Source: Nitrospirota bacterium
GTDB lineage: Bacteria > Nitrospirota > Thermodesulfovibrionia > UBA6902 > DSMQ01
Length of the DNA stretch: 64,000 nt
Assembly (NCBI GenBank): GCA_016212185.1
Contig: JACRGX010000090.1
Span: 1 to 64,000 of the forward strand
Reading direction: 5' to 3'
Made by a program: the position numbers and the translations under genes. The notes under the pieces are model-generated. The model was not told the origin of the DNA. It made no database searches and saw nothing but the letters and a program-made list of their open reading frames with translations. Below are positions 1 through 64,000 of this stretch, piece by piece. How positions within the stretch are numbered: position 1 is the first letter of the stretch; each line of letters opens with the position of its first letter.

Positions 1-326
1 CTGAGGGACAGATGGCAATGGCTGATTGACTTCTCTTGGAAAAACGCCTCAAGCAAGCCTCTGGCCTTAATCACCGGCTTCCCATTTTCAAAATTCATAA
101 CTTCAATATCAGTCAGCGGAATAAACACCTCAGAGCCGATTGCCTTAACCAAAGCCTCTTTTGCGGCAAATCTTACAGCAAATGAAAGATACGGCTCTTT
201 TTTTTCATAGCAATATGCAATCTCATTTTCCGTAAATATCTTCTCAAGGAATTTTCTTCCCCATTTATCAACGGCCTCTTTCATCCGCTCAATCTTTACA
301 AGGTCTATGCCGATTCCGTATATCAT
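1..326 (-). CDS. acpS: Holo-[acyl-carrier-protein] synthase (3' end cut by window edge)
   Basis: Transfers 4'-phosphopantetheine from CoA to a serine of acyl carrier protein, activating fatty acid synthesis in the cytoplasm. The 108 visible residues begin GIGIDLV with the Mg-binding Asp at residue 8, and carry the hallmark FAAKEA (Lys56, Glu57). The reading frame runs off the left edge just where the family's SLSH segment should start, so only about 15-20 residues are missing. The start codon overlaps the pdxJ stop (ATGA at 323-326), which implies translational coupling; pdxJ-acpS is a common bacterial pair. The start is fixed by this overlap and by the N-terminal motif. Confidence 0.93.
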   Translation of the reverse strand, partial: MIYGIGIDLVKIERMKEAVDKWGRKFLEKIFTENEIAYCYEKKEPYLSFAVRFAAKEALVKAIGSEVFIPLTDIEVMNFENGKPVIKARGLLEAFFQEKSISHCHLSL

Positions 327-1033
327 CCCACCGCCTCTTTCATTTCTCTCACTGCCCTTTCTATTCCCACGAAGACTGCCCTTGAGATGATGCTGTGTCC
401 GATATAAAGCCCTCTTATCCCCTTAATGGACGCAATTCCCCCCACATTCGTATAATTCAGCCCGTGTCCTGCATTAACCAGCAAACCAATCCCAAGGGCT
501 TTTTTTACCGCCTTTTTTACCCTGCTTAATTCTTTCGCCTGTTTACTGCCTCTTGCGTTTGAATAAAGCCCTGTGTGAATCTCAACCATCCGCGCGCCTA
601 TTTTTTTTGACGCCTCAATATCTGCAATTGATGGATTTATAAAAAGGCTCACCGGTATGCCCCTGCCCTGCAATAAATCAACCGCCTTTTTAATCTTCTT
701 TCCGCTCGTTTTAAAATTAAGCCCGCCCTCTGTTGTAAGCTCCTGCCTTTTTTCAGGAACAAGAGTAACCATGCCGGGTTTTATTTTCATGGCAATTCCT
801 GTCATCTCATCTGTTGCCGCCATTTCAAGATTGAACTCAACATTCCTCACCATCTTCCTTATTTCTTTTAAATCCCTGTCCTGTATGTGTCTTCTGTCTT
901 CTCGTAAATGAACGGTGATTCCGTCCGCACCGCCCCTTATTGCAAGCGGCACAGCCAACACAGGGTCAGGCTCGCACCCCCCCCTTGCGTTTCTTACAGT
1001 CGCCACATGGTCAATATTAACGCCGAGAAGCAT
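323..1033 (-). CDS. pdxJ: Pyridoxine 5'-phosphate synthase
   Basis: Condenses 1-deoxy-D-xylulose 5-phosphate with 3-amino-2-oxopropyl phosphate to pyridoxine 5'-phosphate, the last ring-forming step of DXP-dependent vitamin B6 synthesis. The 236-residue length is normal. The N-terminus has the family motif VNIDHVATVRNARGG (residues 5-19), followed by the HLREDRRHI segment (42-50) that carries catalytic and phosphate-binding residues, and AGHGLNYTN near the C-terminus. It is followed by acpS with an ATGA overlap. The upstream gap (1034-1195) carries GTTCAA-rich repeats, not an obvious promoter. Confidence 0.96.
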   Translation of the reverse strand: MLLGVNIDHVATVRNARGGCEPDPVLAVPLAIRGGADGITVHLREDRRHIQDRDLKEIRKMVRNVEFNLEMAATDEMTGIAMKIKPGMVTLVPEKRQELTTEGGLNFKTSGKKIKKAVDLLQGRGIPVSLFINPSIADIEASKKIGARMVEIHTGLYSNARGSKQAKELSRVKKAVKKALGIGLLVNAGHGLNYTNVGGIASIKGIRGLYIGHSIISRAVFVGIERAVREMKEAVG

Positions 1034-1195
1034 GTATTACCTCCTTGAATATAATACCCGTTCAAATTGTTTAATTCGTTTAAGATTGTTCAAATCGTTC
1101 AAATAAATTGAGACTCATTCAATAATCGTTTAAACAGTTCAACCTTGTTCAAATCGTTCAATTTTAAACAACTTTAAACAATGTTGAACTGTTAG
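1034..1195. repeat. GTTCAA-type short-period repeat array, copy 1
   Basis: This 160-bp intergenic stretch is built of degenerate GTTCAAAT / GTTTAAAC / TTGAAC units in both orientations. A 36-bp segment (1118-1153) recurs exactly at 15170-15205, in front of glnE. The spacing is irregular and there are no unique spacers, so it is not a CRISPR. The function is unknown. Confidence 0.75.
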
Positions 1196-2149
1196 TTAAA
1201 ACAGATGGCACGAAACCCATCTCCCATTGCTTATCTCTTTTAAAACAGGAATCTCTTTGCCGCACGGTTTAAATCTCCTGTGGCACCGGGGATGAAAAGG
1301 GCATCCCGGCGGAATATGCACAGGACTCGGCACATCGCCTTCAAGGATTATCCTTGAACTTTTTTTATCAACATCAGGCTTTGGCACAGCAGATAAAAGC
1401 GCCTCGGTATAAGGATGAAGCGGTTTTTTAAAAAGCTCATTCGTCGGTGACGACTCCACTATTTTACCGAGATACATCACAGCCGCTAAATCGCTGAGGT
1501 GCTCAATTACCTGAAGATTATGGCTTATGAAAACATATGAAAGTTCAGACCCCCTACCGTCGCCCCGCCTTAAATCCTCAAGCAGATTGATTATCTGCGC
1601 CTGAATGGATACATCAAGCGCTGAAAGGGGTTCGTCTGCAACTATAAGTCTGGGATTTACAGAAAGCGCCCTTGCTATGCAGACCCTCTGCCTCTGCCCG
1701 CCGCTTAGTTCATGCGGATACCTGTAAAGGGTCTCTCCGTTGAGTCCGACCTTTTTGAGCAGTTCCACAACCCTGTTCTTTATCTCGCTTCTCGGCGCAA
1801 TTTTATTTACTATCAGCGCCTCGCCGACTGCATCCACGACGCGTTTGCGCGGATTAAGCGATGCAAAAGGGTCCTGAAATATAATCTGAAGCCCTTTTCT
1901 GATCTTTGAAAGCGTCTCGCCGCGGGCTTCCACAACGTCCATATCATCAAAAAAAATCTTCCCTCTGTCAGGCATGAGCAGTCTCAGAATTAATTTTGCA
2001 AGTGTTGACTTGCCGCAGCCGCTTTCTCCCACAAGCCCGAAGACCTGTCCTTCCTTAACTGAAAAGCTGACGTCATCAACTGCCTTAAGAATGTTTCCAC
2101 CCTTAAGGGGAAAGTGTTTTTTTACGTTTTGTAGTTTAAGTATTTCCAT
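1196..2149 (-). CDS. Peptide ABC transporter ATP-binding protein, OppF/DppF type
   Basis: Predicted ATPase subunit of an oligopeptide/nickel-type ABC importer, at the inner face of the cytoplasmic membrane. Walker A is GESGCGKST (41-49), the ABC signature LSGGQRQR lies near residue 147, Walker B is LIVADEP, and the C-terminal Cys-rich oligopeptide domain (CPFHPRCHRRFKPC) is complete. Its partner OppD-type gene lies upstream at 2261-3247, separated by a palindromic repeat. No permease or substrate-binding gene is nearby, so the pair is an orphan here and the substrate cannot be assigned. No clear ribosome-binding site precedes the ATG, because the repeat occupies that space. Confidence 0.88.
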   Translation of the reverse strand: MEILKLQNVKKHFPLKGGNILKAVDDVSFSVKEGQVFGLVGESGCGKSTLAKLILRLLMPDRGKIFFDDMDVVEARGETLSKIRKGLQIIFQDPFASLNPRKRVVDAVGEALIVNKIAPRSEIKNRVVELLKKVGLNGETLYRYPHELSGGQRQRVCIARALSVNPRLIVADEPLSALDVSIQAQIINLLEDLRRGDGRGSELSYVFISHNLQVIEHLSDLAAVMYLGKIVESSPTNELFKKPLHPYTEALLSAVPKPDVDKKSSRIILEGDVPSPVHIPPGCPFHPRCHRRFKPCGKEIPVLKEISNGRWVSCHLF

Positions 2150-2160
2150 TTGTTTTTGCT

Positions 2161-2250
2161 GTCATTCCGGGCTTGACCCGGAATCCAGTAGAAGCATATT
2201 GAAATGCACCCCAACATCCTCTCTGGATTCCCGTTTTCACGGGAATGACA
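2161..2250. repeat. GTCATTCC...GGAATGAC composite inverted repeat
   Basis: Lies between the two ABC ATPase genes. It starts GTCATTCCGGGC and ends CGGGAATGACA, with internal GGAATCCAG and CTGGATTCCC arms. Other members are at 7153, 8669, 10646, 11787, 22840, 31475 and 51532. Such elements are widespread in bacterial genomes and function is not evident. Confidence 0.8.
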
Positions 2251-2260
2251 AAATAAACCT

Positions 2261-3247
2261 TCATAATTCATTTGCCCTTATGCACCGGCTGAGGTGTCCT
2301 GAAAATCCCCCCTTATCATTTACTGCAGCAAGCTCCGGCTCCTTCAAATTACATTCTTTAATTGCATAGCGGCACCTTGGAGAGAATTTACATCCTGCCG
2401 GAAGTTCGCTTAGTCTCGGCACCTGTCCGGGTATCGGTGTAAGCTTTTCACCCTTTTTCTTTGGAAGCGATTTAAGAAGTCCTATTGTGTAGGGATGTTT
2501 CGGATTAAGAAATATCTCCCTGACAGGGGCCTCTTCAACTATCCTGCCCGCATACATTATTTCAACCTTTTTTGCCCATTCGGCGATAACTCCGAGGTCA
2601 TGGGTTATGAGTAACAATGACATCCTGCTGTCCTTTCTTAAATTATCCAGCAGTTCAAGTATCTGCGCCTGAATCGTGACATCAAGCGCTGTCGTCGGCT
2701 CATCTGCAATGACAAGAGACGGCTTGCACGCAATTGCCATTGCAATCATGACCCTCTGCCTCATCCCGCCGCTCATCTGATGCGGATACTCCTTAACCCT
2801 TGTCTCAGGCGAAGGAATCTTCACCGCCTTGAGCAGTTCAACCGCCTCATTCATGGCTTCTTTTTTGCCCATGTTTTTATGCGCCGTCAAAACCTCGGCT
2901 ATCTGGTAGCCGGAAGTCAATACAGGATTCAAAGAAGTCATCGGCTCCTGAAAAACCATGGAAATATATCTGCCCCTGAGGTCCCTTAGTTCAGACTCTT
3001 TTTTGCTGAAAATATCTCCGCCCTGAAAAAAGACCCTCCCGGAAAAAGAAGTATTTGCCGGCAAAAGCCTCATTACTGAAAGCGCAGTCAGCGTCTTGCC
3101 GCACCCGCTCTCACCGACAACGCCTACAACCTCTTCCTCCATGACGTTAAAGCTTACGCCCTCTACCGCAGTGATTTCCCGCCGTAATTTATTTTCAGTT
3201 GTGAATGAAACGCTCAGGTCTTCAACTGAAAGGAGAGGCCGGGGCAT
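2261..3247 (-). CDS. Peptide ABC transporter ATP-binding protein, OppD/DppD type
   Basis: Second ATPase of the orphan peptide-type ABC pair. Walker A is GESGCGKT (45-52), the signature reads MSGGMRQRV, Walker B is LVIADEP with TTALDVTIQAQ after it, and the C-terminal Cys-containing oligopeptide domain (GCKFSPRCRYA) is present. The 328-residue length is typical. The start lies 3 nt after the gspB stop, with GAGGGG about 10 nt upstream inside gspB, so it is probably co-transcribed with gspA-gspB. That linkage to secretion genes is odd and probably not functional. Substrate unknown. Confidence 0.88.
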   Translation of the reverse strand: MPRPLLSVEDLSVSFTTENKLRREITAVEGVSFNVMEEEVVGVVGESGCGKTLTALSVMRLLPANTSFSGRVFFQGGDIFSKKESELRDLRGRYISMVFQEPMTSLNPVLTSGYQIAEVLTAHKNMGKKEAMNEAVELLKAVKIPSPETRVKEYPHQMSGGMRQRVMIAMAIACKPSLVIADEPTTALDVTIQAQILELLDNLRKDSRMSLLLITHDLGVIAEWAKKVEIMYAGRIVEEAPVREIFLNPKHPYTIGLLKSLPKKKGEKLTPIPGQVPRLSELPAGCKFSPRCRYAIKECNLKEPELAAVNDKGGFSGHLSRCIRANEL

Positions 3248-3250
3248 TAT

Positions 3251-3955
3251 CTAATATCCCCTCATGCGAAAGCGGTAGCCCTGATAATTTAAGACAACCC
3301 CGTATTCAGTAATATCTTCAAGCCTCAGCCCGCCGGCTATAGATTGACCCTCACGCAAAATCTTTCCGTTAATGTTGACCATGCGCGACGATGGATTATT
3401 GGAATATATATGTCCTGCAATCAAAATATCAGGCAGTCCCTGCTGGACCGAGGCAGGGAGTTCGTTTTTATCATAAATTGTTTCTCCCTGAGCGGGTATG
3501 GAGTTTATCTTGGGTTCTGCAGGCGGTAACGGCAGCGCTTCAGGAATTTTTTTAGTTCCAACTGCAATGGGCTTCGCCGGAGGAGCCTGCGGAATAACAT
3601 CTGCCTGCCTTGCCGCGGGAGGAGGAGTTAAGGCAGACTTAATTCCGGCGTCACGCTGAGGCAAGGCCGGCGTCTGTTTTTCAGAAATCTCTCCGCCTGT
3701 CCTGACCAAAGGCGCCTCATAGCTTTGAGAATCTATCGCCTGCTTAGCAACATGCTGATTGTCAGACCTCCACGGATGCAGCCACACAAGCATTACAGCG
3801 GCATTCACCAGTAAAACCGCCGCAAGAAAATAAGCCAGGGGGAAACGTTTAACCGGTTTCTCTGAAGTAAAATCATGGACTGTAAGCAGCCCCGGCAAAG
3901 AGCTGCGGTGGCGCTTGTGTTCCAGCTTTTTTAATGCATCAAGTATAAATGACAT
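3251..3955 (-). CDS. gspB: Type II secretion accessory protein GspB
   Basis: Inner-membrane partner of the GspA ATPase, helping secretin assembly through the peptidoglycan in type II secretion. The N-terminus MSFILDALKKLEHKR is the cytoplasmic GspB signature. One transmembrane segment follows (about 38-59), then a Pro/Ala-rich periplasmic linker, and a C-terminal GspB domain from about residue 170 (LPDILIAGHIYS, ending GYRFRMRGY). A good AGAGGA site precedes the ATG. It sits 26 nt downstream of gspA. The core gsp genes are outside the window; a prepilin peptidase gene lies at 41770. Confidence 0.87.
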   Translation of the reverse strand: MSFILDALKKLEHKRHRSSLPGLLTVHDFTSEKPVKRFPLAYFLAAVLLVNAAVMLVWLHPWRSDNQHVAKQAIDSQSYEAPLVRTGGEISEKQTPALPQRDAGIKSALTPPPAARQADVIPQAPPAKPIAVGTKKIPEALPLPPAEPKINSIPAQGETIYDKNELPASVQQGLPDILIAGHIYSNNPSSRMVNINGKILREGQSIAGGLRLEDITEYGVVLNYQGYRFRMRGY

Positions 3956-3981
3956 CGTTTAAATTCCTCTTTACGCTATAT

Positions 3982-5610
3982 TTATGCGCCTCCGGCGTTT
4001 TTATACTCAAGTGCGGGGACATCTGCACCGGTTGCCTTGTCAAGATAAATCAATGTCTCTGCGCCTAAAATCCCGTCAGGGACCAATCCGTTTGCAAGTT
4101 GAAATTTTTTGACCTGCTTAACAAGCTCTCCGTCATACAAAAAATTCTTACTGGATTGAGCAGGCTTTCCGTTTATTGCCGACAGCTGATTTTCAAGCCA
4201 TAGTATCACAGTGCTGCTGCTGCCCGGGTATATGTCTCGCTGATAATCCTGAGGGGGGCGCCATAACAAAGTGTATTCGCCTAACCAGTGCGCCTCAATA
4301 TCTTTTACAGATACATTTTTAGTCTCCGTCCCAAGCGCGAGTACAGCCGTCTGAGCCTTGATAGCTGTCAATGCCGCATAAAACTCCCTGCCTTGCCTGT
4401 CAAACAGCTTTAATAAAGCTGGTTTGTTAAGGCGACGCAGACTCTCAAAACTGCTCACTGTATTTAAACACCGCAGACCATACGCCTGCGCCTGTACACA
4501 TGCAGAAGCTTTCTTTCCTGACTGATATGAAATGCCCCATTGTTTAAAAATTGATTTTAATGCAGCCTCTTTGTTCAGCCTGTTCAGATTACCCAAATTG
4601 CTCAGCTTACTTAAGGGCTTCGGCTGTTCTGCAGGCGGTAATGAAGAAGTATGAGGTGTAATTACTGTATTTTCCTTCAGGGCCGGCGGTTGTTCTTTCT
4701 TGTAATTAAAATAGGCTGCCGCAAACACGACCGCAGAAATTGCAAGCAGTATTACAGCAAACATCCATACGGATATCTTTTTACGATAACCTTTATATTC
4801 AGCTTCGCCGAAAACTTCCCGTGCCGCTGTCTTAATCGTCGGCTTGTCAACATCATTTTTCCCCTGAACATATGTCCCTAACAGCGCCCTGTCGCATAAT
4901 ACATTAATCAAACGCGGGACTCCCCTGCTCAGCCTGTATATGCTGTGCATGATCCGGAAAGAAAATATCTCCCTGCGTACCCCTGCAACTGATAAGCGGT
5001 GTGCAACATATGCGGCTATGTCCTTCTTTGACAGGGGACCGAGATGATACCGCGCAATTATCCGCTGCGCAAGCTGCTGAAGTTCAGGCCTTGACAGCTT
5101 ATCCCTTAGTTCAGGCTGTCCAAGGAGGATAATCTGAAGCAGCTTGAATTTATTGGTCTCCAGATTAGTCAGCAGCCGTAACTGCTCCAGCACATCAGTA
5201 CTGAGATTCTGGGCTTCATCAATAATAAGCAGGGCCTTATGCACCCTTGCATGAGCGTCAAGCAAAAATGTATTAATAAGGTCTGTAAACACCTTGACAC
5301 TGGTATTGCCCTCGGGATATTTAATTCCAAACTCGTCACAAACCGTTGCCAGCAGTTCCACGGCAGTTAATTTAGGATTAACAATGAAGGCAATAGCGGA
5401 GTTTTTGGGAATCTGTTCAAGGAGGCAGCGGCAGATGGTTGTCTTGCCGGTGCCTATTTCTCCAGTTAATAATACAAAGCCGCCGTCCCCGTTAAATCCA
5501 TACACGAGATGCGCCAAGGCCTCCCTGTGCTGAGCGCTCATGTAGATATAGCGCGGGTCAGGGGCAATGGAAAACGGCATTTCCGCAAGACCAAAATATT
5601 CTTTATACAT
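3982..5610 (-). CDS. gspA: GspA/ExeA-type AAA ATPase with peptidoglycan-binding domain
   Basis: Membrane-anchored ATPase that, with GspB, opens or remodels peptidoglycan for secretin insertion. The sequence shows MYKEYFGLAEMPFSIAPDPRY (family start), Walker A GEIGTGKTT (50-58), Walker B ALLIIDEAQ, one transmembrane helix (about 283-303) and a C-terminal peptidoglycan-binding domain (VKKFQLANGLVPDGILG). A longer frame reaches 5682, but the family start at 5610 is preferred because the extra codons are encoded by an 18-bp tandem duplication (5621-5638 and 5640-5657). The linker near 4560-4620 encodes a Leu/Asn/Lys-rich repeat (LSKLSNLGNLNRLNK) resembling repeat-derived sequence seen elsewhere in this window. 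Confidence 0.88.
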   Translation of the reverse strand: MYKEYFGLAEMPFSIAPDPRYIYMSAQHREALAHLVYGFNGDGGFVLLTGEIGTGKTTICRCLLEQIPKNSAIAFIVNPKLTAVELLATVCDEFGIKYPEGNTSVKVFTDLINTFLLDAHARVHKALLIIDEAQNLSTDVLEQLRLLTNLETNKFKLLQIILLGQPELRDKLSRPELQQLAQRIIARYHLGPLSKKDIAAYVAHRLSVAGVRREIFSFRIMHSIYRLSRGVPRLINVLCDRALLGTYVQGKNDVDKPTIKTAAREVFGEAEYKGYRKKISVWMFAVILLAISAVVFAAAYFNYKKEQPPALKENTVITPHTSSLPPAEQPKPLSKLSNLGNLNRLNKEAALKSIFKQWGISYQSGKKASACVQAQAYGLRCLNTVSSFESLRRLNKPALLKLFDRQGREFYAALTAIKAQTAVLALGTETKNVSVKDIEAHWLGEYTLLWRPPQDYQRDIYPGSSSTVILWLENQLSAINGKPAQSSKNFLYDGELVKQVKKFQLANGLVPDGILGAETLIYLDKATGADVPALEYKNAGGA

Positions 5611-5761
5611 AGGCAGCGCTTTGTTATTGAAACTATTATTTGTTATTGAAACTATTAAAAGAGTAATACAAGCACCATGCAAAAAACAACCCCTTGCGTA
5701 GGGTGTATGAAAACAATATCAATAAACCTCCCCGCTGCAAAGACAGCGAAGTATCTTAAAG

Positions 5762-5850
5762 TCTCCCCTCCCTTGACGGGAGGGGATGAAGGGGAGGGTG
5801 AAAAGAACATCCTTAATCTCCCCCACCCACACCCTCCCCCGTCAAGGGGG
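5762..5850. repeat. G/C-rich inverted repeat (CCCTCCCTTGACGGGAGGG type)
   Basis: Two complementary arms, CTCCCCTCCCTTGACGGGAG and CCCCCGTCAAGGGGGAGGG, surround a 40-nt centre with its own GGGGAGGGTG / CACCCTCCCC pairing. It can fold as a long hairpin on either strand. It belongs to the same broad class as the palindromes found inside glnE, nagZ and hisF. Confidence 0.75.
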
Positions 5851-5958
5851 AGGGAACTATTATGAAAGTGCATTTTCGGGTCAATGACAGCTTATTTATG
5901 TAGCGGTTAACTTATTAACCTGATGTTCCAGCCCTCCAAGACTTAAAACTTGCACAAC

Positions 5959-5989
5959 TACAAAATTGTACTAAACATACAAAATTGTA
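5959..5989. promoter_or_regulatory. Two TACAAAATTGTA motifs, candidate operator
   Basis: The motif occurs at 5959-5970 and 5978-5989, and a third time at 9214-9225 before the second amtB. The second copy is extended to ACATACAA-AA-TTGTATGT, with 8-nt complementary arms. The 19-bp spacing places the two on nearly the same helix face. It is a candidate binding site for the small NifA-like protein encoded just downstream; this link is inference. Confidence 0.35.
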
Positions 5990-6065
5990 TGTAGATGTTT
6001 ATTAAACAATCCTTAAAAATCAATGGAATAACTTCTCGCATGATTTTCGCATTAGTAATTTCAGG

Positions 6066-6266
6066 ATGACTGAAACAAAAACACTAAAAGAAAAAATTAA
6101 AGAGTTTGAGCAGGAGGAGATAATCAACGCGCTCAAAGAATGTAATTGGGTTATTGCAAGGGCGGCAAGGAAACTCGGCATAACCGAGAGAATAGTTGGA
6201 TACAAAATTAAGAAATACGAAATAAAAAAAGAAGCAGCCGCAGACCTTGGTCTGAGGAATAAATAA
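6066..6266 (+). CDS. Stand-alone NifA/NtrC-type (Fis-family) DNA-binding domain protein
   Basis: A 66-residue protein that matches only the C-terminal helix-turn-helix of sigma-54 activators: EEIINALKECNWVIARAARKLGITERIVGYKIKKYEI. The WVIARAARKLGIT-R-VGYKI pattern is closer to NifA than to NtrC. No GAF or AAA+ domain is present here or in any frame upstream, so it cannot activate sigma-54 polymerase by itself; it may bind DNA as a co-regulator or repressor. Only a weak AGG lies before the ATG. The porin gene starts 14 nt after its stop, and ammonium genes follow, which suggests a role in nitrogen control. Confidence 0.72.
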   Translation: MTETKTLKEKIKEFEQEEIINALKECNWVIARAARKLGITERIVGYKIKKYEIKKEAAADLGLRNK

Positions 6267-6280
6267 CTTTGGAGGGCAGC

Positions 6281-7150
6281 ATGAAATTAAAAATTATGTT
6301 CTGTACAGCGTTATTAGTATGTTTCAGTCTTGCAAAAATTTCATTTGCAGAAGAAATCAAGGATGCGCACAAGGTAGAAACGCAAAAGGAGGTTACGCTT
6401 CAGCATACGGAAACACCACCTGTGTCAGGAAGCGCATCAGCCGGGGTTTTTAACAAATATATCTTTAGAGGATATGAACTAAGCTCAAACAGTTTTGTTA
6501 TTCAGCCTTCTGTCAGCGTTTCATATAAATGGTTTTCAGCCTCTTTATGGGGCAACATTGACAGCGACGAACACCTCACACAGTCCTTTGTCCCTGACAG
6601 AGCCGGGCACAAAAGTTTTAATGAAACTGATTTGACATTGAGCTATACGTATGCGATAGATAAACTCAGCATGACTGCCGGATATATTTACTACGGCACT
6701 AAATACACTGCAGAAACCGAAGAGCTGTTTTTTACAGTAGGCTATGATACTGTGCTCAAACCCGTATTGTCAGTTTACCGCGATATAAATGAATATCCGG
6801 GCACCTATATAAACCTTGCGCTCTCACAGTCACTGCCTATTTACAAGGATATCACCATTGATATTGGCGCATCCGCAGGATATTTCATGGGGGACAATGA
6901 CTACTGGAACACGTATGAAAGCACTACAAGCGCATATACCGGCAAAAAATACTCTGCGCTCCATGACGGCATGATAAAGGCCGGTTTTACAATACCAGTT
7001 GCAAAAAATATCAATGTTCAACCACTTGTTCAGTACTGGTTCCCGCTGTCTGACAGGGCGGAAAGAACAGTTGACAACAGTTCTTATAACCATAACGGAA
7101 AACTTGACGATACATTTGTGTCGGGTGTCAATATGGCGTTAAGTTTCTAA
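6281..7150 (+). CDS. TorF-like putative outer-membrane porin
   Basis: Predicted outer-membrane beta-barrel of about 289 residues. A signal peptide (MKLKIMFCTALLVCFSLAKISFAEE) is followed by GSASAGVFNKYIFRGYELS, a pattern typical of the TorF/gcw_chp porin family, and alternating hydrophobic strands to a C-terminal VNMALSF, ending in Phe as barrel proteins do. The start at 6281 is chosen because GGAGGG lies 4 nt before it. Family members often sit next to amt and glnK genes, so passage of nitrogen compounds is a reasonable guess, not shown by the sequence. Confidence 0.7.
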   Translation: MKLKIMFCTALLVCFSLAKISFAEEIKDAHKVETQKEVTLQHTETPPVSGSASAGVFNKYIFRGYELSSNSFVIQPSVSVSYKWFSASLWGNIDSDEHLTQSFVPDRAGHKSFNETDLTLSYTYAIDKLSMTAGYIYYGTKYTAETEELFFTVGYDTVLKPVLSVYRDINEYPGTYINLALSQSLPIYKDITIDIGASAGYFMGDNDYWNTYESTTSAYTGKKYSALHDGMIKAGFTIPVAKNINVQPLVQYWFPLSDRAERTVDNSSYNHNGKLDDTFVSGVNMALSF

Positions 7151-7152
7151 CT

Positions 7153-7239
7153 GTCATTCCCGCAGAGCCTGTCCCTGCTTGTCAGGGATCGCGGGAATCC
7201 TTCTGAAGAAAGATGCCCCGATTTAATCGGGGCATGACA
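7153..7239. repeat. GTCATTCC-family inverted repeat before amtB1
   Basis: Composite of a GTCATTCCCGC / GCGGGAAT arm pair and a second hairpin GATGCCCCGATT / AATCGGGGCATG. It fills the gap between the porin and amtB1, and the related copies at 8669 and 10646 lie at the matching places before glnK1 and glnK2. Confidence 0.8.
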
Positions 7240-7291
7240 ACCAAAAAGCATTTTCATGTCAATGACAGAACACAAAAAAGGAGGCATCGCC

Positions 7292-8641
7292 ATGAAAAAA
7301 ATATTAAGTTTTTCAATCATAATCAGTTTGCTTGTTTTAACAAGCCTTGTCTTTGCAGAGGAGGTTCCTCTTGCACCCCCCACTGTTCCTGCAGTTGCGC
7401 AGAGCGCGCCTGTGCCGAAGGTTGATACCGGCGACACTGCATGGGTCTTAATCTCAACTGCGCTTGTAATGCTAATGACACCGGGGCTCGCATTGTTTTA
7501 CGGCGGCATGGTCCGACGCAAAAACGTATTAGGCACTATAATGCAGAGCTTCATCGCATTGGGGGTAATCAGCATCATATGGGTGCTCTACGGATACAGC
7601 CTTGCGTTTGGTCCTGACATCGGGCACTTCATAGGCAGTCTTGACTGGGCCGGATTAAAAAATGTCGGGCTGGATCCGAATCCTGATTATTCGGCCACAA
7701 TCCCGCATCAGGCCTTTATGATATTTCAGATGATGTTTGCAGTCATCACTCCCGCACTGATAACAGGCGCGTTTGCAGAACGTTTCAAATTCAGCACATA
7801 CATTTTATTTCTCGTGCTCTGGGCCACCTTTGTATACTCACCTGTTGCGCATTGGGTATGGGGCCTCGGTGGATGGATAAGAAACCTGGGCGCGCTTGAC
7901 TTTGCAGGCGGGCTGGTTGTGCATATAAGCTCGGGTGTATCAGCGCTTGCCGCCGCCCTTATGGTCGGCAAAAGAAAAGGCTACAACAAGGAATCAATGC
8001 CTCCGCATAATCTTACGATGACATTTTTAGGCGCTGCGCTGTTGTGGTTCGGCTGGTTCGGGTTTAACGGCGGCAGCGCAGTGGCATCAGGCGCGCTTGC
8101 AACATCTGCATTTGTTGTGACACATATTGCAACTGCTGCTGCCGCACTAACATGGATGACTGCAGAATGGATGCACAGGGGAAAACCGACAGCGCTCGGC
8201 GCTGTGTCAGGCGCTGTTGCCGGACTGGTTGCAATTACTCCGGCCTCGGGTTTTGTCGAACCGATGTCCTCAATAGTCATCGGATTGGCAGCCGGCGTCA
8301 TATGCTACATGGCAGTAAATCTCAAGACAAAACTCAGATATGACGACTCTCTTGATGCAGTGGGCATTCATGGAGTCGGCGGCACATGGGGCGCAATTGC
8401 AACCGGATTATTTGCATCAAAGGCAATTAACTCAGCGGGTAATGACGGACTATTTTTCGGCAATGCCTCACTGCTGGTTAACCAGTTAATAAGCATCGGC
8501 GCCGTATGGGTTTATTCTTTCGTCATTACACTGATTATTCTAAAAGTTCTTGACCTCACTCTCGGATTAAGAGTCAATGAAGAGAGCGAATTTATTGGTT
8601 TAGACCAGTCAGTGCACGGAGAAAGCGGGTATACGTCGTAA
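7292..8641 (+). CDS. amtB: Ammonium transporter (first copy)
   Basis: Trimeric inner-membrane ammonium channel of the Amt/MEP/Rh family. The start at 7292 follows AAAGGAGG and gives a cleavable signal peptide (MKKILSF...VFAEE), as in mature AmtB. The twin pore histidines are in SPVAHWVWG and in DDSLDAVGIHGVGGTWGA, and the C-terminal tail (GLDQSVHGESGY) that contacts PII is intact. A glnK follows after 132 nt. The paralogue at 9325-10620 has the same order, so the pair arose by tandem duplication. Confidence 0.95.
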   Translation: MKKILSFSIIISLLVLTSLVFAEEVPLAPPTVPAVAQSAPVPKVDTGDTAWVLISTALVMLMTPGLALFYGGMVRRKNVLGTIMQSFIALGVISIIWVLYGYSLAFGPDIGHFIGSLDWAGLKNVGLDPNPDYSATIPHQAFMIFQMMFAVITPALITGAFAERFKFSTYILFLVLWATFVYSPVAHWVWGLGGWIRNLGALDFAGGLVVHISSGVSALAAALMVGKRKGYNKESMPPHNLTMTFLGAALLWFGWFGFNGGSAVASGALATSAFVVTHIATAAAALTWMTAEWMHRGKPTALGAVSGAVAGLVAITPASGFVEPMSSIVIGLAAGVICYMAVNLKTKLRYDDSLDAVGIHGVGGTWGAIATGLFASKAINSAGNDGLFFGNASLLVNQLISIGAVWVYSFVITLIILKVLDLTLGLRVNEESEFIGLDQSVHGESGYTS

Positions 8642-8668
8642 AAATCACTAAAGGATTTCACATAATTT

Positions 8669-9112
<444 letters not shown>

Positions 9113-9119
9113 TCGCAAG

Positions 9120-9162
9120 CCATAGCTACAAAAATGTAGTTCCTACATTTTTGTAGCTATGG
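9120..9162. promoter_or_regulatory. Perfect 20-bp inverted repeat with 3-nt loop
   Basis: Left arm 9120-9139 (CCATAGCTACAAAAATGTAG) and right arm 9143-9162 are exact reverse complements around TTC. It begins 8 bp after the glnK1 stop. There is no T-run after it, so it is a poor intrinsic terminator by itself; it may protect the mRNA 3' end or serve as an operator. The CTACA...TGTAG core recalls the nearby TACAAAATTGTA motif. Confidence 0.65.
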
Positions 9163-9213
9163 TACATATCCCTATGTTTTTAAAGAAAAATTTAAATGCA
9201 TACAATCTTTTCC

Positions 9214-9225
9214 TACAAAATTGTA
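9214..9225. promoter_or_regulatory. Third TACAAAATTGTA motif
   Basis: Identical to the two copies at 5959 and 5978, located about 60 bp upstream of the sigma-54-like promoter of amtB2. Confidence 0.35.
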
Positions 9226-9271
9226 TGGAATGAAAATATAATTTTTTACAATAAATCAAGGAGTTAAATTT

Positions 9272-9287
9272 AAGCATGACTTTTGCA
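9272..9287 (+). promoter_or_regulatory. Candidate sigma-54 promoter of amtB2
   Basis: AAGCATG-ACTT-TTGCA fits the sigma-54 layout TGGCACG-N4-TTGCA with exact spacing and a perfect -12 element. The -24 element has GC but lacks the first G of the usual GG. Transcription would start near 9298, leaving a 27-nt leader with the GGAGGTG site of amtB2. Confidence 0.35.
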
Positions 9288-9324
9288 ACTACCTCTATTG
9301 AAAATAACCTGAATGGAGGTGTTC

Positions 9325-10620
9325 ATGAAATTGAGGTTTATCCTGACAGCAACAGTAAGTTTAGTTTTGCCATGCCTCGCTTATGCCGGAGAACCGTCTG
9401 CCATAAACAGCGGCGATACCGCATGGATGCTGATTTCAACAGCGCTTGTAACGCTGATGACACCGGGGCTTGCGCTCTTTTACGGCGGTATGGTCAGGAG
9501 GAAAAACGTGCTCGGAACCATTATGCACAGCTTTATCATGCTTTGCATGGTAAGTGTAATATGGGTATTGTGGGGATATTCGCTTGCATTCGGGCCTGAT
9601 AAATGGGGCATTTCAGGAAGCCTTGAATGGTTTGGACTTAACGGTGTAGGGCAAGAGCCCTCCACGTTTGCGCCAACTGTCCCCCATCTGATATTTATGA
9701 TGTTTCAGAGTACATTTGCAGTCATAACTCCGGCGCTGATTACAGGAGCATTTGCTGAGAGGATGAAGTTTTCGGCGCTGATTATTTTTACGATACTATG
9801 GGTAACATTTGTGTATTCGCCGTTATGCCACTGGGTGTGGGGCGGCGGATGGATTGCAAAAGAACTCGGCACGCTGGATTTTGCAGGAGGAATAGTGGTT
9901 CACATAAGTTCAGCAGTTGCGGCATTGGCGGCAATAATGGTCATAGGAAAACGCAGGGGCTTCGGCATTGAGCCGATGCTGCCGCACAACCTGCCGATGA
10001 CCATACTCGGATTAGGACTTTTATGGTTTGGCTGGTTTGGCTTTAATGCAGGCAGCGCACTGACATCCGGAGGGCTTGCCTCGGTAGCATTTGTAACAAC
10101 AAACACAGCCGCCGGCGCTGCGGCTATGAGCTGGCTCATTATTGAATGGATGCAGAGGGGAAAACCTACTGCGCTCGGCGCAGTCAGCGGCGCTGTGGCA
10201 GGGCTTGCAGGCATAACACCTGCCGCAGGTTTTGTCAGCCCCCTGTCGGCAATATTAATCGGCATAATTGCAGGGGCCTTGTGCTACATGGGCGTTAATA
10301 TGAAATCAAGACTCGGCTATGACGATTCGCTTGATGTAATCGGGATTCACGGCGTCAGCGGGACCTGGGGAGTATTGGCGGTAGGGCTTTTTGCATCAAC
10401 AGCCATAAACTCTGCCGGCAAGGATGGACTGTTTTTCGGTAATCCTTCATTGCTCTGGACACAGTCTGCCTCTGTAATAGTATCTTATATTTTTGTTTTT
10501 ATCTCAACGCTAATCATTCTTAAACTTGTTGACTGGACAATAGGGCTGAGGGTCAAGGACGGTGAAGAGTTTCTTGGACTGGATCAGTCTCTTCACGGTG
10601 AAAACGCGTATACGCAGTAA
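9325..10620 (+). CDS. amtB: Ammonium transporter (second copy)
   Basis: Second Amt channel, 431 residues from the start at 9325, which follows GGAGGTG. It has a signal peptide (MKLRFILTATVSLVLPCLAYAG), pore histidines in SPLCHWVWG and DDSLDVIGIHGVSGTWG, and the PII-contacting C-terminus (GLDQSLHGENAY). It is shorter at the N-terminus than copy 1, whose mature end has a Pro-rich insert. A glnK follows. The separate sigma-54-like promoter and TACAAAATTGTA motif suggest the two copies may be regulated differently. Confidence 0.95.
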   Translation: MKLRFILTATVSLVLPCLAYAGEPSAINSGDTAWMLISTALVTLMTPGLALFYGGMVRRKNVLGTIMHSFIMLCMVSVIWVLWGYSLAFGPDKWGISGSLEWFGLNGVGQEPSTFAPTVPHLIFMMFQSTFAVITPALITGAFAERMKFSALIIFTILWVTFVYSPLCHWVWGGGWIAKELGTLDFAGGIVVHISSAVAALAAIMVIGKRRGFGIEPMLPHNLPMTILGLGLLWFGWFGFNAGSALTSGGLASVAFVTTNTAAGAAAMSWLIIEWMQRGKPTALGAVSGAVAGLAGITPAAGFVSPLSAILIGIIAGALCYMGVNMKSRLGYDDSLDVIGIHGVSGTWGVLAVGLFASTAINSAGKDGLFFGNPSLLWTQSASVIVSYIFVFISTLIILKLVDWTIGLRVKDGEEFLGLDQSLHGENAYTQ

Positions 10621-11061
<441 letters not shown>

Positions 11062-11064
11062 TTT

Positions 11065-11781
11065 ATGTCAGTGCTAATTTGTAAAAACATAATAACTGAA
11101 GGGCCCGGGACAATTGAGGATTATCTCAAGTTACAGAAAATCTCTTATTGTATTGTAGACCTCTCAGCCGGCGTCAGGCTCCTCGCTCCCGATGCCTTTG
11201 ACACGCTTGTAATGATGGGCGGGCCCATGAGTGTAAATGAAGACAACATTTATACCTATATCAAAGACGAAGAAACTCTTGTCAGGGATTTTATTTCAAA
11301 AGGCAAAAAAGTTCTTGGCGTATGTCTCGGCGCCCAGATAATGGCAAAGGCTTTGGGCGCAAAGGTTTATGCGGGCCCGCAAAAAGAGAGTGGATGGTAT
11401 AATATCGGACTTACGGAGGATGGATTAAAGGATGAGTTGTTTTCTTCACTCCTGACCTTGCCTGGTAGGCAGGCTCCGGACCTTGCCTATCGACAGGCAG
11501 GCTCCGGACTTTTAACTGTCTTCCACTGGCATGGAGAGACCTTTGATATTCCGGAAGGCGCAGTAAGACTTGCATCTTCTGAATTGTATCCGAATCAGGC
11601 TTTCAAGTACGGCAAAAACGCCTATGCGTTTCAATTCCATATTGAAGTGACACGGAAGATGATAACGGACTGGCTCAGGGATGCGCCTGATTTTCAGAAA
11701 ATTGAGAAAGACTCGGAAACATTTTACAGGGAATATTCCGTAAGGGCGGAAAAGTTTTATGAAAAATTTTTCACACACTAA
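11065..11781 (+). CDS. Class I glutamine amidotransferase (GMP synthase-like)
   Basis: Stand-alone triad-type glutamine amidotransferase, 238 residues. The nucleophile elbow is GVCLGAQ, the catalytic His lies in FQFHIEVT, and the oxyanion strand reads MMGGPMSVNED. It has no synthetase domain. The HWHGETFDIPEGA stretch is typical of GMP-synthase-like amidotransferases that act on small glutamyl substrates. It starts 3 nt after glnK2 and precedes glnA, so a role in glutamine turnover is likely but unproven. Residues about 131-149 (LPGRQAPDLAYRQAGSG) are encoded by a duplicated short palindrome (11455-11509) and look like a repeat insertion. Confidence 0.8.
   Translation: MSVLICKNIITEGPGTIEDYLKLQKISYCIVDLSAGVRLLAPDAFDTLVMMGGPMSVNEDNIYTYIKDEETLVRDFISKGKKVLGVCLGAQIMAKALGAKVYAGPQKESGWYNIGLTEDGLKDELFSSLLTLPGRQAPDLAYRQAGSGLLTVFHWHGETFDIPEGAVRLASSELYPNQAFKYGKNAYAFQFHIEVTRKMITDWLRDAPDFQKIEKDSETFYREYSVRAEKFYEKFFTH
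11455..11509. repeat. Duplicated short palindrome inside the amidotransferase gene
   Basis: Two units of about 27 bp, both containing CCTTGCCT...AGGCAGGCTCCGGA. The second has the palindrome TGCCTATCGACAGGCA. A similar palindrome (CCTGCCTACCGGACAGGCAG) lies in nagZ at 34389. The insertion keeps the reading frame. Confidence 0.7.
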
Positions 11782-11786
11782 AGTTC

Positions 11787-11862
11787 GTCATTCCTGCGGA
11801 AGCAGGAATCCAGATGAAAAAATACTGGATTCCGCATTCCCGAAGTATCGGGACGGAATGAC
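11787..11862. repeat. GTCATTCC-family inverted repeat before glnA
   Basis: Arms CGTCATTCCTGC and GGACGGAATGAC enclose a second pair AATCCAGAT / TACTGGATTCC. It lies between the amidotransferase gene and the glnA promoter. Confidence 0.78.
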
Positions 11863-11890
11863 AAAAAACGACCTGTACTATTTACAGTGT

Positions 11891-11896
11891 TATAAT
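11891..11896 (+). promoter_or_regulatory. TATAAT -10 box of glnA
   Basis: A perfect TATAAT sits 31 nt before the glnA ATG, and AGGAGG follows before the start, giving a normal short leader. The -35 region is weak. No good sigma-54 element is seen here, so this glnA copy may be expressed constitutively. Confidence 0.5.
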
Positions 11897-11927
11897 TTAC
11901 CAATCAATAAACAAAGGAGGAATTAAG

Positions 11928-13340
11928 ATGACACCAAAAGACGTAATCAAGATGGCGCAGGAAAACAAGGCGGTCATGGCAAATTTCAAGTTCCTTGATT
12001 TTCCCGGCATCTGGCAGCATTTTGCAGTGCCGATAGCAGAATTAAAGGAGGAGATATTTGAGGAAGGGCTCGGCTTTGACGGCTCTTCAATCAGGGGATG
12101 GCAGGCAATCCACACGTCTGACATGCTGATAATCCCTGATCCGAAGACTGCATTCATGGACCCTTTCATGGAGTATCCAACGATAAGCTTAATCTGCAAT
12201 GTCGTAGACCCGATAACAAAAGAATTTTATACTAGGGACCCGCGTTATATTGCGCAAAAGGCTGAGGCATATCTGAAATCAACCGGCATAGGCGACACGG
12301 CATATTTCGGGCCCGAGGCTGAGTTTTTTATTTTTGACAATGTAAGATTCGACCAAAACTCGCAGAGCGGTTACTATTTTGTTGACTCTATTGAAGGCAT
12401 ATGGAATTCAGGCCGTGTTGAAAATCCGAATCTTGGATACAAACCAAGACATAAGGAAGGTTATTTCCCGGTTCCGCCCACAGATAGTCAGGTAAATTTG
12501 AGGACAGAGATGGTCATGGAGATGCAGAAATGCGGCATTTATGTTGAAAAAGAGCATCACGAGGTGGCAACAGCAGGACAGGCTGAGATAGACATGAGAT
12601 TTGAATCTCTGGTTAAAATGGCTGACAATCTCATGCTGTTTAAATACATAATCAAGAATGTTGCAAAAAGGCACGGCAAGACAGTGACTTTCATGCCTAA
12701 GCCTTTATTCGGGGACAACGGCTCAGGCATGCACGTACATCAGAGCATATGGAAAAACGGCAAGCCTACCTTTGCGGGAAAAGGTTATGCAGGCTTAAGC
12801 GATTCTGCGCTTCACTATATAGGCGGCATATTAAAACATGCAAAATCACTCGCAGCAATTACAAACCCGACTACCAACTCTTACAAGAGATTGACCCCGG
12901 GATTTGAGGCGCCGGTTAATCTTGCATACTCTGCAAGAAACCGCTCCGCATCCATCAGAATACCGACCTATTCCGCAAGCCCGAAGGCAAAAAGGGCTGA
13001 GATCAGATTCCCTGACCCTTCATGCAATGGCTATCTTGCCTTTGCTGCCATGTTAATGGCAGGGCTTGACGGCATTGAGAACAAAATACATCCGGGAGAG
13101 CCGCTTGATAAGGACATCTACGAACTCGGTCCCGAAGAGCTGGCAAATGTGCCGACAATGCCCGGAACCCTTGAGGATGCGCTTAACCACCTTGAGGCAG
13201 ACCATGAATTTCTGATGAAAGGCAATGTATTTACGGAAGATGCCATCAAGACATGGATAGCATACAAGAGGAAAAATGAGGTTGATGCGCTGAGATTAAG
13301 ACCGCATCCCTACGAGTTCTTCCTGTATTTTGACATTTAA
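11928..13340 (+). CDS. glnA: Glutamine synthetase type I (beta-like, adenylylated)
   Basis: Makes glutamine from glutamate, ammonia and ATP; a dodecamer in the cytoplasm. The 470-residue length is that of the GlnE-controlled GSI-beta group. It shows [10 protein letters not shown], the metal ligands in [24 protein letters not shown], the GNDGSGMH-like loop ([12 protein letters not shown]) and NRSASIRIP. The adenylylation tyrosine is Tyr398 in [12 protein letters not shown]. It is the last gene of the ammonium cluster and ends at a strong terminator. glnE at 15326 supplies the modifying enzyme. Confidence 0.96.
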
Positions 13341-13351
13341 ACATCACAAAA

Positions 13352-13384
13352 AAAAGGGGAGGGCAAATGCCCTCCCCTTTTTTT
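13352..13384 (+). terminator. Intrinsic terminator after glnA
   Basis: 13-bp stem AAAAGGGGAGGGC / GCCCTCCCCTTTT with loop AAAT and a T-run; the A-run on the left lets it act on both strands. Confidence 0.93.
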
Positions 13385-13397
13385 ATCTGTTGCAAGA

Positions 13398-13434
13398 TAT
13401 TATTTTCTGATTAAATCCAGCGTGGTATAAACTG
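13398..13434 (-). pseudogene. Duplicated 3' end of the PIN-domain gene
   Basis: Thirty-seven bases match 14061-14097, the end of the PIN toxin gene, with two differences, and still read TVYTTLDLIRK-stop on the minus strand. The two copies flank the BrnTA module as direct repeats about 660 bp apart. This is either a target duplication from insertion of the BrnTA cassette or a relic of a lost PIN copy. Confidence 0.7.
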
Positions 13435-13472
13435 TGTGGAATTGTGGGACACCCAAGCAATTGTTAAGCGTG

Positions 13473-13712
13473 TTAAGCGCTTTTTTTATGTTGTGAGGCG
13501 TATAAATCTATCAGCCGTCTGATCATTTTTTGATATGAAGTATGATAACGCTGCGCCTCTCTTTTAAAAAAATCAATGCTTGATTTGTGCAGAGCAATGG
13601 TTATCTTAATATTTTCCTCTTTCAATACCAATTTGTCAGGCGTAGGAAGGAAGTCTTTAATGACTCTCAACTTACCCATCGGCTTATCAGTGTATTTTAT
13701 TTTGCTCTTCAT
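13473..13712 (-). CDS. brnA: BrnA-like antitoxin (ribbon-helix-helix type)
   Basis: Predicted antitoxin and autorepressor of the BrnT ribonuclease toxin. The C-terminal half (KITIALHKSSIDFFKREA...YQKMIRRLIDLYA) fits the ribbon-helix-helix DNA-binding fold of BrnA/CopG antitoxins. The start at 13712 follows GGGAGG and overlaps the last 26 nt of the toxin gene. The toxin-then-antitoxin order is usual for BrnTA. Confidence 0.75.
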   Translation of the reverse strand: MKSKIKYTDKPMGKLRVIKDFLPTPDKLVLKEENIKITIALHKSSIDFFKREAQRYHTSYQKMIRRLIDLYASQHKKSA

Positions 13713-13980
13713 ATATTTTCCTCCCTTTTCTCCAATATCCCGCACCATAGATGCGGATAATGTTTTCTCTATAAGTAAACCTGACCGTCATTATGCCTTC
13801 GCCGACCCTGCCGATACAATAAAACCGTTCTTCTTCAGAGTTATGATTAATATCTTCAACTATTACGCGGTGAGGGTCAAAGAAAGCGTGCTGCGCCATT
13901 GCAAAAGAAACATTATGTTTAGTTTGGTTTTCCCTGTCTTTTCCCTCATCCCAGTCAAAGCAGGTTTTCTTCATAGACAT
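13687..13980 (-). CDS. brnT: BrnT-family ribonuclease toxin
   Basis: Toxin of a type II toxin-antitoxin pair, RelE-like fold, cleaving RNA in the cytoplasm when free of antitoxin. The 97 residues show the family pattern FDWDEGKDRENQTKHNVSF, then EEERFYCIGRVGEGIMTVRFTYRENIIRIYGAG and a basic end (YWRKGRKIYEE). The usual RIISAR motif is changed to RIYGAG, a noticeable deviation near the active site. The start is uncertain (13980 or 13974), with no clear ribosome-binding site. Confidence 0.78.
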   Translation of the reverse strand: MSMKKTCFDWDEGKDRENQTKHNVSFAMAQHAFFDPHRVIVEDINHNSEEERFYCIGRVGEGIMTVRFTYRENIIRIYGAGYWRKGRKIYEEQNKIH

Positions 13981-14061
13981 ACTATACTACAGATATAATA
14001 AATTTGGCAATATAAATATATGGCTAAATGTATGGCACGATGGAAGTGTGGAAAATTGCGA

Positions 14062-14478
14062 TTATTTTCTGATTAAATCCAGTGTGGTATAAACCGTAAC
14101 TCCCAGTTCGCCAAAATCCTTATCATTGCTCCATATGGGGCAGCCGAGCTTCAGGGATAACGCAAGGAGATGTATATCATCAGGGTCTCTTTCTCCCAAC
14201 ATAACCTGAGCCTTATTTATTTTATCCTTATAAACTTCACTGCCACATACGAGAATGGGCAGCATGGAAACCGCAAGATAAAGGTCTTCTAACGGTATGT
14301 CTCTTTTTTCCGCAAGGACAGGGATATATTTTTCAACTTCCTTCAGATTAAATGCAGTGGTATAAAAAACTATATTTTCAGTAGTTAAAAATACAGTCCT
14401 TGAGTTTCCGCCAATTATTGCTGACAGGATTGGATTAGCGTCTACGGCGAGTTTTTCTATGCCTTTCAAAATCTTCAA
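14062..14478 (-). CDS. PIN-domain toxin
   Basis: Predicted Mg-dependent ribonuclease toxin of the VapC-like class, 138 residues. The PIN acidic residues are visible: Asp in AVDANPILSA, Glu in LKEVEKY, Asp in RDPDDIHLLAL and the WSNDKDF end motif. Translation starts at TTG (14478), 8 nt after GAGGA, and overlaps the antitoxin gene by 44 nt. The last 37 bases are duplicated at 13398, on the other side of brnTA. Confidence 0.8.
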   Translation of the reverse strand: MKILKGIEKLAVDANPILSAIIGGNSRTVFLTTENIVFYTTAFNLKEVEKYIPVLAEKRDIPLEDLYLAVSMLPILVCGSEVYKDKINKAQVMLGERDPDDIHLLALSLKLGCPIWSNDKDFGELGVTVYTTLDLIRK

Positions 14479-14698
14479 GTATATCTTCCTCTTTTACCCC
14501 TTTTGCGTGAAGTTTTTTCTTTATGGATTCAGTAAGGGCGATAAAAATATCTTTCTTAAATTCAAAGGGAATTGCTTCTAAAGGGGTAGGGAAGAAAATC
14601 CCTGCGACTTCTCCGCGCCGCATAATAATTAACGGCTCTTTGCTTCTTAATGCCTTTGTGGCGCTGTCCCTGAATTGTTTCACCGACAACATCTTCAT
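14435..14698 (-). CDS. Phd/YefM-like antitoxin
   Basis: An 87-residue partner of the PIN toxin. The N-terminus MLSVKQFRDSATKALRSKEPLIIMRRGEVAGIFFP is the Phd/YefM DNA-binding pattern; the basic C-terminus (ERHRKTRRRR) probably contacts the toxin. GGAGGTGG lies upstream of the ATG. The gene overlaps the toxin gene, as is usual in such modules. Confidence 0.76.
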   Translation of the reverse strand: MKMLSVKQFRDSATKALRSKEPLIIMRRGEVAGIFFPTPLEAIPFEFKKDIFIALTESIKKKLHAKGVKEEDILEDFERHRKTRRRR

Positions 14699-14790
14699 AT
14701 CGTGACCACCTCCATGACCATATTATAGCATATAATTGCTTCTCATAAAAGTCAGAATTAGATGCTTTAATTTGAAACAAATTCTTTCGT

Positions 14791-15325
<535 letters not shown>

Positions 15326-18244
15326 ATGCCTTCTGACAAGGAAATATTTCAAAGCATAACAGAAGCATCGCAGAATACCGCTGATCCCAAAAGGGCGGAG
15401 ACAAATCTTCTCAGGCTTTTAGAGGCGGCTCCTGAAAAAGAACTTTTCCTGCCTTATTTGACGGACATTGCACAGCTTTTTTCCGTAAGCCAGTTCCTTG
15501 CAAACCACTGCTTTTCATATCCTGATGAACTTTTCAGCGCATTGAGGCAAATCAAGGAGCCTGTCACAAAAAAATTTCTTTTTGAACAGGGCGCTGAAGA
15601 ACTTTTTCCTTCACAAAGAGATACAAAAAACAATGGAAAAAATCCCCCCTCACCCCCCTTTGACAAAGGGGGGATGGGGGGATTTTTAGGTGAAAGTTCA
15701 GACCTTATGAAGAAGATACGGTTATTCAAAAAACGGTATCTCCTGCGGATTACCCTGCGTGATATTACAGGCGTGACAGATATACTTGCCTCAATGGATG
15801 AGATTACCTCCCTTGCCGAAGTAATTATACATTTTGCGCTCCATGCCGCTTTACAGATGAACCGGCAGAAATTCGGAAACCTGTCCTCTGAAGAAGGGCT
15901 CAGCCTTATCGCACTGGGCAAGCTCGGCGGCGAAGAACTGAATTACAGTTCTGACATTGACCTCATGGCAGTTTATGAAAATGAAGAAGGGCAGACTTCC
16001 GGCATAATGAGTCCGTCAGGAGTAAGAATGAACCGGATAAGCAGCAGCGAGTTTTATTTTAAAGTTATAGAGCTTTTCAACAGGATGCTTTCTGCAAATA
16101 CGGAGGACGGCATTGCATACCGGGTGGACCTCAGGCTCAGGCCTCAGGGTGAAAAGGGAGAAGTTGCGCTTCCCTTGAAGGCATACGGCGCCTACTATGA
16201 AACATGGGGGCGCACATGGGAGCGCATGGCTCTGATAAGGGCGCGGCATATAGCAGGCAGTCCGGATACCGGCAGTGCCTTTATGAAAGTGATAGAGCCC
16301 TTTGTCTGGAAACAGGCCATGGATTTCACTGAGATTGAAGAGATTAAATCACTGAAGAAAAAAATTGATTCGGCTTTTTCAAAAAATGATATAAAGCGCG
16401 GATACGGAGGCATAAGGGAGGCGGAATTTTTCATTCAGACATTTCAGCTTATTTACGGTCATAAACATGAGGGGCTCAGAACTCACAGGCTTTTAAATGC
16501 AATACAGTCCCTGCGGTGGCTTGGGCTGGTGCCTGAAGAAGACCTCGTTATGCTGTGGGATAACTATCTTCACCTGAGGCGCATTGAGCATCTCCTTCAG
16601 ATGAAGGACGACCTTCAAACTCATTCACTGCCGGCATCAGCGGATGATCTGATTTCCCTTGCCAAAAAGAAAGGCTTTATTTCCCCGGATGAATTCCTCT
16701 CGGACCTCAGGTTAAGGAGAATGAAAATAAGAAATATGTATAACTCCCTTCTCGGCACTGAAGAAGATGTGCATGCCGAGGCGCTTTCTCTCCTTGAAGG
16801 CGACCTCAGCGGCGATGAACTTGCCGGCTACCTCTCTTTCAGGGGATTAAAAACACCATCCGGCGGGCTTAAAAATCTCAGGGGAATCCGAGAGCAGTTT
16901 GAACACTTCAAGACACAGAGGGAGCGCACAGTAATGAGGAAGGCCGTTCCCATGCTCATTGAAAATGCATTAAATGCGGAAAGCCCTGACAGGGCGCTGA
17001 GCGGTCTTGAGAGGTTTTTCACGGCAACAGGCATCAGGGAGACATACCTTACGGGACTCATGGAAAGAAAAGAATTGAAGGATGGAATCATCAAAATATT
17101 TTCTCTGAGCGCTTATCTATCAAGAATATTTCTGAGCACCTCTCAATACCTGGACCTTCTTATTGAAGGCAATGTCATACAAAAGACATCAAAGCAAACC
17201 CTTGAAGATCTGGAAAGAATCATCACCCATGAACATTTTGAGACAGGGATTGCAGTGTATAAAAACGCCGAGGAAATCCGCCTCGGAAGTTTTTTTCTTA
17301 TGCGCGTTATCGCAAACCATAATCTGGTCAGATATCTTTCCCATCTTGCGGATGCAGTAACCCGAATAATAACTGAAAGGTCTTTATCCACTGCTACCCC
17401 CTTAATGCCCCCCTTGCCGAGGGGGAAATTAAGGGGGGCAGGATTCTCCGTGATTGGGCTTGGGAAACTCGGCGGCCGGGAAATAACCTTCGGTTCGGAC
17501 CTGGATATAATATTCCTGTCTGAAACTCCTGATGATCTGAAAATAGCGGAAAAAATATTAAAAACACTTACAGCATATACTGATAAAGGCGTTCTGTACA
17601 ATGTTGACATGCGGCTCAGACCCGACGGTTCAAAGGGCGTTCTTCTAAATGACATCGCAGGCTACAAAAATTATTATCAAAAAAATGCGCACCTGTGGGA
17701 AATTCAGGCGCTTCTTAAGGCAAGACCCATTGCAGGCGACATGAATTATGCAAAGGCATTCATGGAAACGGCAAAAGCAGCCGTTTTAAAAAGGGGACGG
17801 GAAATAAAAACTGAGGACCTGAAGGCTATGAGGGAGCGGATAGTAAAAGAGCTTTCTCATGAATCAAAAGGCCTTGATATAAAACTCGGACATGGAGGGA
17901 TAGAGGAGATAGAATTTTTTGTCCAGAGGCTTCAGCTTCAAAACGCACGGAGCGCCCCTGAAATACTTTTACAGAATACTCCCCTTGCAATAAAACGCCT
18001 CATGAAAAAAAATTTACTTGGCGTCCAAAATGGAAAAACGCTCTTAAGCTCCTACGAATATCTGCGCACTCTTGAAACCTTTATGCGTTTAAATGAGGAA
18101 TATGTCATTATTGAAAATTCTGAATTTGCTGAACTGGCCGCTGTTTTTATGGGGCATAAAAGCAAAGATGAATTTCTGGAATATGTGAGAGGATTGAGGG
18201 AAAGAGTCTTTGAATTGATCGGAGGCGCTTATGAACTTCATTAA
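15326..18244 (+). CDS. glnE: Glutamine synthetase adenylyltransferase / adenylyl-removing enzyme
   Basis: Bifunctional enzyme that adenylylates and de-adenylylates glutamine synthetase under PII control. Two nucleotidyltransferase halves are seen: GKLGGEELNYSSDIDLMAVYE (about 198-218) with YGGIREAEFFIQTFQL, and GKLGGREITFGSDLDIIFL (about 711-730) with HGGIEEIEFFVQRLQL. The 972 residues slightly exceed the family norm because two palindromic repeats are translated in frame: NPPSPPFDKGGMGGF (about 106-120) and TPLMPPLPRGKLRG (about 691-704). Both fall outside the catalytic motifs. There is no Shine-Dalgarno site; a TATATT box 7 nt upstream suggests a leaderless transcript. Confidence 0.95.
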   Translation: MPSDKEIFQSITEASQNTADPKRAETNLLRLLEAAPEKELFLPYLTDIAQLFSVSQFLANHCFSYPDELFSALRQIKEPVTKKFLFEQGAEELFPSQRDTKNNGKNPPSPPFDKGGMGGFLGESSDLMKKIRLFKKRYLLRITLRDITGVTDILASMDEITSLAEVIIHFALHAALQMNRQKFGNLSSEEGLSLIALGKLGGEELNYSSDIDLMAVYENEEGQTSGIMSPSGVRMNRISSSEFYFKVIELFNRMLSANTEDGIAYRVDLRLRPQGEKGEVALPLKAYGAYYETWGRTWERMALIRARHIAGSPDTGSAFMKVIEPFVWKQAMDFTEIEEIKSLKKKIDSAFSKNDIKRGYGGIREAEFFIQTFQLIYGHKHEGLRTHRLLNAIQSLRWLGLVPEEDLVMLWDNYLHLRRIEHLLQMKDDLQTHSLPASADDLISLAKKKGFISPDEFLSDLRLRRMKIRNMYNSLLGTEEDVHAEALSLLEGDLSGDELAGYLSFRGLKTPSGGLKNLRGIREQFEHFKTQRERTVMRKAVPMLIENALNAESPDRALSGLERFFTATGIRETYLTGLMERKELKDGIIKIFSLSAYLSRIFLSTSQYLDLLIEGNVIQKTSKQTLEDLERIITHEHFETGIAVYKNAEEIRLGSFFLMRVIANHNLVRYLSHLADAVTRIITERSLSTATPLMPPLPRGKLRGAGFSVIGLGKLGGREITFGSDLDIIFLSETPDDLKIAEKILKTLTAYTDKGVLYNVDMRLRPDGSKGVLLNDIAGYKNYYQKNAHLWEIQALLKARPIAGDMNYAKAFMETAKAAVLKRGREIKTEDLKAMRERIVKELSHESKGLDIKLGHGGIEEIEFFVQRLQLQNARSAPEILLQNTPLAIKRLMKKNLLGVQNGKTLLSSYEYLRTLETFMRLNEEYVIIENSEFAELAAVFMGHKSKDEFLEYVRGLRERVFELIGGAYELH
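15641..15688. repeat. CCCCCC-type palindrome inside glnE (first)
   Basis: Arms AATCCCCCCTCACCCCCC and GGGGGGATGGGGGGATT around TTTGACAAA. It is nearly identical to 34670-34716 in nagZ and is read in the same frame (NPPSPPF-KGGMGGF). Confidence 0.85.
17396..17441. repeat. CCCCCC-type palindrome inside glnE (second)
   Basis: Arms CCCCCTTAATGCCCCCCTT and GAGGGGGAAATTAAGGGGG; read as TPLMPPLPRGKLRG just before the second nucleotidyltransferase domain. Confidence 0.75.
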
Positions 18245-18572
18245 ACTTTTGCCTGTGATACTGAGCCTGCTTCTGCTCGGAGCGCATTTCTTAAGAGGAA
18301 GGCTTTGGGTTCTGGTTTTAACCGCCGTAATAATGCTGGTGTTTTTGCTGATACGCAGGCGGTGGTCTGCCCGGCTGGTGCAGATATTTCTTGTTATCGG
18401 CGGGCTTGAGTGGGTCAGGACACTTATCAGTCTTGCAGAAATGCGGCAGGCTGAGGGCGGGCCGTGGATGCGTCTTGCCATAATTTTAGGCGGGGTAGCG
18501 GTCTTTACAATCTGCTCGGCGCTTGTCTTCAGATTTAAGTCCCTGCGAGAACGGTATCGGCTCACTCTATGA
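18231..18572 (+). CDS. Small integral membrane protein of unknown function
   Basis: 113 residues with three to four hydrophobic segments (about 4-20, 25-41, 49-66, 80-100) and basic loops, so an inner-membrane protein. It overlaps the end of glnE by 14 nt and is probably co-translated with it. I do not recognise a family motif. The close coupling to glnE is the only clue to function. Confidence 0.72.
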   Translation: MNFIKLLPVILSLLLLGAHFLRGRLWVLVLTAVIMLVFLLIRRRWSARLVQIFLVIGGLEWVRTLISLAEMRQAEGGPWMRLAIILGGVAVFTICSALVFRFKSLRERYRLTL

Positions 18573-18909
18573 AAGAGGAAGTTCCTATGTAGTCCCTTCC
18601 TCCATTAATCGTCAATTTTATTTGTTAATTCAGTTCTAAAGGCAACTTTCAGCTTTGACAAACACGTACAACGGTTGAAATATCAGTTTAAGCACTTCAG
18701 TGCTTCCCCACTTCCTGACTTTCTCCCTTCTTCCCTGTTGCTCTATGGAACTTCTGCACCATGCAAAAAACTATTGCTCTTTTCCGATGTTTTTGCTTAT
18801 GATATTCCGTAATTACGAGAGGGACGGCAATAAGCGTGGACAGGGAATAATATAGATACAAAAACAATACTCCCTTGCCTTTTCTTGGAACTAACATAGG
18901 AGGAATCAC
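18573..18909. other. Intergenic region between glnE operon and SET-domain gene
   Basis: No convincing gene or RNA. A minus-strand frame at 18697-18909 has no ribosome-binding site or family pattern. A small palindrome AAGCACTTCAGTGCTT lies at 18690-18705. AGGAGG at its right end belongs to the next gene. Base composition becomes more AT-rich here, marking the start of an accessory segment. Confidence 0.6.
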
Positions 18910-19332
18910 ATGGCAGACCCAAGAGGTTTTATAAGTTTTGACATTGGACTCATTTATACTTTTAAAGGACCAACCATTTCATTTGATGAAACTAAAACTA
19001 GTGGTATAACAGAATGTATGTCATTGCAGTATGGCTTTGACAAATATATTGATACAGAAGCACCGGGTAGATTTGTGAATCATTCTTGTGAGCCAAATAC
19101 AGGAATTATAAATAATTTTGACTTAGTTGCTCTCGAAGATATTCCTATTCATTCCGAAATACGATTTGATTATTCAACAACTATGGACGAAAACTATTTT
19201 CAAATGGAATGCAAATGTGGAAAGCCTTCTTGCAGAAAAGTCGTTACAGATTTCAATCTCCTACCTGAAGAAGCAAGGAAAAGATACCTTGATTTAAATA
19301 TAGTGATGAACTTCATTAAGGCACAATACTAG
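18910..19332 (+). CDS. SET-domain protein (putative protein lysine methyltransferase)
   Basis: 140 residues with clear SET core motifs: [12 protein letters not shown] (AdoMet/pseudoknot motif), EIRFDYSTT, and a post-SET cysteine cluster CKCGKPSC that can bind zinc. The N-terminal part is short and lacks the usual GRGVFA-type opening, although AGGAGG 6 nt before the ATG supports this start. Its lower GC and company of restriction genes point to horizontal gain. The substrate cannot be told. Its 3' end overlaps the endonuclease remnant by 17 nt, tail to tail. Confidence 0.75.
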
Positions 19333-19657
19333 TTTTACGGCAGGCGCAACCGATATATAACCCACACAACCACCCGCATAAAGAAGCAACCTGATCGGCA
19401 TTTGTCAGATTTGCGGCGTTGCTTAATGTGCCTTTTTTCAATTGATCCCAGATTTCATCCGCCATGCTATTTTCAATAGCAGCCCCGACAAAAAACAAAT
19501 CCGGGGAAAAACCTTTTTGGGAAAAAGCTTTTTGTATACGCGCAAGCGATGTCCTTGCTGTTTTCCAATGTTCATCTGCTCCTGCCGGATCAATCCCGCC
19601 TTTAAGCTCTCCAAGGGCAATATAAAGAGAAGTTTTTTGAGAGAAGTGGAAAGTTCC
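19316..19657 (-). pseudogene. C-terminal remnant of an AvaI/BsoBI-like type II restriction endonuclease
   Basis: Read in the methyltransferase's own frame, just after its stop codon, the minus strand encodes about 113 uninterrupted codons: [34 protein letters not shown], then [20 protein letters not shown] to the stop at 19316. The ELK with the following [14 protein letters not shown] looks like the catalytic E-x-K end of AvaI/BsoBI-type enzymes (identified from memory of the family). Those enzymes are about 315-325 residues, so the N-terminal two thirds are gone. There is no start codon or ribosome-binding site of its own. A deletion fusing the gene to the end of the methyltransferase gene explains this. 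Confidence 0.6.
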
Positions 19658-21199
19658 TCAGGAGTACAAAATTTTTCTCCAGACATAAACACACTTCCTC
19701 AAGGGATTACGTCCATGCCTTTCCATTTGCTGGCTGCTGTTTCCCTTACCGTTTGGGAGTACCAGTATATTTTCTACATGAAATCCTAACTTTTCAGCAA
19801 TATTTGTAAGTATTAAATCTACTGAAATACTTGCACCGGCATAACGTACATTATCATTGACCATAAACAAAAGTGCATTATGTTTCAGCACACGCTTACA
19901 CTCTGATATGACACACGCCATCTCATAAAAATAGCCGCGTACCATTCTGGGAATGCCGTTGTTGTTCAGTCGCCCGTGTGCCTTTTCATCCTCAAGGTAG
20001 CATAAAATGGTTTGCAATAATTCCAGGCTTTCTGCTGCTTCTATGGCAGTGGTCCACTTCGGATTTATTTGCAGTAAGTCCTTTGCCCGGTTTTCAACTG
20101 TACAGCTCAACATCTCTTGTCTTAGTTTTGTCAGCTCTTTTTCTCCAATATTCAGTAAAGCCAATTCAAGCGCATACGTTCTGGTATAGTCATAACGATT
20201 ACAGTAAGGCGGAGATGTCACAATAGCGTTGTATGATTTGTTCGGCAGCGTCGGCATTATATCAAGACAAGAGCCGTTTAAAAGATGGATGTTACCCTGT
20301 AAAATCTTTGATGGAAACAGTTCACTGTCGCCATTTGTACTTTGCAAATCACGACAAATTTCATTTATCTTGTCACATATCGCTTTATCAAAGTTGAGGA
20401 TTGCACCTTTATTGAAAGGCTTTGCTCCTTGCCGGCGTCCAGACCGATAATCCCAGCGAAGACATTGTCCATCTTTACGGGTAAAACCGATTGACTCTAA
20501 TACACAAAGAAGTGCAAATTGCAAGACCAATTGTACACGTTCATTTTCCTGTTTCAAAGTTCCAATATATTGCTCAATGGAATCAAGGGTTTCTTTAGGA
20601 TAGGCGCCGTCTGTGATACGCAAACGGGGAAGCGCTTTTCTTGCCTTTGTTTTACGCCAAGGACTATCTGTAATCCAGCGGTTGAGGGAAGCAATATCTT
20701 TTTTTATGAATTCTCTTTCCAGACACTTTCTTGCAGAGATAATCTGTTGCCCGATGGGAAGAAGCTCAATGCCGTCAGCATCAAGACCATATGCACTCGC
20801 TGCAAATAAGGTTGTGCCGCTCCCGGCAAATGGGTCCAGCACCTTACCTGATGTAATTCCATAGTTAGACAATAAATATTCAATAAGAGATGCAGAAAAA
20901 GCCTCTTTATATTTATACCAGCGGTAAGAAGGTCTCGGTTTATTGGCCTGAAAACTTACAAGTTGACGTGTCAATATTGGCTGGAGTTTAATTTTATTAT
21001 GAAAATGCTGTAAGAGCTTGCAATCAAGAGCCTCTATTTCGGTTAAAGCAGTTCTTTGCTCTTTTGAAATATCCGTGTGATTTTCATGAGCAATATCAAT
21101 ATGCACATTATCTAATATGTTGTCATTAAAAGAATCAGTTAGTGTTTTCTTCTGCGGGAAAAGCGGTTTGTCTGTAAGCTGAGTAGGTGAAAGATTCAT
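19658..21199 (-). CDS. DNA methyltransferase, probable N4-cytosine type
   Basis: 513-residue AdoMet-dependent DNA methyltransferase. Motif I is [10 protein letters not shown] (about 120-130) and the catalytic motif IV is [11 protein letters not shown] (about 330), the SPPY form used by N4-cytosine enzymes. The roughly 200-residue gap between them probably holds the target-recognition region. The linked endonuclease remnant suggests an AvaI-like specificity (CYCGRG), which is a guess. With the nuclease broken it is now an orphan methylase, able to protect or mark DNA but not to restrict. Confidence 0.85.
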
Positions 21200-21448
21200 A
21201 AAAACAATTTACCCCTTAAAAGTATTAACATGATGATAATATGTAAGACCGTTATCCGTCAAGCAAAATGAATTTTTCCCCAGATTTTTGCGGCTGCCAG
21301 CTATTTTTCATTATATAAAATTATTGAGGCGTCTTGTCTTATTATGATGTATAATTAGTTTTATCTATCGGACAAGCAAGTAATTAACTAAATTTTGGAT
21401 TCCGCCCTGACGTTTTGGGGTGCGGAATAACACAGAGAGGAGAATGCC
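21200..21448. other. Leader region of second glutamine synthetase
   Basis: AT-rich spacer between the divergent methyltransferase and glutamine synthetase genes. It includes a TTCCGC...GCGGAA inverted repeat (21400-21428) and the GAGAGGAGA ribosome-binding site. TATAAT at about 21350 could be a -10 box, but its -35 is poor. No sigma-54 element is seen. Confidence 0.45.
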
Positions 21449-22780
21449 ATGGAAAAGCCAAGGGACAAGAAGGATGTCATAGAGTTTGTAGAAAAAAACA
21501 ATGTCAAGTTTGTCAGATTATGGTTTACCGACATCCTCGGACAATTGAAAAGTTTTGCCATTACAAGCGAAGAGCTTGAGGGAGCCTTTGATGAAGGCAT
21601 GGGTTTTGACGGCTCATCAATAAAGGGTTTTGCAAGAATTGATGAGAGCGACATGATTGCAAAGCCCGATCCCTCAACTTTTCAGATACTTCCGTGGAGA
21701 CCCAAAGAAAAGGCGGTGGCAAGGATGTTCTGCGATGTGCTGAATCCCGACGGTACGCCATATGAGGGCGACCCGCGATACGCATTAAGAAGAAACCTCC
21801 AAAGACTGAAGGAAAAAGGCTTCACCCTTTACCTCGGGCCGGAGCTTGAATTTTTCTATTTTGAAGATGAGAAAGGCACAAAAGTATTGGATGAAGGCGG
21901 ATACTTTGACCTGACTACGCTTGATGCCGGAAGCGATTTAAGAAGGGACACTGTACTTACGCTTGAAGAGCTTGGCATAAAAGTGGAATATTCCCATCAT
22001 GAGGTTGCACCCTCACAGCATGAGATTGACCTGCGGTATGCAGAAGCATCAACAATGGCTGACAATGTGATGACTTACAGGATAGTGGTCAAAGAAGTAG
22101 CGTCAAAATACGGCTGTTTTGCAACATTTATGCCTAAACCGATATTCGGGCAGAACGGGAGCGGCATGCACACTCACCAATCGCTTTTTAAAGGAGATAG
22201 AAACGCATTTTTTGATGCTAAGGACAAATATTATCTCTCAGACATTGCAAAAAAATATATCGCAGGACTGCTTAAGCATGCGCCTGAAATCACCGCAGTA
22301 TGCAACCAGTGGGTGAATTCATACAAAAGGCTTGTCCCGGGATATGAGGCTCCTGTTTACATCGCATGGGCCAGGAGAAACCGCTCGGCGCTTGTAAGAG
22401 TGCCTCTGTATAAGCCGGGCAAAGAAACGGCGACGAGGATTGAACTCCGTTCGCCCGACCCCTCATGCAATCCCTATCTTGCTTTTTCAGTGATGCTTGC
22501 GGCTGGACTGGAAGGCATTGAAAAAAATTATGAACTCCCTGAACCGGTAGAAAAAGACATCTATCATCTCACTGAAGAGGAGAAGCATCAGCTTGGGATA
22601 AAATCCCTGCCGGGAAGTTTGATTGAAGCCATAGAGATTGCTGAAAAAAGCGAGGTCGTCCGCAAAGCGCTGGGCGAACACATTTTCAACAATTTCATTG
22701 AGAGCAAAAAAATTGAGTGGGATGATTACAGAATCAAGATTCACCCATATGAAATAGAGCGCTATCTGCCGATACTATAA
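21449..22780 (+). CDS. glnA: Glutamine synthetase type I (alpha-like)
   Basis: Second glutamine synthetase, 443 residues, the length of the GSI-alpha group of Firmicutes and Thermotogae. It has GFDGSSIKGFARIDESDM (with the Arg typical of feedback-regulated alpha enzymes), YLGPELEFFYFE, HHEVAPSQHEID, GQNGSGMHTHQS and NRSALVRVP. Tyr372 in VEKDIYHLTEEE aligns with the adenylylation site, but alpha-type enzymes are usually not adenylylated. It stands alone, away from the amt cluster. Confidence 0.95.
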   Translation: MEKPRDKKDVIEFVEKNNVKFVRLWFTDILGQLKSFAITSEELEGAFDEGMGFDGSSIKGFARIDESDMIAKPDPSTFQILPWRPKEKAVARMFCDVLNPDGTPYEGDPRYALRRNLQRLKEKGFTLYLGPELEFFYFEDEKGTKVLDEGGYFDLTTLDAGSDLRRDTVLTLEELGIKVEYSHHEVAPSQHEIDLRYAEASTMADNVMTYRIVVKEVASKYGCFATFMPKPIFGQNGSGMHTHQSLFKGDRNAFFDAKDKYYLSDIAKKYIAGLLKHAPEITAVCNQWVNSYKRLVPGYEAPVYIAWARRNRSALVRVPLYKPGKETATRIELRSPDPSCNPYLAFSVMLAAGLEGIEKNYELPEPVEKDIYHLTEEEKHQLGIKSLPGSLIEAIEIAEKSEVVRKALGEHIFNNFIESKKIEWDDYRIKIHPYEIERYLPIL

Positions 22781-22812
22781 TAGTTTCAAGTTGCAAGTTT
22801 TAAGTCACAAGG

Positions 22813-22832
22813 CAAAGGCATATATGCCTTTG
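22813..22832. repeat. Solo 20-bp palindrome CAAAGGCATATATGCCTTTG
   Basis: A perfect palindrome, identical in its arms to the ends of the adjacent nested element (AAAGGCAT...ATGCCTTT) 50 bp away. It could be an unused target site or an excision footprint of such an element. Confidence 0.7.
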
Positions 22833-22882
22833 TGAAACGATTCCGGACAAGCCGGAATGACAAATAAAGAAACACACCCTGA

Positions 22883-23035
22883 AAAGGCATGTATGTCTGA
22901 AAAACTTTAAGGCAACACATTAGCGTCATGCTGCCTTTTACAAATAGTTCAAAGACAACTACTTAAAACTTTTTGCAGCATGACTTTTAATAATCACAGT
23001 TGCTTTCTTAGAGTTTTGAAGGCATATATGCCTTT
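22883..23035. repeat. 150-bp nested palindromic element, copy 1
   Basis: Ends AAAGGCAT / ATGCCTTT; sub-terminal arms AAAAACTTTAAGGCAACA / TTGCTTTCTTAGAGTTTT; inner arms GTCATGCTGC / GCAGCATGAC. The same architecture recurs at 26352, 37247, 46197, 55175 and 57506. Confidence 0.85.
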
Positions 23036-23099
23036 GCTGTAAGATGCAGGATGCCATTAAGTTTCATCAATCCACTATTAACTGCGCACTTTAAACTGT

Positions 23100-23105
23100 T
23101 ATAAT
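23100..23105 (+). promoter_or_regulatory. TATAAT box immediately before lptF
   Basis: TATAAT with TTAACT 16 nt upstream as a plausible -35. It lies 8 nt before the lptF ATG, so the transcript would be leaderless or nearly so; no Shine-Dalgarno site is present. Confidence 0.6.
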
Positions 23106-23113
23106 TATTAACC

Positions 23114-24193
23114 ATGATAATTCACAGGGCAATATTCAAGGAACTTTTTTTCAACTTTCTCGTCGTAATCTCCTTCCTGACATTTGTCCTTTTCATGGAA
23201 AAATTTGTACGGATTACAAGGCTTGTCATGGGCAAGGGGACAGAGATGATAGACACCCTTAAGGTCTTTATGTTCCTTCAGCCGTCTATTCTGCTCCTTT
23301 CAATACCGATGGCGGTCCTCATAGCCGTATTTTTGACTTACGGCAGAATGGCTACGGATAATGAAACAATCGCTCTGAAAAGCAGCGGCATGAGTTTCTG
23401 GCTTATCTCAAAGCCTGCCGTTACATTCTCAATCGCTGGCTTTGCCGTTCTTCTTTTCATCAGCCTTTACCTCCTGCCGAAAAGCGTGCACTCATTCAAG
23501 CAGACCTTGTATGAGGTAATTGCAAAAAAAACGTCAATGACCATTGAGGAGCAGACATTTTCAAAGGTCTTTAAGGGGACAGTGATATTTGTAAAAAAAA
23601 TGTCGGGTGACAGTTTCAGGGGGGTCTTTGTTTACACCGACCCCGATTCTTCCGCAAAACAGCCTCTCGTAATAGTGGCTAAAGACGGCGCAGTGCGCTC
23701 TTATCCTGAAGACGGACTGATAGAGCTGAATATGCACGACGGATTAATCCATACATTTTCAGACAGGGGCTCTTCAGAGGTAACTTTCAGGGATTATAAT
23801 TTAGTGCTGACATCTGCTATAGAGACCAAAAGGGAACAGAAACTTGATGAAGTCAAATTTCTTGACTTATGGAGGGATAAGGGAGATAAGCCCTTATGGC
23901 ATGTTGAAATAAACAGGCGGCTGGCTATTCCATTTGCATGCCTGATATTCGGGCTTCTCGCCCCTGCCCTTGCCACAAAAATAGGCAAAACAGGCCGTGT
24001 CGGAAGTTTTTCCTTCAGCATTTCCGTGCTGATATTGTATTACTTTATATTCATATTCGGAGAAGGGCTTGCAAAGGCAGGAAGGCTTTCACCGTTACTT
24101 GGATGCTGGGGACCAAACATGCTGTTCGGCATTGCGGCAATCATTTTTTATTATTTCGCTCATAAAGACAAACTGGTATTTAAAAGAAGTTAA
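23114..24193 (+). CDS. lptF: LPS export permease LptF
   Basis: Inner-membrane subunit of the LptB2FG ABC complex that extracts lipopolysaccharide from the inner membrane. The 359 residues show the YjgP/YjgQ pattern: N-terminal helices (FLVVISFLTFVLF; PSILLLSIPMAVLIAVFLTYGRMATDNETIALKSSGMS), a periplasmic beta-jellyroll (about 130-250) and C-terminal helices after WHVEINRRLAIPFACLIFGLLAPAL. lptG follows after 7 nt. Presence shows an LPS-bearing outer membrane. Confidence 0.93.
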   Translation: MIIHRAIFKELFFNFLVVISFLTFVLFMEKFVRITRLVMGKGTEMIDTLKVFMFLQPSILLLSIPMAVLIAVFLTYGRMATDNETIALKSSGMSFWLISKPAVTFSIAGFAVLLFISLYLLPKSVHSFKQTLYEVIAKKTSMTIEEQTFSKVFKGTVIFVKKMSGDSFRGVFVYTDPDSSAKQPLVIVAKDGAVRSYPEDGLIELNMHDGLIHTFSDRGSSEVTFRDYNLVLTSAIETKREQKLDEVKFLDLWRDKGDKPLWHVEINRRLAIPFACLIFGLLAPALATKIGKTGRVGSFSFSISVLILYYFIFIFGEGLAKAGRLSPLLGCWGPNMLFGIAAIIFYYFAHKDKLVFKRS

Positions 24194-24200
24194 GAGTTAG

Positions 24201-25271
24201 ATGAAAATTTTATCAAAATATTTTTTAAAGGAATTTCTAAAATTCTTTTTTATCATTCTGCTGGTGCTGACGGCAATCCTGCTGGTTGCGGAATTTTTTG
24301 ACAAAGTAAATGAATTTTACTCTCAGAAACCTCCCGCTTACCTGGTAGTTGAATATCTTTTGCTTCAGTGCCCTAAATTTTTATTATTTGCATCGCCTGC
24401 GGCATCCCTGCTGTCCATTCTCCTTACTATCGGAATTGCAATGAAATGGAAGGAGACGGTGGTGATTCAGGCCTCGGGGCTGAGTTTAAAAAAATTCTTC
24501 TCCTCTTTTATTGTTACAGGGATTATAATCAGCATTTTTGCCCTGCTTATAGGTGAAACCATTGTCCCTGCCGCGACAAGAAAGGCGTCATGGGTAAGAA
24601 ATCACATGATATTACAGAAACAGTCCAGAATTACATATCAGGAAGGTGCGTTATGGCTTAAGGGCCGTGACAGCAGTTTAATCCGCATCAGAGATTTTGT
24701 CGGAGATAAAAACACCATCCTGAAAATCAGCATATTCAACTTTGACCATGTCTTTGGATTAATCAGCAGGACCGAGGCTGAAAGCGCCAGATGGATTGAT
24801 AAGAAATGGGAGCTTAACAATGTAACAGTATTTGACTTTTCCGGCAATAAAACCACAAAACACAAATCCATTGTCTCTCAGGCCATTGAAGAGCCCAGGA
24901 TTTTCAAGGAAGAGATGCGTAAGCCGGAAGAGATGAATTTTATTGAGCTCTATGCCTATTACAAAAGACTTGAGAAGGCAGGATTTAAAAACCTTAAATA
25001 TGTCGTTGACCTTTACGGGAAACTTGCTTATCCGATGGTGAATTTTGTCATGGTGCTTTTTGGAATAGCCCTTGTCCTGAACAGCAGGCTGGGAGGCGGC
25101 TTAAAGGCAGCGGGGCTGGGTATTGTTGTGAGTATTTGCTACTGGCTTATTTATTCAATCAGCACATCCCTCGGCAACACAGGCGCCATACCGCCATGGC
25201 TTGCGCCCTGGATAGGGCTGGTTCTTTTCAGTACAGGCGGGGGATATATGTATTTGAGGATTAGAGAGTAA
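24201..25271 (+). CDS. lptG: LPS export permease LptG
   Basis: Partner of LptF in the LPS exporter, 356 residues, same six-helix plus periplasmic jellyroll layout. The segment ILLTIGIAMKWKETVVIQASGLS matches the LptG coupling helix region, and KLAYPMVNFVMVLFGIALVLNSR opens the C-terminal helices. It lies 7 nt after lptF with no promoter between, and ends at a strong bidirectional terminator shared with the convergent beta-propeller gene. Confidence 0.93.
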   Translation: MKILSKYFLKEFLKFFFIILLVLTAILLVAEFFDKVNEFYSQKPPAYLVVEYLLLQCPKFLLFASPAASLLSILLTIGIAMKWKETVVIQASGLSLKKFFSSFIVTGIIISIFALLIGETIVPAATRKASWVRNHMILQKQSRITYQEGALWLKGRDSSLIRIRDFVGDKNTILKISIFNFDHVFGLISRTEAESARWIDKKWELNNVTVFDFSGNKTTKHKSIVSQAIEEPRIFKEEMRKPEEMNFIELYAYYKRLEKAGFKNLKYVVDLYGKLAYPMVNFVMVLFGIALVLNSRLGGGLKAAGLGIVVSICYWLIYSISTSLGNTGAIPPWLAPWIGLVLFSTGGGYMYLRIRE

Positions 25272-25280
25272 AGAACAAGA

Positions 25281-25323
25281 AAAAAAGAGGGCAAGGTTTT
25301 AAATAACCTTGCCCTCTTTTTTT
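25281..25323. terminator. Bidirectional intrinsic terminator
   Basis: Long stem AAAAAAGAGGGCAAGGTT / AACCTTGCCCTCTTTTTT with loop TTAAAT; serves lptG (plus) and the convergent beta-propeller gene (minus). Confidence 0.94.
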
Positions 25324-26314
25324 AATTAACTATTGCGCCCCACGGCGAACCCGAATATGTGCTGTCAGTAGAAGGCGCAAGCTTTATCGTACCCGTGACT
25401 TTATTGTTTGCCGTGTCAATAACAGAAACCGAAACATCTCCGTGATTTACCACGTATAATTTGCCGCTTTCAGAATCAACCGCAGCGCCGATAGGCTCCT
25501 TGCCGACATTGATTTTTTCAATTACCTTGTCAGTATTAGTATCAACAACCGCCACTGCATTTTCTTCCCTTATTGTCACATACGCCCTGCTCTTTGCGGA
25601 ATCAACGGCAATGTACCACGCCGCCTTTCCGATGTCTATCGTGCCCGTTTCTTTATTGTTCTTTGCGTCAATGACCATCAACTTCCCTTTGCCGTGAATC
25701 GCCACATAAACCTTTTTTTTGCTCTGGTCCACCGCAACGCCGAGCGGCGTGTCAATCGTCTTAATTGTATCCATCACCTTATTGTCCGCAGTATTAAGTA
25801 CTGAAACAGTCCAGTCGCCTGAATTGCTTACAAAGAGCTTATTGTCAATAATCTTCATGTCAAACGGTCCGACTCCCACTTCAATCTTGCCTTTAACCGT
25901 ATTGGTTTTTAGGTCCAGCATTGAAAGCGTCTTATTTAGATTTTTTCCATCAACCATATTCTCCGTATCCGCGGCATACCCAATGCCGGCAGAGGGATTT
26001 AAAACTACAGACATTGGACCGATGCCTACCTTTATCTTTCCAACCACTTCATTGCTTGCAAGGTCTATCACAGAAACCGTACTGTCGCCGGGGCTAGAAT
26101 TAACAACATACAGCTTCTTGCTTGCGGAGTCAATCGCCATACCGGCAGGCCAGACGCCCACCCTTATTGTCATTACCACCTCGTTTTTTGCAGTATCAAT
26201 AACCGAAACTGTATTGTTGCCTGAATTACTAACATACACCTTCCCTGCATAGGCAACCACAGGCAGAATGATTAAGGCAGTAACTGCAAATAACAAAAAA
26301 ACCTTTGATTTCAT
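25322..26314 (-). CDS. Secreted YVTN-type beta-propeller repeat protein
   Basis: 330 residues with a signal peptide (about 1-23, ending AYAG) followed by seven or so repeats of the pattern VYVSNSGNNTVSVIDTAKNEVV-TI-VG-P-G-A, i.e. a seven-bladed beta-propeller of the YncE/surface-layer YVTN class. Such proteins are periplasmic or surface-bound, often in protein or metal binding. No catalytic residues or heme motif are visible, so the exact role is unknown. It is followed by the shared terminator and preceded by a nested palindromic element. Confidence 0.85.
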   Translation of the reverse strand: MKSKVFLLFAVTALIILPVVAYAGKVYVSNSGNNTVSVIDTAKNEVVMTIRVGVWPAGMAIDSASKKLYVVNSSPGDSTVSVIDLASNEVVGKIKVGIGPMSVVLNPSAGIGYAADTENMVDGKNLNKTLSMLDLKTNTVKGKIEVGVGPFDMKIIDNKLFVSNSGDWTVSVLNTADNKVMDTIKTIDTPLGVAVDQSKKKVYVAIHGKGKLMVIDAKNNKETGTIDIGKAAWYIAVDSAKSRAYVTIREENAVAVVDTNTDKVIEKINVGKEPIGAAVDSESGKLYVVNHGDVSVSVIDTANNKVTGTIKLAPSTDSTYSGSPWGAIVN

Positions 26315-26351
26315 TGCGTCCTCCTTAAAGTGTTGAATGTTATATTCTAAA

Positions 26352-26506
26352 CAAAGTCATGTATGTCTGAAAAATTTTAAGGCAACACATCAGCGTCATG
26401 CTGCCTTTTGCAAATAGTTCAATGACACATACTTAAAACTTTTTGCAGCATGACAGACAATAATTTTTGTTGCTTTCTTAAAGTTTTGAAGGCATATATG
26501 ACTTTG
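26352..26506. repeat. 150-bp nested palindromic element, copy 2
   Basis: Ends CAAAGTCAT / ATGACTTTG: both differ from copy 1 (GGC to GTC, GCC to GAC) in a compensating way. Inner arms GTCATGCTGC / GCAGCATGAC are unchanged. Confidence 0.85.
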
Positions 26507-26535
26507 ATGTCAAATTCCAAATGTCAAATTCCAAA

Positions 26536-26563
26536 CATACAAAGTCATATATGACTTTGTATG
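26536..26563. repeat. Solo 28-bp perfect palindrome
   Basis: Centre CAAAGTCATATATGACTTTG, extended to CATA...TATG on both sides. It carries the same GTC/GAC variant as the neighbouring copy 2 and lies 30 bp from it. Confidence 0.7.
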
Positions 26564-26600
26564 AGATGCAGTATTTTATATAATGTCACCCGATTAATTG

Positions 26601-27275
26601 TCAAGCTAATGCATCAGCTTCCTTTATTATCTCTACGCCGGAGCTTGTGCCTATTCTCGTTGCCCCTGCCCCGATAAATGACAGCGCATCCTTCAGTGTC
26701 TTAATCCCACCTGCGGCTTTTATGCCAATCTTTCCTTTAGTTATATCCCTTATCATTACAATGTCCTTTACCATTGCCCCTGCCGGAGCAAATCCCGTAG
26801 ACGTTTTCACAAATTCAGCGCCGGTATCCATCACAGCCAAAGATGCCTTTATTTTTTCATCGTCTGAAAGATAACATGTTTCTATAATTACCTTGTGAAC
26901 TGCAGACGGAGTGGCAGTTGCAAAATCGGAAATCTCTTTTTTCACAGCATCCCACCTGCCAGCTTTGGCTGCACTGATGTTCATCACCATATCAAGCTCG
27001 TCAGCGCCTTCATGCACAGATTTCATTGCTTCAAACACCTTTGCCCCTGAGAAAGTTGCGCCGAGAGGGAAACCGATTACTGTCGTAATCCTGACACCGC
27101 TTCCGCTAAGAATCTTTTTAGCTGTTTTTATAAAACACGGGTGGATGCATACCGAGAAAAAACCATATTCCTTAGCCTCTGCGCAAAGTCTTTCAATGTC
27201 TTTCAGGGAGGCGGCGGGCTTAAGAAGGGTATGGTCAATCAGATTTGCTATGTTAACATTGCTGTCTATTTTCAT
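26601..27275 (-). CDS. deoC: Deoxyribose-phosphate aldolase
   Basis: Class I aldolase that splits 2-deoxyribose 5-phosphate into glyceraldehyde 3-phosphate and acetaldehyde in nucleoside catabolism. The 224 residues include IDHTLLKP, VCIHPCF, VIGFPLG, ELDMVMN, the Schiff-base lysine motif EFVKTSTGF and GIKAAGGIKT. It lies 24 nt downstream of the aminotransferase gene; this pairing has no obvious metabolic logic. Confidence 0.95.
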   Translation of the reverse strand: MKIDSNVNIANLIDHTLLKPAASLKDIERLCAEAKEYGFFSVCIHPCFIKTAKKILSGSGVRITTVIGFPLGATFSGAKVFEAMKSVHEGADELDMVMNISAAKAGRWDAVKKEISDFATATPSAVHKVIIETCYLSDDEKIKASLAVMDTGAEFVKTSTGFAPAGAMVKDIVMIRDITKGKIGIKAAGGIKTLKDALSFIGAGATRIGTSSGVEIIKEADALA

Positions 27276-27299
27276 TGAACAAAACAGATATACCCGGGA

Positions 27300-28163
27300 T
27301 TATTTGTGAGCCTTTATATATTCATCAACTTTTTTTCTGTAGGCTGCAAGAAGCGCTTTGGTGATTCTCCCTGTCTTTGAACCTATCTTGATGTCATCAA
27401 TTTTTGTTACGGGCATAATCTCCCTTGTAGTGCTTGATATGAAAACCTCATCGGCGTCATACACGTCGTCAGGGATGAACCTTCCTTCACTGAGTTTCAT
27501 TCCGGCTTCATCCGCCAGATTCAGGATGATGCGCCTTGTTATCCCGTCCAGAATGCCGACCTCAAGCTCAGGCGTAAAAAGGGTTTTGTTTTTTATAAAA
27601 AAAATGTTTGATGTCGTGCCTTCGGCAATGTAACCTTTGTAATTAAGCATTATTGCCTCATGAGCGTCTTCCTTCATCCCCTCTATGTTTGCAAGGACAT
27701 TGTTTAAAAAATTAAGCGATTTTATCATCGGGTTGAGCGCGTTCTTAAAATTTCTCCTTACATTAACTATGACAACCTTCACTCCTTTTTCATAGTATTG
27801 TTCAGGGTAATCCTTAAACGGATTGCAGATTATTACAAAGGTAGGCTCGGGACAGAGCCGCGGGTCCAGCCCTATGGGACCGGCGCCCCTTGAGATATTT
27901 ATCCTGATAAATGCTTCTTTCAGTTTATTGGCCCTAATTGTTTTATATACAGCCTTTTTGATATCAGCAGGGCTCATCGGGATTTTAAGCCCTATCATGG
28001 CCGCCGAACGGAAAAGGCGTTCAATATGCTCATCAAACTTAAACGCAACACCGTCATACGCCCTTAGCGTTTCATAGATGCCGTCGCCATAGAGAAATCC
28101 GTGGTCAAAGACAGAAATCAGGGCTTTATCCCTTAGAACGAGTTTGTTGTTAAGATATATCAC
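27300..28163 (-). CDS. Class IV aminotransferase (branched-chain type)
   Basis: PLP enzyme of fold type IV, 287 residues. MIYLNNKLVLRDKALISVFDHGFLYGDGIYETLRAY is the family N-terminus, the PLP lysine is in MIKSLNFLNNVLA, and EGTTSNIFFIKN and STTREIMPVTKID are conserved. The closest role is branched-chain aminotransferase (IlvE); D-amino-acid aminotransferase or aminodeoxychorismate lyase cannot be ruled out. The start is GTG at 28163 without a clear ribosome-binding site. Confidence 0.85.
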   Translation of the reverse strand: MIYLNNKLVLRDKALISVFDHGFLYGDGIYETLRAYDGVAFKFDEHIERLFRSAAMIGLKIPMSPADIKKAVYKTIRANKLKEAFIRINISRGAGPIGLDPRLCPEPTFVIICNPFKDYPEQYYEKGVKVVIVNVRRNFKNALNPMIKSLNFLNNVLANIEGMKEDAHEAIMLNYKGYIAEGTTSNIFFIKNKTLFTPELEVGILDGITRRIILNLADEAGMKLSEGRFIPDDVYDADEVFISSTTREIMPVTKIDDIKIGSKTGRITKALLAAYRKKVDEYIKAHK

Positions 28164-28231
28164 AAGATAAGTTTATCATGAATGAACCATGATTTTCCAT
28201 ATAAACCATAAGGCGGAAGTTTCCAGCGCGG

Positions 28232-28260
28232 TTGTCAAATAAAGATTATTTTTGTATACT
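28232..28260 (+). promoter_or_regulatory. Sigma-70 promoter of the epimerase operon
   Basis: TTGTCA at 28232-28237 and TATACT at 28255-28260 with an exact 17-bp spacer. The start point would lie near 28267, about 55 nt before the epimerase ATG. Confidence 0.7.
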
Positions 28261-28321
28261 CATACATCACATTAAGCAAAGCAGTAATAGTAATCAGGAG
28301 AGGCAGGGCATCACAATAATA

Positions 28322-29284
28322 ATGAAGGCGCTTATTACAGGCGGTGCAGGTTTTATCGGTTCACACCTTGCTGAAGAGCTTCTTGAGCAGGGACATGAGG
28401 TTTATCTCATTGACGACCTCTCCACAGGGAGCATTGAAAACATAGAACATTTGAAAAACCGCAAAGGGTTTCATTATATGATAGACACCATTTTAAACTC
28501 TCCGGTTATTGCCGAACTCGTGGATAAATGCGATGTGGTTTTCCACATGGCTGCAGCGGTTGGAGTAATGCTGATTGTAGAAAGCCCTGTGCGCACCATA
28601 GAGACCAATATCAAAGGCACGGAAGAGATACTCCTGCATGCCAACAAGAAAAAAAGGAAGGTGATAATTGCCTCCACCTCTGAAGTTTACGGCAAGAGCG
28701 ACCAGAAATCTTTCAGGGAAGACAGCGACCTTATTCTCGGACCAACGACAAAAAACAGATGGAGCTACGCCTGTTCAAAGGCAATAGATGAATTTCTGGC
28801 GCTGGCTTACTGGAAAGAAAAGAACCTCCCGGTCGTTATTATAAGGCTGTTTAACGTTGTCGGTCCCCGGCAGACCGGAAGATACGGTATGGTCATTCCA
28901 AGATTTGTAAAGCAGGCGCTTCTTAACCATCCAATTACCGTCTTCGGCGACGGCAAGCAGTCAAGGTGCTTTTCCCATGTGAAAGACACCGTAAGAGCGC
29001 TTGTAAAACTCAGCCAGACGGATGAGGCTGTAGGTGAAGTCATTAATACCGGCAGTGACAATGAAATATCAATAGAGGACCTGGCAAAAAAGGTCAAAGA
29101 GCTGGCAAAAAGCAGGTCAAAAATCCAGTACATTCCGTACAGCGATGCATACGAAGAGGGTTTTGAGGATATGATGAGGCGCGTCCCGGACCTTAATAAG
29201 GTAAAAAAGCTAATTGATTATAAGCCGCAATACTCTCTTAATGATGTACTCAAAGATGTAATAGATTATTATAAAGGTCATTAA
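28322..29284 (+). CDS. NAD-dependent nucleotide-sugar epimerase/dehydratase
   Basis: Extended short-chain dehydrogenase, 320 residues. GGAGFIGSH binds NAD, STSEVYGKS and YACSK supply the Ser/Tyr/Lys catalytic set, and RLFNVVGPRQTGRYGMVIPRF plus FGDGKQSRCF place it near UDP-glucose epimerases and UDP-glucuronate decarboxylases. The start is set at MKALITGGAGF (28322); upstream codons lie in the promoter and leader. AGGAGAGG is rather far (about 18 nt). The following glycan gene starts 3 nt after, so both act in surface polysaccharide synthesis. Confidence 0.85.
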   Translation: MKALITGGAGFIGSHLAEELLEQGHEVYLIDDLSTGSIENIEHLKNRKGFHYMIDTILNSPVIAELVDKCDVVFHMAAAVGVMLIVESPVRTIETNIKGTEEILLHANKKKRKVIIASTSEVYGKSDQKSFREDSDLILGPTTKNRWSYACSKAIDEFLALAYWKEKNLPVVIIRLFNVVGPRQTGRYGMVIPRFVKQALLNHPITVFGDGKQSRCFSHVKDTVRALVKLSQTDEAVGEVINTGSDNEISIEDLAKKVKELAKSRSKIQYIPYSDAYEEGFEDMMRRVPDLNKVKKLIDYKPQYSLNDVLKDVIDYYKGH

Positions 29285-29287
29285 AAA

Positions 29288-31066
29288 GTGAATTACATCG
29301 CACCTTTTTTTCTTTCTTTAGTCCTTTCTTTGTCAATAACCCCGGTGATCCGGAGCCTTGCGTTGAAATACGACAGGGTTGCACAACCGCGCGAAGACAG
29401 GTGGCATAAAACTCCCATAGCCCTGTTGGGAGGGGTTGCCATATATCTCTCAATCATAATTGCATCAGTGATTTTCATACCGGCAAACAACAAACTCATC
29501 GGTATATTAGCAGGTGGAACATTTCTTTTTGCTGCAGGAATAATTGATGACTTCAGTCCCATGAAGCCTTACACAAAACTATTACTGCAGATAACGGCTG
29601 CCTTCATAGCAATACTGGGGGGAGTAAAAATAGAAATGTTTACGCCTCTTATAGCCCTGCCCTTGACTGTTTTATGGATTCTTGCAGTCACCAATGCATT
29701 TAACCTTCTTGACAATATGGACGGGCTTTCAGCAGGAATTGCCTTTATTGCAGCCATTGTTTTGTCTATCGTATCTGTAACGCAGGGGAGCACAGACCTT
29801 GCCGTCATCGGCATTGTTATCGCCGGCGGAACACTCGGTTTCCTGCGGTACAATTTCAGCCCCGCAAGTATTTTTATGGGCGATTGCGGAAGCATGTTTC
29901 TCGGATTTACCATAAGCACGCTTTCAATTGTAGGCACTTATCATCATGCGTCTAATTTTATTGTTACGCTGGCTGTTCCTGTCCTTGTCATGGCTATCCC
30001 GATATTTGACACTGCGCTGGTGACTGTCATGCGTCAGCTTACCGGCAGGGCCATCTCACAGGGCGGAAAAGACCATACCTCGCACAGGCTTGTGATTCTC
30101 GGGCTTTCAGAAAAAAAAGCAGTGCTTCTAATGTATGCCTTAAGCATAATTGCAGGGGCTATTGCAATTATTTATCCGTATGTCAATGTTTATGTAGTCT
30201 CTGTAATTGTGATACTTGGATTAATCGGACTCTTCTTCCTCGGCGTGTTCCTCAGCGAGGCACGGGTATATTCAAAAGAAGAAATGGATGCCGCCAAAGA
30301 AAAAGTCATGGGGAAAAACAATGAGACAATATTAAATACAAATATCTTTTATAAAAGACAAATCATTGAAGTCGTCATAGATTTTATACTGATAACAGTT
30401 GCATATATTTCATCTTATCTATTGCGATATGAAGGAGTAATAAGTCAGTTAAACATGAAGCTTATTACACAATCTCTTCCTCTGCTGATAGTGCTGCAAT
30501 TAGGCTCCTTCTATTATTTTGGCCTCTATAAAAAAATCTGGAAATACATCGGGCTTTCAGATGTCATCTCAATACTCAAGGCAGTAACGCTGGGCACTGT
30601 CACAACAGTTTTGATCCTGCTTTTGACCACAAGGTTTAGAGATTATTCAAGGGCTGTTTTTATCATTTACTGGCTGACGCTCGTTGTTCTTGCCACAAGC
30701 GTCAGAGGGCTTTTAAGGATGCTACGGGAGCATTTTGCAGAGATACAGAAAACCAAAGGAGAGAGGGTTTTGATTTACGGCGCCGGCGACGGGGGCAATG
30801 TGCTCCTGAGGGAAATCAAAAATAATCCTGAACTGCAATACAACGTTATAGGTTTTATAGACGACGACCCCACAAAAACCGGCAGAAAGATTTACGGCAT
30901 GTCAGTGCTCGGCACCGGCGCAGAGCTTTCACAGATAACGAAGAAAAAAAATATTCAAAAAGTACTCATAGCCATATCAAAATTAAGCGAAGAGGATTTT
31001 CAGCGGATAATGAACCTCTGCAGCGAAAACGCCCTGCCCTGCAGAAAAATGGGAAAAATGCTGTAA
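29288..31066 (+). CDS. Fusion: WecA-like phosphoglycosyltransferase + FlaA1-like membrane/CoA-binding region
   Basis: 592 residues, GTG start. Residues about 1-330 are a WecA/MraY-type polytopic transferase moving a sugar-phosphate from a UDP-sugar to undecaprenyl phosphate: GIIDDFSPM, NAFNLLDNMDGLSAG, FMGDCGSMFLGF and the HTSHRL loop. Residues about 355-592 match the N-terminal half of FlaA1/WbpM/CapD-type proteins: four helices, then a Rossmann CoA-binding-like domain (VLIYGAGDGGNVLLREI...IGFIDDDPTKTGRKIYG). The catalytic dehydratase half of that family is absent; the protein ends at CRKMGKML. It is coupled to the epimerase gene. The product is probably a lipid-linked sugar for surface glycan. 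Confidence 0.8.
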   Translation: MNYIAPFFLSLVLSLSITPVIRSLALKYDRVAQPREDRWHKTPIALLGGVAIYLSIIIASVIFIPANNKLIGILAGGTFLFAAGIIDDFSPMKPYTKLLLQITAAFIAILGGVKIEMFTPLIALPLTVLWILAVTNAFNLLDNMDGLSAGIAFIAAIVLSIVSVTQGSTDLAVIGIVIAGGTLGFLRYNFSPASIFMGDCGSMFLGFTISTLSIVGTYHHASNFIVTLAVPVLVMAIPIFDTALVTVMRQLTGRAISQGGKDHTSHRLVILGLSEKKAVLLMYALSIIAGAIAIIYPYVNVYVVSVIVILGLIGLFFLGVFLSEARVYSKEEMDAAKEKVMGKNNETILNTNIFYKRQIIEVVIDFILITVAYISSYLLRYEGVISQLNMKLITQSLPLLIVLQLGSFYYFGLYKKIWKYIGLSDVISILKAVTLGTVTTVLILLLTTRFRDYSRAVFIIYWLTLVVLATSVRGLLRMLREHFAEIQKTKGERVLIYGAGDGGNVLLREIKNNPELQYNVIGFIDDDPTKTGRKIYGMSVLGTGAELSQITKKKNIQKVLIAISKLSEEDFQRIMNLCSENALPCRKMGKML

Positions 31067-31131
31067 CCCGCCTGTTGTCTCCCCTTTATATTCCGGCTTT
31101 TCAACTGAATTATACCCCTTAATTTAGATGA

Positions 31132-31157
31132 TACTTATAGTCTATAGACTTATAAGC
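31132..31157 (+). promoter_or_regulatory. C-box operator of the restriction-modification controller
   Basis: Two inverted-repeat boxes, TACTTATAGTC (31132-31142) and GACTTATAAGC (31147-31157), separated by TATA. This matches the GACTNNNAGTC layout bound by controller (C) proteins. It lies 32 nt upstream of the C gene, where it would let the protein first activate and then repress its own promoter. Confidence 0.75.
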
Positions 31158-31189
31158 ATCATTTGATCAACAATGATCTCTAAGAAATT

Positions 31190-31408
31190 ATGCTTGATAT
31201 TAAAAAAATATTCGGCAATAACGTCCGATATTTCCGCAAAAAGAGAGCCATCTCTCAAGAGCTATTAGCCGAACTTTGCGGACTACATAGAACATACATT
31301 AGTCACGTTGAATGCGGGAAAAGAAATGTTTCCCTTGAGAATATCCAAAAAATAGCCAACGCATTACAAATAAAAATTGTTGAGTTATTCAAAGGGATAA
31401 ATCGGTAA
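31190..31408 (+). CDS. Restriction-modification controller (C) protein
   Basis: 72-residue helix-turn-helix (Cro/C1 type) regulator. ISQELLAELCGLHRTYISHVECGKRNVSLENIQKIANAL is characteristic of C proteins that time the expression of type II restriction systems: binding of two dimers to the C-boxes represses, one activates. No Shine-Dalgarno site is seen; several known C genes are leaderless. Methyltransferase and endonuclease genes follow. Confidence 0.83.
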   Translation: MLDIKKIFGNNVRYFRKKRAISQELLAELCGLHRTYISHVECGKRNVSLENIQKIANALQIKIVELFKGINR

Positions 31409-31474
31409 TGTCAGATAAAATTTGTTTAAATCCCAATTGGCGGTCATTGACCCAAAAATACATCCACCAGTGTC

Positions 31475-31544
31475 GTCATGCCCCGATTTATCGGGGCATC
31501 TTTCTTAAGAATCCCGATGCATCGGGACGACAAGCGGGAATGAC
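31475..31544. repeat. GTCATGCC-family inverted repeat inside the restriction locus
   Basis: Hairpin ATGCCCCGATTTATCGGGGCAT plus ATCCCGATGCATCGGGA, closing with CGGGAATGACG. It lies between the C gene and the methyltransferase gene, so the repeat inserted after the locus was acquired. Confidence 0.8.
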
Positions 31545-31567
31545 GTCTAAAAGACGGCAGAGTATAG

Positions 31568-32545
31568 ATGCCTAAAAGAACAACCAATAAAACTAAACTA
31601 AAGATTCAAACTAAGCATAAAAAAACTGCAACTTACAGTCATCCTGAAAATCCCATTGAATTTTATATTTCTGAAGAGACAGCAGTTTACGGCAGGAAAC
31701 TATTCGCCAAATATTATGACAATCCGGAACACTCCGTAAGGCTTCTTAAAGGCAATTGCGTTGAGATATTAAATCAGGCAAGGGAAAACAGCGTTGACAT
31801 GATCTTTGCAGACCCGCCTTATTTCCTTTCCAACGGAGGCATTACCTGTCATGCGGGAAAGATGGTTTCAGTAAATAAAGGGAAGTGGGATAAATCCAGA
31901 GGCATTGAAGAAAATCATAAATTTACTCTTGAATGGCTTAAGGCATGCCAGCGTGTTTTAAAACCTAATGGGACTATCTGGGTTTCAGGAACAACACATA
32001 TTATTTATTCCATCGGCTTTGCCATCCAGGAACTCGGATACAAAATTCTTAATGATATTATCTGGTACAAACGCAACGCCCCGCCAAATCTCTCATGCAG
32101 ATATTTCACTCATTCAACAGAGATAGTTTTATGGGCTGCAAAAAATGAAAAAAGCAAACATTATTTTGATTATCCATTAATGAAAAAAATGAACAACGGC
32201 AAACAAATGCGTAATGTGTGGCAATTTTCTGAAGAGGAAGAAGAGCAAAGGGAAACCGACGATATTTGGGTAATGTCAGCCCCTGCATCTGCAGAAAAAA
32301 AGTTTGGTAAACATCCTACGCAAAAACCTGTAGAGCTTTTAGAAAGGATTTTACTCGCTTCTACAAAAGAAGGGGACTTGGTTTTAGATCCTTTCTGCGG
32401 TAGCTCAACAACGGGCGTTGCATCGGCTCTCCTTAATCGAAAATATGTAGGGATTGAGATGGAGGAAGAATATCTTCAGCTCTCCAGAAAAAGATTGGAA
32501 GAATGTATTAAAAAATTAAACCTTTTTTGTAAACAGATGTCCTGA
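31568..32545 (+). CDS. Type II DNA methyltransferase (beta-class, N6-adenine type likely)
   Basis: 325 residues, motif IV (FADPPYFLSNGG) before motif I (VLDPFCGSSTTGVAS), which is the beta-class order. The segment GKMVSVNKGKWDKS after DPPY resembles M.MboII-like enzymes, so methylation of adenine is likely. The HPTQKPVELLERI motif lies just before motif I. It methylates host DNA to protect it from the endonuclease encoded 22 nt downstream. The start lies in the repeat-flanked leader without a strong ribosome-binding site. Confidence 0.88.
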   Translation: MPKRTTNKTKLKIQTKHKKTATYSHPENPIEFYISEETAVYGRKLFAKYYDNPEHSVRLLKGNCVEILNQARENSVDMIFADPPYFLSNGGITCHAGKMVSVNKGKWDKSRGIEENHKFTLEWLKACQRVLKPNGTIWVSGTTHIIYSIGFAIQELGYKILNDIIWYKRNAPPNLSCRYFTHSTEIVLWAAKNEKSKHYFDYPLMKKMNNGKQMRNVWQFSEEEEEQRETDDIWVMSAPASAEKKFGKHPTQKPVELLERILLASTKEGDLVLDPFCGSSTTGVASALLNRKYVGIEMEEEYLQLSRKRLEECIKKLNLFCKQMS

Positions 32546-32567
32546 ACTAAAAGGGGGTTAAATCATA

Positions 32568-33323
32568 ATGAATAGCGTGTCTTGGAAAACTATTTTTGAT
32601 AAGTATCAAATTCATAAACATAATTTTACAAAATCTCCTTTTATCATTTTTGCCGAGCAAATTAAAACAGCGACTGCCCATTTCAAACAAACCAATGAAA
32701 AAGAAGTTCGTATTTTATGTAAGCAGGATTGCAGAGAAGATAGACCAGATGTTTTCATAGAAAACAAACTGTTCCTTTTGCCTATAAAAAACGGAACATA
32801 TGCTATTGTTAAAGGCGAAGGGTACATTGATATTCCTACCATTCCTGATACCACTAAAATTTATAAGTCAAAACTTGCCTTTACATTAGATACCTCAAAA
32901 GTAGGCAACTCTGAAATGCAACACTTAGATTTTGCATATGCCACGAGCTTAATTAGAAGTTTTTTAAATGACGATAGCTTAGTTTTAACTATTCGGGGCA
33001 GAAAATATACACCCCAATTCAGTTTTAATGTCGGCAAGCAAATAATCGATGTTGAAAGTGTTCAGACTGAAGTAGATGCTGGATATGAAAGTAGCAATCA
33101 AATTGCTTTAATAGAGGCTAAAAACAGTAAAACGACCAATGTAATAATAAGACAGTTATTTTATCCTTTTCGGCAATGGTCTCATTATTCTAAAAAGAAG
33201 GTAATAACTTTATTTTTTGAAAAGAGACAAAATTATTATTCGCTATGGCAGTTTGAATTTCTTGATGAAAATAATTATAACAGCATTCAATTACACAAAT
33301 CTTATAAGTTCCAGATAGTTTAA
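32568..33323 (+). CDS. Type II restriction endonuclease (PD-(D/E)XK type)
   Basis: 251 residues, low GC. The nuclease core is visible as EVDAGYESSNQIALIEAKNSKTT: Asp, then Glu-Ala-Lys, i.e. the D...E-x-K catalytic set, followed by IIRQLFYPFRQW, a helix also seen in MboII-like enzymes. AAAGGGGG precedes the ATG. C protein, methyltransferase and nuclease appear intact, so the system is likely active. The recognition site cannot be read from sequence. Confidence 0.75.
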   Translation: MNSVSWKTIFDKYQIHKHNFTKSPFIIFAEQIKTATAHFKQTNEKEVRILCKQDCREDRPDVFIENKLFLLPIKNGTYAIVKGEGYIDIPTIPDTTKIYKSKLAFTLDTSKVGNSEMQHLDFAYATSLIRSFLNDDSLVLTIRGRKYTPQFSFNVGKQIIDVESVQTEVDAGYESSNQIALIEAKNSKTTNVIIRQLFYPFRQWSHYSKKKVITLFFEKRQNYYSLWQFEFLDENNYNSIQLHKSYKFQIV

Positions 33324-33390
33324 CACCAAAACCCGTCAGAAATTATAGATTTTAAGAGACAAAGGAATTCAGGAATTCAGACAAAAAGTG

Positions 33391-33396
33391 TAAAAT
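33391..33396 (+). promoter_or_regulatory. TAAAAT box directly before nagZ
   Basis: A -10-like box 7 nt before the GTG start of nagZ, with no ribosome-binding site between. Confidence 0.4.
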
Positions 33397-33403
33397 ACAA
33401 CTT

Positions 33404-34948
33404 GTGGACATAAAAAAGAAAATCGCACAGCTTATAATCGCCCGGCTTGACGGGCAAGATATCAGAAAAAAATTCAGCTATTACCAGTCGCTTGTTAAAA
33501 AAGGCATCGGCGGTTTCATCATCTTCGGCGGTGAAGTTAAGGAAGTCAGCAGTGCGATAAAAAAACTTCAGGCTGTCTCTGAGATTCCGCTTTTCATATC
33601 CTCTGACATTGAAAGGGGACTTGGACAACAGCTTGAAGGCGCAACAGTCTTCCCTCCTGCAATGGCAGTTGCAAACACAATAAATAAAAATAATGCATCT
33701 GACATCAGGCTGTTAAGAAAATCAATAAGCATTATCGCAAAAGAGGCGCGCGCCGCTGGAATCAATGTCATTTTCTCTCCTGTCATGGACGTGAATACAA
33801 ATCCCCAAAACCCCATAATCTGCACAAGGGCCTTTTCTGATAATCCTTCACAGACTGCATGGTTCGGCAGAGAATTCATAAAGGGCTTTCAAAAGCACGG
33901 GCTTATTGCCTGCGCAAAGCATTTCCCCGGGCATGGCAATACAAGCAGGGATTCCCACAAAGAACTGCCTGTGGTAAGGGCTGACATGAAGAGGCTCCGC
34001 AAGGTGGAACTCCATCCTTTCAAAGAGGCAATACAGGCAGGGGTAAAAATGATTATGGTCGGTCACCTAATGGTGCCTGCGATTGATAAGAAATTTCCTT
34101 CAAGCCTTTCGGAAAAAACCATAACGGGATTTTTAAAAAATAAAATGGGGTTTAAAGGGCTTGTGATAACTGATGCAATGAATATGCAGGCGCTGAAATC
34201 GGGTGAAGAAAAGGCAAGCCTGCTGGCATTAAATGCAGGCACAGACATAATACTTCATCCGAGCAATCCTGAGAGGGTAATAGATTATTTGGCTTCAAAA
34301 TGGGACGAAATAAAACCAAGAGCAGAGGAGTCTTTAAAAAGAATTTTGGATACAAAAAAAGCTTTCATCCTTCATCCTTCATCCCTCAGCCCTGCCTACC
34401 GGACAGGCAGGCTTCAACATATTGGGGGAAAAACAAGCCGGGATTTGGCTTATAAACTTACTCAAAAATCACTTAAAGTTAAACTTGATAAAAAATACTC
34501 CAACCTACTTGAAATATTATATTTTACCACATCAAAGAAAGAGTCTCCCATTATCCTCGTCATTGACGATGACAACATGAAGTCAGGGGAGACATTTGTT
34601 AATGTTTTGAAAAAAAAATACGGCAAGCTAAAAGCGTATTATACTGACAATAAAACCATTTTATCTAAGAATCCCCCCTCACCCCCCTTTGTCAAAGGGG
34701 GGATGGGGGGATTCTTAATCATCGCCGTATTTTCAAAAATATCCGCATGGAAAGGCAGAAGCGGATTAAGTAAAGAGTTACAAACCATACTTAAAACAGC
34801 AGTCGGAAATTCAAAACACTCTCTGATTATCGGATTCTGCTGTCCTTATTTTCTCAGCAGTTTTAAGGCAGATGCGGTTATTGAGGCTTATTCTGATTCT
34901 GAGGCAGCTCAGGAGTCTGCGGCTGAGATGCTGTTCGGCCCACTATAA
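33404..34948 (+). CDS. nagZ: Beta-N-acetylhexosaminidase, glycoside hydrolase family 3
   Basis: Removes N-acetylglucosamine from muropeptides in cell-wall recycling. Residues about 1-330 form the GH3 barrel: SSDIERGLGQQ, VMDVNTNPQNPIICTRAF, the catalytic AKHFPGHGNTSRDSHKELP and the nucleophile strand FKGLVITDAMNMQAL. The 514-residue length includes a C-terminal extension (about 330-514). Two palindromic repeats are translated in it: PAYRTGRL (34389-34412) and NPPSPPFVKGGMGGF (34670-34716). GTG start. The 3' end overlaps the convergent nfnB gene by 71 nt. Confidence 0.88.
   Translation: MDIKKKIAQLIIARLDGQDIRKKFSYYQSLVKKGIGGFIIFGGEVKEVSSAIKKLQAVSEIPLFISSDIERGLGQQLEGATVFPPAMAVANTINKNNASDIRLLRKSISIIAKEARAAGINVIFSPVMDVNTNPQNPIICTRAFSDNPSQTAWFGREFIKGFQKHGLIACAKHFPGHGNTSRDSHKELPVVRADMKRLRKVELHPFKEAIQAGVKMIMVGHLMVPAIDKKFPSSLSEKTITGFLKNKMGFKGLVITDAMNMQALKSGEEKASLLALNAGTDIILHPSNPERVIDYLASKWDEIKPRAEESLKRILDTKKAFILHPSSLSPAYRTGRLQHIGGKTSRDLAYKLTQKSLKVKLDKKYSNLLEILYFTTSKKESPIILVIDDDNMKSGETFVNVLKKKYGKLKAYYTDNKTILSKNPPSPPFVKGGMGGFLIIAVFSKISAWKGRSGLSKELQTILKTAVGNSKHSLIIGFCCPYFLSSFKADAVIEAYSDSEAAQESAAEMLFGPL
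34389..34412. repeat. CCTGCCTACCGGACAGGCAG palindrome inside nagZ
   Basis: Same family as the duplicated palindrome in the amidotransferase gene (11455-11509); preceded by a CATCCTTCATCC tandem. Confidence 0.7.
34670..34716. repeat. CCCCCC-type palindrome inside nagZ
   Basis: Differs from the glnE copy at 15641 at only a few positions and is translated in the same frame as NPPSPPF-KGGMGGF. Confidence 0.85.
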
Positions 34949-36296
34949 AATCATCAATAGCCCTTGCAGCCCGTTTCCCCGCGCCCATTGCGCTTATGAC
35001 AGTGGCGGCGCCGGTGGTAATATCGCCGCCTGCATAGATTCTTTCCAGATTTGTCTTTCCGTCCCTGCCTGACGTTATATAGCCGTCGCCCCAGATGCCT
35101 AATCCATTTATTGACCTGACAAGTATCGGATTTGAACGCTGTCCAATTGCAACTATCACCTGATCAACGTCAATGCTGAATTCCTCTCCTGAGGGCATAG
35201 GTTTTCTCCTTCCTGATGCATCAGGTTCTCCCAGTTTCATCTTTTCACATTTAATTGCACGCACCCAGCCTCTTTCATCGCCTGATATCTCTTTCGGGTC
35301 AGAGAGAAAACAAAACTCTATGCCCTCTTCCTTTGCGTTTTCAGCCTCCTCGCGCCTTGCAGGCATTTCCGATTCGCTTCTTCTGTAAATCAGATAAACC
35401 TTCTCTGCGCCGAGCCTCAGCGCCGTCCTTGCCGAATCCATTGCAACATTTCCTCCGCCGATGACAGCGACCCTGCGCGCCTTTTTAATCGGAGTATCAT
35501 ATCTTGGAAAATCATACGCCTTCATGAGATTAACCCTTGTCAGAAACTCTGATGCAAAATATACGTTATTCAAATTCTCGCCGGGGATGCCTAAATACCT
35601 TGGCGCGCCTGCGCCCACACCGATAAATATCGCCTTAAAACCATCGTTAAGCAATTCATCAACCGTCTGCGTCCGTCCGATAACCCGGTTGACCAAAATC
35701 TTTACGCCAAGGCTTCTGACATAGTCAATTTCCCTCCTGAGAATTTTTTTGGGAAGCCTGAACTCAGGAATCCCGTAAAGAAGCACCCCGCCCGGCTCAT
35801 GAAGCGCCTCAAAAACAGTGATGTCATATCCTGATTTTGCAAGGTCTGCGGCAACTGTTAAACCCGCAGGACCTGAGCCGATAACTGCAACCTTATGCCC
35901 GTTTGCAGAAGCGATTCGGGGAGGCTCGACAATGTCCTTGTCCTGCGTTATCTCATAATCAGCTAAAAAACGTTCAAGCGCGCCTATTGAGACAGGTCTC
36001 TTCTTCTTTCCGAGTATGCAATGTCCCTCGCACTGCGTTTCCTGCGGGCATACCCTGCCGCAGATTGCAGGAAGGTTATTAGACTCTTTTATCTTTTTAA
36101 GCCCGCTTAAATAATCGCCCTCTTTTATGAATGCGACAAACTTCGGGATGTTGATTTCAACCGGACAGCTTTCAACACACAAGGGCTTTTTGCACTGAAG
36201 ACAGCGGTTTGCCTCTTTCAATGCCTGCTTCCCGGTCAAGCCCAGGGCAACCTCTTTAAAGTCTTTTGATCTTTTTATGGGATTTCTGTAACGCAT
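34878..36296 (-). CDS. nfnB: NfnB-like NADPH/glutamate-synthase-type oxidoreductase (FAD, Fe-S)
   Basis: 472 residues: an N-terminal Cys-rich Fe-S domain (CLQCKKPLCVESCP, ICGRVCPQETQCEGHC), FAD site (IGSGPAGLTVAADLA), and NADPH site (VIGGGNVAMDSARTALRLGA). Paired with the flavin/2Fe-2S subunit at 36399, it fits the large subunit of NADH-dependent ferredoxin:NADP oxidoreductase (NfnAB), which couples NADH and ferredoxin oxidation to NADP reduction by electron bifurcation. GltD or sulfide dehydrogenase subunits are close relatives. The start at 36296 (MRYRNP) is chosen; upstream codons to 36356 come largely from a repeat. Confidence 0.82.
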   Translation of the reverse strand: MRYRNPIKRSKDFKEVALGLTGKQALKEANRCLQCKKPLCVESCPVEINIPKFVAFIKEGDYLSGLKKIKESNNLPAICGRVCPQETQCEGHCILGKKKRPVSIGALERFLADYEITQDKDIVEPPRIASANGHKVAVIGSGPAGLTVAADLAKSGYDITVFEALHEPGGVLLYGIPEFRLPKKILRREIDYVRSLGVKILVNRVIGRTQTVDELLNDGFKAIFIGVGAGAPRYLGIPGENLNNVYFASEFLTRVNLMKAYDFPRYDTPIKKARRVAVIGGGNVAMDSARTALRLGAEKVYLIYRRSESEMPARREEAENAKEEGIEFCFLSDPKEISGDERGWVRAIKCEKMKLGEPDASGRRKPMPSGEEFSIDVDQVIVAIGQRSNPILVRSINGLGIWGDGYITSGRDGKTNLERIYAGGDITTGAATVISAMGAGKRAARAIDDFIVGRTASQPQTPELPQNQNKPQ

Positions 36297-36325
36297 ATTC
36301 TTAAAAAGGGTTCGAGGATTTCTTT

Positions 36326-36387
36326 CATTGCAAAATGCAAAATTAACATTTATCAATTTACAATGATAATTGCTAATTGATAATTTT
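36326..36387. repeat. TTGCAAAAT / TGATAATT repeat
   Basis: Family of AT-rich words (ATTGCAAAATGCAAAATT, ACAATGATAATT, AATTGATAATT). Relatives lie at 48324, 48741, 51719 and 59783. Confidence 0.65.
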
Positions 36388-36398
36388 TACTTGAATCC

Positions 36399-37232
36399 TT
36401 AACCCCTTGACCCCTTACTTAAAAACAGCCTATACGCCTCTGCCTCTTCCTCTTTATAAAAACTAAGCCTGTTTTCAAGTTCTTGGAAATCCACATCATG
36501 CCCGTCAAATTCAGGGCCGTCTGCGCAGGTAAACATTGTCTTTCCTGCAATCGTCACCCTGCAGGCTCCGCACATTCCAGTTCCCTCAACCATAAGGGAA
36601 TTCAGACTGACTATGGTTTTAATTGCATGCGGCTTTGTGACATCAGAGACAGCGCGCATCATCTTGATAGGTCCGACGGCAACCACGAGGTCAACCTGTT
36701 TTTGGGCAATGACATCCCTGAGAAGGTCTGTCACAATGCCCTTTCTGCCTGAACTGCCGTCATCTGTTGCAATCAAAAAATCATCTGCATATTTCTTTAA
36801 ATTTTCTTCCCATATAAGAAGCTCCTTTGTGCGGGCACCGAGAATCATCGTTGTATTGTTGCCTGCATTTTTAAGTGCTTTAATTATGGGGTAATGGGTG
36901 GCAGAGCCGATGCCTCCGCCAACCAGTACACAGTTACCGTAATCCTGTATTGGCGTAGGATGTCCGAGGGGGCCTGCAATGTCCCTGATGCTCTTGCCTG
37001 CCTTAAGCATGCCAAGCGCTTCAGTTGTCTTTCCCATCTTTTGAAAAAGTATTGTGATAGTTCCTTTTTCGCTGTCTGAGTCTGCAATAGTAAGGGGTAT
37101 CCTCTCGCCTTTTTCATTAAGCCTCAGGATAATAAAATTCCCCGGCTTTGTATGGCGGGCAACATAAGGCGCATCTATTACCATCATGTCAACCTTCGGC
37201 GCAAGCGTCTGTTTTTGTAAAATTTTAAACAT
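36399..37232 (-). CDS. nfnA: NfnA-like NADH-binding flavoprotein with [2Fe-2S] cluster
   Basis: 277 residues of the ferredoxin-NADP reductase / PyrK-like family: FAD-binding barrel (RIPLTIADSDSEKGTITILFQKMGKTT), NAD-binding motif CVLVGGGIGSATHYPIIKAL, and a C-terminal 2Fe-2S cluster (GTGMCGACRVTIAGKTMFTCADGPEF). This is the small subunit partner of NfnB just downstream. Such pairs balance NADH, NADPH and ferredoxin in anaerobes. SudAB-type sulfide dehydrogenase is the alternative name for the same architecture. Confidence 0.85.
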   Translation of the reverse strand: MFKILQKQTLAPKVDMMVIDAPYVARHTKPGNFIILRLNEKGERIPLTIADSDSEKGTITILFQKMGKTTEALGMLKAGKSIRDIAGPLGHPTPIQDYGNCVLVGGGIGSATHYPIIKALKNAGNNTTMILGARTKELLIWEENLKKYADDFLIATDDGSSGRKGIVTDLLRDVIAQKQVDLVVAVGPIKMMRAVSDVTKPHAIKTIVSLNSLMVEGTGMCGACRVTIAGKTMFTCADGPEFDGHDVDFQELENRLSFYKEEEAEAYRLFLSKGSRG

Positions 37233-37246
37233 AATTTTAAATTTTA

Positions 37247-37405
37247 AATAACGGCATGTATGTTTGAAAAACTTTAAGGCAACACCCTAATGTCATGCTG
37301 CCTTTTAACAAATAGTTCAGGGTAAAAACTTAAAACTTTTTGCAGCATGACAGATAATAATCATTGTTGCATTCTTAAAGTTTTGAAAATATATATGCCG
37401 TTATT
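37247..37405. repeat. 150-bp nested palindromic element, copy 3
   Basis: Ends AATAACGGCAT / ATGCCGTTATT, a third terminal variant. Sub-terminal GAAAAACTTTAAGGCAACA pairs with TGTTGCATTCTTAAAGTTTT; inner GTCATGCTGC with GCAGCATGAC. It lies between comF and nfnA. Confidence 0.85.
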
Positions 37406-37469
37406 GTTCATTTTAATCTCTATTTATAACACACCCCTGCACCCCTCTTATTTAGAGGGGAATTTTGTG

Positions 37470-38168
37470 TCAATCTCCCTTTCCGTGCGCGAGGGCAATT
37501 ACATAAATATCTTTTGCCCCTGCTTTTTTCAACTGCCTTGAACATTCCCTCACTGTTGCGCCTGTCGTGATTACATCATCCACAAGCATCAGGGTTTTAC
37601 CCTGAATAAATCTCTTATCCCTAACCTCAAAGGCGTTCTTAATATTCTTCTCTCTTTCCTGTGCTCTAAGCCCGACCTGAGGCATTGTATCCCTGACTTT
37701 AACAAGGCAATCAATTGCAAGCGGAACACCCATGCTCCCTGCAAGATATTTTGCCAGAAGGGCTGATTGATTAAACTCTCTGTGCCTGAGCCTCTTCTTG
37801 TAAAGCGGAACGGGGAGTACTACATCAATACCCGTAATTTCAGTCCTAAGAATTATAGCAGATAACGGTTTTGAAAGTCTTTTGATTTTATGATACTTCA
37901 AAAGATTAACCGCCTCTTTTAACGTCCCGTCATACAGTCCGAAACTCCGCGCCTGCTTGAATGCAGGTTTGCTGGTGATACATATGCCGCATTCTATTGA
38001 GGCATCTGAGACAAGCGGCTTGCCGCATATGCGGCAAATTGGTCCGTTGTAGGGAGAAATCCCATCCCAGCATTCAGCGCATATAGGAGCAGTTTTATGG
38101 TATGTTGACGGCTTTTTGCATACAGGACAGGATTCGGGGAACAGGATGTTCAGGAATTTGTTGAGCAT
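37470..38168 (-). CDS. comF: ComF-family phosphoribosyltransferase
   Basis: 232 residues. An N-terminal double zinc-ribbon (CPVCKKP, CAEC, CRICGKP, CGIC) is followed by a phosphoribosyltransferase domain with VLPVPLYKKRLRHREFNQSALLA and the PRPP-binding loop LMLVDDVITTGATV. ComF proteins take part in DNA uptake; in bacteria without competence their role is unclear. The gene stands alone between a nested palindrome and a 214-bp spacer with no other clear feature. Confidence 0.9.
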   Translation of the reverse strand: MLNKFLNILFPESCPVCKKPSTYHKTAPICAECWDGISPYNGPICRICGKPLVSDASIECGICITSKPAFKQARSFGLYDGTLKEAVNLLKYHKIKRLSKPLSAIILRTEITGIDVVLPVPLYKKRLRHREFNQSALLAKYLAGSMGVPLAIDCLVKVRDTMPQVGLRAQEREKNIKNAFEVRDKRFIQGKTLMLVDDVITTGATVRECSRQLKKAGAKDIYVIALAHGKGD

Positions 38169-38382
38169 ATAACCGGCTCTATTTTATCAGGTTTAATTTA
38201 GATTTGTTAGAGTTTATTTTTGAAAACTTGCAGAAGCGCGGGAGAGGAGGAAATGTGGGAAATGTCCCACCGTCTCAATTTTTTAGAAAGTGCAGTAGAA
38301 TTTTTCAGATAACATCAAGCTGCTTTTTTATTGACTACACTTTCAAAGTTATGATACCGTTCAGATAATAACTTGTTCCCCC

Positions 38383-39600
38383 TTACGCCCCGAATTTTTT
38401 AAGCTTTCCCGCATGGGCAAGGGCCAGCGGCATAAGACTGACCGCAGGGAAAATGCCGAGTTCGCCTTTTACGCACTCCCTCTCGGAAAAAGCCTTGCAC
38501 ATCCCCCCGAGCACATAAGGAGAATTAATAAGCGCCGGAACAGGATGCCAGCTGTGGCCCTTCATTAAAGCCGGTGTTGAATGGTCGCCGGTTATGACAA
38601 CGACATCGGGCTTTAACTGAAGTATGTCAGGAAGGAGTTTATCAAATTCCTCTATCCTTTCAGCCTTGCCCTTAAAATTCCCGTCCTCGCCGTACGAGTC
38701 AATTTTTTTCACATGCAAAAAGAAAAAGTCATAGTCATTGTACTTCTGTTTTAAAAATTTCACCTCATCGTCAACGCTTCCTTCAAGCGCAGGGGTCTCC
38801 ATGTCCACAAGCCTTGCAAGCCCCCTGTACATCGGATAGGTGGCAATGGCAAGGGCGTTTAACCCGAATGCCTCTTTGAATGTCGGGATGTGCGGCATAT
38901 TGGAAAATCCCCTTGTCAATATGAAATTAGCCCTTTCTTCATTCTTAAGTATTTCCCTTACCCTGTCTATAAATTTTCCGGCAATCATTGATACCCTTTC
39001 TGCGTTCTTTGAAAGAGCCGCTGCAGGCAGGGGCGCCTTGCCTTCTTTCTGAGGGTCTGTGTCAGCAAGCATTGCCGCGTCAGGAGCAAGATTATCAGGA
39101 AATCTCATCAGGACGGCAAACCTGTGCTCCATGCCCGGGGCCAATATGAATTCTGCATCATCAATTTTTTTTATCTCCTTTTGAAGTTTATCCGTAAATT
39201 TTTTATTCTGCTCTGTCGGTATCCTCCCGGCCCTTCTATCTGTGATAATCCCGTCCTTAATTGTTGCATAGTTGCACCTGACAGCCACATCAGTTTTTCT
39301 GACTTCCATGCCGAGCCCGAGCGCCTCAAGGATTCCCCTTCCAATCTGGCACTCAACCGGGTCATACCCGAATATGCCGAGATGTCCGGGCCCGCTTCCC
39401 GGGGTAATGCCGTATGCAACAGGGACCTGCAGACCGCATGCAGACTCTTTTGCAAGCGCATCAAGATTAGGCGTATTTGCCGACTCAAGTTCAGTCCTTC
39501 CCGATGAATTCGGAAGCCCCCCTACCCCGTCAAGGACTATAAGTAAAATTTTTGCGGGATTTGTCTGTATAAGCGGTTTTATCAAATTCTGCATATTCAT
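38383..39600 (-). CDS. apgM: Cofactor-independent phosphoglycerate mutase, archaeal type
   Basis: 405 residues of the alkaline-phosphatase superfamily. LLIVLDGVGGLP carries the first metal ligand, the ANTPNLDALAKES motif the catalytic Thr/Ser region, and VVITGDHSTPALMKGHSWHPVP the C-terminal metal ligands. Interconverts 2- and 3-phosphoglycerate in glycolysis and gluconeogenesis. GGAGGTGG precedes the ATG. ApgM is typical of archaea and some anaerobic bacteria. Confidence 0.93.
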   Translation of the reverse strand: MNMQNLIKPLIQTNPAKILLIVLDGVGGLPNSSGRTELESANTPNLDALAKESACGLQVPVAYGITPGSGPGHLGIFGYDPVECQIGRGILEALGLGMEVRKTDVAVRCNYATIKDGIITDRRAGRIPTEQNKKFTDKLQKEIKKIDDAEFILAPGMEHRFAVLMRFPDNLAPDAAMLADTDPQKEGKAPLPAAALSKNAERVSMIAGKFIDRVREILKNEERANFILTRGFSNMPHIPTFKEAFGLNALAIATYPMYRGLARLVDMETPALEGSVDDEVKFLKQKYNDYDFFFLHVKKIDSYGEDGNFKGKAERIEEFDKLLPDILQLKPDVVVITGDHSTPALMKGHSWHPVPALINSPYVLGGMCKAFSERECVKGELGIFPAVSLMPLALAHAGKLKKFGA

Positions 39601-39729
39601 AGATTAATCCACCTCCTGTTTAGCTTGCCATATTCTAACATTTTCTTTTTTTGTTTAAACAAAAGATATTTTATTGTAAAATACTTGTCAAAAGCAATTT
39701 TAAACCTTTACCCGGCAAAGGAGAATTTA

Positions 39730-40326
39730 ATGAAAATTTTCAGAATACTGCCTGTGCTTCTCTTGATGTTAATGTTAAGTGTATCTGTTTTTGCTGAACC
39801 GGTTCACAGAAATTTTACTGACAAGGAGATAAAAAAAATGGCTGAAACAAAAGCTGTAATTGAGACAAAGTTCGGGAACATGGAGCTTAAATTTTTTCCT
39901 GATATTGCGCCTAATCACGTAAATAATTTTATTGAGCTTGCAAAAAAAGGTTTTTATGACGGGACCATATTTCACCGCGTAATCCCCGGCTTTATGATTC
40001 AGGGCGGAGACCCAAATTCTAAAAATCCGGACAAGTCAAAACATGGGATAGGCGGGCCCGACTATACAATCAAGGCTGAGTTCAGCAAAAAACCGCACAA
40101 AAAAGGCATACTGTCCATGGCAAGGAAAAATGACCCGGACAGTGCAGGTTCTCAGTTTTTCATCTGCGTGGCTGATGCGCCTTCTCTTGACAACAAATAC
40201 ACCGTATTCGGCGAGGTTGTTTCAGGACTGGAAGCGGCTGACCAGATTGTAAATCAGCCGCGCGACAGAAGGGACAACCCTGTTGAACGGATTGAGATAA
40301 AGGTGAAGATTATAGAGAAGCAGTAA
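39730..40326 (+). CDS. Exported cyclophilin-type peptidyl-prolyl isomerase
   Basis: 198 residues with a signal peptide (MKIFRILPVLLLMLMLSVSVFAEP), so it acts outside the cytoplasm. The cyclophilin core is complete: FFPDIAPNHVNNFIELAKKGFYDGTIFHRVIPGFMIQGGDP, SMARKNDPDSAGSQFFI and LDNKYTVFGEVVSGLEAAD. AAAGGAG before the ATG at 39730 fixes the start; the longer frame is not used. A folding helper for exported proteins. Confidence 0.92.
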   Translation: MKIFRILPVLLLMLMLSVSVFAEPVHRNFTDKEIKKMAETKAVIETKFGNMELKFFPDIAPNHVNNFIELAKKGFYDGTIFHRVIPGFMIQGGDPNSKNPDKSKHGIGGPDYTIKAEFSKKPHKKGILSMARKNDPDSAGSQFFICVADAPSLDNKYTVFGEVVSGLEAADQIVNQPRDRRDNPVERIEIKVKIIEKQ

Positions 40327-40413
40327 AGCAGTCAGCAAAATTTTCAGGGCATATGTTATAATTAAAAATTACCATTGGTAATTAACAATATCCATATATA
40401 AGGAGTTTAATCT

Positions 40414-40767
40414 ATGAAACGGTTTCTCGTGTTGGCAGTTTTGGTTTTAAGCCTCGCAGTCACGGCATTCGGATATAATGCATATGCCGCAGGCGAGGGC
40501 ATCTTAACAGGCAAAGTTACAGAAACCATGAACAGCAGCGGCTATACCTATGTGCGCATTGAACAGGCAAATAGTGAAAAAATCTGGGTAGCAGTGCCTG
40601 AGACAAAAGTAACCAAAGGCAAGACAATATCTTTTGAGCCCGGCGCTGTAATGACAAACTTCAAGAGCAAGACCCTCAACCGCACCTTTGACAAAATCAT
40701 CTTCTCATCCGGAGTTTCACAGCCGGCACAGCCGAGCCAGCCAAAGGCTAAAAGCGGAAAGAAATAA
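40414..40767 (+). CDS. Periplasmic OB-fold-like protein of unknown function
   Basis: 117 residues, signal peptide ending AYAAG, then a small domain: GKVTETMNSSGYTYVRIEQANSEKIWVAVPETKVTKGKTISFEPGAVMTNFKSKTLNRTFDKIIFSSG, reminiscent of NrfJ-related OB-fold proteins found near respiratory genes in anaerobes. The C-terminus is Pro/Lys-rich. An AAGGAG site precedes the start, and a strong terminator follows. Function unknown. Confidence 0.78.
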   Translation: MKRFLVLAVLVLSLAVTAFGYNAYAAGEGILTGKVTETMNSSGYTYVRIEQANSEKIWVAVPETKVTKGKTISFEPGAVMTNFKSKTLNRTFDKIIFSSGVSQPAQPSQPKAKSGKK

Positions 40768-40780
40768 ATTATTAAAAATA

Positions 40781-40819
40781 AAAAAAGCCGTTACGCATAA
40801 AAGCGTAACGGCTTTTTTT
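40781..40819. terminator. Bidirectional intrinsic terminator
   Basis: 16-bp stem AAAAAAGCCGTTACGC / GCGTAACGGCTTTTTT with loop ATAAAA, shared by the OB-fold gene and the convergent histidine kinase gene. Confidence 0.94.
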
Positions 40820-41780
40820 ATTCTCCGGCAGGCAATGTTATCCTGAACGCAGTTCCCCTATCCCCGGCGCTTTGAACGTCTATGCTTCCCCCGTGAGCTA
40901 CGATTACCTTCTGCACGAGGGCAAGTCCGAGTCCGGTGCCTTTTTCTTTTGTCGTAAAAAACGGCAGGAATATCTTCTGTATGATACTGTCAGAAATTCC
41001 GTGTCCCGTATCCCTGACAATTATTTCAGCGCTGTTATGCTTTATGCTTAAATCTATCTCAAGCGCCCCTCCTTCGGGCATTGCCTCAAGCGCATTGTGA
41101 AAAAGATTTGTCAGCGCCTGTTTTAAGAGAAACTCATCTGCGTTTATGGTTACAGCCGCATCTGCATTGACAGTAAGTTTAATTAAATTATTACCTGACA
41201 CCACTGTGCCTGCTGTCTCCTCAACCAGTTTATTTATGTTTACAGGCGTCTTGTTAATGTCGGCAGGTTTTGTGAATGTAAGGAGTTCGGATATAATCCT
41301 GTCCATGCCCTGAATTTCATTCAAAATTGCATCAACAGCCTGCTTGTTTGAATTATCTATCCTTTTACTCAGGAGTTTTGCATAGCCGGCAATTACAGAC
41401 ATCGGATTTCTTAATTCATGGGCAATGCCCGCAGACAGCTCTGCCAACTGCTGCGCCCTGTCCTCTGCAAGGGATTTCAGGCGTTCAAGCTCCTTTTCCT
41501 TTTCCTTAAGTTTTTCAACAAGCTCATGAAAAGTATCAACCACAAAACCCACCTCGGATCTGTCGCTGATTCCTTCTGATGCCTTAAGGAGTTTCCTCTG
41601 GTTTACAATATAGATCCGTACCGCGGTATAAATCCCTGCCGTAATCAGAACGACGCCGGCGCCAAGGATTATTTGAATGCCGGTCGTGCTGAGAAAAGGA
41701 CTTATAATGATTCCTACAAGCACACTGGAAAATATGAATAAAAAAATGACAAAGGCCCTTGTATGGAACTTATCCTGCAT
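40818..41780 (-). CDS. Membrane sensor histidine kinase
   Basis: 320 residues. Two N-terminal transmembrane helices (about 9-27, 35-53) with almost no periplasmic loop, a coiled linker, HisKA box AGIAHELRNPMSVI (phospho-His about 121) and a HATPase domain with DTGHGISDSIIQKIFLPFFTTKEKGTGLGLALV. It overlaps the prepilin peptidase gene by 11 nt, so it may belong to pilus or secretion control, as with PilS-type kinases. No response regulator gene is adjacent. Confidence 0.88.
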   Translation of the reverse strand: MQDKFHTRAFVIFLFIFSSVLVGIIISPFLSTTGIQIILGAGVVLITAGIYTAVRIYIVNQRKLLKASEGISDRSEVGFVVDTFHELVEKLKEKEKELERLKSLAEDRAQQLAELSAGIAHELRNPMSVIAGYAKLLSKRIDNSNKQAVDAILNEIQGMDRIISELLTFTKPADINKTPVNINKLVEETAGTVVSGNNLIKLTVNADAAVTINADEFLLKQALTNLFHNALEAMPEGGALEIDLSIKHNSAEIIVRDTGHGISDSIIQKIFLPFFTTKEKGTGLGLALVQKVIVAHGGSIDVQSAGDRGTAFRITLPAGE

Positions 41781-42558
41781 AAAGATACCACATCAAAATT
41801 TCCTGCCCGGAGAACAGGCTTACAAGCGAACCCAGCGCAAGATACGGGCCGAACGGAATCCTTGAGCCCCATTCCCTTCCTTTGACAACAATAAGAAGAA
41901 GTCCTATCAAAGAACCGAAAAGGCTTCCTAAAAAAGTTGTAAGCAGCACCCCTTTCCATCCGAGAAATCCGCCGACCATTGCCATCATTTTTATATCGCC
42001 GCCGCCGAGAGCCTCTTTTTTAAAGACCGCCGTGCCAACGATTGCCACGAGATAAAAAAGTCCGCCGCCAAGGAGAATTCCTATGACTGATGCCTTGAAG
42101 CCGAGCGCCTCCCAGCGAAAAAACGGATCCGGAAGTATAGTAGAACCCAATATCAGCCCAATGGGGATTCCCGGCAGGGTTATACTGTCAGGGATTATCT
42201 GATATTCAAGGTCTATGAAGGTAATTACAATAATAGCCGATATAAAGACAAAATAAGCAGGCAGATGCCATGAAATATAAGGAAATCTCCACACTGCAAG
42301 CACATAAAGGACAGCGTTAAGAAATTCCACAAGTGGATATTTAATTGATACCCTGCTCCCGCAGGCCCTGCATTTACCGCCTAAAAAAATATAGCTGATT
42401 ATAGGGATGTTGTCATAGAATCTTACCGGTCTTCCGCAGGACGGGCAATGTGAAGACGGTCTAACAATAGACAGACCTTTAGGTATGCGGTATATGCATA
42501 CATTAAGGAAAGAGCCCGCTACAGCGCCGAATACAAAGGTTATGATATAAATACTCAT
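41770..42558 (-). CDS. pilD: Prepilin peptidase / N-methyltransferase
   Basis: 262-residue inner-membrane aspartic protease that cleaves and methylates type IV prepilins and type II pseudopilins. Two CxxC pairs (CPSCGRP, CRACGSR) lie in the N-terminal cytoplasmic loop; catalytic aspartates are in FIDLEYQIIPD and EALGGGDIKMM. Eight or so hydrophobic helices. It overlaps aspS by 4 nt and the kinase gene by 11 nt. It probably serves the GspA/GspB system seen at 3251-5610. Confidence 0.93.
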   Translation of the reverse strand: MSIYIITFVFGAVAGSFLNVCIYRIPKGLSIVRPSSHCPSCGRPVRFYDNIPIISYIFLGGKCRACGSRVSIKYPLVEFLNAVLYVLAVWRFPYISWHLPAYFVFISAIIVITFIDLEYQIIPDSITLPGIPIGLILGSTILPDPFFRWEALGFKASVIGILLGGGLFYLVAIVGTAVFKKEALGGGDIKMMAMVGGFLGWKGVLLTTFLGSLFGSLIGLLLIVVKGREWGSRIPFGPYLALGSLVSLFSGQEILMWYLYAG

Positions 42559-44351
42559 TCCACTATATCAAGCTTGATACTAAGCTCCCTGAGTTGTTTC
42601 CCATCAACAGTTGAAGGTGCATTGCTCAGAGGGCAAACTGCCTTCTGCGTCTTTGGAAACGCAATAACATCCCTTATTGACTGAGCCCCTGCAAGAATCA
42701 TCACAAGCCTGTCAAGCCCGAGCGCAAGCCCGCCGTGAGGAGGAGCTCCGTATTCCAGCGCCTCAAGCAGAAAGCCGAATTTTGAATTTGCGTCATCAGC
42801 GCCGATATTAAGCAATTCAAACATCTTATCCTGAATATCCTTCTTATGAATACGGATACTGCCGCCGCCAATCTCAAAGCCGTTTAATACAATGTCATAA
42901 GCCTTTGCCTTAACTTCAGTGAATAGTGAATGGTGAGCAGTGAACAGTTTCGGGTCTGATAAATTTAGAGAATGTAATTTCTCCATATCTTCATCTGCAG
43001 GAGATGTAAACGGGTGATGCATTGCCTCATACCTGCCCTCATCTTCATTCCACTCAAAGAGGGGGAAATCCGTTATCCACAAAAATTTATAAATATCATT
43101 TTTTGTCAGATTAAGTCTTTTCCCAAGCTCATTTCTCAGGCGTGCAAGCGAGTCATTCACAACCTTGCTCTTGTCGGCAACAAAAAGAAGTAAATCCCCC
43201 TCCTCCGCCCCAAGCCTTTCAGCGACTGTCTTAAGAGTCTGTTCAGGAAAAAATTTTGCTATGGGCGATTCAAAACCGTTTTTCACCTTTATCCATGCAA
43301 GCCCCTTTGCGCCGAATGTCTTTACCTCTTCAGTAAGGTCGTCCAGCTCTTTCCTTGAATAACCGGAAAGCCCCTTTGCATTTATTCCCTTTACCAAACC
43401 GCCATCTGCCAATGCACTTAAAAATACTTTGAAAGATGAATCTTTCACCAAATCTCCAACATCCTTAAGCTCAAGCGAAAATCTCAAATCAGGCTTATCA
43501 GAGCCATACCTCTCCATGGCCTCTTTATATGTCAGTCTCTGAAACGGCTCTTTAAGCTCCACACCCATGACATCCTTAAAAATCTTTTTCAGCAGGTCCT
43601 CAACAAGGGTCATTACATCTTCCCTTTCAACAAAAGACATCTCAATATCCACCTGTGTAAATTCAGGTTGTCTGTCAGCGCGCAGGTCTTCATCCCTAAA
43701 GCACTTCACTATCTGATAATATCTTTCAAAGCCCGACATCATGAGTATTTGCTTGAAAAGCTGGGGCGACTGGGGAAGCGCATAAAAGTGTCCGGGATTC
43801 ATCCTGCTCGGGACGAGGTAATCCCTTGCGCCCTCAGGAGTGCTTTTTGTAAGCACCGGCGTTTCTATTTCCAGGAAACCGTGAGAATCAAGATATTCCC
43901 TCACTGACTTTGTGGTCCTGTGCCTGAGAATAATATTCTTTTGAATTACCGGCCTTCTGAGGTCAAGATACCTGTGCTTGAGCCTCAAAAATTCAGAGGC
44001 GTCGGTATCATCCTCTATCATAAACGGCAGCGGCTTGCATTCGCTGAGAATTTTTAGCTCCTTTGCAACCATTTCAACCTGTCCGGTCTCAATCTGGGGG
44101 TTTTCAGTGCCTTCAGGCCTTTTCCGCACTTCACCCTGCACCTGAAGCACAAACTCATTCCTTATTTCATGCGCCGTGTTGTGGACCTCAGCGTTATCTT
44201 CAGGATTAATCACTACCTGCACAACCCCGCTCCTGTCCCTTAAATCAATAAATACAAGTCCGCCGTGGTCCCTGCGCCTGTTGACCCATCCTGCTATGGA
44301 CACACTTAAACCTATGTCAGTCTCCCTTACCTCTCCGCACCATTTACGCAT
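42555..44351 (-). CDS. aspS: Aspartyl-tRNA synthetase
   Basis: 598-residue class IIb synthetase with an N-terminal anticodon-binding OB-fold (GWVNRRRDHGGLVFIDLRDRSG), motif 2 (FRDEDLRADRQPEFTQVDIEMSF), a GAD insertion and motif 3 (GGLALGLDRLVMILAG). It is of the bacterial type, possibly non-discriminating. Around 42905-42960 the residues HSLNLSDPKLFTAHHSLFTEV replace the usual short loop before KAYDIVLNGFEIGG; this is encoded by a TTCACT-rich repeat and looks like an in-frame repeat insertion. The TTCACTGAAG/GTGAATAGTGAA words support this. Confidence 0.95.
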   Translation of the reverse strand: MRKWCGEVRETDIGLSVSIAGWVNRRRDHGGLVFIDLRDRSGVVQVVINPEDNAEVHNTAHEIRNEFVLQVQGEVRKRPEGTENPQIETGQVEMVAKELKILSECKPLPFMIEDDTDASEFLRLKHRYLDLRRPVIQKNIILRHRTTKSVREYLDSHGFLEIETPVLTKSTPEGARDYLVPSRMNPGHFYALPQSPQLFKQILMMSGFERYYQIVKCFRDEDLRADRQPEFTQVDIEMSFVEREDVMTLVEDLLKKIFKDVMGVELKEPFQRLTYKEAMERYGSDKPDLRFSLELKDVGDLVKDSSFKVFLSALADGGLVKGINAKGLSGYSRKELDDLTEEVKTFGAKGLAWIKVKNGFESPIAKFFPEQTLKTVAERLGAEEGDLLLFVADKSKVVNDSLARLRNELGKRLNLTKNDIYKFLWITDFPLFEWNEDEGRYEAMHHPFTSPADEDMEKLHSLNLSDPKLFTAHHSLFTEVKAKAYDIVLNGFEIGGGSIRIHKKDIQDKMFELLNIGADDANSKFGFLLEALEYGAPPHGGLALGLDRLVMILAGAQSIRDVIAFPKTQKAVCPLSNAPSTVDGKQLRELSIKLDIVE

Positions 44352-44557
44352 TTGTATTTCCTTTTTAGTCTAAAAATATACCTGGCCAGCAATTAAATGG
44401 CCAGCAATAAAGATGTTGCGAAAAAATTTATTTATTGATACCTTAACGTATATTTACAAATAACTGTTTGAAAATTTTATCGTATAAACAAATAAATATA
44501 CTTTAATAATTTTTATCAAGTTAAATAAATTTTTGAGTAATTTCTTTATTGCCTGAT
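44352..44557. other. AT-rich spacer between rluB and aspS
   Basis: No gene. A direct repeat GGCCAGCAAT(T)AAA occurs twice at 44382-44410; the rest is AT-rich and may hold the aspS promoter (minus strand). Confidence 0.5.
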
Positions 44558-45280
44558 TTATTTGCACCCGACTTCTTTTTTAAGTTTCCAAACCTCTTCA
44601 TCGGTAAGATGACGGTAACAGCCTGATGGAAGTTTCTCAAGCTCAATGCCGTTAATCCTTATCCTCCTGAGTTTTAAAATCTCATGACCTATTTTCTCAA
44701 ACATACGCCTGACCTGCCTGTTTCTACCCTCGTGTATCGTAATCTCCAGCCACGAGTTAACCTCCGCCTTTCTTATCTTCCTTATCTTTGCCGGGGCAGT
44801 CAAGCCGTCTTTTAATTTTACCCCTTTCTCCAGTTTCCTTATGTCCTCATCGTCAAGGATGCCTTCAACCTTCACAAGATACGTCTTGGGTATTTCACCT
44901 TTCGGATGTAAAACGGCATTTGCAAGCTCTCCGTCGTTAGTAAGAAGAAGAAGCCCTTCAGAATCATAATCAAGCCTTCCGACAGGATATACCTTTACCT
45001 TTACACCTTTTAAAAAGTCCTTAACAGTAGGCCTTCCCTCAGGGTCATACAAGGAGGTTATGCATTTTTCAGGTTTGTTAAAAACAATATAAACCTTCGG
45101 CTCAAACCTTCTGATAAGCTTGCCGTCAACCTTAATATGGTCTTTTTCAAAGTCAGCCTTTGTTCCCAAGACGGCAATCCTGCCGTTGACCTTGACCCGG
45201 CCCTCAAGTATCATCTCCTCAGCATTCCTCCTTGAAGCAATGCCGGATTTTGAAAGGATTTTCTGAAGTCGTTCTTGCAT
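44558..45280 (-). CDS. rluB: 23S rRNA pseudouridine synthase, RluB type
   Basis: 240 residues: N-terminal S4 RNA-binding domain (RLQKILSKSGIASRRNAEEMILEGRVKVNG) and an RsuA/RluB catalytic domain with the active-site Asp in GRLDYDSEGLLLLTNDG, then EGRNRQVRRMFEKIGH. Converts a uridine of 23S rRNA helix 89 to pseudouridine. It is divergent from scpA, as in many bacteria, where scpA, scpB and rluB cluster; scpB is not found here. Confidence 0.92.
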   Translation of the reverse strand: MQERLQKILSKSGIASRRNAEEMILEGRVKVNGRIAVLGTKADFEKDHIKVDGKLIRRFEPKVYIVFNKPEKCITSLYDPEGRPTVKDFLKGVKVKVYPVGRLDYDSEGLLLLTNDGELANAVLHPKGEIPKTYLVKVEGILDDEDIRKLEKGVKLKDGLTAPAKIRKIRKAEVNSWLEITIHEGRNRQVRRMFEKIGHEILKLRRIRINGIELEKLPSGCYRHLTDEEVWKLKKEVGCK

Positions 45281-45344
45281 TTCCCAGTAGCCTATCTTAT
45301 CACAAAACCCCTGTTTTTTCCCTGTATAAATTCTGAAAACCTGT

Positions 45345-45350
45345 TATAAT
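45345..45350 (+). promoter_or_regulatory. TATAAT box directly before scpA
   Basis: Perfect -10 box 7 nt before the ATG, no Shine-Dalgarno; leaderless expression is likely. Confidence 0.55.
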
Positions 45351-45357
45351 ATTCGCA

Positions 45358-46191
45358 ATGCCAGAGGTTACTGAGACAGATTTACCGCAGATTAATTCTG
45401 ACAACAGCCTGCATTTTAAACTCCCTGCCTTTGAGGGACCGCTTGATTTACTGCTTCACCTGATAAAAGAAAACAAAATTGATATCTACGACATCCCCAT
45501 CGTACAGATAACACATCAATACATAGAATATCTTGAACTGATGAAAGAGCTTAATCTTGAGATTGCCGGGGAGTTTATTGTAATGGCGGCAACCCTGATT
45601 CATATAAAGTCGCGTCTACTTCTGCCGCCTGAAGAAACTCCGCAGGATGAACAGATTGAAGACCCACGGACAGAGCTTGTCAGAAGGCTCCTTGAATACC
45701 GGTCATTTAAAGATGCTTCGTCAAACCTAAGGGAGCAGGAAAATATCTGGAGAAATATTTTTCACAAAGCGCCGCCCTCAGAGGGAGAGTTTGAGCCTGA
45801 ATTTGAGCCCATGCTTTTTGAAGTAAGCCTCTTTGACCTGATAACGGCCTTTAAAAGCCTTTTATCCAAAGCGCCTCCGGAGACCATGGAGATAACAAGA
45901 GAGTCCCTGACCGTTGCAGACAAGATAAACTTTATAATGGAAAAACTCACAACCGACTACGGCATAAAGTTTGAAGACCTTTTTGAAGGCAGTTTTGCAA
46001 GGATGACCCTCATTGTGACCTTCATAGCCCTGCTTGAGGTTATCAGGCTCGGGCTTGCAAAGGTATATCAGGAAAAGGCCTTCGGCGCAATCTGGATTAT
46101 AAATCCGCAGAAGATGAATACAGAACATGCAGAAGTTTCTGAAGGAATAACTGCCGCCATAGAAAACACACCCCTTAACTCCTCTTATTAG
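45358..46191 (+). CDS. scpA: Segregation and condensation protein A
   Basis: 277 residues, kleisin subunit bridging SMC and ScpB in chromosome condensation. N-terminal FEGPLDLLLHLIKENKIDIYDIPIVQITHQYIEYL is the classic ScpA signature; the C-terminal winged helix (MTLIVTFIALLEVIRLGLAKVYQEKAFGAIWI) binds the SMC head. The C-terminal 20 or so residues extend past the family end. A nested palindromic element begins 5 bp after the stop. No scpB gene follows, which is unusual. Confidence 0.93.
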   Translation: MPEVTETDLPQINSDNSLHFKLPAFEGPLDLLLHLIKENKIDIYDIPIVQITHQYIEYLELMKELNLEIAGEFIVMAATLIHIKSRLLLPPEETPQDEQIEDPRTELVRRLLEYRSFKDASSNLREQENIWRNIFHKAPPSEGEFEPEFEPMLFEVSLFDLITAFKSLLSKAPPETMEITRESLTVADKINFIMEKLTTDYGIKFEDLFEGSFARMTLIVTFIALLEVIRLGLAKVYQEKAFGAIWIINPQKMNTEHAEVSEGITAAIENTPLNSSY

Positions 46192-46196
46192 AGGAT

Positions 46197-46343
46197 AAAG
46201 CATACATACCTTCAAATCTTTAAGAAAACAACAATGATTATTATCTGTCATGCTGCAAAAAGTTTTAAGTATTTGCCTTGTCATAAAAAAAGGCAGCATG
46301 ACTTTAAGGTGTTGCCTTAAAGTTTCTCAGGCATATATGCTTT
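46197..46343. repeat. 150-bp nested palindromic element, copy 4 (inverted orientation)
   Basis: Ends AAAGCAT / ATGCTTT, a fourth terminal variant, lying between the convergent scpA and selD genes. Read on the minus strand it has the same order of arms as the other copies. Confidence 0.83.
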
Positions 46344-46370
46344 CATCCTTCATCTTTCATCCCTGAACCT

Positions 46371-47399
46371 TCATCCTTCAACCACAATCCTTCCCCTGCC
46401 CTTCACAACATTTCCAATCTCCCAATAGGGCATGTTTTTTCTTTGCGCAAATTGCCTGAATTTATTTATTCCCTTTTGAGGCACGGCAATCAGAAGTCCG
46501 CCTGAGGTCTGGGGGTCGGAGAGGATTAATTTTTCAGCGTTTGAAAAATTTTTCGGAAAAGTAATTTTATCGCTGAAAAATTTTAAGTTATTATGCGCGC
46601 CCTTGGGCGCAATGCCTGAAGCGGCAAGGTTTTTCACCTTTTCCATTACCGGAATTTTATCGTGATAAAAAACAAAATCAGTCTTGGAGTCTTTAACCAT
46701 ATTTAAGGCATGCCCTATCAAGCCAAAGCCGGTAATGTCCGTTGCGGCATGAGCGCCTGCCGCCAACGCAGCCTTTGACGCAGTGCCGTTAAGTGTAAGC
46801 ATTGAAACAATCGCCTTCTTTAAGTCTTTATCATTAATTGCCTTACGTTTAAATGCAGAGGCAAGGATGCCTGTGCCGAGGGGTTTTGTAAGGATAAGAA
46901 TATCTCCCGGAACTGCACCGCCTGCCCTTAGGATTTTATTTTTATCAACCCGGCCTGTGACAGAAAGTCCGAATTTGAATTCAGCATCTTCAATGCTGTG
47001 ACCTCCGATTAATGCTGCGCCTGCTTCCTTAATCTTTGCCTGCGCGCCTTCAAGAAGTTCTTTTATAACCGAATGCCCGTAATCGCAGGATGAAAACCCG
47101 AGAATTGCCAGAGCCGTAACAGGCGTTCCGCCCATAGCATAAACATCGCTCATTGAATTGGCGGCGCTTATGGCGCCGAATGTATAGGGGTCGTCAACAA
47201 GCGGCGTGATGACATCCACTGTCTCAACTATGGCACCGCCCTCAAAAAGGCATACCCCGGCGTCGTCACCGGGTCCGACAATTACCCGTCTGTCCTTATC
47301 CTCATGCAGGTTTGAAAGTATTTTTCTTAGATCCGCCGGACCTAATTTACCTGCTCAGCCGCCTGCTTTTACTTTTTGCGTAAGCCTGATTTTCCGCAT
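46371..47399 (-). CDS. selD: Selenophosphate synthase, selenocysteine-containing
   Basis: Makes selenophosphate from selenide and ATP for selenocysteine synthesis. The conventional frame (46371-47219) lacks the N-terminus, but the same frame continues upstream through one TGA (47355-47357) to ATG at 47399: MRKIRLTQKVKAGG-TGA-AGKLGPADLRKIL. The TGA is codon 15, at the place of the catalytic Cys of SelD enzymes, and is read as selenocysteine. A hairpin with arms TTAGGTCC / GGATCTAA starts 9 nt after it (47327-47345). The full length is then 342 residues, normal for SelD. GPGDDAGV and the later GGHSIEDAE, DITGFGLIGH and DPQTSGGLL motifs are intact. A -10 box lies 8 nt before the ATG. Confidence 0.9.
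47327..47345 (-). promoter_or_regulatory. SECIS-like hairpin in selD
   Basis: Arms TTAGGTCC and GGATCTAA (one G-U pair) with a 3-nt loop GGC, beginning 9 nt after the UGA on the minus strand. Bacterial SECIS elements sit just downstream of the UGA, so position and size fit. Confidence 0.6.
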
Positions 47400-47406
47400 A
47401 TTGAGT

Positions 47407-47413
47407 TATAATA
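47407..47413. promoter_or_regulatory. Bidirectional -10 element between selD and small gene
   Basis: TATAAT on the plus strand (47407-47412) overlaps TATTAT on the minus strand (complement of 47408-47413). The first serves the small basic gene, the second lies 8 nt before the selD ATG. The 30-bp intergenic space leaves room for little else. Confidence 0.5.
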
Positions 47414-47429
47414 CTTGAAAGGCCGTTTC

Positions 47430-47600
47430 ATGTCAAAAACAAGGGCAAAAAAGAAAAAGATAAAAAAACCCCGCCTGCCCCTTGAGGCGGTGCTCAGGCT
47501 CAAGGGCGCACACGCGCATGAAACCAAAAAAGGCAAAAAAGGCTACGACAGAAAGACGGACAAAGAAAAAACAGAAGAGGAAATGGAAGAGTTTGCCTGA
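47430..47600 (+). CDS. Small basic protein of unknown function
   Basis: 56 residues, MSKTRAKKKKIKKPRLPLEA at the start, then a middle LRLKGAHAHETKKGKKGYDRK and an acidic tail EKTEEEMEEFA. About a third of the residues are lysine or arginine. The ATG at 47430 follows AAAGG by 8 nt. It lies between selD (divergent) and hisA. I do not recognise a family; the charge pattern suggests nucleic-acid or ribosome binding, but that is only inference. Confidence 0.65.
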   Translation: MSKTRAKKKKIKKPRLPLEAVLRLKGAHAHETKKGKKGYDRKTDKEKTEEEMEEFA

Positions 47601-47621
47601 AAACGCTTTGTCTGATATACT
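47593..47621 (+). promoter_or_regulatory. Promoter of hisA
   Basis: TTGCCT (47593-47598), 17-bp spacer, TATACT (47616-47621). The ATG of hisA is 6 nt after the -10 box, which predicts a leaderless mRNA. Confidence 0.6.
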
Positions 47622-47627
47622 CAATCG

Positions 47628-48359
47628 ATGATAATTATACCGGCAATAGATTTAAAAGACGGCAAGTGCGTGAGGCTTCTTCAGGGGAAAAAGGAGGCTG
47701 TCACTGTTTACTCTGAAGACCCTGCTTCCATAGCTAAGCACTGGGCCAACATGGGGGCTGAATTACTGCATGTAGTGGACCTTGACGGCGCTTTTACAGG
47801 CACACAGAAAAATCTTGATGTAATCATGGAAATAAGAAAGGCAATAAGGATTCCCATTGAGCTTGGAGGCGGGATAAGAGATATTGAAAATATAGAAAAA
47901 CTGATTAACCTCGGCATTGACAGGGTCATAATCGGAACCTCTGCTATTAACAAACGTGATATGATTAAAAAAGCCTGTGAAAAATTTCATGGTAAAGTGC
48001 TTGTGGGAGTTGACGCAAGAGACGGCAAAGCCGCTGTCAAAGGGTGGGTGGAGATAACAGAGTGGGATGCCGTTGAATTTGCAAGAAAGATGGAGGCTGA
48101 CGGCGCCGCAGGGATTATTTACACTGACATTGCAAGGGATGGGATGCTTTCAGGTCCTAATCTTGATGCAATGGCAAAAATGGCTGATGCAATTAAAATA
48201 CCTGTCATTGCTTCAGGCGGAGTGTCAACGATTAACGACATTAAAAATCTGATGCAGATAAAGAACCTCTGGGGAGTTATTACGGGAAAGGCGCTCTATG
48301 AAGGGACGCTTGAACTTAAGGATGCAATTAGCATTGCAAAATTAGCATTGCAAAATTAG
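47628..48359 (+). CDS. hisA: ProFAR isomerase (histidine biosynthesis)
   Basis: 243-residue TIM barrel that isomerises ProFAR to PRFAR. IIPAIDLKDGKCVRLLQG holds the first catalytic Asp, IELGGGIRD a phosphate site, IIYTDIARDGMLSGPN the second Asp region, and VIASGGVSTIND the second phosphate site. The last residues (IAKLALQN) are encoded by a repeated GCATTGCAAAATTA unit, so the repeat has reached into the 3' end. hisF lies downstream, separated by a four-helix-bundle ORF. Confidence 0.95.
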   Translation: MIIIPAIDLKDGKCVRLLQGKKEAVTVYSEDPASIAKHWANMGAELLHVVDLDGAFTGTQKNLDVIMEIRKAIRIPIELGGGIRDIENIEKLINLGIDRVIIGTSAINKRDMIKKACEKFHGKVLVGVDARDGKAAVKGWVEITEWDAVEFARKMEADGAAGIIYTDIARDGMLSGPNLDAMAKMADAIKIPVIASGGVSTINDIKNLMQIKNLWGVITGKALYEGTLELKDAISIAKLALQN

Positions 48360-48380
48360 CATTTAACAATAATGCAAAAA
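48324..48380. repeat. GCATTGCAAAATTA tandem at the end of hisA
   Basis: Two exact GCATTGCAAAATTA units followed by GCATTTAACAATAATGCAAAA. Together with 48741-48779 it flanks the four-helix-bundle gene. Confidence 0.65.
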
Positions 48381-48382
48381 GT

Positions 48383-48739
48383 ATGAATAACAGCAACCAA
48401 TTAACAGAACGGTTACTCGATTTCACTGTAAGAATAATTAAGCTTGTTAATTCATTACCTAAAACAAATGTAGGAAGACATATTGCCGGGCAGATTTTGC
48501 GGTCCGGTACATCCCCCGGATCTAATTATGAAGAAGCATGCGGAGCAGAGTCACGGGCCGATTTTGTTCATAAGTTAGGTATTGTGTTAAAGGAATTAAA
48601 GGAAACTCGTTTTTGGTTAAAAATTATTTTCCATGCTCAGATTTTAGTTCCACAACGTGTTGACCCACTTTTAAAAGAAGTTGAAGAACTATGTGCTATT
48701 ATTGCAAAAAGCATTGTTACTGCAAAAAACAAAAAATAA
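48383..48739 (+). CDS. Four-helix-bundle protein (23S rRNA intervening-sequence family)
   Basis: 118 residues matching the S23/IVS-encoded family: LLDFTVRIIKLVNSLPKTNVGRHIAGQILRSGTSPGSNYEEACGAESRADFVHKLGIVLKELKETRFWLKII. Related proteins occur in intervening sequences of 23S rRNA genes and near diversity-generating elements (Avd); their function is not established. Here it interrupts the hisA-hisF pair and is flanked on both sides by the TTGCAAAAT repeat family, so gene and repeats probably entered as one unit. Confidence 0.88.
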   Translation: MNNSNQLTERLLDFTVRIIKLVNSLPKTNVGRHIAGQILRSGTSPGSNYEEACGAESRADFVHKLGIVLKELKETRFWLKIIFHAQILVPQRVDPLLKEVEELCAIIAKSIVTAKNKK

Positions 48740-48740
48740 A

Positions 48741-48779
48741 TTTAAAATGATAATTGTTAATTTTGCATTTTGCAATGTT
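48741..48779. repeat. TTGCAAAAT / TGATAATT repeat after four-helix-bundle gene
   Basis: Words TAAAATGATAATTG and AATTTTGCATTTTGCAAT; the right flank of the inserted gene. Confidence 0.6.
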
Positions 48780-48796
48780 ATGTTTTATGGGGGAAA

Positions 48797-49651
48797 ATGT
48801 TAGCTAAACGAATAATTCCATGTCTTGACGTAAAGAACGGAAGGGTTGTGAAGGGCGTAAGCTTTCAGAACCTTCAGGACGCAGGAGACCCTGTTGAGAA
48901 TGCAAAATTCTATGACGAACAGGGCGCTGACGAGCTTGTGTTCCTTGACATCACTGCCTCACATGAAAAGCGGAAAATCATCCTTGATGTCGTTGCGAAG
49001 ACGGCAGATGATGTCTTCATGCCTCTCACCGTAGGCGGAGGAATTAAAAACCTTGAGGACATAAGAGACCTTCTTAATTCAGGCTGTGACAAGGTCTCAG
49101 TTAATACAACTGCTGTCCATGACCCTTATTTTGTAAAAAAGGCTTCTGAAAGATTCGGCAGCCAGTGTATTGTCGTTGCCATTGACGCAAAAAGGGTCGT
49201 TACCAGATTAGGCGATGCCCCTGAAGAACACTGGTTCAGCGATCCGTTTTTAAAAGAGGTGCGGCTTGACATTCCGCCCTTATCAAGGGGGGGCAACGGC
49301 GGAATCTGGGCTATCTCAACGCATGGCGGCAGGAAGATGCGTCTTATTGACGCCGTTAAATGGGCCAAGAAAATGGAGGAGCTCGGCGCAGGAGAAATCC
49401 TGCTTACGAGCATGGACCGGGACGGGACAAAGAACGGCTTTGACATTGAGCTCACACGGACCATTTCAGAAACTGTATCAATACCGGTGATTGCATCAGG
49501 CGGCGTCGGAACGCTTCAGCACATTTACGAAGGGCTTGTGGACGGAAAGGCTGATGCGGCGCTTGCCGCCTCAATTTTCCATTACAGGGAATACACGATA
49601 AAAGAGGCAAAGGAATATCTCAGAGCAAAAGGAGTTCCTGTCAGGTTATAG
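48797..49651 (+). CDS. hisF: Imidazole glycerol phosphate synthase cyclase subunit
   Basis: Cyclase half of the HisFH complex, converting PRFAR and ammonia to IGP and [54 protein letters not shown] and VIASGGVG are conserved. 284 residues is about 30 more than usual: after VVAIDAKR the loop before THGGRK carries [14 protein letters not shown], translated from a CCGCCCTTATCAAGGGGGGG palindrome (49272-49303). The start at 48797 follows GGGGGA. hisH is not in the window. Confidence 0.95.
49272..49303. repeat. Palindrome inside hisF
   Basis: TTCCGCCCTTATC / AAGGGGGGGCAACGGCGGAA arms, translated [12 protein letters not shown], the same frame as the glnE and nagZ palindromes. Confidence 0.7.
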
Positions 49652-49709
49652 CTAATCTAATTTCTTGCTTTATCCGTATAATCTGCTATAATTTCTCTAT
49701 ACATAAAGA

Positions 49710-50402
49710 ATGAACCTGCGCATAATCATAGTTGTCTTAATTCTGGTTGCTTCCCTGTCATCATTGATAGGAATATCCTTTAATTATTCCTCGTTAAAAC
49801 AGATTACTTATTCAGTCATATCATTAATTGTCGTTGTCGGGATATCTGTTTTCTATCTATATAAGCAGACCTGTTCCGATATAATCCGGCTCAGACAGCT
49901 TGAAGAAAAACTGCGGACGCAGTCCTTTACCGACGAACTTACCGGACTCCTTAACCGCAGAGGTTTTTTTACATTAATGGACTATCAGTTAAAGATAGCC
50001 GCCCGGCAGAAGAAAGAGGCCTTCATGCTTTATGTTGATCTGGATAATCTCAAGTGGATTAATGATACATGGGGGCATCAGGAGGGCGACCGTGCGCTGG
50101 CGGAAACTGCGGATATACTCAAAGAAACCTTCAGGGAGTCTGATATTATCGCCCGAATCGGCGGGGATGAATTTGTAGTCTTTTATGCCGGAACTCCTTA
50201 TGAAAATTTTGAGACAATCTCCGAGCGCCTGCAGAAAGCCATTGAGACTTACAATTCAAAACACCACCGTGGTTATAAGCCGTTATTAAGCACAGGCATT
50301 GCAAAATATGACCCTGAAAACCCAGTCTCTCTTGATAAACTTCTGTACGAAGCAGAAAGACTGATGTACGTGCAGAAAAAGCAGAAAGAAAGTCTGAAAT
50401 GA
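49710..50402 (+). CDS. Membrane diguanylate cyclase (GGDEF)
   Basis: 230 residues: two N-terminal transmembrane helices (about 4-25, 35-50), then a GGDEF domain with DELTGLLNRRGF, DLDNLKWINDTWGH and the active loop RIGGDEFVVFY. Makes cyclic di-GMP, the biofilm/motility messenger. There is no separate sensor domain beyond the membrane anchor, and no clear RxxD inhibitory site. TATAAT 17 nt before the ATG suggests its own promoter. Confidence 0.9.
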   Translation: MNLRIIIVVLILVASLSSLIGISFNYSSLKQITYSVISLIVVVGISVFYLYKQTCSDIIRLRQLEEKLRTQSFTDELTGLLNRRGFFTLMDYQLKIAARQKKEAFMLYVDLDNLKWINDTWGHQEGDRALAETADILKETFRESDIIARIGGDEFVVFYAGTPYENFETISERLQKAIETYNSKHHRGYKPLLSTGIAKYDPENPVSLDKLLYEAERLMYVQKKQKESLK

Positions 50403-50442
50403 CAAGTACTATAGAAATTGCTGCGGAATCAATCCCTGACAG

Positions 50443-51477
50443 TCATCTGCTTTTAAGAAGCACCTCTTGAGGATTCATTTCAATCCTGTACAGCCCCGCA
50501 ATTGCATTATTTACAGGCAGCACTTTAAGATAAAACCTTTCACTCCCGATTGAAACTGCCACATCAACCTCTGTCAGGTGTCTTGCGTCTGAATATCTTG
50601 CGCATAAAGACGCTGCCGATGTCAATGTTTCATCACCTGCAATGCCGGAAATAATAGTCACCGGGCTTCCGTATCCTTCCACCTGCAATACATACTCCTC
50701 TGCGCCTGCAAGCGATAAAATGGCTTCATTTTCATTTTTATCTCTTCCGACAATAATCTTGCATTCAGGCGAAACCCTGAAATGTCTTCCTATCCTTAAA
50801 AGATTTATGTCTTTTAACTCCGGGTCTTTTTTATAAGCAAGCAGTTCTTTCAGCCTGAATGAATAGTTCGGCTCGGTCAGGAGACAGCCGCCCGCAGGCG
50901 CCGGATACTCTGTAAGTCCGAATTCCTTTGCAAGCGCCATCTGCGGTTTTCTTGAGCGCCCGTTAAAATCATAAAACAGGTCCCTGCTGACAATCCCCTT
51001 CTGCTCCGGAATTGTAATATCCAGCAGTTTTGCGCTGAGGGGCCTCAGCACATATCCCCTGACATCTGCTGTCTTGTCAATCATAGGGAAGTTGGTTTTC
51101 TTCTGGCTCATCGGCCTCTGCCCTAACACTTCGCCGGTAATTATGAAGTCAGCCCCTGTCAGGCGCATCAACTCGCTTGCCTCTTTAAGCATTAATATCC
51201 TGCAGTCAATGCAGGGATTCATGTTTTTGCCGTGCCCGAATCTCGGGTTTTTAACAATCTCAATGAACTTATCTGCTAAATGGTGGAGCTTGACCTTGAA
51301 TCCGAATTTCTCAGCCGCAGAAAACGGGTCTTTTGAGCATGACGACCTGTCAGAGATATCACAGCCGAAATGGGTGAGAAAGGTAACGGCGGTTACTTCA
51401 ATCCCCTGCCTCATGACAGCAAGGATGGCAAGCGTGCTGTCCAGCCCTCCAGAATATAGCGCAACTGCTTTTGACAT
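50443..51477 (-). CDS. PP-loop ATPase related to ThiI/MnmA
   Basis: 344 residues. The PP-loop SGGLDSTLAI binds ATP, NPCIDCRILM carries a Cys pair, and ITGEVLGQRPMSQ and PAPAGGCLLTEP are typical of ThiI-like tRNA thiolation proteins in anaerobes. There is no THUMP domain; the C-terminal half (LLRIGRHFRVSPECKIIVGRDKNEN) resembles a NFACT-type RNA-binding fold. A role in tRNA 4-thiouridine or a related sulfur transfer is likely, but the exact product is uncertain. Confidence 0.78.
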   Translation of the reverse strand: MSKAVALYSGGLDSTLAILAVMRQGIEVTAVTFLTHFGCDISDRSSCSKDPFSAAEKFGFKVKLHHLADKFIEIVKNPRFGHGKNMNPCIDCRILMLKEASELMRLTGADFIITGEVLGQRPMSQKKTNFPMIDKTADVRGYVLRPLSAKLLDITIPEQKGIVSRDLFYDFNGRSRKPQMALAKEFGLTEYPAPAGGCLLTEPNYSFRLKELLAYKKDPELKDINLLRIGRHFRVSPECKIIVGRDKNENEAILSLAGAEEYVLQVEGYGSPVTIISGIAGDETLTSAASLCARYSDARHLTEVDVAVSIGSERFYLKVLPVNNAIAGLYRIEMNPQEVLLKSR

Positions 51478-51531
51478 TGTCAGTCCTTTCCCTCCCGGGC
51501 ATTAGTAAAATGCTATAATACTATTACTTTT

Positions 51532-51596
51532 GTCATTCCGTGCTTGACACGGAATCCAGAAAAAAAATACTGGATTCCCGCCTTCGCGGGAATGAC
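51532..51596. repeat. GTCATTCC...GGAATGAC inverted repeat
   Basis: GTCATTCCGTGCTTGACACGG, GAATCCAG, then CTGGATTCCCGCCTTCGCGG and AATGAC. Close to the copy at 2161. Confidence 0.8.
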
Positions 51597-51718
51597 AGCA
51601 TGTGTGGGCATTAGTATTATGCGATACTTATTAGTTTACAGAAAATTCCAGTAATGTCAAAATTTTATGAAGAAGCAGATAAGAAACATGAAACCACAGA
51701 GGGCACAGAGTTTTTTCC

Positions 51719-51780
51719 ATTGCAAAATTATCAATTATCATTTCAAAATGCAAATTTAAAATGATAAATTTACAATGAAT
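51719..51780. repeat. TTGCAAAAT / TGATAAATT repeat
   Basis: Nearly the same word order as 59783-59857: TTGCAAAATTATCAATTATC, TTTCAAA-TGCAAAT, ATGATAAATTTACAATGAAT. Confidence 0.7.
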
Positions 51781-51799
51781 TTTTTCCAGGAGGCAAACC

Positions 51800-53188
51800 T
51801 TGAACACGGTATCTTACGAGCTTTTATCAAAGCTTATTAAAAAAGCCCTTTCAAAGGGCGGGGATTATGCCGATGTTTTTATAGAGCATACCCGCTCTAC
51901 TTTCATCCAGATTGAGGATGACAAGGTTGAAAAGCTTGTCACAGGCCTTGATTCTGGAATAGGCATACGGGTCATCATCGGCGAAAAATCCGCCTATGCA
52001 TACGGCAATGACTTTTCAGAAGAGGCCCTGTACGAACTTACCGCCGCAGTAAGCAAAGCGGCGTTGAATAAAGACAGAGCTGTAACCGTTGACCTTAGAA
52101 AAATAAAACCTCCGGTAGACTTTACCATAAAATTAAAACCAGAGGATGTTGTCATTGACAAAAAAATTCACCTCATAGAAAAGGCCAACAAAACCGCCCG
52201 AAGCGCAGGCTCTGAAATCAAGCAGGTGTCAGTAATTTATAAGGACTCCTCGCAGGACATCTGTGTTGCCTCATCAGATGGCGTAATCGCTGAAGACAAC
52301 CGTATTCACACGCTCGGCGTCATACATGTCGTTGCCGAAAAAAACAGCGTCCTTCAGACAGCATATGAACCGGTCGGCGGACTGACAGGCTTTGAACTAT
52401 TTGATGAAACTCCCTTTGATGAAATGGCGCGCAGTGCTGCGCAAAAGGCAGTTGCAATGTTAAGCGCAAAAAAAGCTCAGGGAGGAAGGATGCCGGTTAT
52501 AATTTCTTCAATGGCAGGCGGCACTATGATACATGAGGCGATAGGACACGGACTTGAAGCCGATCTTGTACAGCAGGGACTGTCGATTTTTTCAAATAAG
52601 GCAGGCGAGCTTGTGGCATCACCCTTGATTACAGTAATAGATGACTCAACCCTGCCCAGTAAAAGAGGCTCTTTCAGGTTTGATGACGAGGGGTCGCCGT
52701 CCCAACGCACCATACTTGTTGAAAAAGGGGTGCTCACCGGATATATGTATGACCGGCTGACGTCTCTGAAAGATAAAAAGCCTTCATCAGGCAACGGCCG
52801 GCGTGAATCTTACAAACACAGGCCTATTCCGAGAATGACCAATACGTTCATAGCCCCGGGCAGCAGTATTCCTGAAGAAATAATAAAGTCTGTTGAAAAA
52901 GGTTTTTTTGTCAAAAAGATGGGCGGAGGGCAGGTCAATACCGCCACTGGTGAATTTGTCTTTGAAGTTTCAGAAGGATATTTGATAGAAAAAGGTATGC
53001 TTGGAGAACCAGTAAGGGGCGCTACCCTTATCGGCAACGGTCCTGAAATCTTAAAATCCATAGATATGGTCGGCAGCGATCTTGGCTTCGCAATCGGGAC
53101 CTGCGGAAAAGATATGCAGGGAGTCCCTGTTTCTGATGCTATGCCCACAGTCAGAATACCGGAAATAGTTGTCGGAGGAACCGTTTAG
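51800..53188 (+). CDS. tldD: Metalloprotease TldD
   Basis: 462 residues. With TldE it forms a heterodimeric zinc peptidase that cleaves unfolded peptides and matures modified peptides. The zinc motif HEAIGHGLEADLV (about 246-258) and the later GSFRFDDEGSPSQRT and GFFVKKMGGGQVNTATGEFVFEV match TldD rather than TldE. Translation starts at TTG, with CAGGAGG 7 nt before. tldE is not adjacent. Confidence 0.93.
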   Translation: MNTVSYELLSKLIKKALSKGGDYADVFIEHTRSTFIQIEDDKVEKLVTGLDSGIGIRVIIGEKSAYAYGNDFSEEALYELTAAVSKAALNKDRAVTVDLRKIKPPVDFTIKLKPEDVVIDKKIHLIEKANKTARSAGSEIKQVSVIYKDSSQDICVASSDGVIAEDNRIHTLGVIHVVAEKNSVLQTAYEPVGGLTGFELFDETPFDEMARSAAQKAVAMLSAKKAQGGRMPVIISSMAGGTMIHEAIGHGLEADLVQQGLSIFSNKAGELVASPLITVIDDSTLPSKRGSFRFDDEGSPSQRTILVEKGVLTGYMYDRLTSLKDKKPSSGNGRRESYKHRPIPRMTNTFIAPGSSIPEEIIKSVEKGFFVKKMGGGQVNTATGEFVFEVSEGYLIEKGMLGEPVRGATLIGNGPEILKSIDMVGSDLGFAIGTCGKDMQGVPVSDAMPTVRIPEIVVGGTV

Positions 53189-53330
53189 AGCCTTTGTTTA
53201 ACTGCCGCTGTTAATTAATGTTATGCAAAATAGATACTAATAGATGTGTTTATGATACACCTCGCAATATTATCTGCTTGATTTTAAAGGAAAAGCTCTC
53301 TGGTACTTAATTTGCTTTAATATATTCATA

Positions 53331-54224
53331 ATGCGCTATCAACATACATTAAAACAGGAAGTCACGGTAAGCGGCATAGGACTTCACACAGGCAGAATGA
53401 TTAACATGCGGCTTAAGCCCGCGCCGCGGGACACAGGCATAATTTTCATCAGGACAGACAAGGGTAATGCAGAGATAAAGGCCTGTGTAAATTCCGTAGT
53501 AGACACGATATTTGCCACTAATTTAGGCTTTAACGGCGTACGGGTGGGAACGGTTGAGCACCTCCTGTCCGCATTAGCCGGTCTTAATATAGATAATCTT
53601 TATGTTGAACTTGACGGCTCTGAAGTCCCGATAATGGACGGCAGCGCCTTTGTCTTTACACAAAAGATAACTGAGACAGGCATAGCAAAGCAGGCAAAGA
53701 AGATTTCATGCCTAAGAATTATAAAACCTTTTTCAATTGAAGAGGAGTTCTGCCAGATTGCAGTCATGCCGTATGAAGGCACCAAGGTGACATACCGTGT
53801 TCATCACAAACACCCCGCCTTCGGAGAACAGAAAATGAGCATTGATATAACCGGCACAAACTTCATCAAAGAGCTTGCGCCTGCAAGGACCTACGGATTT
53901 CTGAAGGACGTAAATTTCCTCCGGTCTAAGGGATTGGCGCGGGGCGGCTCGCTGGAAAATGCGCTTGTTCTCGGGGAAAACGGACTAATCAACAAAAACA
54001 AACTAAGATTCAAGAACGAATTTGTGCGTCATAAAATCCTTGATGCAATAGGCGATATATCATTGCTCGGACTGCCGATTTACGGCCATATAATCGCAAA
54101 CAAGGCAGGACATGCCCTAAATATAAAATTTATAAAAAAGCTTCTTTCATTTAAAGACGCCTGGGAAATAGTCTCAGAGCCGCATATCTCTCCTTCTTCA
54201 TCAGCGCTCGTCGCGTCCGTATAA
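53331..54224 (+). CDS. lpxC: UDP-3-O-acyl-N-acetylglucosamine deacetylase
   Basis: Zinc enzyme for the committed step of lipid A synthesis, 297 residues. The motifs are GIGLHTG, VGTVEHLLSALAGLNIDN (zinc His), SEVPIMDGSA, PARTYGF, FVRHKILDAIGDISLLG (zinc His/Asp) and the catalytic His in NKAGHALN. No Shine-Dalgarno; TAATAT lies 7 nt before the ATG. It confirms a lipid A outer membrane. Confidence 0.95.
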   Translation: MRYQHTLKQEVTVSGIGLHTGRMINMRLKPAPRDTGIIFIRTDKGNAEIKACVNSVVDTIFATNLGFNGVRVGTVEHLLSALAGLNIDNLYVELDGSEVPIMDGSAFVFTQKITETGIAKQAKKISCLRIIKPFSIEEEFCQIAVMPYEGTKVTYRVHHKHPAFGEQKMSIDITGTNFIKELAPARTYGFLKDVNFLRSKGLARGGSLENALVLGENGLINKNKLRFKNEFVRHKILDAIGDISLLGLPIYGHIIANKAGHALNIKFIKKLLSFKDAWEIVSEPHISPSSSALVASV

Positions 54225-54252
54225 ATATAAGCCATTCCGCCAAATTCCAACT

Positions 54253-54300
54253 CAATAACGGCATATGTGCCTGAGAAACTTTAAGGGCAACACCCTAATC
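54253..54300. repeat. Half copy of the 150-bp nested palindrome
   Basis: Only the left arm remains (AATAACGGCATATGTGCCTG, GAAACTTTAAGGGCAACACC); it stops where the terminator of the small peptide gene begins. It is either truncated by, or fused with, that terminator. Confidence 0.7.
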
Positions 54301-54347
54301 AAAAAAGAAGGGCAGCTGCATCCTGTTATTTCAGGATGCAGCTGCCC
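54301..54347 (-). terminator. Intrinsic terminator of the 19-residue peptide gene
   Basis: Perfect 16-bp stem GGGCAGCTGCATCCTG / CAGGATGCAGCTGCCC, 6-nt loop, and TTCTTTTTT tail on the minus strand. Confidence 0.9.
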
Positions 54348-54370
54348 TAAAAACAACTCAACTGCAAAAG

Positions 54371-54430
54371 TTATTTTTTCTTCTTCTTTGCTGTTTTCTT
54401 CTTAGCAGCAGCTTTCTTCTTGGCGGCCAT
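54371..54430 (-). CDS. 19-residue Lys/Ala-rich peptide
   Basis: A tiny gene encoding MAAKKKAAAKKKTAKKKKK. It has GGGGGTGAG about 6 nt before the ATG and a perfect intrinsic terminator 24 nt after the stop, both on the same strand, so it is probably expressed. The AAKKK repeats resemble the DNA-binding tails of histone H1-like and AlgP-type proteins. It lies downstream of the winged-helix gene, separated by the palindrome TATCCCGG-GTTTA-CCGGGATA. Function unknown; a nucleoid-associated role is only a guess. Confidence 0.6.
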   Translation of the reverse strand: MAAKKKAAAKKKTAKKKKK

Positions 54431-54450
54431 TCCTACTCACCCCCTTTCAT

Positions 54451-54471
54451 ATCCCGGGTTTACCGGGATAA
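54451..54471. promoter_or_regulatory. Palindrome TATCCCGG-N5-CCGGGATA, candidate operator
   Basis: 8-bp arms around GTTTA, between the winged-helix gene and the small peptide gene, directly upstream of the peptide's ribosome-binding site. There is no T-run, so it is an operator candidate rather than a terminator. Confidence 0.45.
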
Positions 54472-54473
54472 GT

Positions 54474-55019
54474 CTATAATCTTCCAAGCAATAAAATTTT
54501 TTTTGCATTCAAAAGTTTTTTTAAACGCGCATCGCCCTTTCTTTTCTTCGTCTTGTAGTCCATTTCATTCATAACGGTATAGTGCAATTCCCTGCCAAAA
54601 CGTTTTTCAACCTCGCTGAGATTATTCTTAAGATTATTGGAATCGCAGACAATAAACAGATTTATTGAGGGGACATCCGAGCCTTCCGCATAAGGCCCGT
54701 AAATAAAAGCAGTCTTTACCGAAGAAACTCTGAGCGTTGATTTAAGGGCTCCGGGAAGCCCGAGGGACTTTGCAATCAATCCTTTCAGCTCTGGAAAAGG
54801 AGGAGAGTCTTTGTTGACCTTAAAATATTTTAGATTGCCTTCCTTTTCACTCATAACAAGCCCCATCTTTTCCAGCTTGTCCAGTTCTCTCTTAACGCCT
54901 GACGGATTTTTTCTTACCAGCCTTGCAATCTCCCTGACATAAAATTTTTCTTCAGGACTGTTAAAAAGCAAAGACATAATGTCTGCTCTTATTCCTGATG
55001 TAAAAAGTTTCTCTAACAT
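54474..55019 (-). CDS. Winged-helix regulator with degenerate nucleotidyltransferase domain
   Basis: 181 residues. The N-terminal winged helix (LFTSGIRADIMSLLFNSPEEKFYVREIARLVRKNPSGVKRELDKLEKMGLV) resembles ArsR/MarR-type DNA-binding domains. The C-terminal part resembles a minimal nucleotidyltransferase, but the usual GS and D-x-D catalytic motifs are replaced by YGPYAEGSDVPSINLFIV, so it is probably inactive and used for ligand or protein binding. It reads towards the small Lys/Ala peptide gene and the palindrome at 54451, its likely target. Confidence 0.78.
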   Translation of the reverse strand: MLEKLFTSGIRADIMSLLFNSPEEKFYVREIARLVRKNPSGVKRELDKLEKMGLVMSEKEGNLKYFKVNKDSPPFPELKGLIAKSLGLPGALKSTLRVSSVKTAFIYGPYAEGSDVPSINLFIVCDSNNLKNNLSEVEKRFGRELHYTVMNEMDYKTKKRKGDARLKKLLNAKKILLLGRL

Positions 55020-55174
55020 TCTTTCTCTAATATTATTTATATAACATTATTTTTACATTGTCAAGAAAAAAATGCAAAAAAAGAACGGACAAACACTTTT
55101 TGTAAACAATTTAGTTGTTGCCAATAGGGATACTTTTGTTGCTAAATAGTAAACAATCTTAAATCAGATGCAGG

Positions 55175-55331
55175 ATAACGGCATATGTGCTTGAAAAACT
55201 TTAAGGCAACACCTTAATGTCATGCTGCCTTTTTACAAATAGTCCGGGTTAAATACTTAAAACTTTTTGCAGCATGACTGATAATAATCTTGATTGCATT
55301 CTTAAAGTTTTGAAGGTATATATGCCGTTAT
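55175..55331. repeat. 150-bp nested palindromic element, copy 5
   Basis: Ends ATAACGGCAT / ATGCCGTTAT; sub-terminal GAAAAACTTTAAGGCAACA / TTGCATTCTTAAAGTTTT; inner GTCATGCTGC / GCAGCATGAC. Very close to copy 3. Confidence 0.85.
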
Positions 55332-55387
55332 TGTTCAATCCGTCATAGGCGGACAAGTCGTGCATCGTATACCCTGATACCGTGTGA

Positions 55388-55393
55388 TATAAT
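55388..55393 (+). promoter_or_regulatory. TATAAT box directly before amrS
   Basis: Perfect -10 box 7 nt before the ATG, without Shine-Dalgarno. Confidence 0.55.
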
Positions 55394-55400
55394 ATTACCT

Positions 55401-56483
55401 ATGAAAGAGGCAATGTTTTACAAAAAACTTAAAGACGGGAAAGTGCAGTGTTTTCTCTGCGCCCATCACTGCGTTATATCTGACGGCAGGCGCGGTATTT
55501 GCGGCGTCAGGGAAAATAAAGGAGGCGCGCTTTACAGCCTGGTCTATGGAAAAATCATTTCAATGAACATAGACCCTATTGAGAAAAAACCTCTGTTCCA
55601 CTTTCACCCGGCCTCAAAGTCTTTTTCAATCGCAACAGTCGGATGTAATTTCAGATGCATGCACTGCCAGAACTATGATATTTCACAGTACCCTAAAAAC
55701 AGTTATAAGTTAAAAGTTAAGAGTTATGAGTTAAAAGATAAAAAAAACTCAGATGCCGAAAACCGAATTCCAGACGCCAAACATGAAATACCCGGGGAAG
55801 CCGTTACTCCTGAAGAAATAGTTGACGCAGCTATAGGAGCAGGCTGTAAAAGCATTTCATATACTTATACAGAACCGACTATATTTTTTGAGTTTGCATA
55901 TGACTGCGCCGGAATTGCGCATGATAAAGGAATTAAAAACGTCTTTGTAAGCAACGGCTATACAGGTGTGGAAGCGGCAAGGGCAATCGCCCCTTATCTT
56001 GATGCAAATAATATTGACCTTAAAGGCGATGACAAATTTTACAAAAAAATCTGCGGCGCAAAACTTCAGCCGGTCCTTGATACAATAAAATTAATGGAGG
56101 ACTCCGGCGTCTGGGTTGAGATAACCACGCTTATCATTCCGGGGCATAATGATTCTGAAGAAACATTAAGATGGATAGCAGGGTTCATCAAGTCCGTTGA
56201 TGCATCAATCCCCTGGCATGTAAGCCAGTTTTATCCTACATACAAGATGCTTGATACACCGCGGACTCCTGTAGAAACACTCAGGCGGGCAAGAAAGATA
56301 GGTTTTGAAGCCGGACTTAAATATGTATATGAAGGGAATGTGCCGGGCGAAGGCGGAGAGAATACTCATTGCCCATCCTGTAAAGAATTGCTTATTGAAC
56401 GCCTTGGGTTTTATATTAAAGAGAATAAGATGAAAGACGGCGCGTGCTTTAATTGCAAGACAAAGATTGAAGGTGTCTGGTAA
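55401..56483 (+). CDS. amrS: AmmeMemoRadiSam-system radical SAM protein
   Basis: 360 residues. The radical SAM cluster is VGCNFRCMHCQNYDIS (CxxxCxxC, about residues 82-89), preceded by the family's N-terminal Cys set (CFLCAHHCVISDGRRGICGVREN). GNVPGEGGENTHCPSC and a C-terminal FNCKTKI add further Cys ligands. Usual partners AmrA/AmrB are not visible. Residues about 99-130 (SYKLKVKSYELKDKK and SDAENRIPDAKHEIPGE) are encoded by AGTTAAAAGTTAAGAG-type repeats and are extra relative to the family. Confidence 0.88.
   Translation: MKEAMFYKKLKDGKVQCFLCAHHCVISDGRRGICGVRENKGGALYSLVYGKIISMNIDPIEKKPLFHFHPASKSFSIATVGCNFRCMHCQNYDISQYPKNSYKLKVKSYELKDKKNSDAENRIPDAKHEIPGEAVTPEEIVDAAIGAGCKSISYTYTEPTIFFEFAYDCAGIAHDKGIKNVFVSNGYTGVEAARAIAPYLDANNIDLKGDDKFYKKICGAKLQPVLDTIKLMEDSGVWVEITTLIIPGHNDSEETLRWIAGFIKSVDASIPWHVSQFYPTYKMLDTPRTPVETLRRARKIGFEAGLKYVYEGNVPGEGGENTHCPSCKELLIERLGFYIKENKMKDGACFNCKTKIEGVW
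55699..55746. repeat. AGTTA(T/A)AAG-type tandem inside amrS
   Basis: AGTTATAAGTTAAAAGTTA then AGAGTTATGAGTTAAAAGAT, translated SYKLKVKSYELKDKK; in frame and absent from the family core. Confidence 0.65.
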
Positions 56484-56496
56484 AGGGGGATAATTC

Positions 56497-57153
56497 ATGA
56501 GCAAGAAACTGACAGATGAAATACTTGAGCTTTTATGGTCCTTAAGGGAGAAAGGCTCAAAGAGTTATTCCGATGTCATCAAAAATCTTGATGATAAAAA
56601 AACGCCTGAAGTCATCAGGAAAATGGAAAAGGCTGATTTGATACACGTCTCCGGAGACACGATTGAGTTAAAGGAAAAAGGCGAGAGCCGGGCCAGTGAT
56701 CTAACCAGAAGGCACCGCCTGGCAGAAAGGCTTTTCCATGATGTTCTTGAAGTAAGCATGGAAGAAAGCGAACACACTGCTTGCGAGGTTGAGCATTTTC
56801 TTTCCCCGGCAGTCACTGACAGCGTATGCGCCTTTTTGGGACATCCTCCGACATGCCCGCACGGCAAACCGATTCCAAAGGGAGAGTGCTGTTTCAAATA
56901 CAGCCGCGAGGTAAAGCCGCTTGTCATCCAGTTAAAAGACCTTGAGGTCGGCTCTGAGGCAAGGATTGTTTACATAACCCTTTCCAAAAAAGATAAAAGC
57001 TTAAGGCTTGAGCGTCTTGCATCTCTGGGGATAGTGCCGGGCAGTATTATCAGATTAAAACAAAAAGGACCGCCGTTTGTGCTGGAGATAGAAGAAACGA
57101 CATTAGCTATAGACTCGCCGATTGCAGAGGAGATTTACGTCAGAAAAACCTGA
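56497..57153 (+). CDS. DtxR/MntR-family metal-dependent repressor with FeoA-like domain
   Basis: 218 residues: winged helix (1-65), DtxR metal-binding and dimerisation region with RRHRLAERLFHDVLEVSMEESEHTACEVEHFLSPAVTDSVCAFLGHPPTCPHGKPIP, and a C-terminal SH3-like FeoA domain (RIVYITLSKKDKSLRLERLASLGIVPGSIIRLKQKGPPFVLEIEETTLAID). It represses iron or manganese genes when metal-bound. The GECC cysteines after KPIP are a subgroup feature. It lies 13 nt after amrS, in the same operon. Confidence 0.9.
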   Translation: MSKKLTDEILELLWSLREKGSKSYSDVIKNLDDKKTPEVIRKMEKADLIHVSGDTIELKEKGESRASDLTRRHRLAERLFHDVLEVSMEESEHTACEVEHFLSPAVTDSVCAFLGHPPTCPHGKPIPKGECCFKYSREVKPLVIQLKDLEVGSEARIVYITLSKKDKSLRLERLASLGIVPGSIIRLKQKGPPFVLEIEETTLAIDSPIAEEIYVRKT

Positions 57154-57162
57154 GTAATGTCT

Positions 57163-57477
57163 TCATTCCTGCGGCTTGCTCAGGTCCTGAGCCTTATTTT
57201 TATAATCATCTATCTGTTCCCTGAGTTTTTTTATCTCCTCAATTGACTGAAGGATGATAAAATCCTTGAGCACTGCCTTTTCCTCTTTTTCTTTCAGCTC
57301 CAGCACCCTCCTGCCGATATCCCTGCAAAGATCCTCGACCTTTGCCTCAAGCTTACTGCTTGCATACAGCAATTGCGCCATAGAGGTCTCGGCCTTGAGC
57401 CTGTCGGCAAGAAAGGTGGCAACCCATTTTACGCTCTTTACACCTTCGTTAAGGTTTTTCCTTACCCTGTCAATCAT
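57163..57477 (-). CDS. Coiled-coil protein of unknown function
   Basis: 104 residues, mostly helical, with heptad-like Leu/Lys/Glu runs (RDIGRRVLELKEKEEKAVLKDFIILQSIEEIKKLREQIDDYKNKAQ). AAAGGAGG precedes the ATG. It is convergent with the DtxR gene. No known family recognised. Confidence 0.7.
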   Translation of the reverse strand: MIDRVRKNLNEGVKSVKWVATFLADRLKAETSMAQLLYASSKLEAKVEDLCRDIGRRVLELKEKEEKAVLKDFIILQSIEEIKKLREQIDDYKNKAQDLSKPQE

Positions 57478-57505
57478 AAAACCTCCTTTCCTGTATCCTG
57501 TTCTT

Positions 57506-57666
57506 AATATAACAGCATATGTGTCTGAGAAACTTTAAGGCAACACCTTAATGTCATGCTGCCTTTTTTTATGGTTCAGAGCAAATACTTAAAATTTTTT
57601 GCAGCATGACAGATAATAATCATCGTTGCATTTTTAAAGTTTTGAAGATATATATGCCGTTATATT
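57506..57666. repeat. 150-bp nested palindromic element, copy 6
   Basis: Ends AATATAACAGCAT / ATGCCGTTATATT (one mismatch), the longest terminal arms of the set. Inner arms GTCATGCTGC / GCAGCATGAC are intact. It lies between recG and the coiled-coil gene. Confidence 0.85.
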
Positions 57667-57675
57667 GTCTCCTTC

Positions 57676-59805
57676 TCAACTTTTCACCAATTCCAGCTTC
57701 CCCATCCACTTTTTCTGCAGTCTTTTTTTAAGCAACGGATAATTTTTTAAATACGAGTCGGAATCAGCAAGGACAAAGGCCTCTTTCCTTGATGCCTCAA
57801 GAACGGCAATATCCCTTATTATACTGGCAATCTTTAAATCAGGCAGCCCGGCCTGTTTTGTTCCGAAAAATTCCCCGGGCCCCCTGATTAAGAGGTCTTC
57901 TTCGGCAATCTTAAAACCGTCGCCTGTTGACTCCATCACCTTGAGCCGCCTCTTTGCATCTTCGCTAAATGGCGGATATGCCATCAGCATGCAATAGGAT
58001 TCATAACTGCCCCTGCCTATCCTTCCCCTCAATTGGTGAAGCTGTGCAAGCCCGAACCTTTCTGCATGCACAATAAGCATAAGCGATGCATTAGGCACAT
58101 CCACGCCGACCTCTATTACCGTAGTGGATACAAGCATATCAATATCTCCGGACTTGAAAGAAGCCATAAGGCCTTCCCGCTCCTCCTGTTTTATCCTGCC
58201 GTGGATAAGCCCTATTCTCCTGTCCGGGAAAATTTTTTTAAATGCCTCAGCGCCGTCAATGGCGCTTTTAAGGTCCAGTTTTTCCGACTCCTCAATCAGA
58301 GGATACACTATATAAACCTGACGTCCTTTGGCAAGCTCGGTGTTTATACGGGAATAAATCTGTTCTTTCTGGCCCGGGAAAAAGACCTTTGTAATAACCG
58401 GTTTCCTGCCTGACGGGAGTTCGTCTATCACAGATATATCAAGGTCTCCGTACAATGTAAGCGCAAGCGTCCTCGGAATCGGCGTTGCAGTCATGATAAT
58501 GATGTCAGGGTTAAACCCTTTTTTGCGGAGGCTGGCCCTCTGGACCACGCCGAATTTATGCTGTTCGTCAATTATTGCGAGCCCGAGGTTTTTAAATGCC
58601 ACACGCTCCTGAATAAGCGAATGGGTGCCTATGACAATCTGCGTTGCTCCGACTGAAATATCGTCAAAAGGACCTGATTTAGTGCTTGAGGTCAGAAGCG
58701 CAGACTTTATGCCGAGAGGCTCAATCATTTTATGTATATTTATAAAATGCTGTTCTGCAAGAATTTCAGTTGGAGCCATAAGGCATGCCTGATAGCCTGA
58801 TTCCACGGCAGTCAGCATGGAAGCCAAAGCAATAACAGTCTTACCGCAGCCGACATCACCGTGAAGAAGCCTGTTCATAGGCAAAGGTTTCTGCATATCA
58901 GTTTTTATTTCATCAAGCGCCCTCTTTTGAGCGCCGGTAAGTTTAAAGGGGAGGCTTTTAAAAAACTCCCCTGCCAGCGTCCCTTCACACCTGAAACTTA
59001 TCCCCTTTTCATAAACCTCTTTCTTTTTTGTAAGGGCCAGCCCTAATTCAAGCAGGAAAAATTCATCAAACACAAGCCGTCTGTGCGCCGGGCTTAAACC
59101 TTTATTAAGCGCGTCTGCATCTGAAAAGTCCTCGGGAAAATGCGCCTCTTTAACTGCGCGGGGCAAAGACATCAGGCCGTTTTTCTGAAGCATATCCTGA
59201 GGCATAAAATCTTCAACAACAGCAAGGTGGGAATTTACTGCGTTAAACATCAAGGTCCTTAATTGTTTCTGCGTAAAGCCTTCGGTGGATTTATATACAG
59301 GCACAATCCTTGAGGTGTGTATATGCGTGTCATCATTTTCAACGTGTTCAAAATCAGGATTATCCATCTCAAAACCAATTCCTGCAAATGAACCTCCTTT
59401 CACAACGCCGCTTAAGATTATCTTTTGCCCCTTATCAAAATATTTTTTCATATAGGGCTGGTTAAACCACTTGCACTTAAGACAGCCTGTGTCATCCTTT
59501 ACCAGAAGCTCAAATATCTTCATTCTTTTCCGGGGGGTGGTAATAACTTCAGAGGATACAACTTCGGCTAACACCGTCTCGGCATGCCCGAAGGCGAGGC
59601 AGGATATTTTCTTCAGATTTTTCCTGTCTTCGTAACGCCAGGGGAAGTAATAAATAATATCTTCCAGCGTTTTGATCCCAAGCCTTGCAAGGAGCAGCGC
59701 CCTCTTGGGACCCACTCCCTTTACATATTGCACAGGGGTATCGGCAGAGTAAGATTTATTGACCAGCGCGGATAATTTTTTTATTGCAAAATTATCAATT
59801 ATCAT
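57676..59805 (-). CDS. recG: ATP-dependent DNA helicase RecG
   Basis: 709-residue superfamily 2 helicase that reverses stalled forks and branch-migrates junctions. A wedge/OB domain (QYVKGVGPKRALLLARLGIKTLEDIIYYFPWRYEDR) precedes Walker A (HGDVGCGKTVIALAS), the DEQH box (AIIDEQHKFGVVQR), the TATPIPRTLALTLYGD motif and QLRGRIGRG. The ATG at 59805 lies within an AT-rich repeat (59783-59857), so the first eight or so residues (MIIDNFAI) are repeat-derived and no ribosome-binding site is seen. Confidence 0.94.
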   Translation of the reverse strand: MIIDNFAIKKLSALVNKSYSADTPVQYVKGVGPKRALLLARLGIKTLEDIIYYFPWRYEDRKNLKKISCLAFGHAETVLAEVVSSEVITTPRKRMKIFELLVKDDTGCLKCKWFNQPYMKKYFDKGQKIILSGVVKGGSFAGIGFEMDNPDFEHVENDDTHIHTSRIVPVYKSTEGFTQKQLRTLMFNAVNSHLAVVEDFMPQDMLQKNGLMSLPRAVKEAHFPEDFSDADALNKGLSPAHRRLVFDEFFLLELGLALTKKKEVYEKGISFRCEGTLAGEFFKSLPFKLTGAQKRALDEIKTDMQKPLPMNRLLHGDVGCGKTVIALASMLTAVESGYQACLMAPTEILAEQHFINIHKMIEPLGIKSALLTSSTKSGPFDDISVGATQIVIGTHSLIQERVAFKNLGLAIIDEQHKFGVVQRASLRKKGFNPDIIIMTATPIPRTLALTLYGDLDISVIDELPSGRKPVITKVFFPGQKEQIYSRINTELAKGRQVYIVYPLIEESEKLDLKSAIDGAEAFKKIFPDRRIGLIHGRIKQEEREGLMASFKSGDIDMLVSTTVIEVGVDVPNASLMLIVHAERFGLAQLHQLRGRIGRGSYESYCMLMAYPPFSEDAKRRLKVMESTGDGFKIAEEDLLIRGPGEFFGTKQAGLPDLKIASIIRDIAVLEASRKEAFVLADSDSYLKNYPLLKKRLQKKWMGKLELVKS

Positions 59806-59857
59806 TTCAAACTGCAAATTTTAACTGCTAAATTTTCAATGATAAATTTACAATGAA
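59783..59857. repeat. TTGCAAAAT / TGATAATT repeat covering the recG start
   Basis: Matches 51719-51780 in word order. It spans the 5' end of recG and its leader. Confidence 0.7.
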
Positions 59858-59892
59858 TATTTTCTCAGCCTTCTCTGTGGTAAATCGCCTTT

Positions 59893-61008
59893 TTATGAGG
59901 TCCGGTTTTCTTTGCGCTTTTTCTCTTTAACAGGCGCCTCTATTTCTACTGCCTGTAATTCTTCTGCCTTCATCTTGTCATACTCGGTATTGCTGATTAT
60001 ATCAATATCCCAGCCGGTAAGCTTCATCGCAAGCCTAACGTTTTGCCCTTTCTTCCCGATGGCTACCGAAAGCTGCTGGTCGTTGACAACAACCATTGCG
60101 GATTTTTCCTCTTCATTTATCCCTATTCTTTCCACGCTTGCCGGACTCAGCGCCTTTGCTATAAGCACCCTCGGGTCGTCGGTCCATGGTATTATGTCAA
60201 TCCTCTCACCTTTAAGCTCCCTGACAATGGACTGCACCCTTGTCCCCTTAATCCCTACACAGGCTCCTACAGGGTCAATCTGCTGGTTCTTTGAGGACAC
60301 GGTTAATTTCGTTCTGTCGCCTGCCTCCCTGACAATATTCTTAATGGTAACAAGCCCCTCATAAATCTCGGGTATCTCCATTTTGAAAAGCTCGCCGACG
60401 AAGTTGGGGTGAGTCCTTGACAATAAAATTACAGGGCCCTTAGGGGTAATTCTGACGTCCTCAATGTACGCCCTGATCGTCTCACCCCTTTTAAGCGTCT
60501 CTGTGGGTATTGCCTCCTTTATGGGGAGCGTCGCCTCAGCCCTGCCGAGCGCAACAAAATAACAGCCCTTTTCCTTCCTTATTACAACACCGCTTATAAT
60601 CTGTCCTATTTTATCCTTGTATTCATCAAAGATAGCGCCTCTCTCAGCCTCCCTGACCTTCTGAAAAAGCACCTGTTTTGCCGTCTGGGCCGCAATCCTT
60701 CCAAAGTCAAAGAGCGCCACCGGAGATTCTATTTCATCACCTATATTTTTTGCAGGGTCTACCTTTTTTGCCTCGGCAAGCGACATTTCTTCGTTTGGAT
60801 TTGCGACCTTCTGGACAATTTTTTTGAATGCGGTTAAAGATATGTCTCCTGTATTTGGGGTAATCTTGATATTCAAATTTATATTTAAGCCGTACTTTTT
60901 GCGCGCCGCAGACAAAAGTGCAGTCTCAAGGTTCTCAATAAGAGACTCCTTTGAGATTCCTTTTTCCTTGCTCATCTGTTCAATAATGTTAATCAGTTCA
61001 CGGCTCAT
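59893..61008 (-). CDS. nusA: Transcription termination/antitermination factor NusA
   Basis: 371 residues: N-terminal RNA polymerase-binding domain (1-130), S1 domain (GQIISGVVIRKEKGCYFVALGRAEATLP), and KH1/KH2 domains (VGACVGIKGTRVQSIVRELKGERIDIIPW; VAIGKKGQNVRLAMKLTGWDIDI). The acidic C-terminal repeats of E. coli NusA are absent, as in most phyla. rimP lies 3 nt upstream. Confidence 0.95.
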   Translation of the reverse strand: MSRELINIIEQMSKEKGISKESLIENLETALLSAARKKYGLNINLNIKITPNTGDISLTAFKKIVQKVANPNEEMSLAEAKKVDPAKNIGDEIESPVALFDFGRIAAQTAKQVLFQKVREAERGAIFDEYKDKIGQIISGVVIRKEKGCYFVALGRAEATLPIKEAIPTETLKRGETIRAYIEDVRITPKGPVILLSRTHPNFVGELFKMEIPEIYEGLVTIKNIVREAGDRTKLTVSSKNQQIDPVGACVGIKGTRVQSIVRELKGERIDIIPWTDDPRVLIAKALSPASVERIGINEEEKSAMVVVNDQQLSVAIGKKGQNVRLAMKLTGWDIDIISNTEYDKMKAEELQAVEIEAPVKEKKRKENRTS

Positions 61009-61011
61009 ATG

Positions 61012-61476
61012 TTAAACCTTCACCTCCAGCCTTGCTCTGGAAATATTTTCATATGGGATGGTTACCACCCGGCCCTTTGGCAGAAGCAGTTCTACTCCGG
61101 TGTTTCCCGCCCCGGATATTTCACCGATAAAAAATGTCTGATTCTCAATCGCCGTTGACGTAACGATTCTGACAGTCTTTCCTGAAAATCTCCTAAAATC
61201 ACCCGGCTTCCTGAGAGGCCTGTCAAGCCCGGGAGACGACACCTCCAGTATATATGAAGCAGGCATAGGGTCCTGCACGTCAAGCTGCGCCTCTATTTCA
61301 CGGCTTGCCTTTGCGCAGTCGTCAATAGTAACCCCGCCTTCTTTGTCAATAAATATCCGCAAAAGAAATTTGCTCCCCATCTTCATAAGTTCCATATCAT
61401 CCAGTTCAACCCCCATGTCAGACAGTACAGGGGCGGTAATTTCTCTTACTCTCGCTTTTAACTTATCAATATCCAT
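61012..61476 (-). CDS. rimP: Ribosome maturation factor RimP
   Basis: 154 residues, acts in 30S subunit assembly. KMGSKFLLRIFIDKEGGVTIDDCAKASREIEAQLDVQDPMPASYILEVSSPGLDRPLRKPGDFRRFSGKTVRI is the family core, with the C-terminal SH3-like domain. It is the first gene of rimP-nusA. A terminator-like hairpin (61493-61516) stands between promoter and start codon. Confidence 0.94.
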   Translation of the reverse strand: MDIDKLKARVREITAPVLSDMGVELDDMELMKMGSKFLLRIFIDKEGGVTIDDCAKASREIEAQLDVQDPMPASYILEVSSPGLDRPLRKPGDFRRFSGKTVRIVTSTAIENQTFFIGEISGAGNTGVELLLPKGRVVTIPYENISRARLEVKV

Positions 61477-61492
61477 CTTTTTTACAAAAATA

Positions 61493-61516
61493 AAAGAGTG
61501 GGAAGACCCACTCTTT
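61493..61516 (-). terminator. Terminator-like hairpin in the rimP-nusA leader
   Basis: 10-bp stem AAAGAGTGGG / CCCACTCTTT with loop TCTT, followed on the minus strand by TATTTTTG; it ends 16 nt before the rimP ATG. It could attenuate transcription of the operon. Confidence 0.65.
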
Positions 61517-61566
61517 CAGTATAAAAGACTCCGTCGTAAACTTTATAAGATTATCACATTGCAAGC

Positions 61567-61601
61567 AAAAAAGCAAGGGGCAGGAAATGCTCCCCTGCCC
61601 C
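61567..61601 (-). terminator. Intrinsic terminator of the small lipoprotein gene
   Basis: 8-bp stem GGGGCAGG / CCTGCCCC with a 9-nt loop, followed on the minus strand by TTGCTTTTTT. Confidence 0.8.
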
Positions 61602-61618
61602 TCCATTGTTTGAAAATG

Positions 61619-61786
61619 TTACTTTGCTGGCTGTGCCGGTGCTGGTGCTGGTTCTGGCGCTGGTGCCGGTGCCGGCTGTTCCTGTGCCGGTGCCGGTGCC
61701 GGTTCCTCTGGTTTCTTGCAACCTATTGTAAGCGCTAAGGCCGCAATTAATAACATGGAGAACAATAATGCCATAAGTTTCTTCAT
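61619..61786 (-). CDS. Small Pro/Ala-rich lipoprotein
   Basis: 55 residues. A signal sequence MKKLMALLFSMLLIAALALTIGC has a lipobox ending in Cys23, followed by KKPEEPAPAPAQEQPAPAPAPEP repeats, which form an extended, uncharged spacer. GGAGGTG precedes the ATG at 61786. Probably anchored in the outer membrane with the Pro-rich arm in periplasm. Unknown function. Confidence 0.8.
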   Translation of the reverse strand: MKKLMALLFSMLLIAALALTIGCKKPEEPAPAPAQEQPAPAPAPEPAPAPAQPAK

Positions 61787-61913
61787 TGTATATTCACCTC
61801 CTTCCAAAATCATATCTCAGGTTATTAAGTCCTGCAAACTAACACATTTAATATCATATCCTCATTAGAATTGTCAAGATTATTTTATGTCAAATTTATG
61901 CTTAATTTTCCGC

Positions 61914-61935
61914 TTGACAGGATATATTGTGTTAA
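61914..61935 (+). promoter_or_regulatory. Candidate promoter of trpD
   Basis: TTGACA at 61914-61919 is a perfect -35 box; the -10 is less clear (TTAAAATAAC region). A ribosome-binding site AAGGAG precedes trpD. Confidence 0.45.
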
Positions 61936-61977
61936 AATAACTTGTTTAAAACCATAACGGAATTTTAAGGAGACGCC

Positions 61978-62988
61978 ATGATTAAAGAAGCCATTAAAAT
62001 CCTTGTTGAAGGCATAGACCTTTCTGAGAAAGAAATGATCGGGGCAATGAAAGACATCATGGAGGGCAATGCATCTGATGCACAGATTGCCTCTTTTCTT
62101 ACAGCCTTGCGGATAAAAGGCGAAACAGTTCAGGAGATTACCGGCGCGGCAAAGGTCATGCGTGAAAAGGCGGTAAGGATAAATGCGCCTGAATTCACTG
62201 TTGATACCTGCGGCACAGGCGGTGACATGGCTCACACCTTTAATATCTCAACCACTACCGCCCTGATTACGGCGGCCTGCGGCGTGCCTGTGGCAAAGCA
62301 CGGCAACCGCTCGGTCTCAAGCCGTTCGGGAAGCGCGGATGTGCTTGAGGCCTTAGGCGTAAAAATAGACCTCAAGCCTGAAAAAGTGGAGGAATGCCTA
62401 AAGGCCACAGGCTTTGGATTTTTATTTGCCCCGCTGTTTCACCCTGCAATGAAATATGCCATAGGACCCCGGAAAGAAATGGGCATAAGAACTATATTCA
62501 ATATACTGGGTCCCCTTACAAATCCTGCCAATGCCAAAAGACAGGTTCTCGGGGTTTTTAGCGGCGAACTCACAAAGCCGATTGCAGAGGTGCTCGGGAA
62601 TCTCGGAACAATACACGCATTTGTCGTTCACGGCGAAGACGGACTTGATGAAATAACAATCACAGACAGGACAAAAATATCTGAATTAAAAAACAACAGG
62701 GTTGATACATATTACATAGCGCCTGAGGATTTAGGGCTTTCAAGGGCGATGAAAGAAGATTTGCTCGGGGGCACGTCTGAAGAAAATTCAAAGATAACCA
62801 TTGATATACTGAACGGTGAAAAAGGACCGAAAAGGGATATCATCCTGATGAACACAGCGGCGGCGCTGATAACCGGCGATGTAGCCAAAAACTTTTCAGA
62901 CGCTGTAAAAAAGGCGTCTCACGCAATAGATTCAGGCGCAGCTTTAAAAAAACTGGAAGAGCTAAAGGTGTTTACAAACAGGTTTTAG
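61978..62988 (+). CDS. trpD: Anthranilate phosphoribosyltransferase
   Basis: Second step of tryptophan synthesis, joining anthranilate to PRPP. 336 residues with DTCGTGGDMAHTFNIST, KHGNRSVSSRSGSADVLEALGVK, FAPLFHPAMKYAIGPRKEMGIRTIFNILGPLTNPA and VVHGEDGLDEI. AAGGAG lies before the ATG. No other trp gene is adjacent. Confidence 0.96.
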   Translation: MIKEAIKILVEGIDLSEKEMIGAMKDIMEGNASDAQIASFLTALRIKGETVQEITGAAKVMREKAVRINAPEFTVDTCGTGGDMAHTFNISTTTALITAACGVPVAKHGNRSVSSRSGSADVLEALGVKIDLKPEKVEECLKATGFGFLFAPLFHPAMKYAIGPRKEMGIRTIFNILGPLTNPANAKRQVLGVFSGELTKPIAEVLGNLGTIHAFVVHGEDGLDEITITDRTKISELKNNRVDTYYIAPEDLGLSRAMKEDLLGGTSEENSKITIDILNGEKGPKRDIILMNTAAALITGDVAKNFSDAVKKASHAIDSGAALKKLEELKVFTNRF

Positions 62989-63082
62989 CTAAACAAATCC
63001 ATCGCCCTATTGCTAATAATTGCCTCATCGTTTTATAATTGTTTTTGTTGTTTAATTCCACTCATAAGGAGTTTAATCGCTA

Positions 63083-63919
63083 ATGACTCACGCTACAGCA
63101 GGAAAAATCAGAGATATTAAGGCGCTTGAAGGCATTGCAAGAGAGATAAGGACCTACATCCTCAGAATGCTGACTGAGGCAGGCTCGGGTCACACCGGAG
63201 GCTCGCTGTCAGCCGCCGATGTAGCGGTTGCAATCTATTTCTCAAAGATGAACTTTAATCCTGATAATCCAAAATTGAAGGAAAGAGACCGTTTTATCCT
63301 CTCAAAAGGACACGCCGCCCCCCTGCTCTATTCCATTTTGGCAAAGGCGGGCTATTTTGACATTGAATCCCTGCTGACCCTCAGAAAAATTGACAGCTCG
63401 CTTCAGGGACACCCGTGCTGTGAAACAGTTCCGGGGGTTGAAATTTCAACCGGCTCGCTCGGGCAGGGGCTTTCTGTGGCTAACGGCATTGCCCTCGGAT
63501 TAAGGCTTGATAAAAATCCGGCGCGGGTTTACTGCATTATGGGGGACGGCGAGATTCAGGAGGGACAGATATGGGAAGCGGCCATGACTGCGGCGCATTA
63601 TAAAATTGACAATCTCTGCGCTGTTGTTGACAACAACGGCCTTCAGATAGACGGGCCCGTTGAAAAAGTAATGGGAATAGCGCCCGTGCATGACAAATGG
63701 ACTGCATTCGGCTGGAATGTAATTGAGATTGACGGACATAACATGAAGGAAATACTTGCCGCGCTGGACAAAGCTGAAACAGTCAAAGGCAAACCCACTG
63801 TGATAATTGCCCATACAGTAAAAGGCAAAGGGGTATCTTTCTTTGAAGGAAAGGTGGAGTATCACGGCATTGCGCCGTCACGCGAAGAGCTTGAAAAAGC
63901 GCTGAAGGAGATTGGATAA
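63083..63919 (+). CDS. Transketolase, N-terminal subunit
   Basis: 278 residues, the thiamine-diphosphate-binding half of a two-gene transketolase. GSGHTGGSLSAADVAVAIYF, SKGHAAPLLYSILAKAGYF, STGSLGQGLSVANGIALGLR and the ThDP motif MGDGEIQEGQIWEAA...VVDNNGLQIDG are complete. The C-terminal subunit begins directly after the stop. Split transketolases occur in archaea and several anaerobic bacteria. Confidence 0.95.
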   Translation: MTHATAGKIRDIKALEGIAREIRTYILRMLTEAGSGHTGGSLSAADVAVAIYFSKMNFNPDNPKLKERDRFILSKGHAAPLLYSILAKAGYFDIESLLTLRKIDSSLQGHPCCETVPGVEISTGSLGQGLSVANGIALGLRLDKNPARVYCIMGDGEIQEGQIWEAAMTAAHYKIDNLCAVVDNNGLQIDGPVEKVMGIAPVHDKWTAFGWNVIEIDGHNMKEILAALDKAETVKGKPTVIIAHTVKGKGVSFFEGKVEYHGIAPSREELEKALKEIG

Positions 63920-64000
63920 ATGGGAGAAAGACCGCAAAGCTCAGAAGGAAAGACTACCGTGTTACCGTCTAAAGCCACGAGAGATGCATATGGCGAAACC
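63920..64000 (+). CDS. Transketolase, C-terminal subunit (cut by window edge)
   Basis: Only 27 codons are visible. The ATG follows the N-subunit stop directly (TAA-ATG). The segment SKATRDAYGE matches the start of the pyrimidine-binding half of transketolase. Confidence 0.85.
   Translation, partial: MGERPQSSEGKTTVLPSKATRDAYGET

What the first reader, a model, noticed from the sequence alone, without database searches (positions are those of the whole stretch)
22813..57666. Family of about 150-bp nested palindromes whose ends vary but stay complementary within each copy
Six full copies (22883, 26352, 37247, 46197, 55175, 57506) and a half copy (54253) share sub-terminal and inner arms. The outermost arms differ: AAAGGCAT, CAAAGTCAT, AATAACGGCAT, AAAGCAT, AATATAAC-GCAT. 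Within each copy the two ends remain complementary (at most one mismatch). Simple duplication would not give such matched changes; either the pairing is under selection, or each copy sits in a different palindromic target. All lie between genes, none in a coding region. No transposase is nearby, so they may be miniature elements moved in trans, or structured RNA/DNA elements.
Basis: seen in the sequence. Interest (0 to 1): 0.8.

Follow-up and report, generated by a model that had tools for sequence, protein, structure and literature searches.

The report
Widespread foldable DNA repeats in Nitrospirota
The genome carries dozens of scattered 155-170-base hairpin-forming repeats whose two ends change in step; relatives across one whole class of Nitrospirota have them too, and one particular strand's fold appears to be preserved by evolution, pointing to an undescribed family of small mobile elements.

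Summary
Six full copies, one half copy and two solo outer palindromes lie in the window. The genome has about 60 or more copies and a congener a similar number. Relatives turn up in 43 of 346 sampled Nitrospirota genomes, all of one class. Ends are matched within copies well above chance, and the pairing stops about 9 bp outside the conserved arm. Distant copies have 28 different 17-nt outer arms, almost all still paired. (1) Wobble pairs are strand-specific: G.U far exceeds A.C in one element orientation, so a folded single strand (RNA or ssDNA) is under selection; at orthologous loci stems diverge 4%, loops 10%. (2) At several orthologous loci the interior is flipped in place and ends differ in concert, as template switching between arms predicts. 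(3) Elements lie antisense to co-directional flanking genes about 3:1, also in other genera. Insertion into pre-existing palindromic targets is not supported: two sites lacking the element also lack the arms. Not attC sites, no Rfam match, no RAYT linkage. Best reading: a new family of REPIN/YPAL-like non-autonomous elements recognised by fold. The enzyme, and RNA versus ssDNA, remain open.

The parts
22880..23039 (+). full element, family A, between glutamine synthetase and LptF/G genes
   Evidence: CM R1 162.6 bits; flanking genes
22814..22831 (.). solo outer palindrome AAAGGCATATATGCCTTT, conserved at the orthologous place in the congener; probably a neighbour copy that lost its interior by deletion between the two arm palindromes (inference)
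   Evidence: pattern search
26350..26509 (+). full element with GTCAT/ATGAC end variant
   Evidence: CM R1 165.7 bits
26541..26558 (.). solo outer palindrome with the same GTCAT variant as the adjacent full copy
37247..37406 (+). full element; antisense to both flanking genes; orthologous site in the congener holds a flipped element of lower identity (85%)
   Evidence: CM R1 181.5 bits
46192..46347 (-). full element in the opposite orientation, between convergent genes (ScpA and an AIR-synthase-related gene)
   Evidence: CM R1 153.6 bits
54253..54299 (+). half copy (5' arm only), followed by an unrelated GC-rich hairpin
55174..55333 (+). full element between divergent genes
   Evidence: CM R1 170.9 bits
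57508..57665 (+). full element with AATATAAC ends, next to recG
   Evidence: CM R1 165.6 bits

Best explanation
These are copies of an undescribed family of non-autonomous, dispersed palindromic elements of one Nitrospirota class. The single strand written here as '+' folds into a long interrupted hairpin: a free-sequence outer stem, a conserved core (GAAAA-RCTTTA..GCRAYACCTT / AATAA..RTYGC..TAAAGY-TTTGA) with conserved internal loops, and a variable apical part. Shown: dispersal, class-wide conservation of the core, covariation, strand-specific wobble tolerance, stems more conserved than loops at orthologous loci, orientation bias against co-directional genes, and in-place flipped copies. Inferred: the folded strand, most likely as single-stranded DNA, is the substrate of a trans-acting enzyme that reads structure and the conserved loops rather than terminal sequence, so ends are free to drift as long as they pair. 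Also inferred: replication template switching between the arms copies changes from one arm to the other and occasionally flips the interior, producing the matched ends within each copy.
For: Copy number: 62 strong copies in G000 and 50 in G001 examined; 13, 20, 10 and 27 hits in four other genera, none in most genomes of the order. Class-wide relatives in 43/346 genomes. Covariation: A4 34 of 41 pairs with double changes, score 0.409 against 0.192 shuffled and at most 0.092 slid; A5, other genera, 0.396 against 0.166. Distant set of 29: 28 distinct outer arms, WC 416, GU 47, AC 3. Wobble in the outer stem of A4: GU 264, AC 6. At 19 supported orthologous loci one-sided changes are GU-WC 30 to AC-WC 7 (p = 2e-4), and stems diverge 4.2% against 10.1% in loops (p = 3e-10). 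The bias also holds where no left-hand gene reads the folded strand. Orientation: (-,-) 44 against (+,+) 15 in G000/G001 and 25 against 9 in other genomes. Flips: interior identity flipped against as it lies is 0.97/0.59, 0.94/0.53, 0.90/0.57 and 0.90/0.56 at four loci. Concerted end changes including a matched insertion: L008/L055. Recent amplification in G002: a unit of about 225 bp, 92-97% identical in at least six places. Template switching gives both arm homogenisation and spacer inversion (PMC8604942). No pairing or conservation outside the stem, so no dedicated promoter for a full-length RNA is evident.
Against: No enzyme identified: the element is not found beside the six Y1/RAYT genes or the integron integrases, and neither gene's presence tracks the element. 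No clean insertion with a target duplication was seen; intergenic regions are heavily rearranged. Purifying selection at old, apparently immobile loci fits a cellular function as well as it fits mobility. The GU bias is weak at the outermost pairs (30:15) and absent in the inner helix (14:12), so the ends themselves may owe more to template switching than to selection. In the flipped loci usually only one immediate flank aligns. The genomes are draft metagenome assemblies, in which inverted repeats can be misassembled.
Confidence: 0.5

Rival explanations
1. A structured RNA: the '+' strand is transcribed and its fold is used in the cell (processing site, regulator, or RNA-based mobile element).
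For: G.U far above A.C is the classic RNA signature; conserved internal loops over a whole class; '+'-strand RNA fold more stable than the other strand in 103 of 112 copies; stems more conserved than loops.
Against: Most copies are antisense to their flanking genes; no conserved sequence outside the stem that could be a promoter; interiors flip relative to neighbours, so a cis role in one transcript is unlikely; no Rfam match.
Confidence: 0.28
2. Mutation alone: polymerase template switching between the arms keeps them complementary and flips interiors, without any selected function.
For: Arm homogenisation and spacer inversion are the known products (PMC8604942, PMC8794818); flips and matched multi-base end changes seen; double A-T/C-G transversions with few mismatched intermediates at column pair 6/239 (weakly supported tree).
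Against: It is blind to strand, so it does not predict G.U much above A.C; it would erase the asymmetric internal loops, which are conserved over a class; it does not explain slower stem divergence.
Confidence: 0.12
3. Each copy was inserted into a different pre-existing palindrome, so the ends are target sequence.
For: YPAL/RU-2 of Yersinia targets regions next to dyad symmetry (reviewed in PMC2229807); solo palindromes exist beside copies.
Against: Arms are absent from two element-free alleles (L140/L206, L161/L211); ends are not random but family-specific; pairing stops at a fixed distance; only a few solo palindromes in two genomes, the window's two adjacent to full copies.
Confidence: 0.05
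4. attC-like recombination sites of the integron integrases common in this clade.
For: Folded single-strand sites with free stems, lying antisense at gene 3' ends, resemble attC in behaviour (general knowledge); IntI-like proteins over the curated cut-off in G001, G002, G030 and many relatives.
Against: 0 of 112 elements have an R-box pair, while a typical 59-bp attC lies by an IntI gene in G002; IntI is also common in genomes without the element; copies are scattered singly, and none lies near the IntI loci searched.
Confidence: 0.05

Closest known systems
REPINs mobilised by RAYT (Y1) transposases
   Same: Dispersed extragenic palindromic hairpins, ssDNA fold, common compensatory changes (PMC3116915)
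   Different: REPIN ends are invariant ~16-bp REPs; here ends are the most variable part and the subterminal core is conserved; RAYT genes present but not flanked by the element
YPAL/RU-2 of Yersinia
   Same: ~168 bp, intergenic, no TA ends, internal inverted repeats (PMC2229807)
   Different: Different clade; targets next to dyad symmetry with 3-26 bp duplications, neither seen here; no strand-specific wobble or in-place flips reported in the text read
ERIC/RU-1, Correia/NEMIS and other bacterial MITEs
   Same: 100-170 bp intergenic hairpins of tens to hundreds of copies
   Different: Most have TA ends and conserved terminal inverted repeats (PMC2229807); here terminal repeats vary and no TA signature or target duplication was found
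Integron attC sites
   Same: Structure-recognised folded strand with free stem sequence (general knowledge)
   Different: No R-box pair, no arrays, typical attC sites coexist in the clade

Membership tests
REPIN/REP (RAYT-associated) | conserved REP sequences at both ends | tested here: not met
   Ends vary between copies; conserved part is subterminal
REPIN/REP (RAYT-associated) | cognate RAYT gene flanked by the same repeat | tested here: not met
   Six Y1_Tnp genes in G000, no element within the loci fetched around them; same gene also in genomes without the element
Bacterial MITE derived from an IS | terminal inverted repeats shared between copies and with an autonomous IS | tested here: inconclusive
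   Copies have inverted ends but of varying sequence; an autonomous element was not looked for exhaustively
Bacterial MITE derived from an IS | target-site duplication | tested here: inconclusive
   No clean empty/filled pair among 46 sites compared; flanks rearranged
YPAL/RU-2 | insertion at or next to dyad symmetry | tested here: not met
   Element-free alleles at two sites lack the arms; only two informative sites
Integron attC | RYYYAAC...GTTRRRY paired R boxes | tested here: not met
   0 of 112 copies
Integron attC | arrays next to an integron integrase | tested here: not met
   No copies in the IntI loci of G000, G001, G002, G030
Rfam RNA families | match to a described RNA family | tested here: not met
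   No match at gathering score in the window; permissive searches gave none or sub-threshold chance matches only
Structured RNA | transcription of the folded strand | not testable with these tools

The most novel reading that the evidence does not exclude
A class-wide family of mobile elements recognised as a folded single strand through conserved internal loops, with free-sequence but obligatorily paired ends, moved or flipped by an unknown enzyme: a fold-recognised system distinct from both attC/IntI and REP/RAYT.
Probability: 0.25. Interest if true: 0.85.

Novelty: new variant of a known kind. Interest (0 to 1): 0.6.

Why it matters
Palindromic repeats are often dismissed as debris. Here orthologous loci in two congeners plus relatives across a class allow two causes of matched arms to be told apart: selection on a folded strand (strand-specific wobble, slow stems) and replication template switching (matched multi-base changes, in-place flips). 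That makes the question of how hairpin repeats keep their pairing directly testable, and it points to an undescribed fold-recognised element family in a groundwater bacterial group.

Tried and rejected
Rfam search: nothing at threshold. RAYT link: genes present but unlinked and uncorrelated. Integron link: IntI common with and without the element, no R boxes. Palindromic-target model: arms absent from element-free alleles. Autonomous long version: not seen among hits; the 264-nt hit at L109 is a copy split by another repeat, and the similar hit at L141 was not examined further. Exact core pattern in viral contigs: none. Plasmid collection: only an unrelated short match. A published description: none found in the papers searched. 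L006/L153 was first listed as an orthologous pair, but the shared gene lies on the other side, so it was dropped from the counts. The tree-based count of end-pair changes rests on weakly supported branches and is used only as support.

Full report
OBSERVATION. The six full copies, the half copy and their matched ends are real. Two solo palindromes, 22814-22831 and 26541-26558, sit beside full copies and carry the same end variant as their neighbour. The repeat folds far better than shuffles. The copies lie between the main ORFs, and the flanking genes searched are ordinary housekeeping or regulatory genes, with no transposase among them.

SCALE. The window is part of a 2.33-Mb draft genome whose congener is a Nitrospirae groundwater MAG, JACQZD01. 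A covariance model built from 37 copies finds about 60 copies in each of the two genomes, 13 and 20 in two other genera of the family, 10 and 27 in two genomes of other families, and few or none elsewhere in the order. Some of these counts include weaker matches to the opposite strand of the same copy. A second, broader model finds relatives in 43 of 346 sampled genomes of the phylum, all in the same class; only eight candidates per genome were scored, so copy numbers there are lower limits. In 29 distant copies the outer arms are almost all different (28 distinct 17-mers) yet still paired, while a subterminal core is conserved: GAAAA-RCTTTA-nn-GCRAYACCTT on the 5' side and AATAA..RTYGC..TAAAGY-TTTGA on the 3' side.

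ARE THE ENDS REALLY MATCHED? Yes. Taking the conserved C9-G236 pair as anchor, positions 3-7 outward are complementary in 69-97% of the 62 copies of this genome, against 28-53% when partners are shuffled (z 7-10). Pairing falls to background at offset 10, in both genomes. Across the whole structure 34 of 41 pairs show changes on both sides, the covariation score is 0.409 against 0.192 shuffled and at most 0.092 with slid partners, and the same holds in other genera. The alignments are fitted to the model, which favours the structure; the end test uses ungapped flanks and does not depend on that.

SELECTION OR MUTATION? Two signals were separated. First, wobble: read in the element's own orientation, G.U pairs far outnumber A.C mismatches (outer stem 264 to 6 in the two genomes, 34 to 2 in other genera; 47 to 3 in distant copies). 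Neutral mutation and template switching are blind to strand, so this says that one folded single strand is what matters. Counting changes between orthologous copies, which avoids shared ancestry of copies, gives 30 GU-WC to 7 AC-WC (p = 2e-4), and stems have diverged 4.2% against 10.1% in loops at the same 19 loci (p = 3e-10). The bias is seen also where the left neighbour does not read the folded strand (16 to 5, p = 0.03). Limits: the bias is weak in the outermost pairs and absent in the inner helix.

Second, arm-to-arm copying. Flank comparison of the two genomes gave about two dozen orthologous sites. At several, the element lies in opposite orientations: interior identity flipped versus as it lies is 0.97/0.59, 0.94/0.53, 0.90/0.57 and 0.90/0.56 at four loci, and lower at three more. 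At L008/L055 both arms differ by the same substitution and the same one-base insertion. Template switching between inverted-repeat arms is known to homogenise arms and invert spacers (PMC8604942), and to create and maintain hairpins (PMC8794818). This is the simplest account of matched but drifting ends plus flips. Caveats: in the flipped loci usually only one immediate flank aligns, so ectopic replacement by another copy is possible at the less similar ones, and draft assemblies can misplace inverted repeats.

TARGETS AND TURNOVER. No clean insertion with duplication was found among the 46 sites compared (25, 21). Many relatives show remnants, nested repeats or a different subfamily at the same site (L019/L164, L021/L155, L143/L210). 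At two sites the element-free allele is nearly intact and contains no trace of the arms (L140/L206, L161/L211), so the arms belong to the element and not to a palindromic target. In G002 a version of about 225 bp is 92-97% identical in at least six places, so dispersal has been recent there.

ORIENTATION. Relative to flanking genes the folded strand is antisense: (-,-) 44 against (+,+) 15 in the two genomes (p = 2e-4; orthologous copies are counted in both, and this genome alone gives 25 to 8, p = 0.005) and 25 against 9 in other genomes (p = 0.009). Gene calls here are longest-ORF calls, not annotation. The other strand folds less stably as RNA in 103 of 112 copies, so one reading is that insertions giving the stronger hairpin in mRNA are removed; another is a replication-strand preference. 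These were not separated (flank GC skew is negative in 75 of 104, but it is confounded with gene direction).

KNOWN SYSTEMS. No Rfam family matches. REPINs share compensatory changes (PMC3116915) but have invariant ends and a flanked RAYT; neither is met here. attC sites share strand-specific folding, and the clade is rich in integron integrases, but 0 of 112 elements have R boxes and IntI does not track the element. YPAL/RU-2 is the closest in size and build (PMC2229807), but its dyad-symmetry target is not met at the two informative sites.

CONCLUSION. The finding is a new family of dispersed, foldable elements with a selected fold on one strand and arm homogenisation by template switching. 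I place ssDNA recognition by an unknown enzyme first (0.5), RNA second (0.28). Neither is proved.

Noticed in passing
L027:1499-1678, L017:692-869, L116:1063-1232, L124:1001-1175, G001 L164, G003 L174:866-1045: A small palindrome of the TGCCTGCC/GGCAGGCA type is inserted in several copies at the same place, the 3' internal loop between AATAAT and GTTGC, in three genomes.
   Followed up: partly
L109:1330-1593, many flanks (e.g. the L026 and L119 sites in G001), both genomes: A second abundant repeat, GTCATTCC(G/C)...GGAATGAC, about 60-120 bp and itself palindromic, fills many intergenic regions and splits some elements.
   Followed up: no
L106, L110, L111, L115, L116 (G000), L159 (G001): Copies of a diverged subfamily (AAAGCTTTAGRGCAACACC) often sit in adjacent inverted pairs 1-30 bp apart.
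   Followed up: partly
G000 L210 at the site of G001 L143; L019/L164; L021/L155: Orthologous intergenic sites are occupied by different subfamilies of the element in the two genomes, suggesting replacement or repeated insertion at the same place.
   Followed up: partly
G001:C180, G002:C35 and C17, G030:C1, and many relatives: Integron integrase family members with open frames of 375-549 aa are common in this Nitrospirota class; a typical 59-bp attC lies beside one in G002 (L245:135-193).
   Followed up: partly
G000 L209 at the site of G001 copy L031: Where the congener has an element, this genome has a classical GC-rich terminator-like hairpin instead.
   Followed up: no
window 36320-36386, 51712-51778, 59776-59856: AT-rich 67-bp direct repeats of another family in the window.
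   Followed up: no

Follow-up and report, generated by a model that had tools for sequence, protein, structure and literature searches.

Whether a reading frame of 19 codons, nearly all of them for lysine or alanine, can be a gene, and what its product could do in the cell, is the question raised by one short stretch of a 64,000-nt window (the whole piece of DNA analysed) from a Nitrospirota genome of 2.33 Mb that is 97.6% complete. The frame lies on the minus strand, with its ATG at 54430 and its stop codon ending at 54371, and the peptide, MAAKKKAAAKKKTAKKKKK, has a charge of about +11 across its 19 residues. The original prediction described an expressed-looking gene of a kind that escapes gene finders. 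Our results agree: the gene is real and selected, with promoter, Shine-Dalgarno and terminator signals of strong expression, and family libraries miss it. The locus comprises the following features:

53331 to 54224, plus strand: lpxC, the convergent neighbour, by which the conserved position of the micropeptide gene can be recognised.
54299 to 54348, minus strand: intrinsic terminator, a perfect hairpin with a U-rich tail, recognised from its fold and from relatives.
54371 to 54430, minus strand: Lys/Ala micropeptide gene, 19 aa (11 Lys, 6 Ala) plus stop.
54437 to 54448, minus strand: extended Shine-Dalgarno sequence GAAAGGGGGTGA, kept letter for letter by 64 of 96 distinct relatives and present as a variant in the others.
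54450 to 54470, minus strand: 5' RNA hairpin, ending 1 nt 5' of the Shine-Dalgarno sequence (p=0.005 against dinucleotide shuffles).
54474 to 55019, minus strand: upstream cistron of 181 aa, an ArsR/SmtB-type winged helix with a degenerate nucleotidyltransferase-like C-terminal half.
55036 to 55064, minus strand: operon promoter, TTGACA (55064-55059), 17-nt spacer and TATAAA (55041-55036).
55083 to 55112, minus strand: conserved upstream box TTGTTTACAAAAAGTnTTnnnnnGTTC (TTGTTTACAAAAAGT...GTTC), found by alignment of upstream regions.

Relatives of the upstream protein occur at 50 named loci, of which 48, from Nitrospirota or uncultured-bacterium assemblies, are orthologs. Every one of these 48 Nitrospirota orthologs is followed, 32-109 nt past its stop codon, by a Lys/Ala ORF of 13-116 aa, which is far above chance; the two other loci, distant homologs labelled Deltaproteobacteria, are without such an ORF. 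Lengths and distances span the same ranges in 96 distinct sequences (45% K, 31% A and also 13% T), some of which are closely related, so that counts over them are not independent and disjoint-pair and non-redundant tests were used to guard against kinship. Most of the genomes are metagenome assemblies, and lineage names beyond the named set are inferred ones. Conservation of the reading frame, on which the original prediction had been made to depend, is observed, with the frame kept and changes mostly synonymous: 19 disjoint pairs of equal length differ 34, 25 and 108 times at codon positions 1, 2 and 3, and carry 43 amino-acid changes where about 108 would be expected (92-122 under neutral simulations, from a simple model with 60% forced transitions and uniform sites). 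Lysine triplets are mainly spelled AAG-AAG-AAA, and the lysine dicodons AAAAAA (79 against 116 expected) and AAAAAG (157 against 223 expected) are depleted. This substitution pattern and codon usage are marks of translation and of selection at the protein level. A chance ORF is ruled out by the synteny and the substitution pattern. These comparisons show complement(54371..54430) to be a real protein-coding micro-gene, and its product is, on the same comparative grounds, a protein of the 'histone-tail-only' kind, which gene finders miss for its shortness and which selection has kept over a very long time.

The signals around the ORF suggest strong expression, much as the original prediction had it. 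The ribosome-binding site is strong, as claimed: the 12-nt GAAAGGGGGTGA is nearly invariant among relatives and presumably pairs, with one G-U, with almost the entire 16S tail as generally known. Only four GAAAGGRGGTGA sites are present in the whole 2.33-Mb genome, and the micropeptide's is the sole one with a central G. The rare extended Shine-Dalgarno sequence was also noted before a 47-aa basic protein with a TTG start, MNKTKKAEKKTAAKMKTISYHMKCVQTANGLTHFVMYGDVPKKKMPL (L041 near 1500; G000:C20:2484), and before a 55-aa Cys-rich protein, MEKECCNIKITGTEDGLRIDIKGEGLKEKCEAVFKNCCSDDTKKSGFQSCCGSGK (L043 near 1500; G000:C76:53779). The perfect terminator that had been predicted is there as well, its stem (54309-54348) having 17 counted pairs followed on the minus strand by TCTTTTTT (-36.1 kcal/mol, z -9.1), and in 72 of 95 relatives a terminator begins no more than 32 nt past the micropeptide stop. 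The predicted palindromic site is present at 54450-54470, but its identity is that of an RNA hairpin which recurs in relatives with different sequences (72 distinct 3' arms before removal of redundancy). Hairpins touching the Shine-Dalgarno sequence reach p<=0.05 in 37 of 63 non-redundant loci and p<=0.01 in 20, and in the window the whole-segment fold of this region is by itself ordinary (z -0.9). Comparison of the locus with Rfam gave sub-threshold chance matches and nothing else.

Upstream, the TTGACA box shows no variation in 14 of 14 aligned divergent regions, and the conserved box at 55083-55112 is a candidate UP element or operator. A consensus scan detected no promoter-like site between the winged-helix gene and the micropeptide ORF, and for this reason the two are read as one transcription unit; we infer that the micropeptide gene stands last in a two-gene winged-helix/micropeptide operon. 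A 14-bp tandem repeat, TTTCTCTAACATTA (3.2 copies, 55008-55052), spans the -10 box and the start of the winged-helix gene and overlaps an imperfect palindrome at 55028-55049, and it is possible that this region is an operator. The window also holds an interspersed repeat with the core GTGCTTGAAAAACTTTAAGG at 22893, 37260, 46315, 54267, 55187 and 57521 (6 copies at no more than 3 mismatches against 0.03 expected), and between 55180 and 55335 two inverted copies of the repeat end, CGGCATAT...AACTTTAA, enclose a short insert in a MITE-like arrangement.

The micropeptide gene had been said to adjoin a winged-helix regulator, and the upstream gene does encode a winged-helix protein, the one with a Lys/Ala ORF downstream of all 48 orthologs. 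It matches Pfam HTH_5 (E 2.3e-6), its AlphaFold model has a pLDDT of 87, and Foldseek found it SmtB/CzrA-like across about 85 residues. It also matches PADLOC PDC-M05A over residues 3-180 (E 5.1e-38). Because Foldseek and PDB searches returned no convincing solved relative for the C-terminal half, the description 'nucleotidyltransferase-like' rests on PDC-M05A and on the order of secondary structure.

This arrangement is one of several in the phylum. In other families a HEPN-domain ORF comes after the winged helix, and behind it stand between one and three Lys/Ala ORFs of 15-26 aa, arranged in tandem and almost every one preceded by a Shine-Dalgarno sequence of its own. A third group of families, probably Nitrospira with its kin, has as upstream partner a coiled-coil + HARE-HTH protein of an unrelated winged-helix family; a Lys/Ala ORF follows at 27 of 27 short HARE-HTH loci (L191-L217; 26 by script, L213 by eye), and many of these HARE-type micropeptides start with TTG, the shortest being MATKKAAKKKKK with 12 aa. 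In all 44 winged-helix-type and all 25 HARE-type loci that have lpxC in range, the Lys/Ala ORF is convergent with lpxC and lies no more than 0.6 kb from the end of lpxC, and the loci of the two types are therefore positionally orthologous. In genus g10, from the window's order, the upstream winged-helix gene has been lost from the locus and the Lys/Ala ORF kept, which shows that the winged-helix gene is not a strict requirement for the peptide. No Lys/Ala gene was found beside lpxC in families f13, f14, f16/g40, f22, f24, f27, f30, f35, f37 and f40, and the micropeptide gene is therefore dispensable. A strict search pattern is seen in 62 of 396 genomes of the window's phylum and in 3 of 297 genomes from the phylum to which a Deltaproteobacteria-labelled genome belongs, where only L250 (27 aa) is similarly short. 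Family f29 (L159-L173) has an extra micropeptide locus, MATKKAAAKKPVKKAAAKKKK, where no winged-helix gene is evident nearby, and one genome (G187) has both an f29-type locus and a HARE-type gene of 13 aa, MATKKAAAKKKKK.

Across the phylum the peptides at this locus measure 12-116 aa and are Lys/Ala from residue 2 onward, so the 'bare tail' length proposed by the original prediction does not hold, there being no fixed length. What stays constant is a high lysine density with Ala/Thr/Pro as background, an N-terminal MA[AT]KK-type start, signals for strong expression and winged-helix company. Since length varies freely, repeats grow in frame and the gene is duplicated in tandem, the amount of charge, and not a fold, would be what is under selection; the two to three tandem copies may be for dosage. 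The likeliest product is an abundant, disordered and strongly cationic peptide working by charge density, which would bind and condense nucleic acid, mainly the DNA of the chromosome, in the manner of the C-terminal tail of linker histone H1. Its dose would be governed by the winged-helix operon partner, which might in effect be the 'globular' DNA-binding half supplied as a separate protein. Taken as a whole, this reading (a disordered abundant polycation that binds or condenses nucleic acid, chiefly chromosomal DNA, at a dose set by its operon partner) is one that, reasoning by analogy, we hold with evenly divided confidence. DNA is preferred over RNA on the circumstantial ground that two unrelated winged-helix families sit upstream. 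The winged helix is also the commonest transcription-factor fold, and the partner may therefore be merely an autoregulator.

A Lys/Ala polycation would have affinity for RNA, ribosomes or acidic proteins as well, and the peptide could be associated with translation, attaching to mRNA, rRNA or nascent ribosomes in the way that small ribosomal proteins do with their tails, perhaps with feedback on dose through the hairpin. The extended Shine-Dalgarno sequence, as in highly translated genes, and the conserved hairpin that touches it are in keeping with such a role. The large variation in length and the tandem copies are however not what a structured ribosomal protein would show, the gene's partners code for winged-helix proteins and not for the translation machinery, and some families are missing the gene, so that we consider this role plausible in kind and unlikely in fact.

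It seems distinctly less probable that the peptide works solely with the winged-helix protein, as its cofactor or antagonist, acting for instance on its acidic surface or operator complex and inherited from what was once an MNT-HEPN conflict module (PDC-M05). The match of the winged-helix protein to PDC-M05A (E 5e-38), the match to PDC-M05B of the HEPN ORF that lies between winged helix and peptide in other lineages, and the co-occurrence in 48 of 48 loci speak for such a role. The pairs of winged-helix and HEPN genes matching PDC-M05A and PDC-M05B that precede micropeptides outside the window's order (L118-L133) suggest that a conflict module was domesticated and that most of the window's class has lost its HEPN half. 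A dedicated partnership is nevertheless hard to reconcile with the HARE-HTH partner elsewhere, which comes without MNT or HEPN, or with the peptide standing alone in g10, and free length variation speaks against a specific interface.

Polyphosphate binding, which the original prediction had offered as a function, is favoured by the likeness in composition to the AlgP and PhaF tails and by the finding of AlgP at polyphosphate granules (PMC9239181). Of 58 genomes searched, 2 have PPK1 (PF02503) and 7 have PPK2 (PF03976); neither was detected in the window's genome or the searched peptide-bearing genomes of its class, in searches whose controls were positive in known species. Although another polyphosphate synthase is possible, polyphosphate binding is unlikely as a common role, and as the explanation of this peptide we find it highly improbable. 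Scarcely credible is a leader or attenuator peptide, or a non-coding RNA with an incidental ORF, as a very short Lys-rich frame beside an RNA hairpin and terminator might suggest, because no regulated gene lies downstream on the same strand, lpxC being convergent at 44 of 44 and 25 of 25 loci and the terminator coming right after the ORF, and because the synonymous pattern, the in-frame expansion of repeats to 116 aa and the retention of the ORF where the winged-helix gene was lost all speak against it.

If the DNA-condensing polycation is carried further, the phylum may hold a 'split linker histone', in which one operon at a fixed locus encodes a winged-helix protein together with a detached H1-tail micropeptide of down to 12 residues, and the winged-helix half has been exchanged between unrelated families with the tail gene kept. 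We put this forward as a doubtful though not far-fetched proposal; if true, few free-standing chromatin proteins with such deep conservation would be smaller. None of the long HARE-HTH proteins inspected has a Lys/Ala tail fused to its winged helix. The comparative evidence shows that a protein of 12-25 residues, almost purely Lys and Ala, can be a deeply conserved gene, and such genes are invisible to gene finders and family libraries. The fixed address beside lpxC makes it findable by anyone in complete genomes, so that a minimal H1 tail function is directly testable, and the natural length series from 12 to 116 aa offers a way to ask what charge density alone does to the nucleoid.

Open-access literature searches returned no description of Lys/Ala micropeptides of this sort, but several known systems bear comparison. 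The candidate defence module PDC-M05 shares with the window its M05A nucleotidyltransferase-like protein; its adjacent HEPN partner, M05B, is absent from the window's operon and present in other families, and the micropeptide is outside PDC-M05 as described. The Lys/Ala/Pro C-terminal domains of AlgP (AlgR3) and PhaF in Pseudomonas are likewise of low complexity, Lys/Ala-rich, disordered, H1-like and variable in repeat number, and KPAA-repeat peptides of the AlgP tail bind DNA in vitro (PMC9239181). In those proteins, however, the tail is fused to a structured helical N-terminal domain (AlgP has 352 residues), whereas the micropeptide is the whole product, 12-116 aa among relatives and 19 aa in the window. 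Stand-alone and Lys/Ala-rich, like the micropeptides, are Hc1 and Hc2 of Chlamydia and the H1-like family of Burkholderia type (NF038053, PF07382), whose members are DNA-binding. The length of Hc2 also varies through lysine-rich repeats (PMC2848022), but at 165-237 aa. The long relatives of the micropeptide score at best 18.1 bits against Hc2 (PF07382; cut-off 40), the 19-aa copy being too short to scan, and at best 17 bits against hist_H1_lk_Burk (NF038053; cut-off 80), in both cases far below the threshold. In the broad sense of a Lys/Ala-rich, low-complexity protein with a variable number of repeats the micropeptides are H1-like (45% K, 31% A, 13% T; 12-116 aa), and the original description of a histone-H1-like tail is sound as to composition.

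Linker histone H1 itself consists of a winged-helix globular domain and a Lys/Ala tail, and kinetoplastid H1 is tail-only. The likeness lies in a winged-helix part and a Lys/Ala-rich tail acting together, or in the tail alone; the difference is that here they are two separate proteins of one operon, with a winged helix of ArsR type or HARE-HTH and not GH1/GH5, and no homology is claimed. Among H1-like proteins, which are a known kind, this micropeptide is remarkable for its size and its fixed address.
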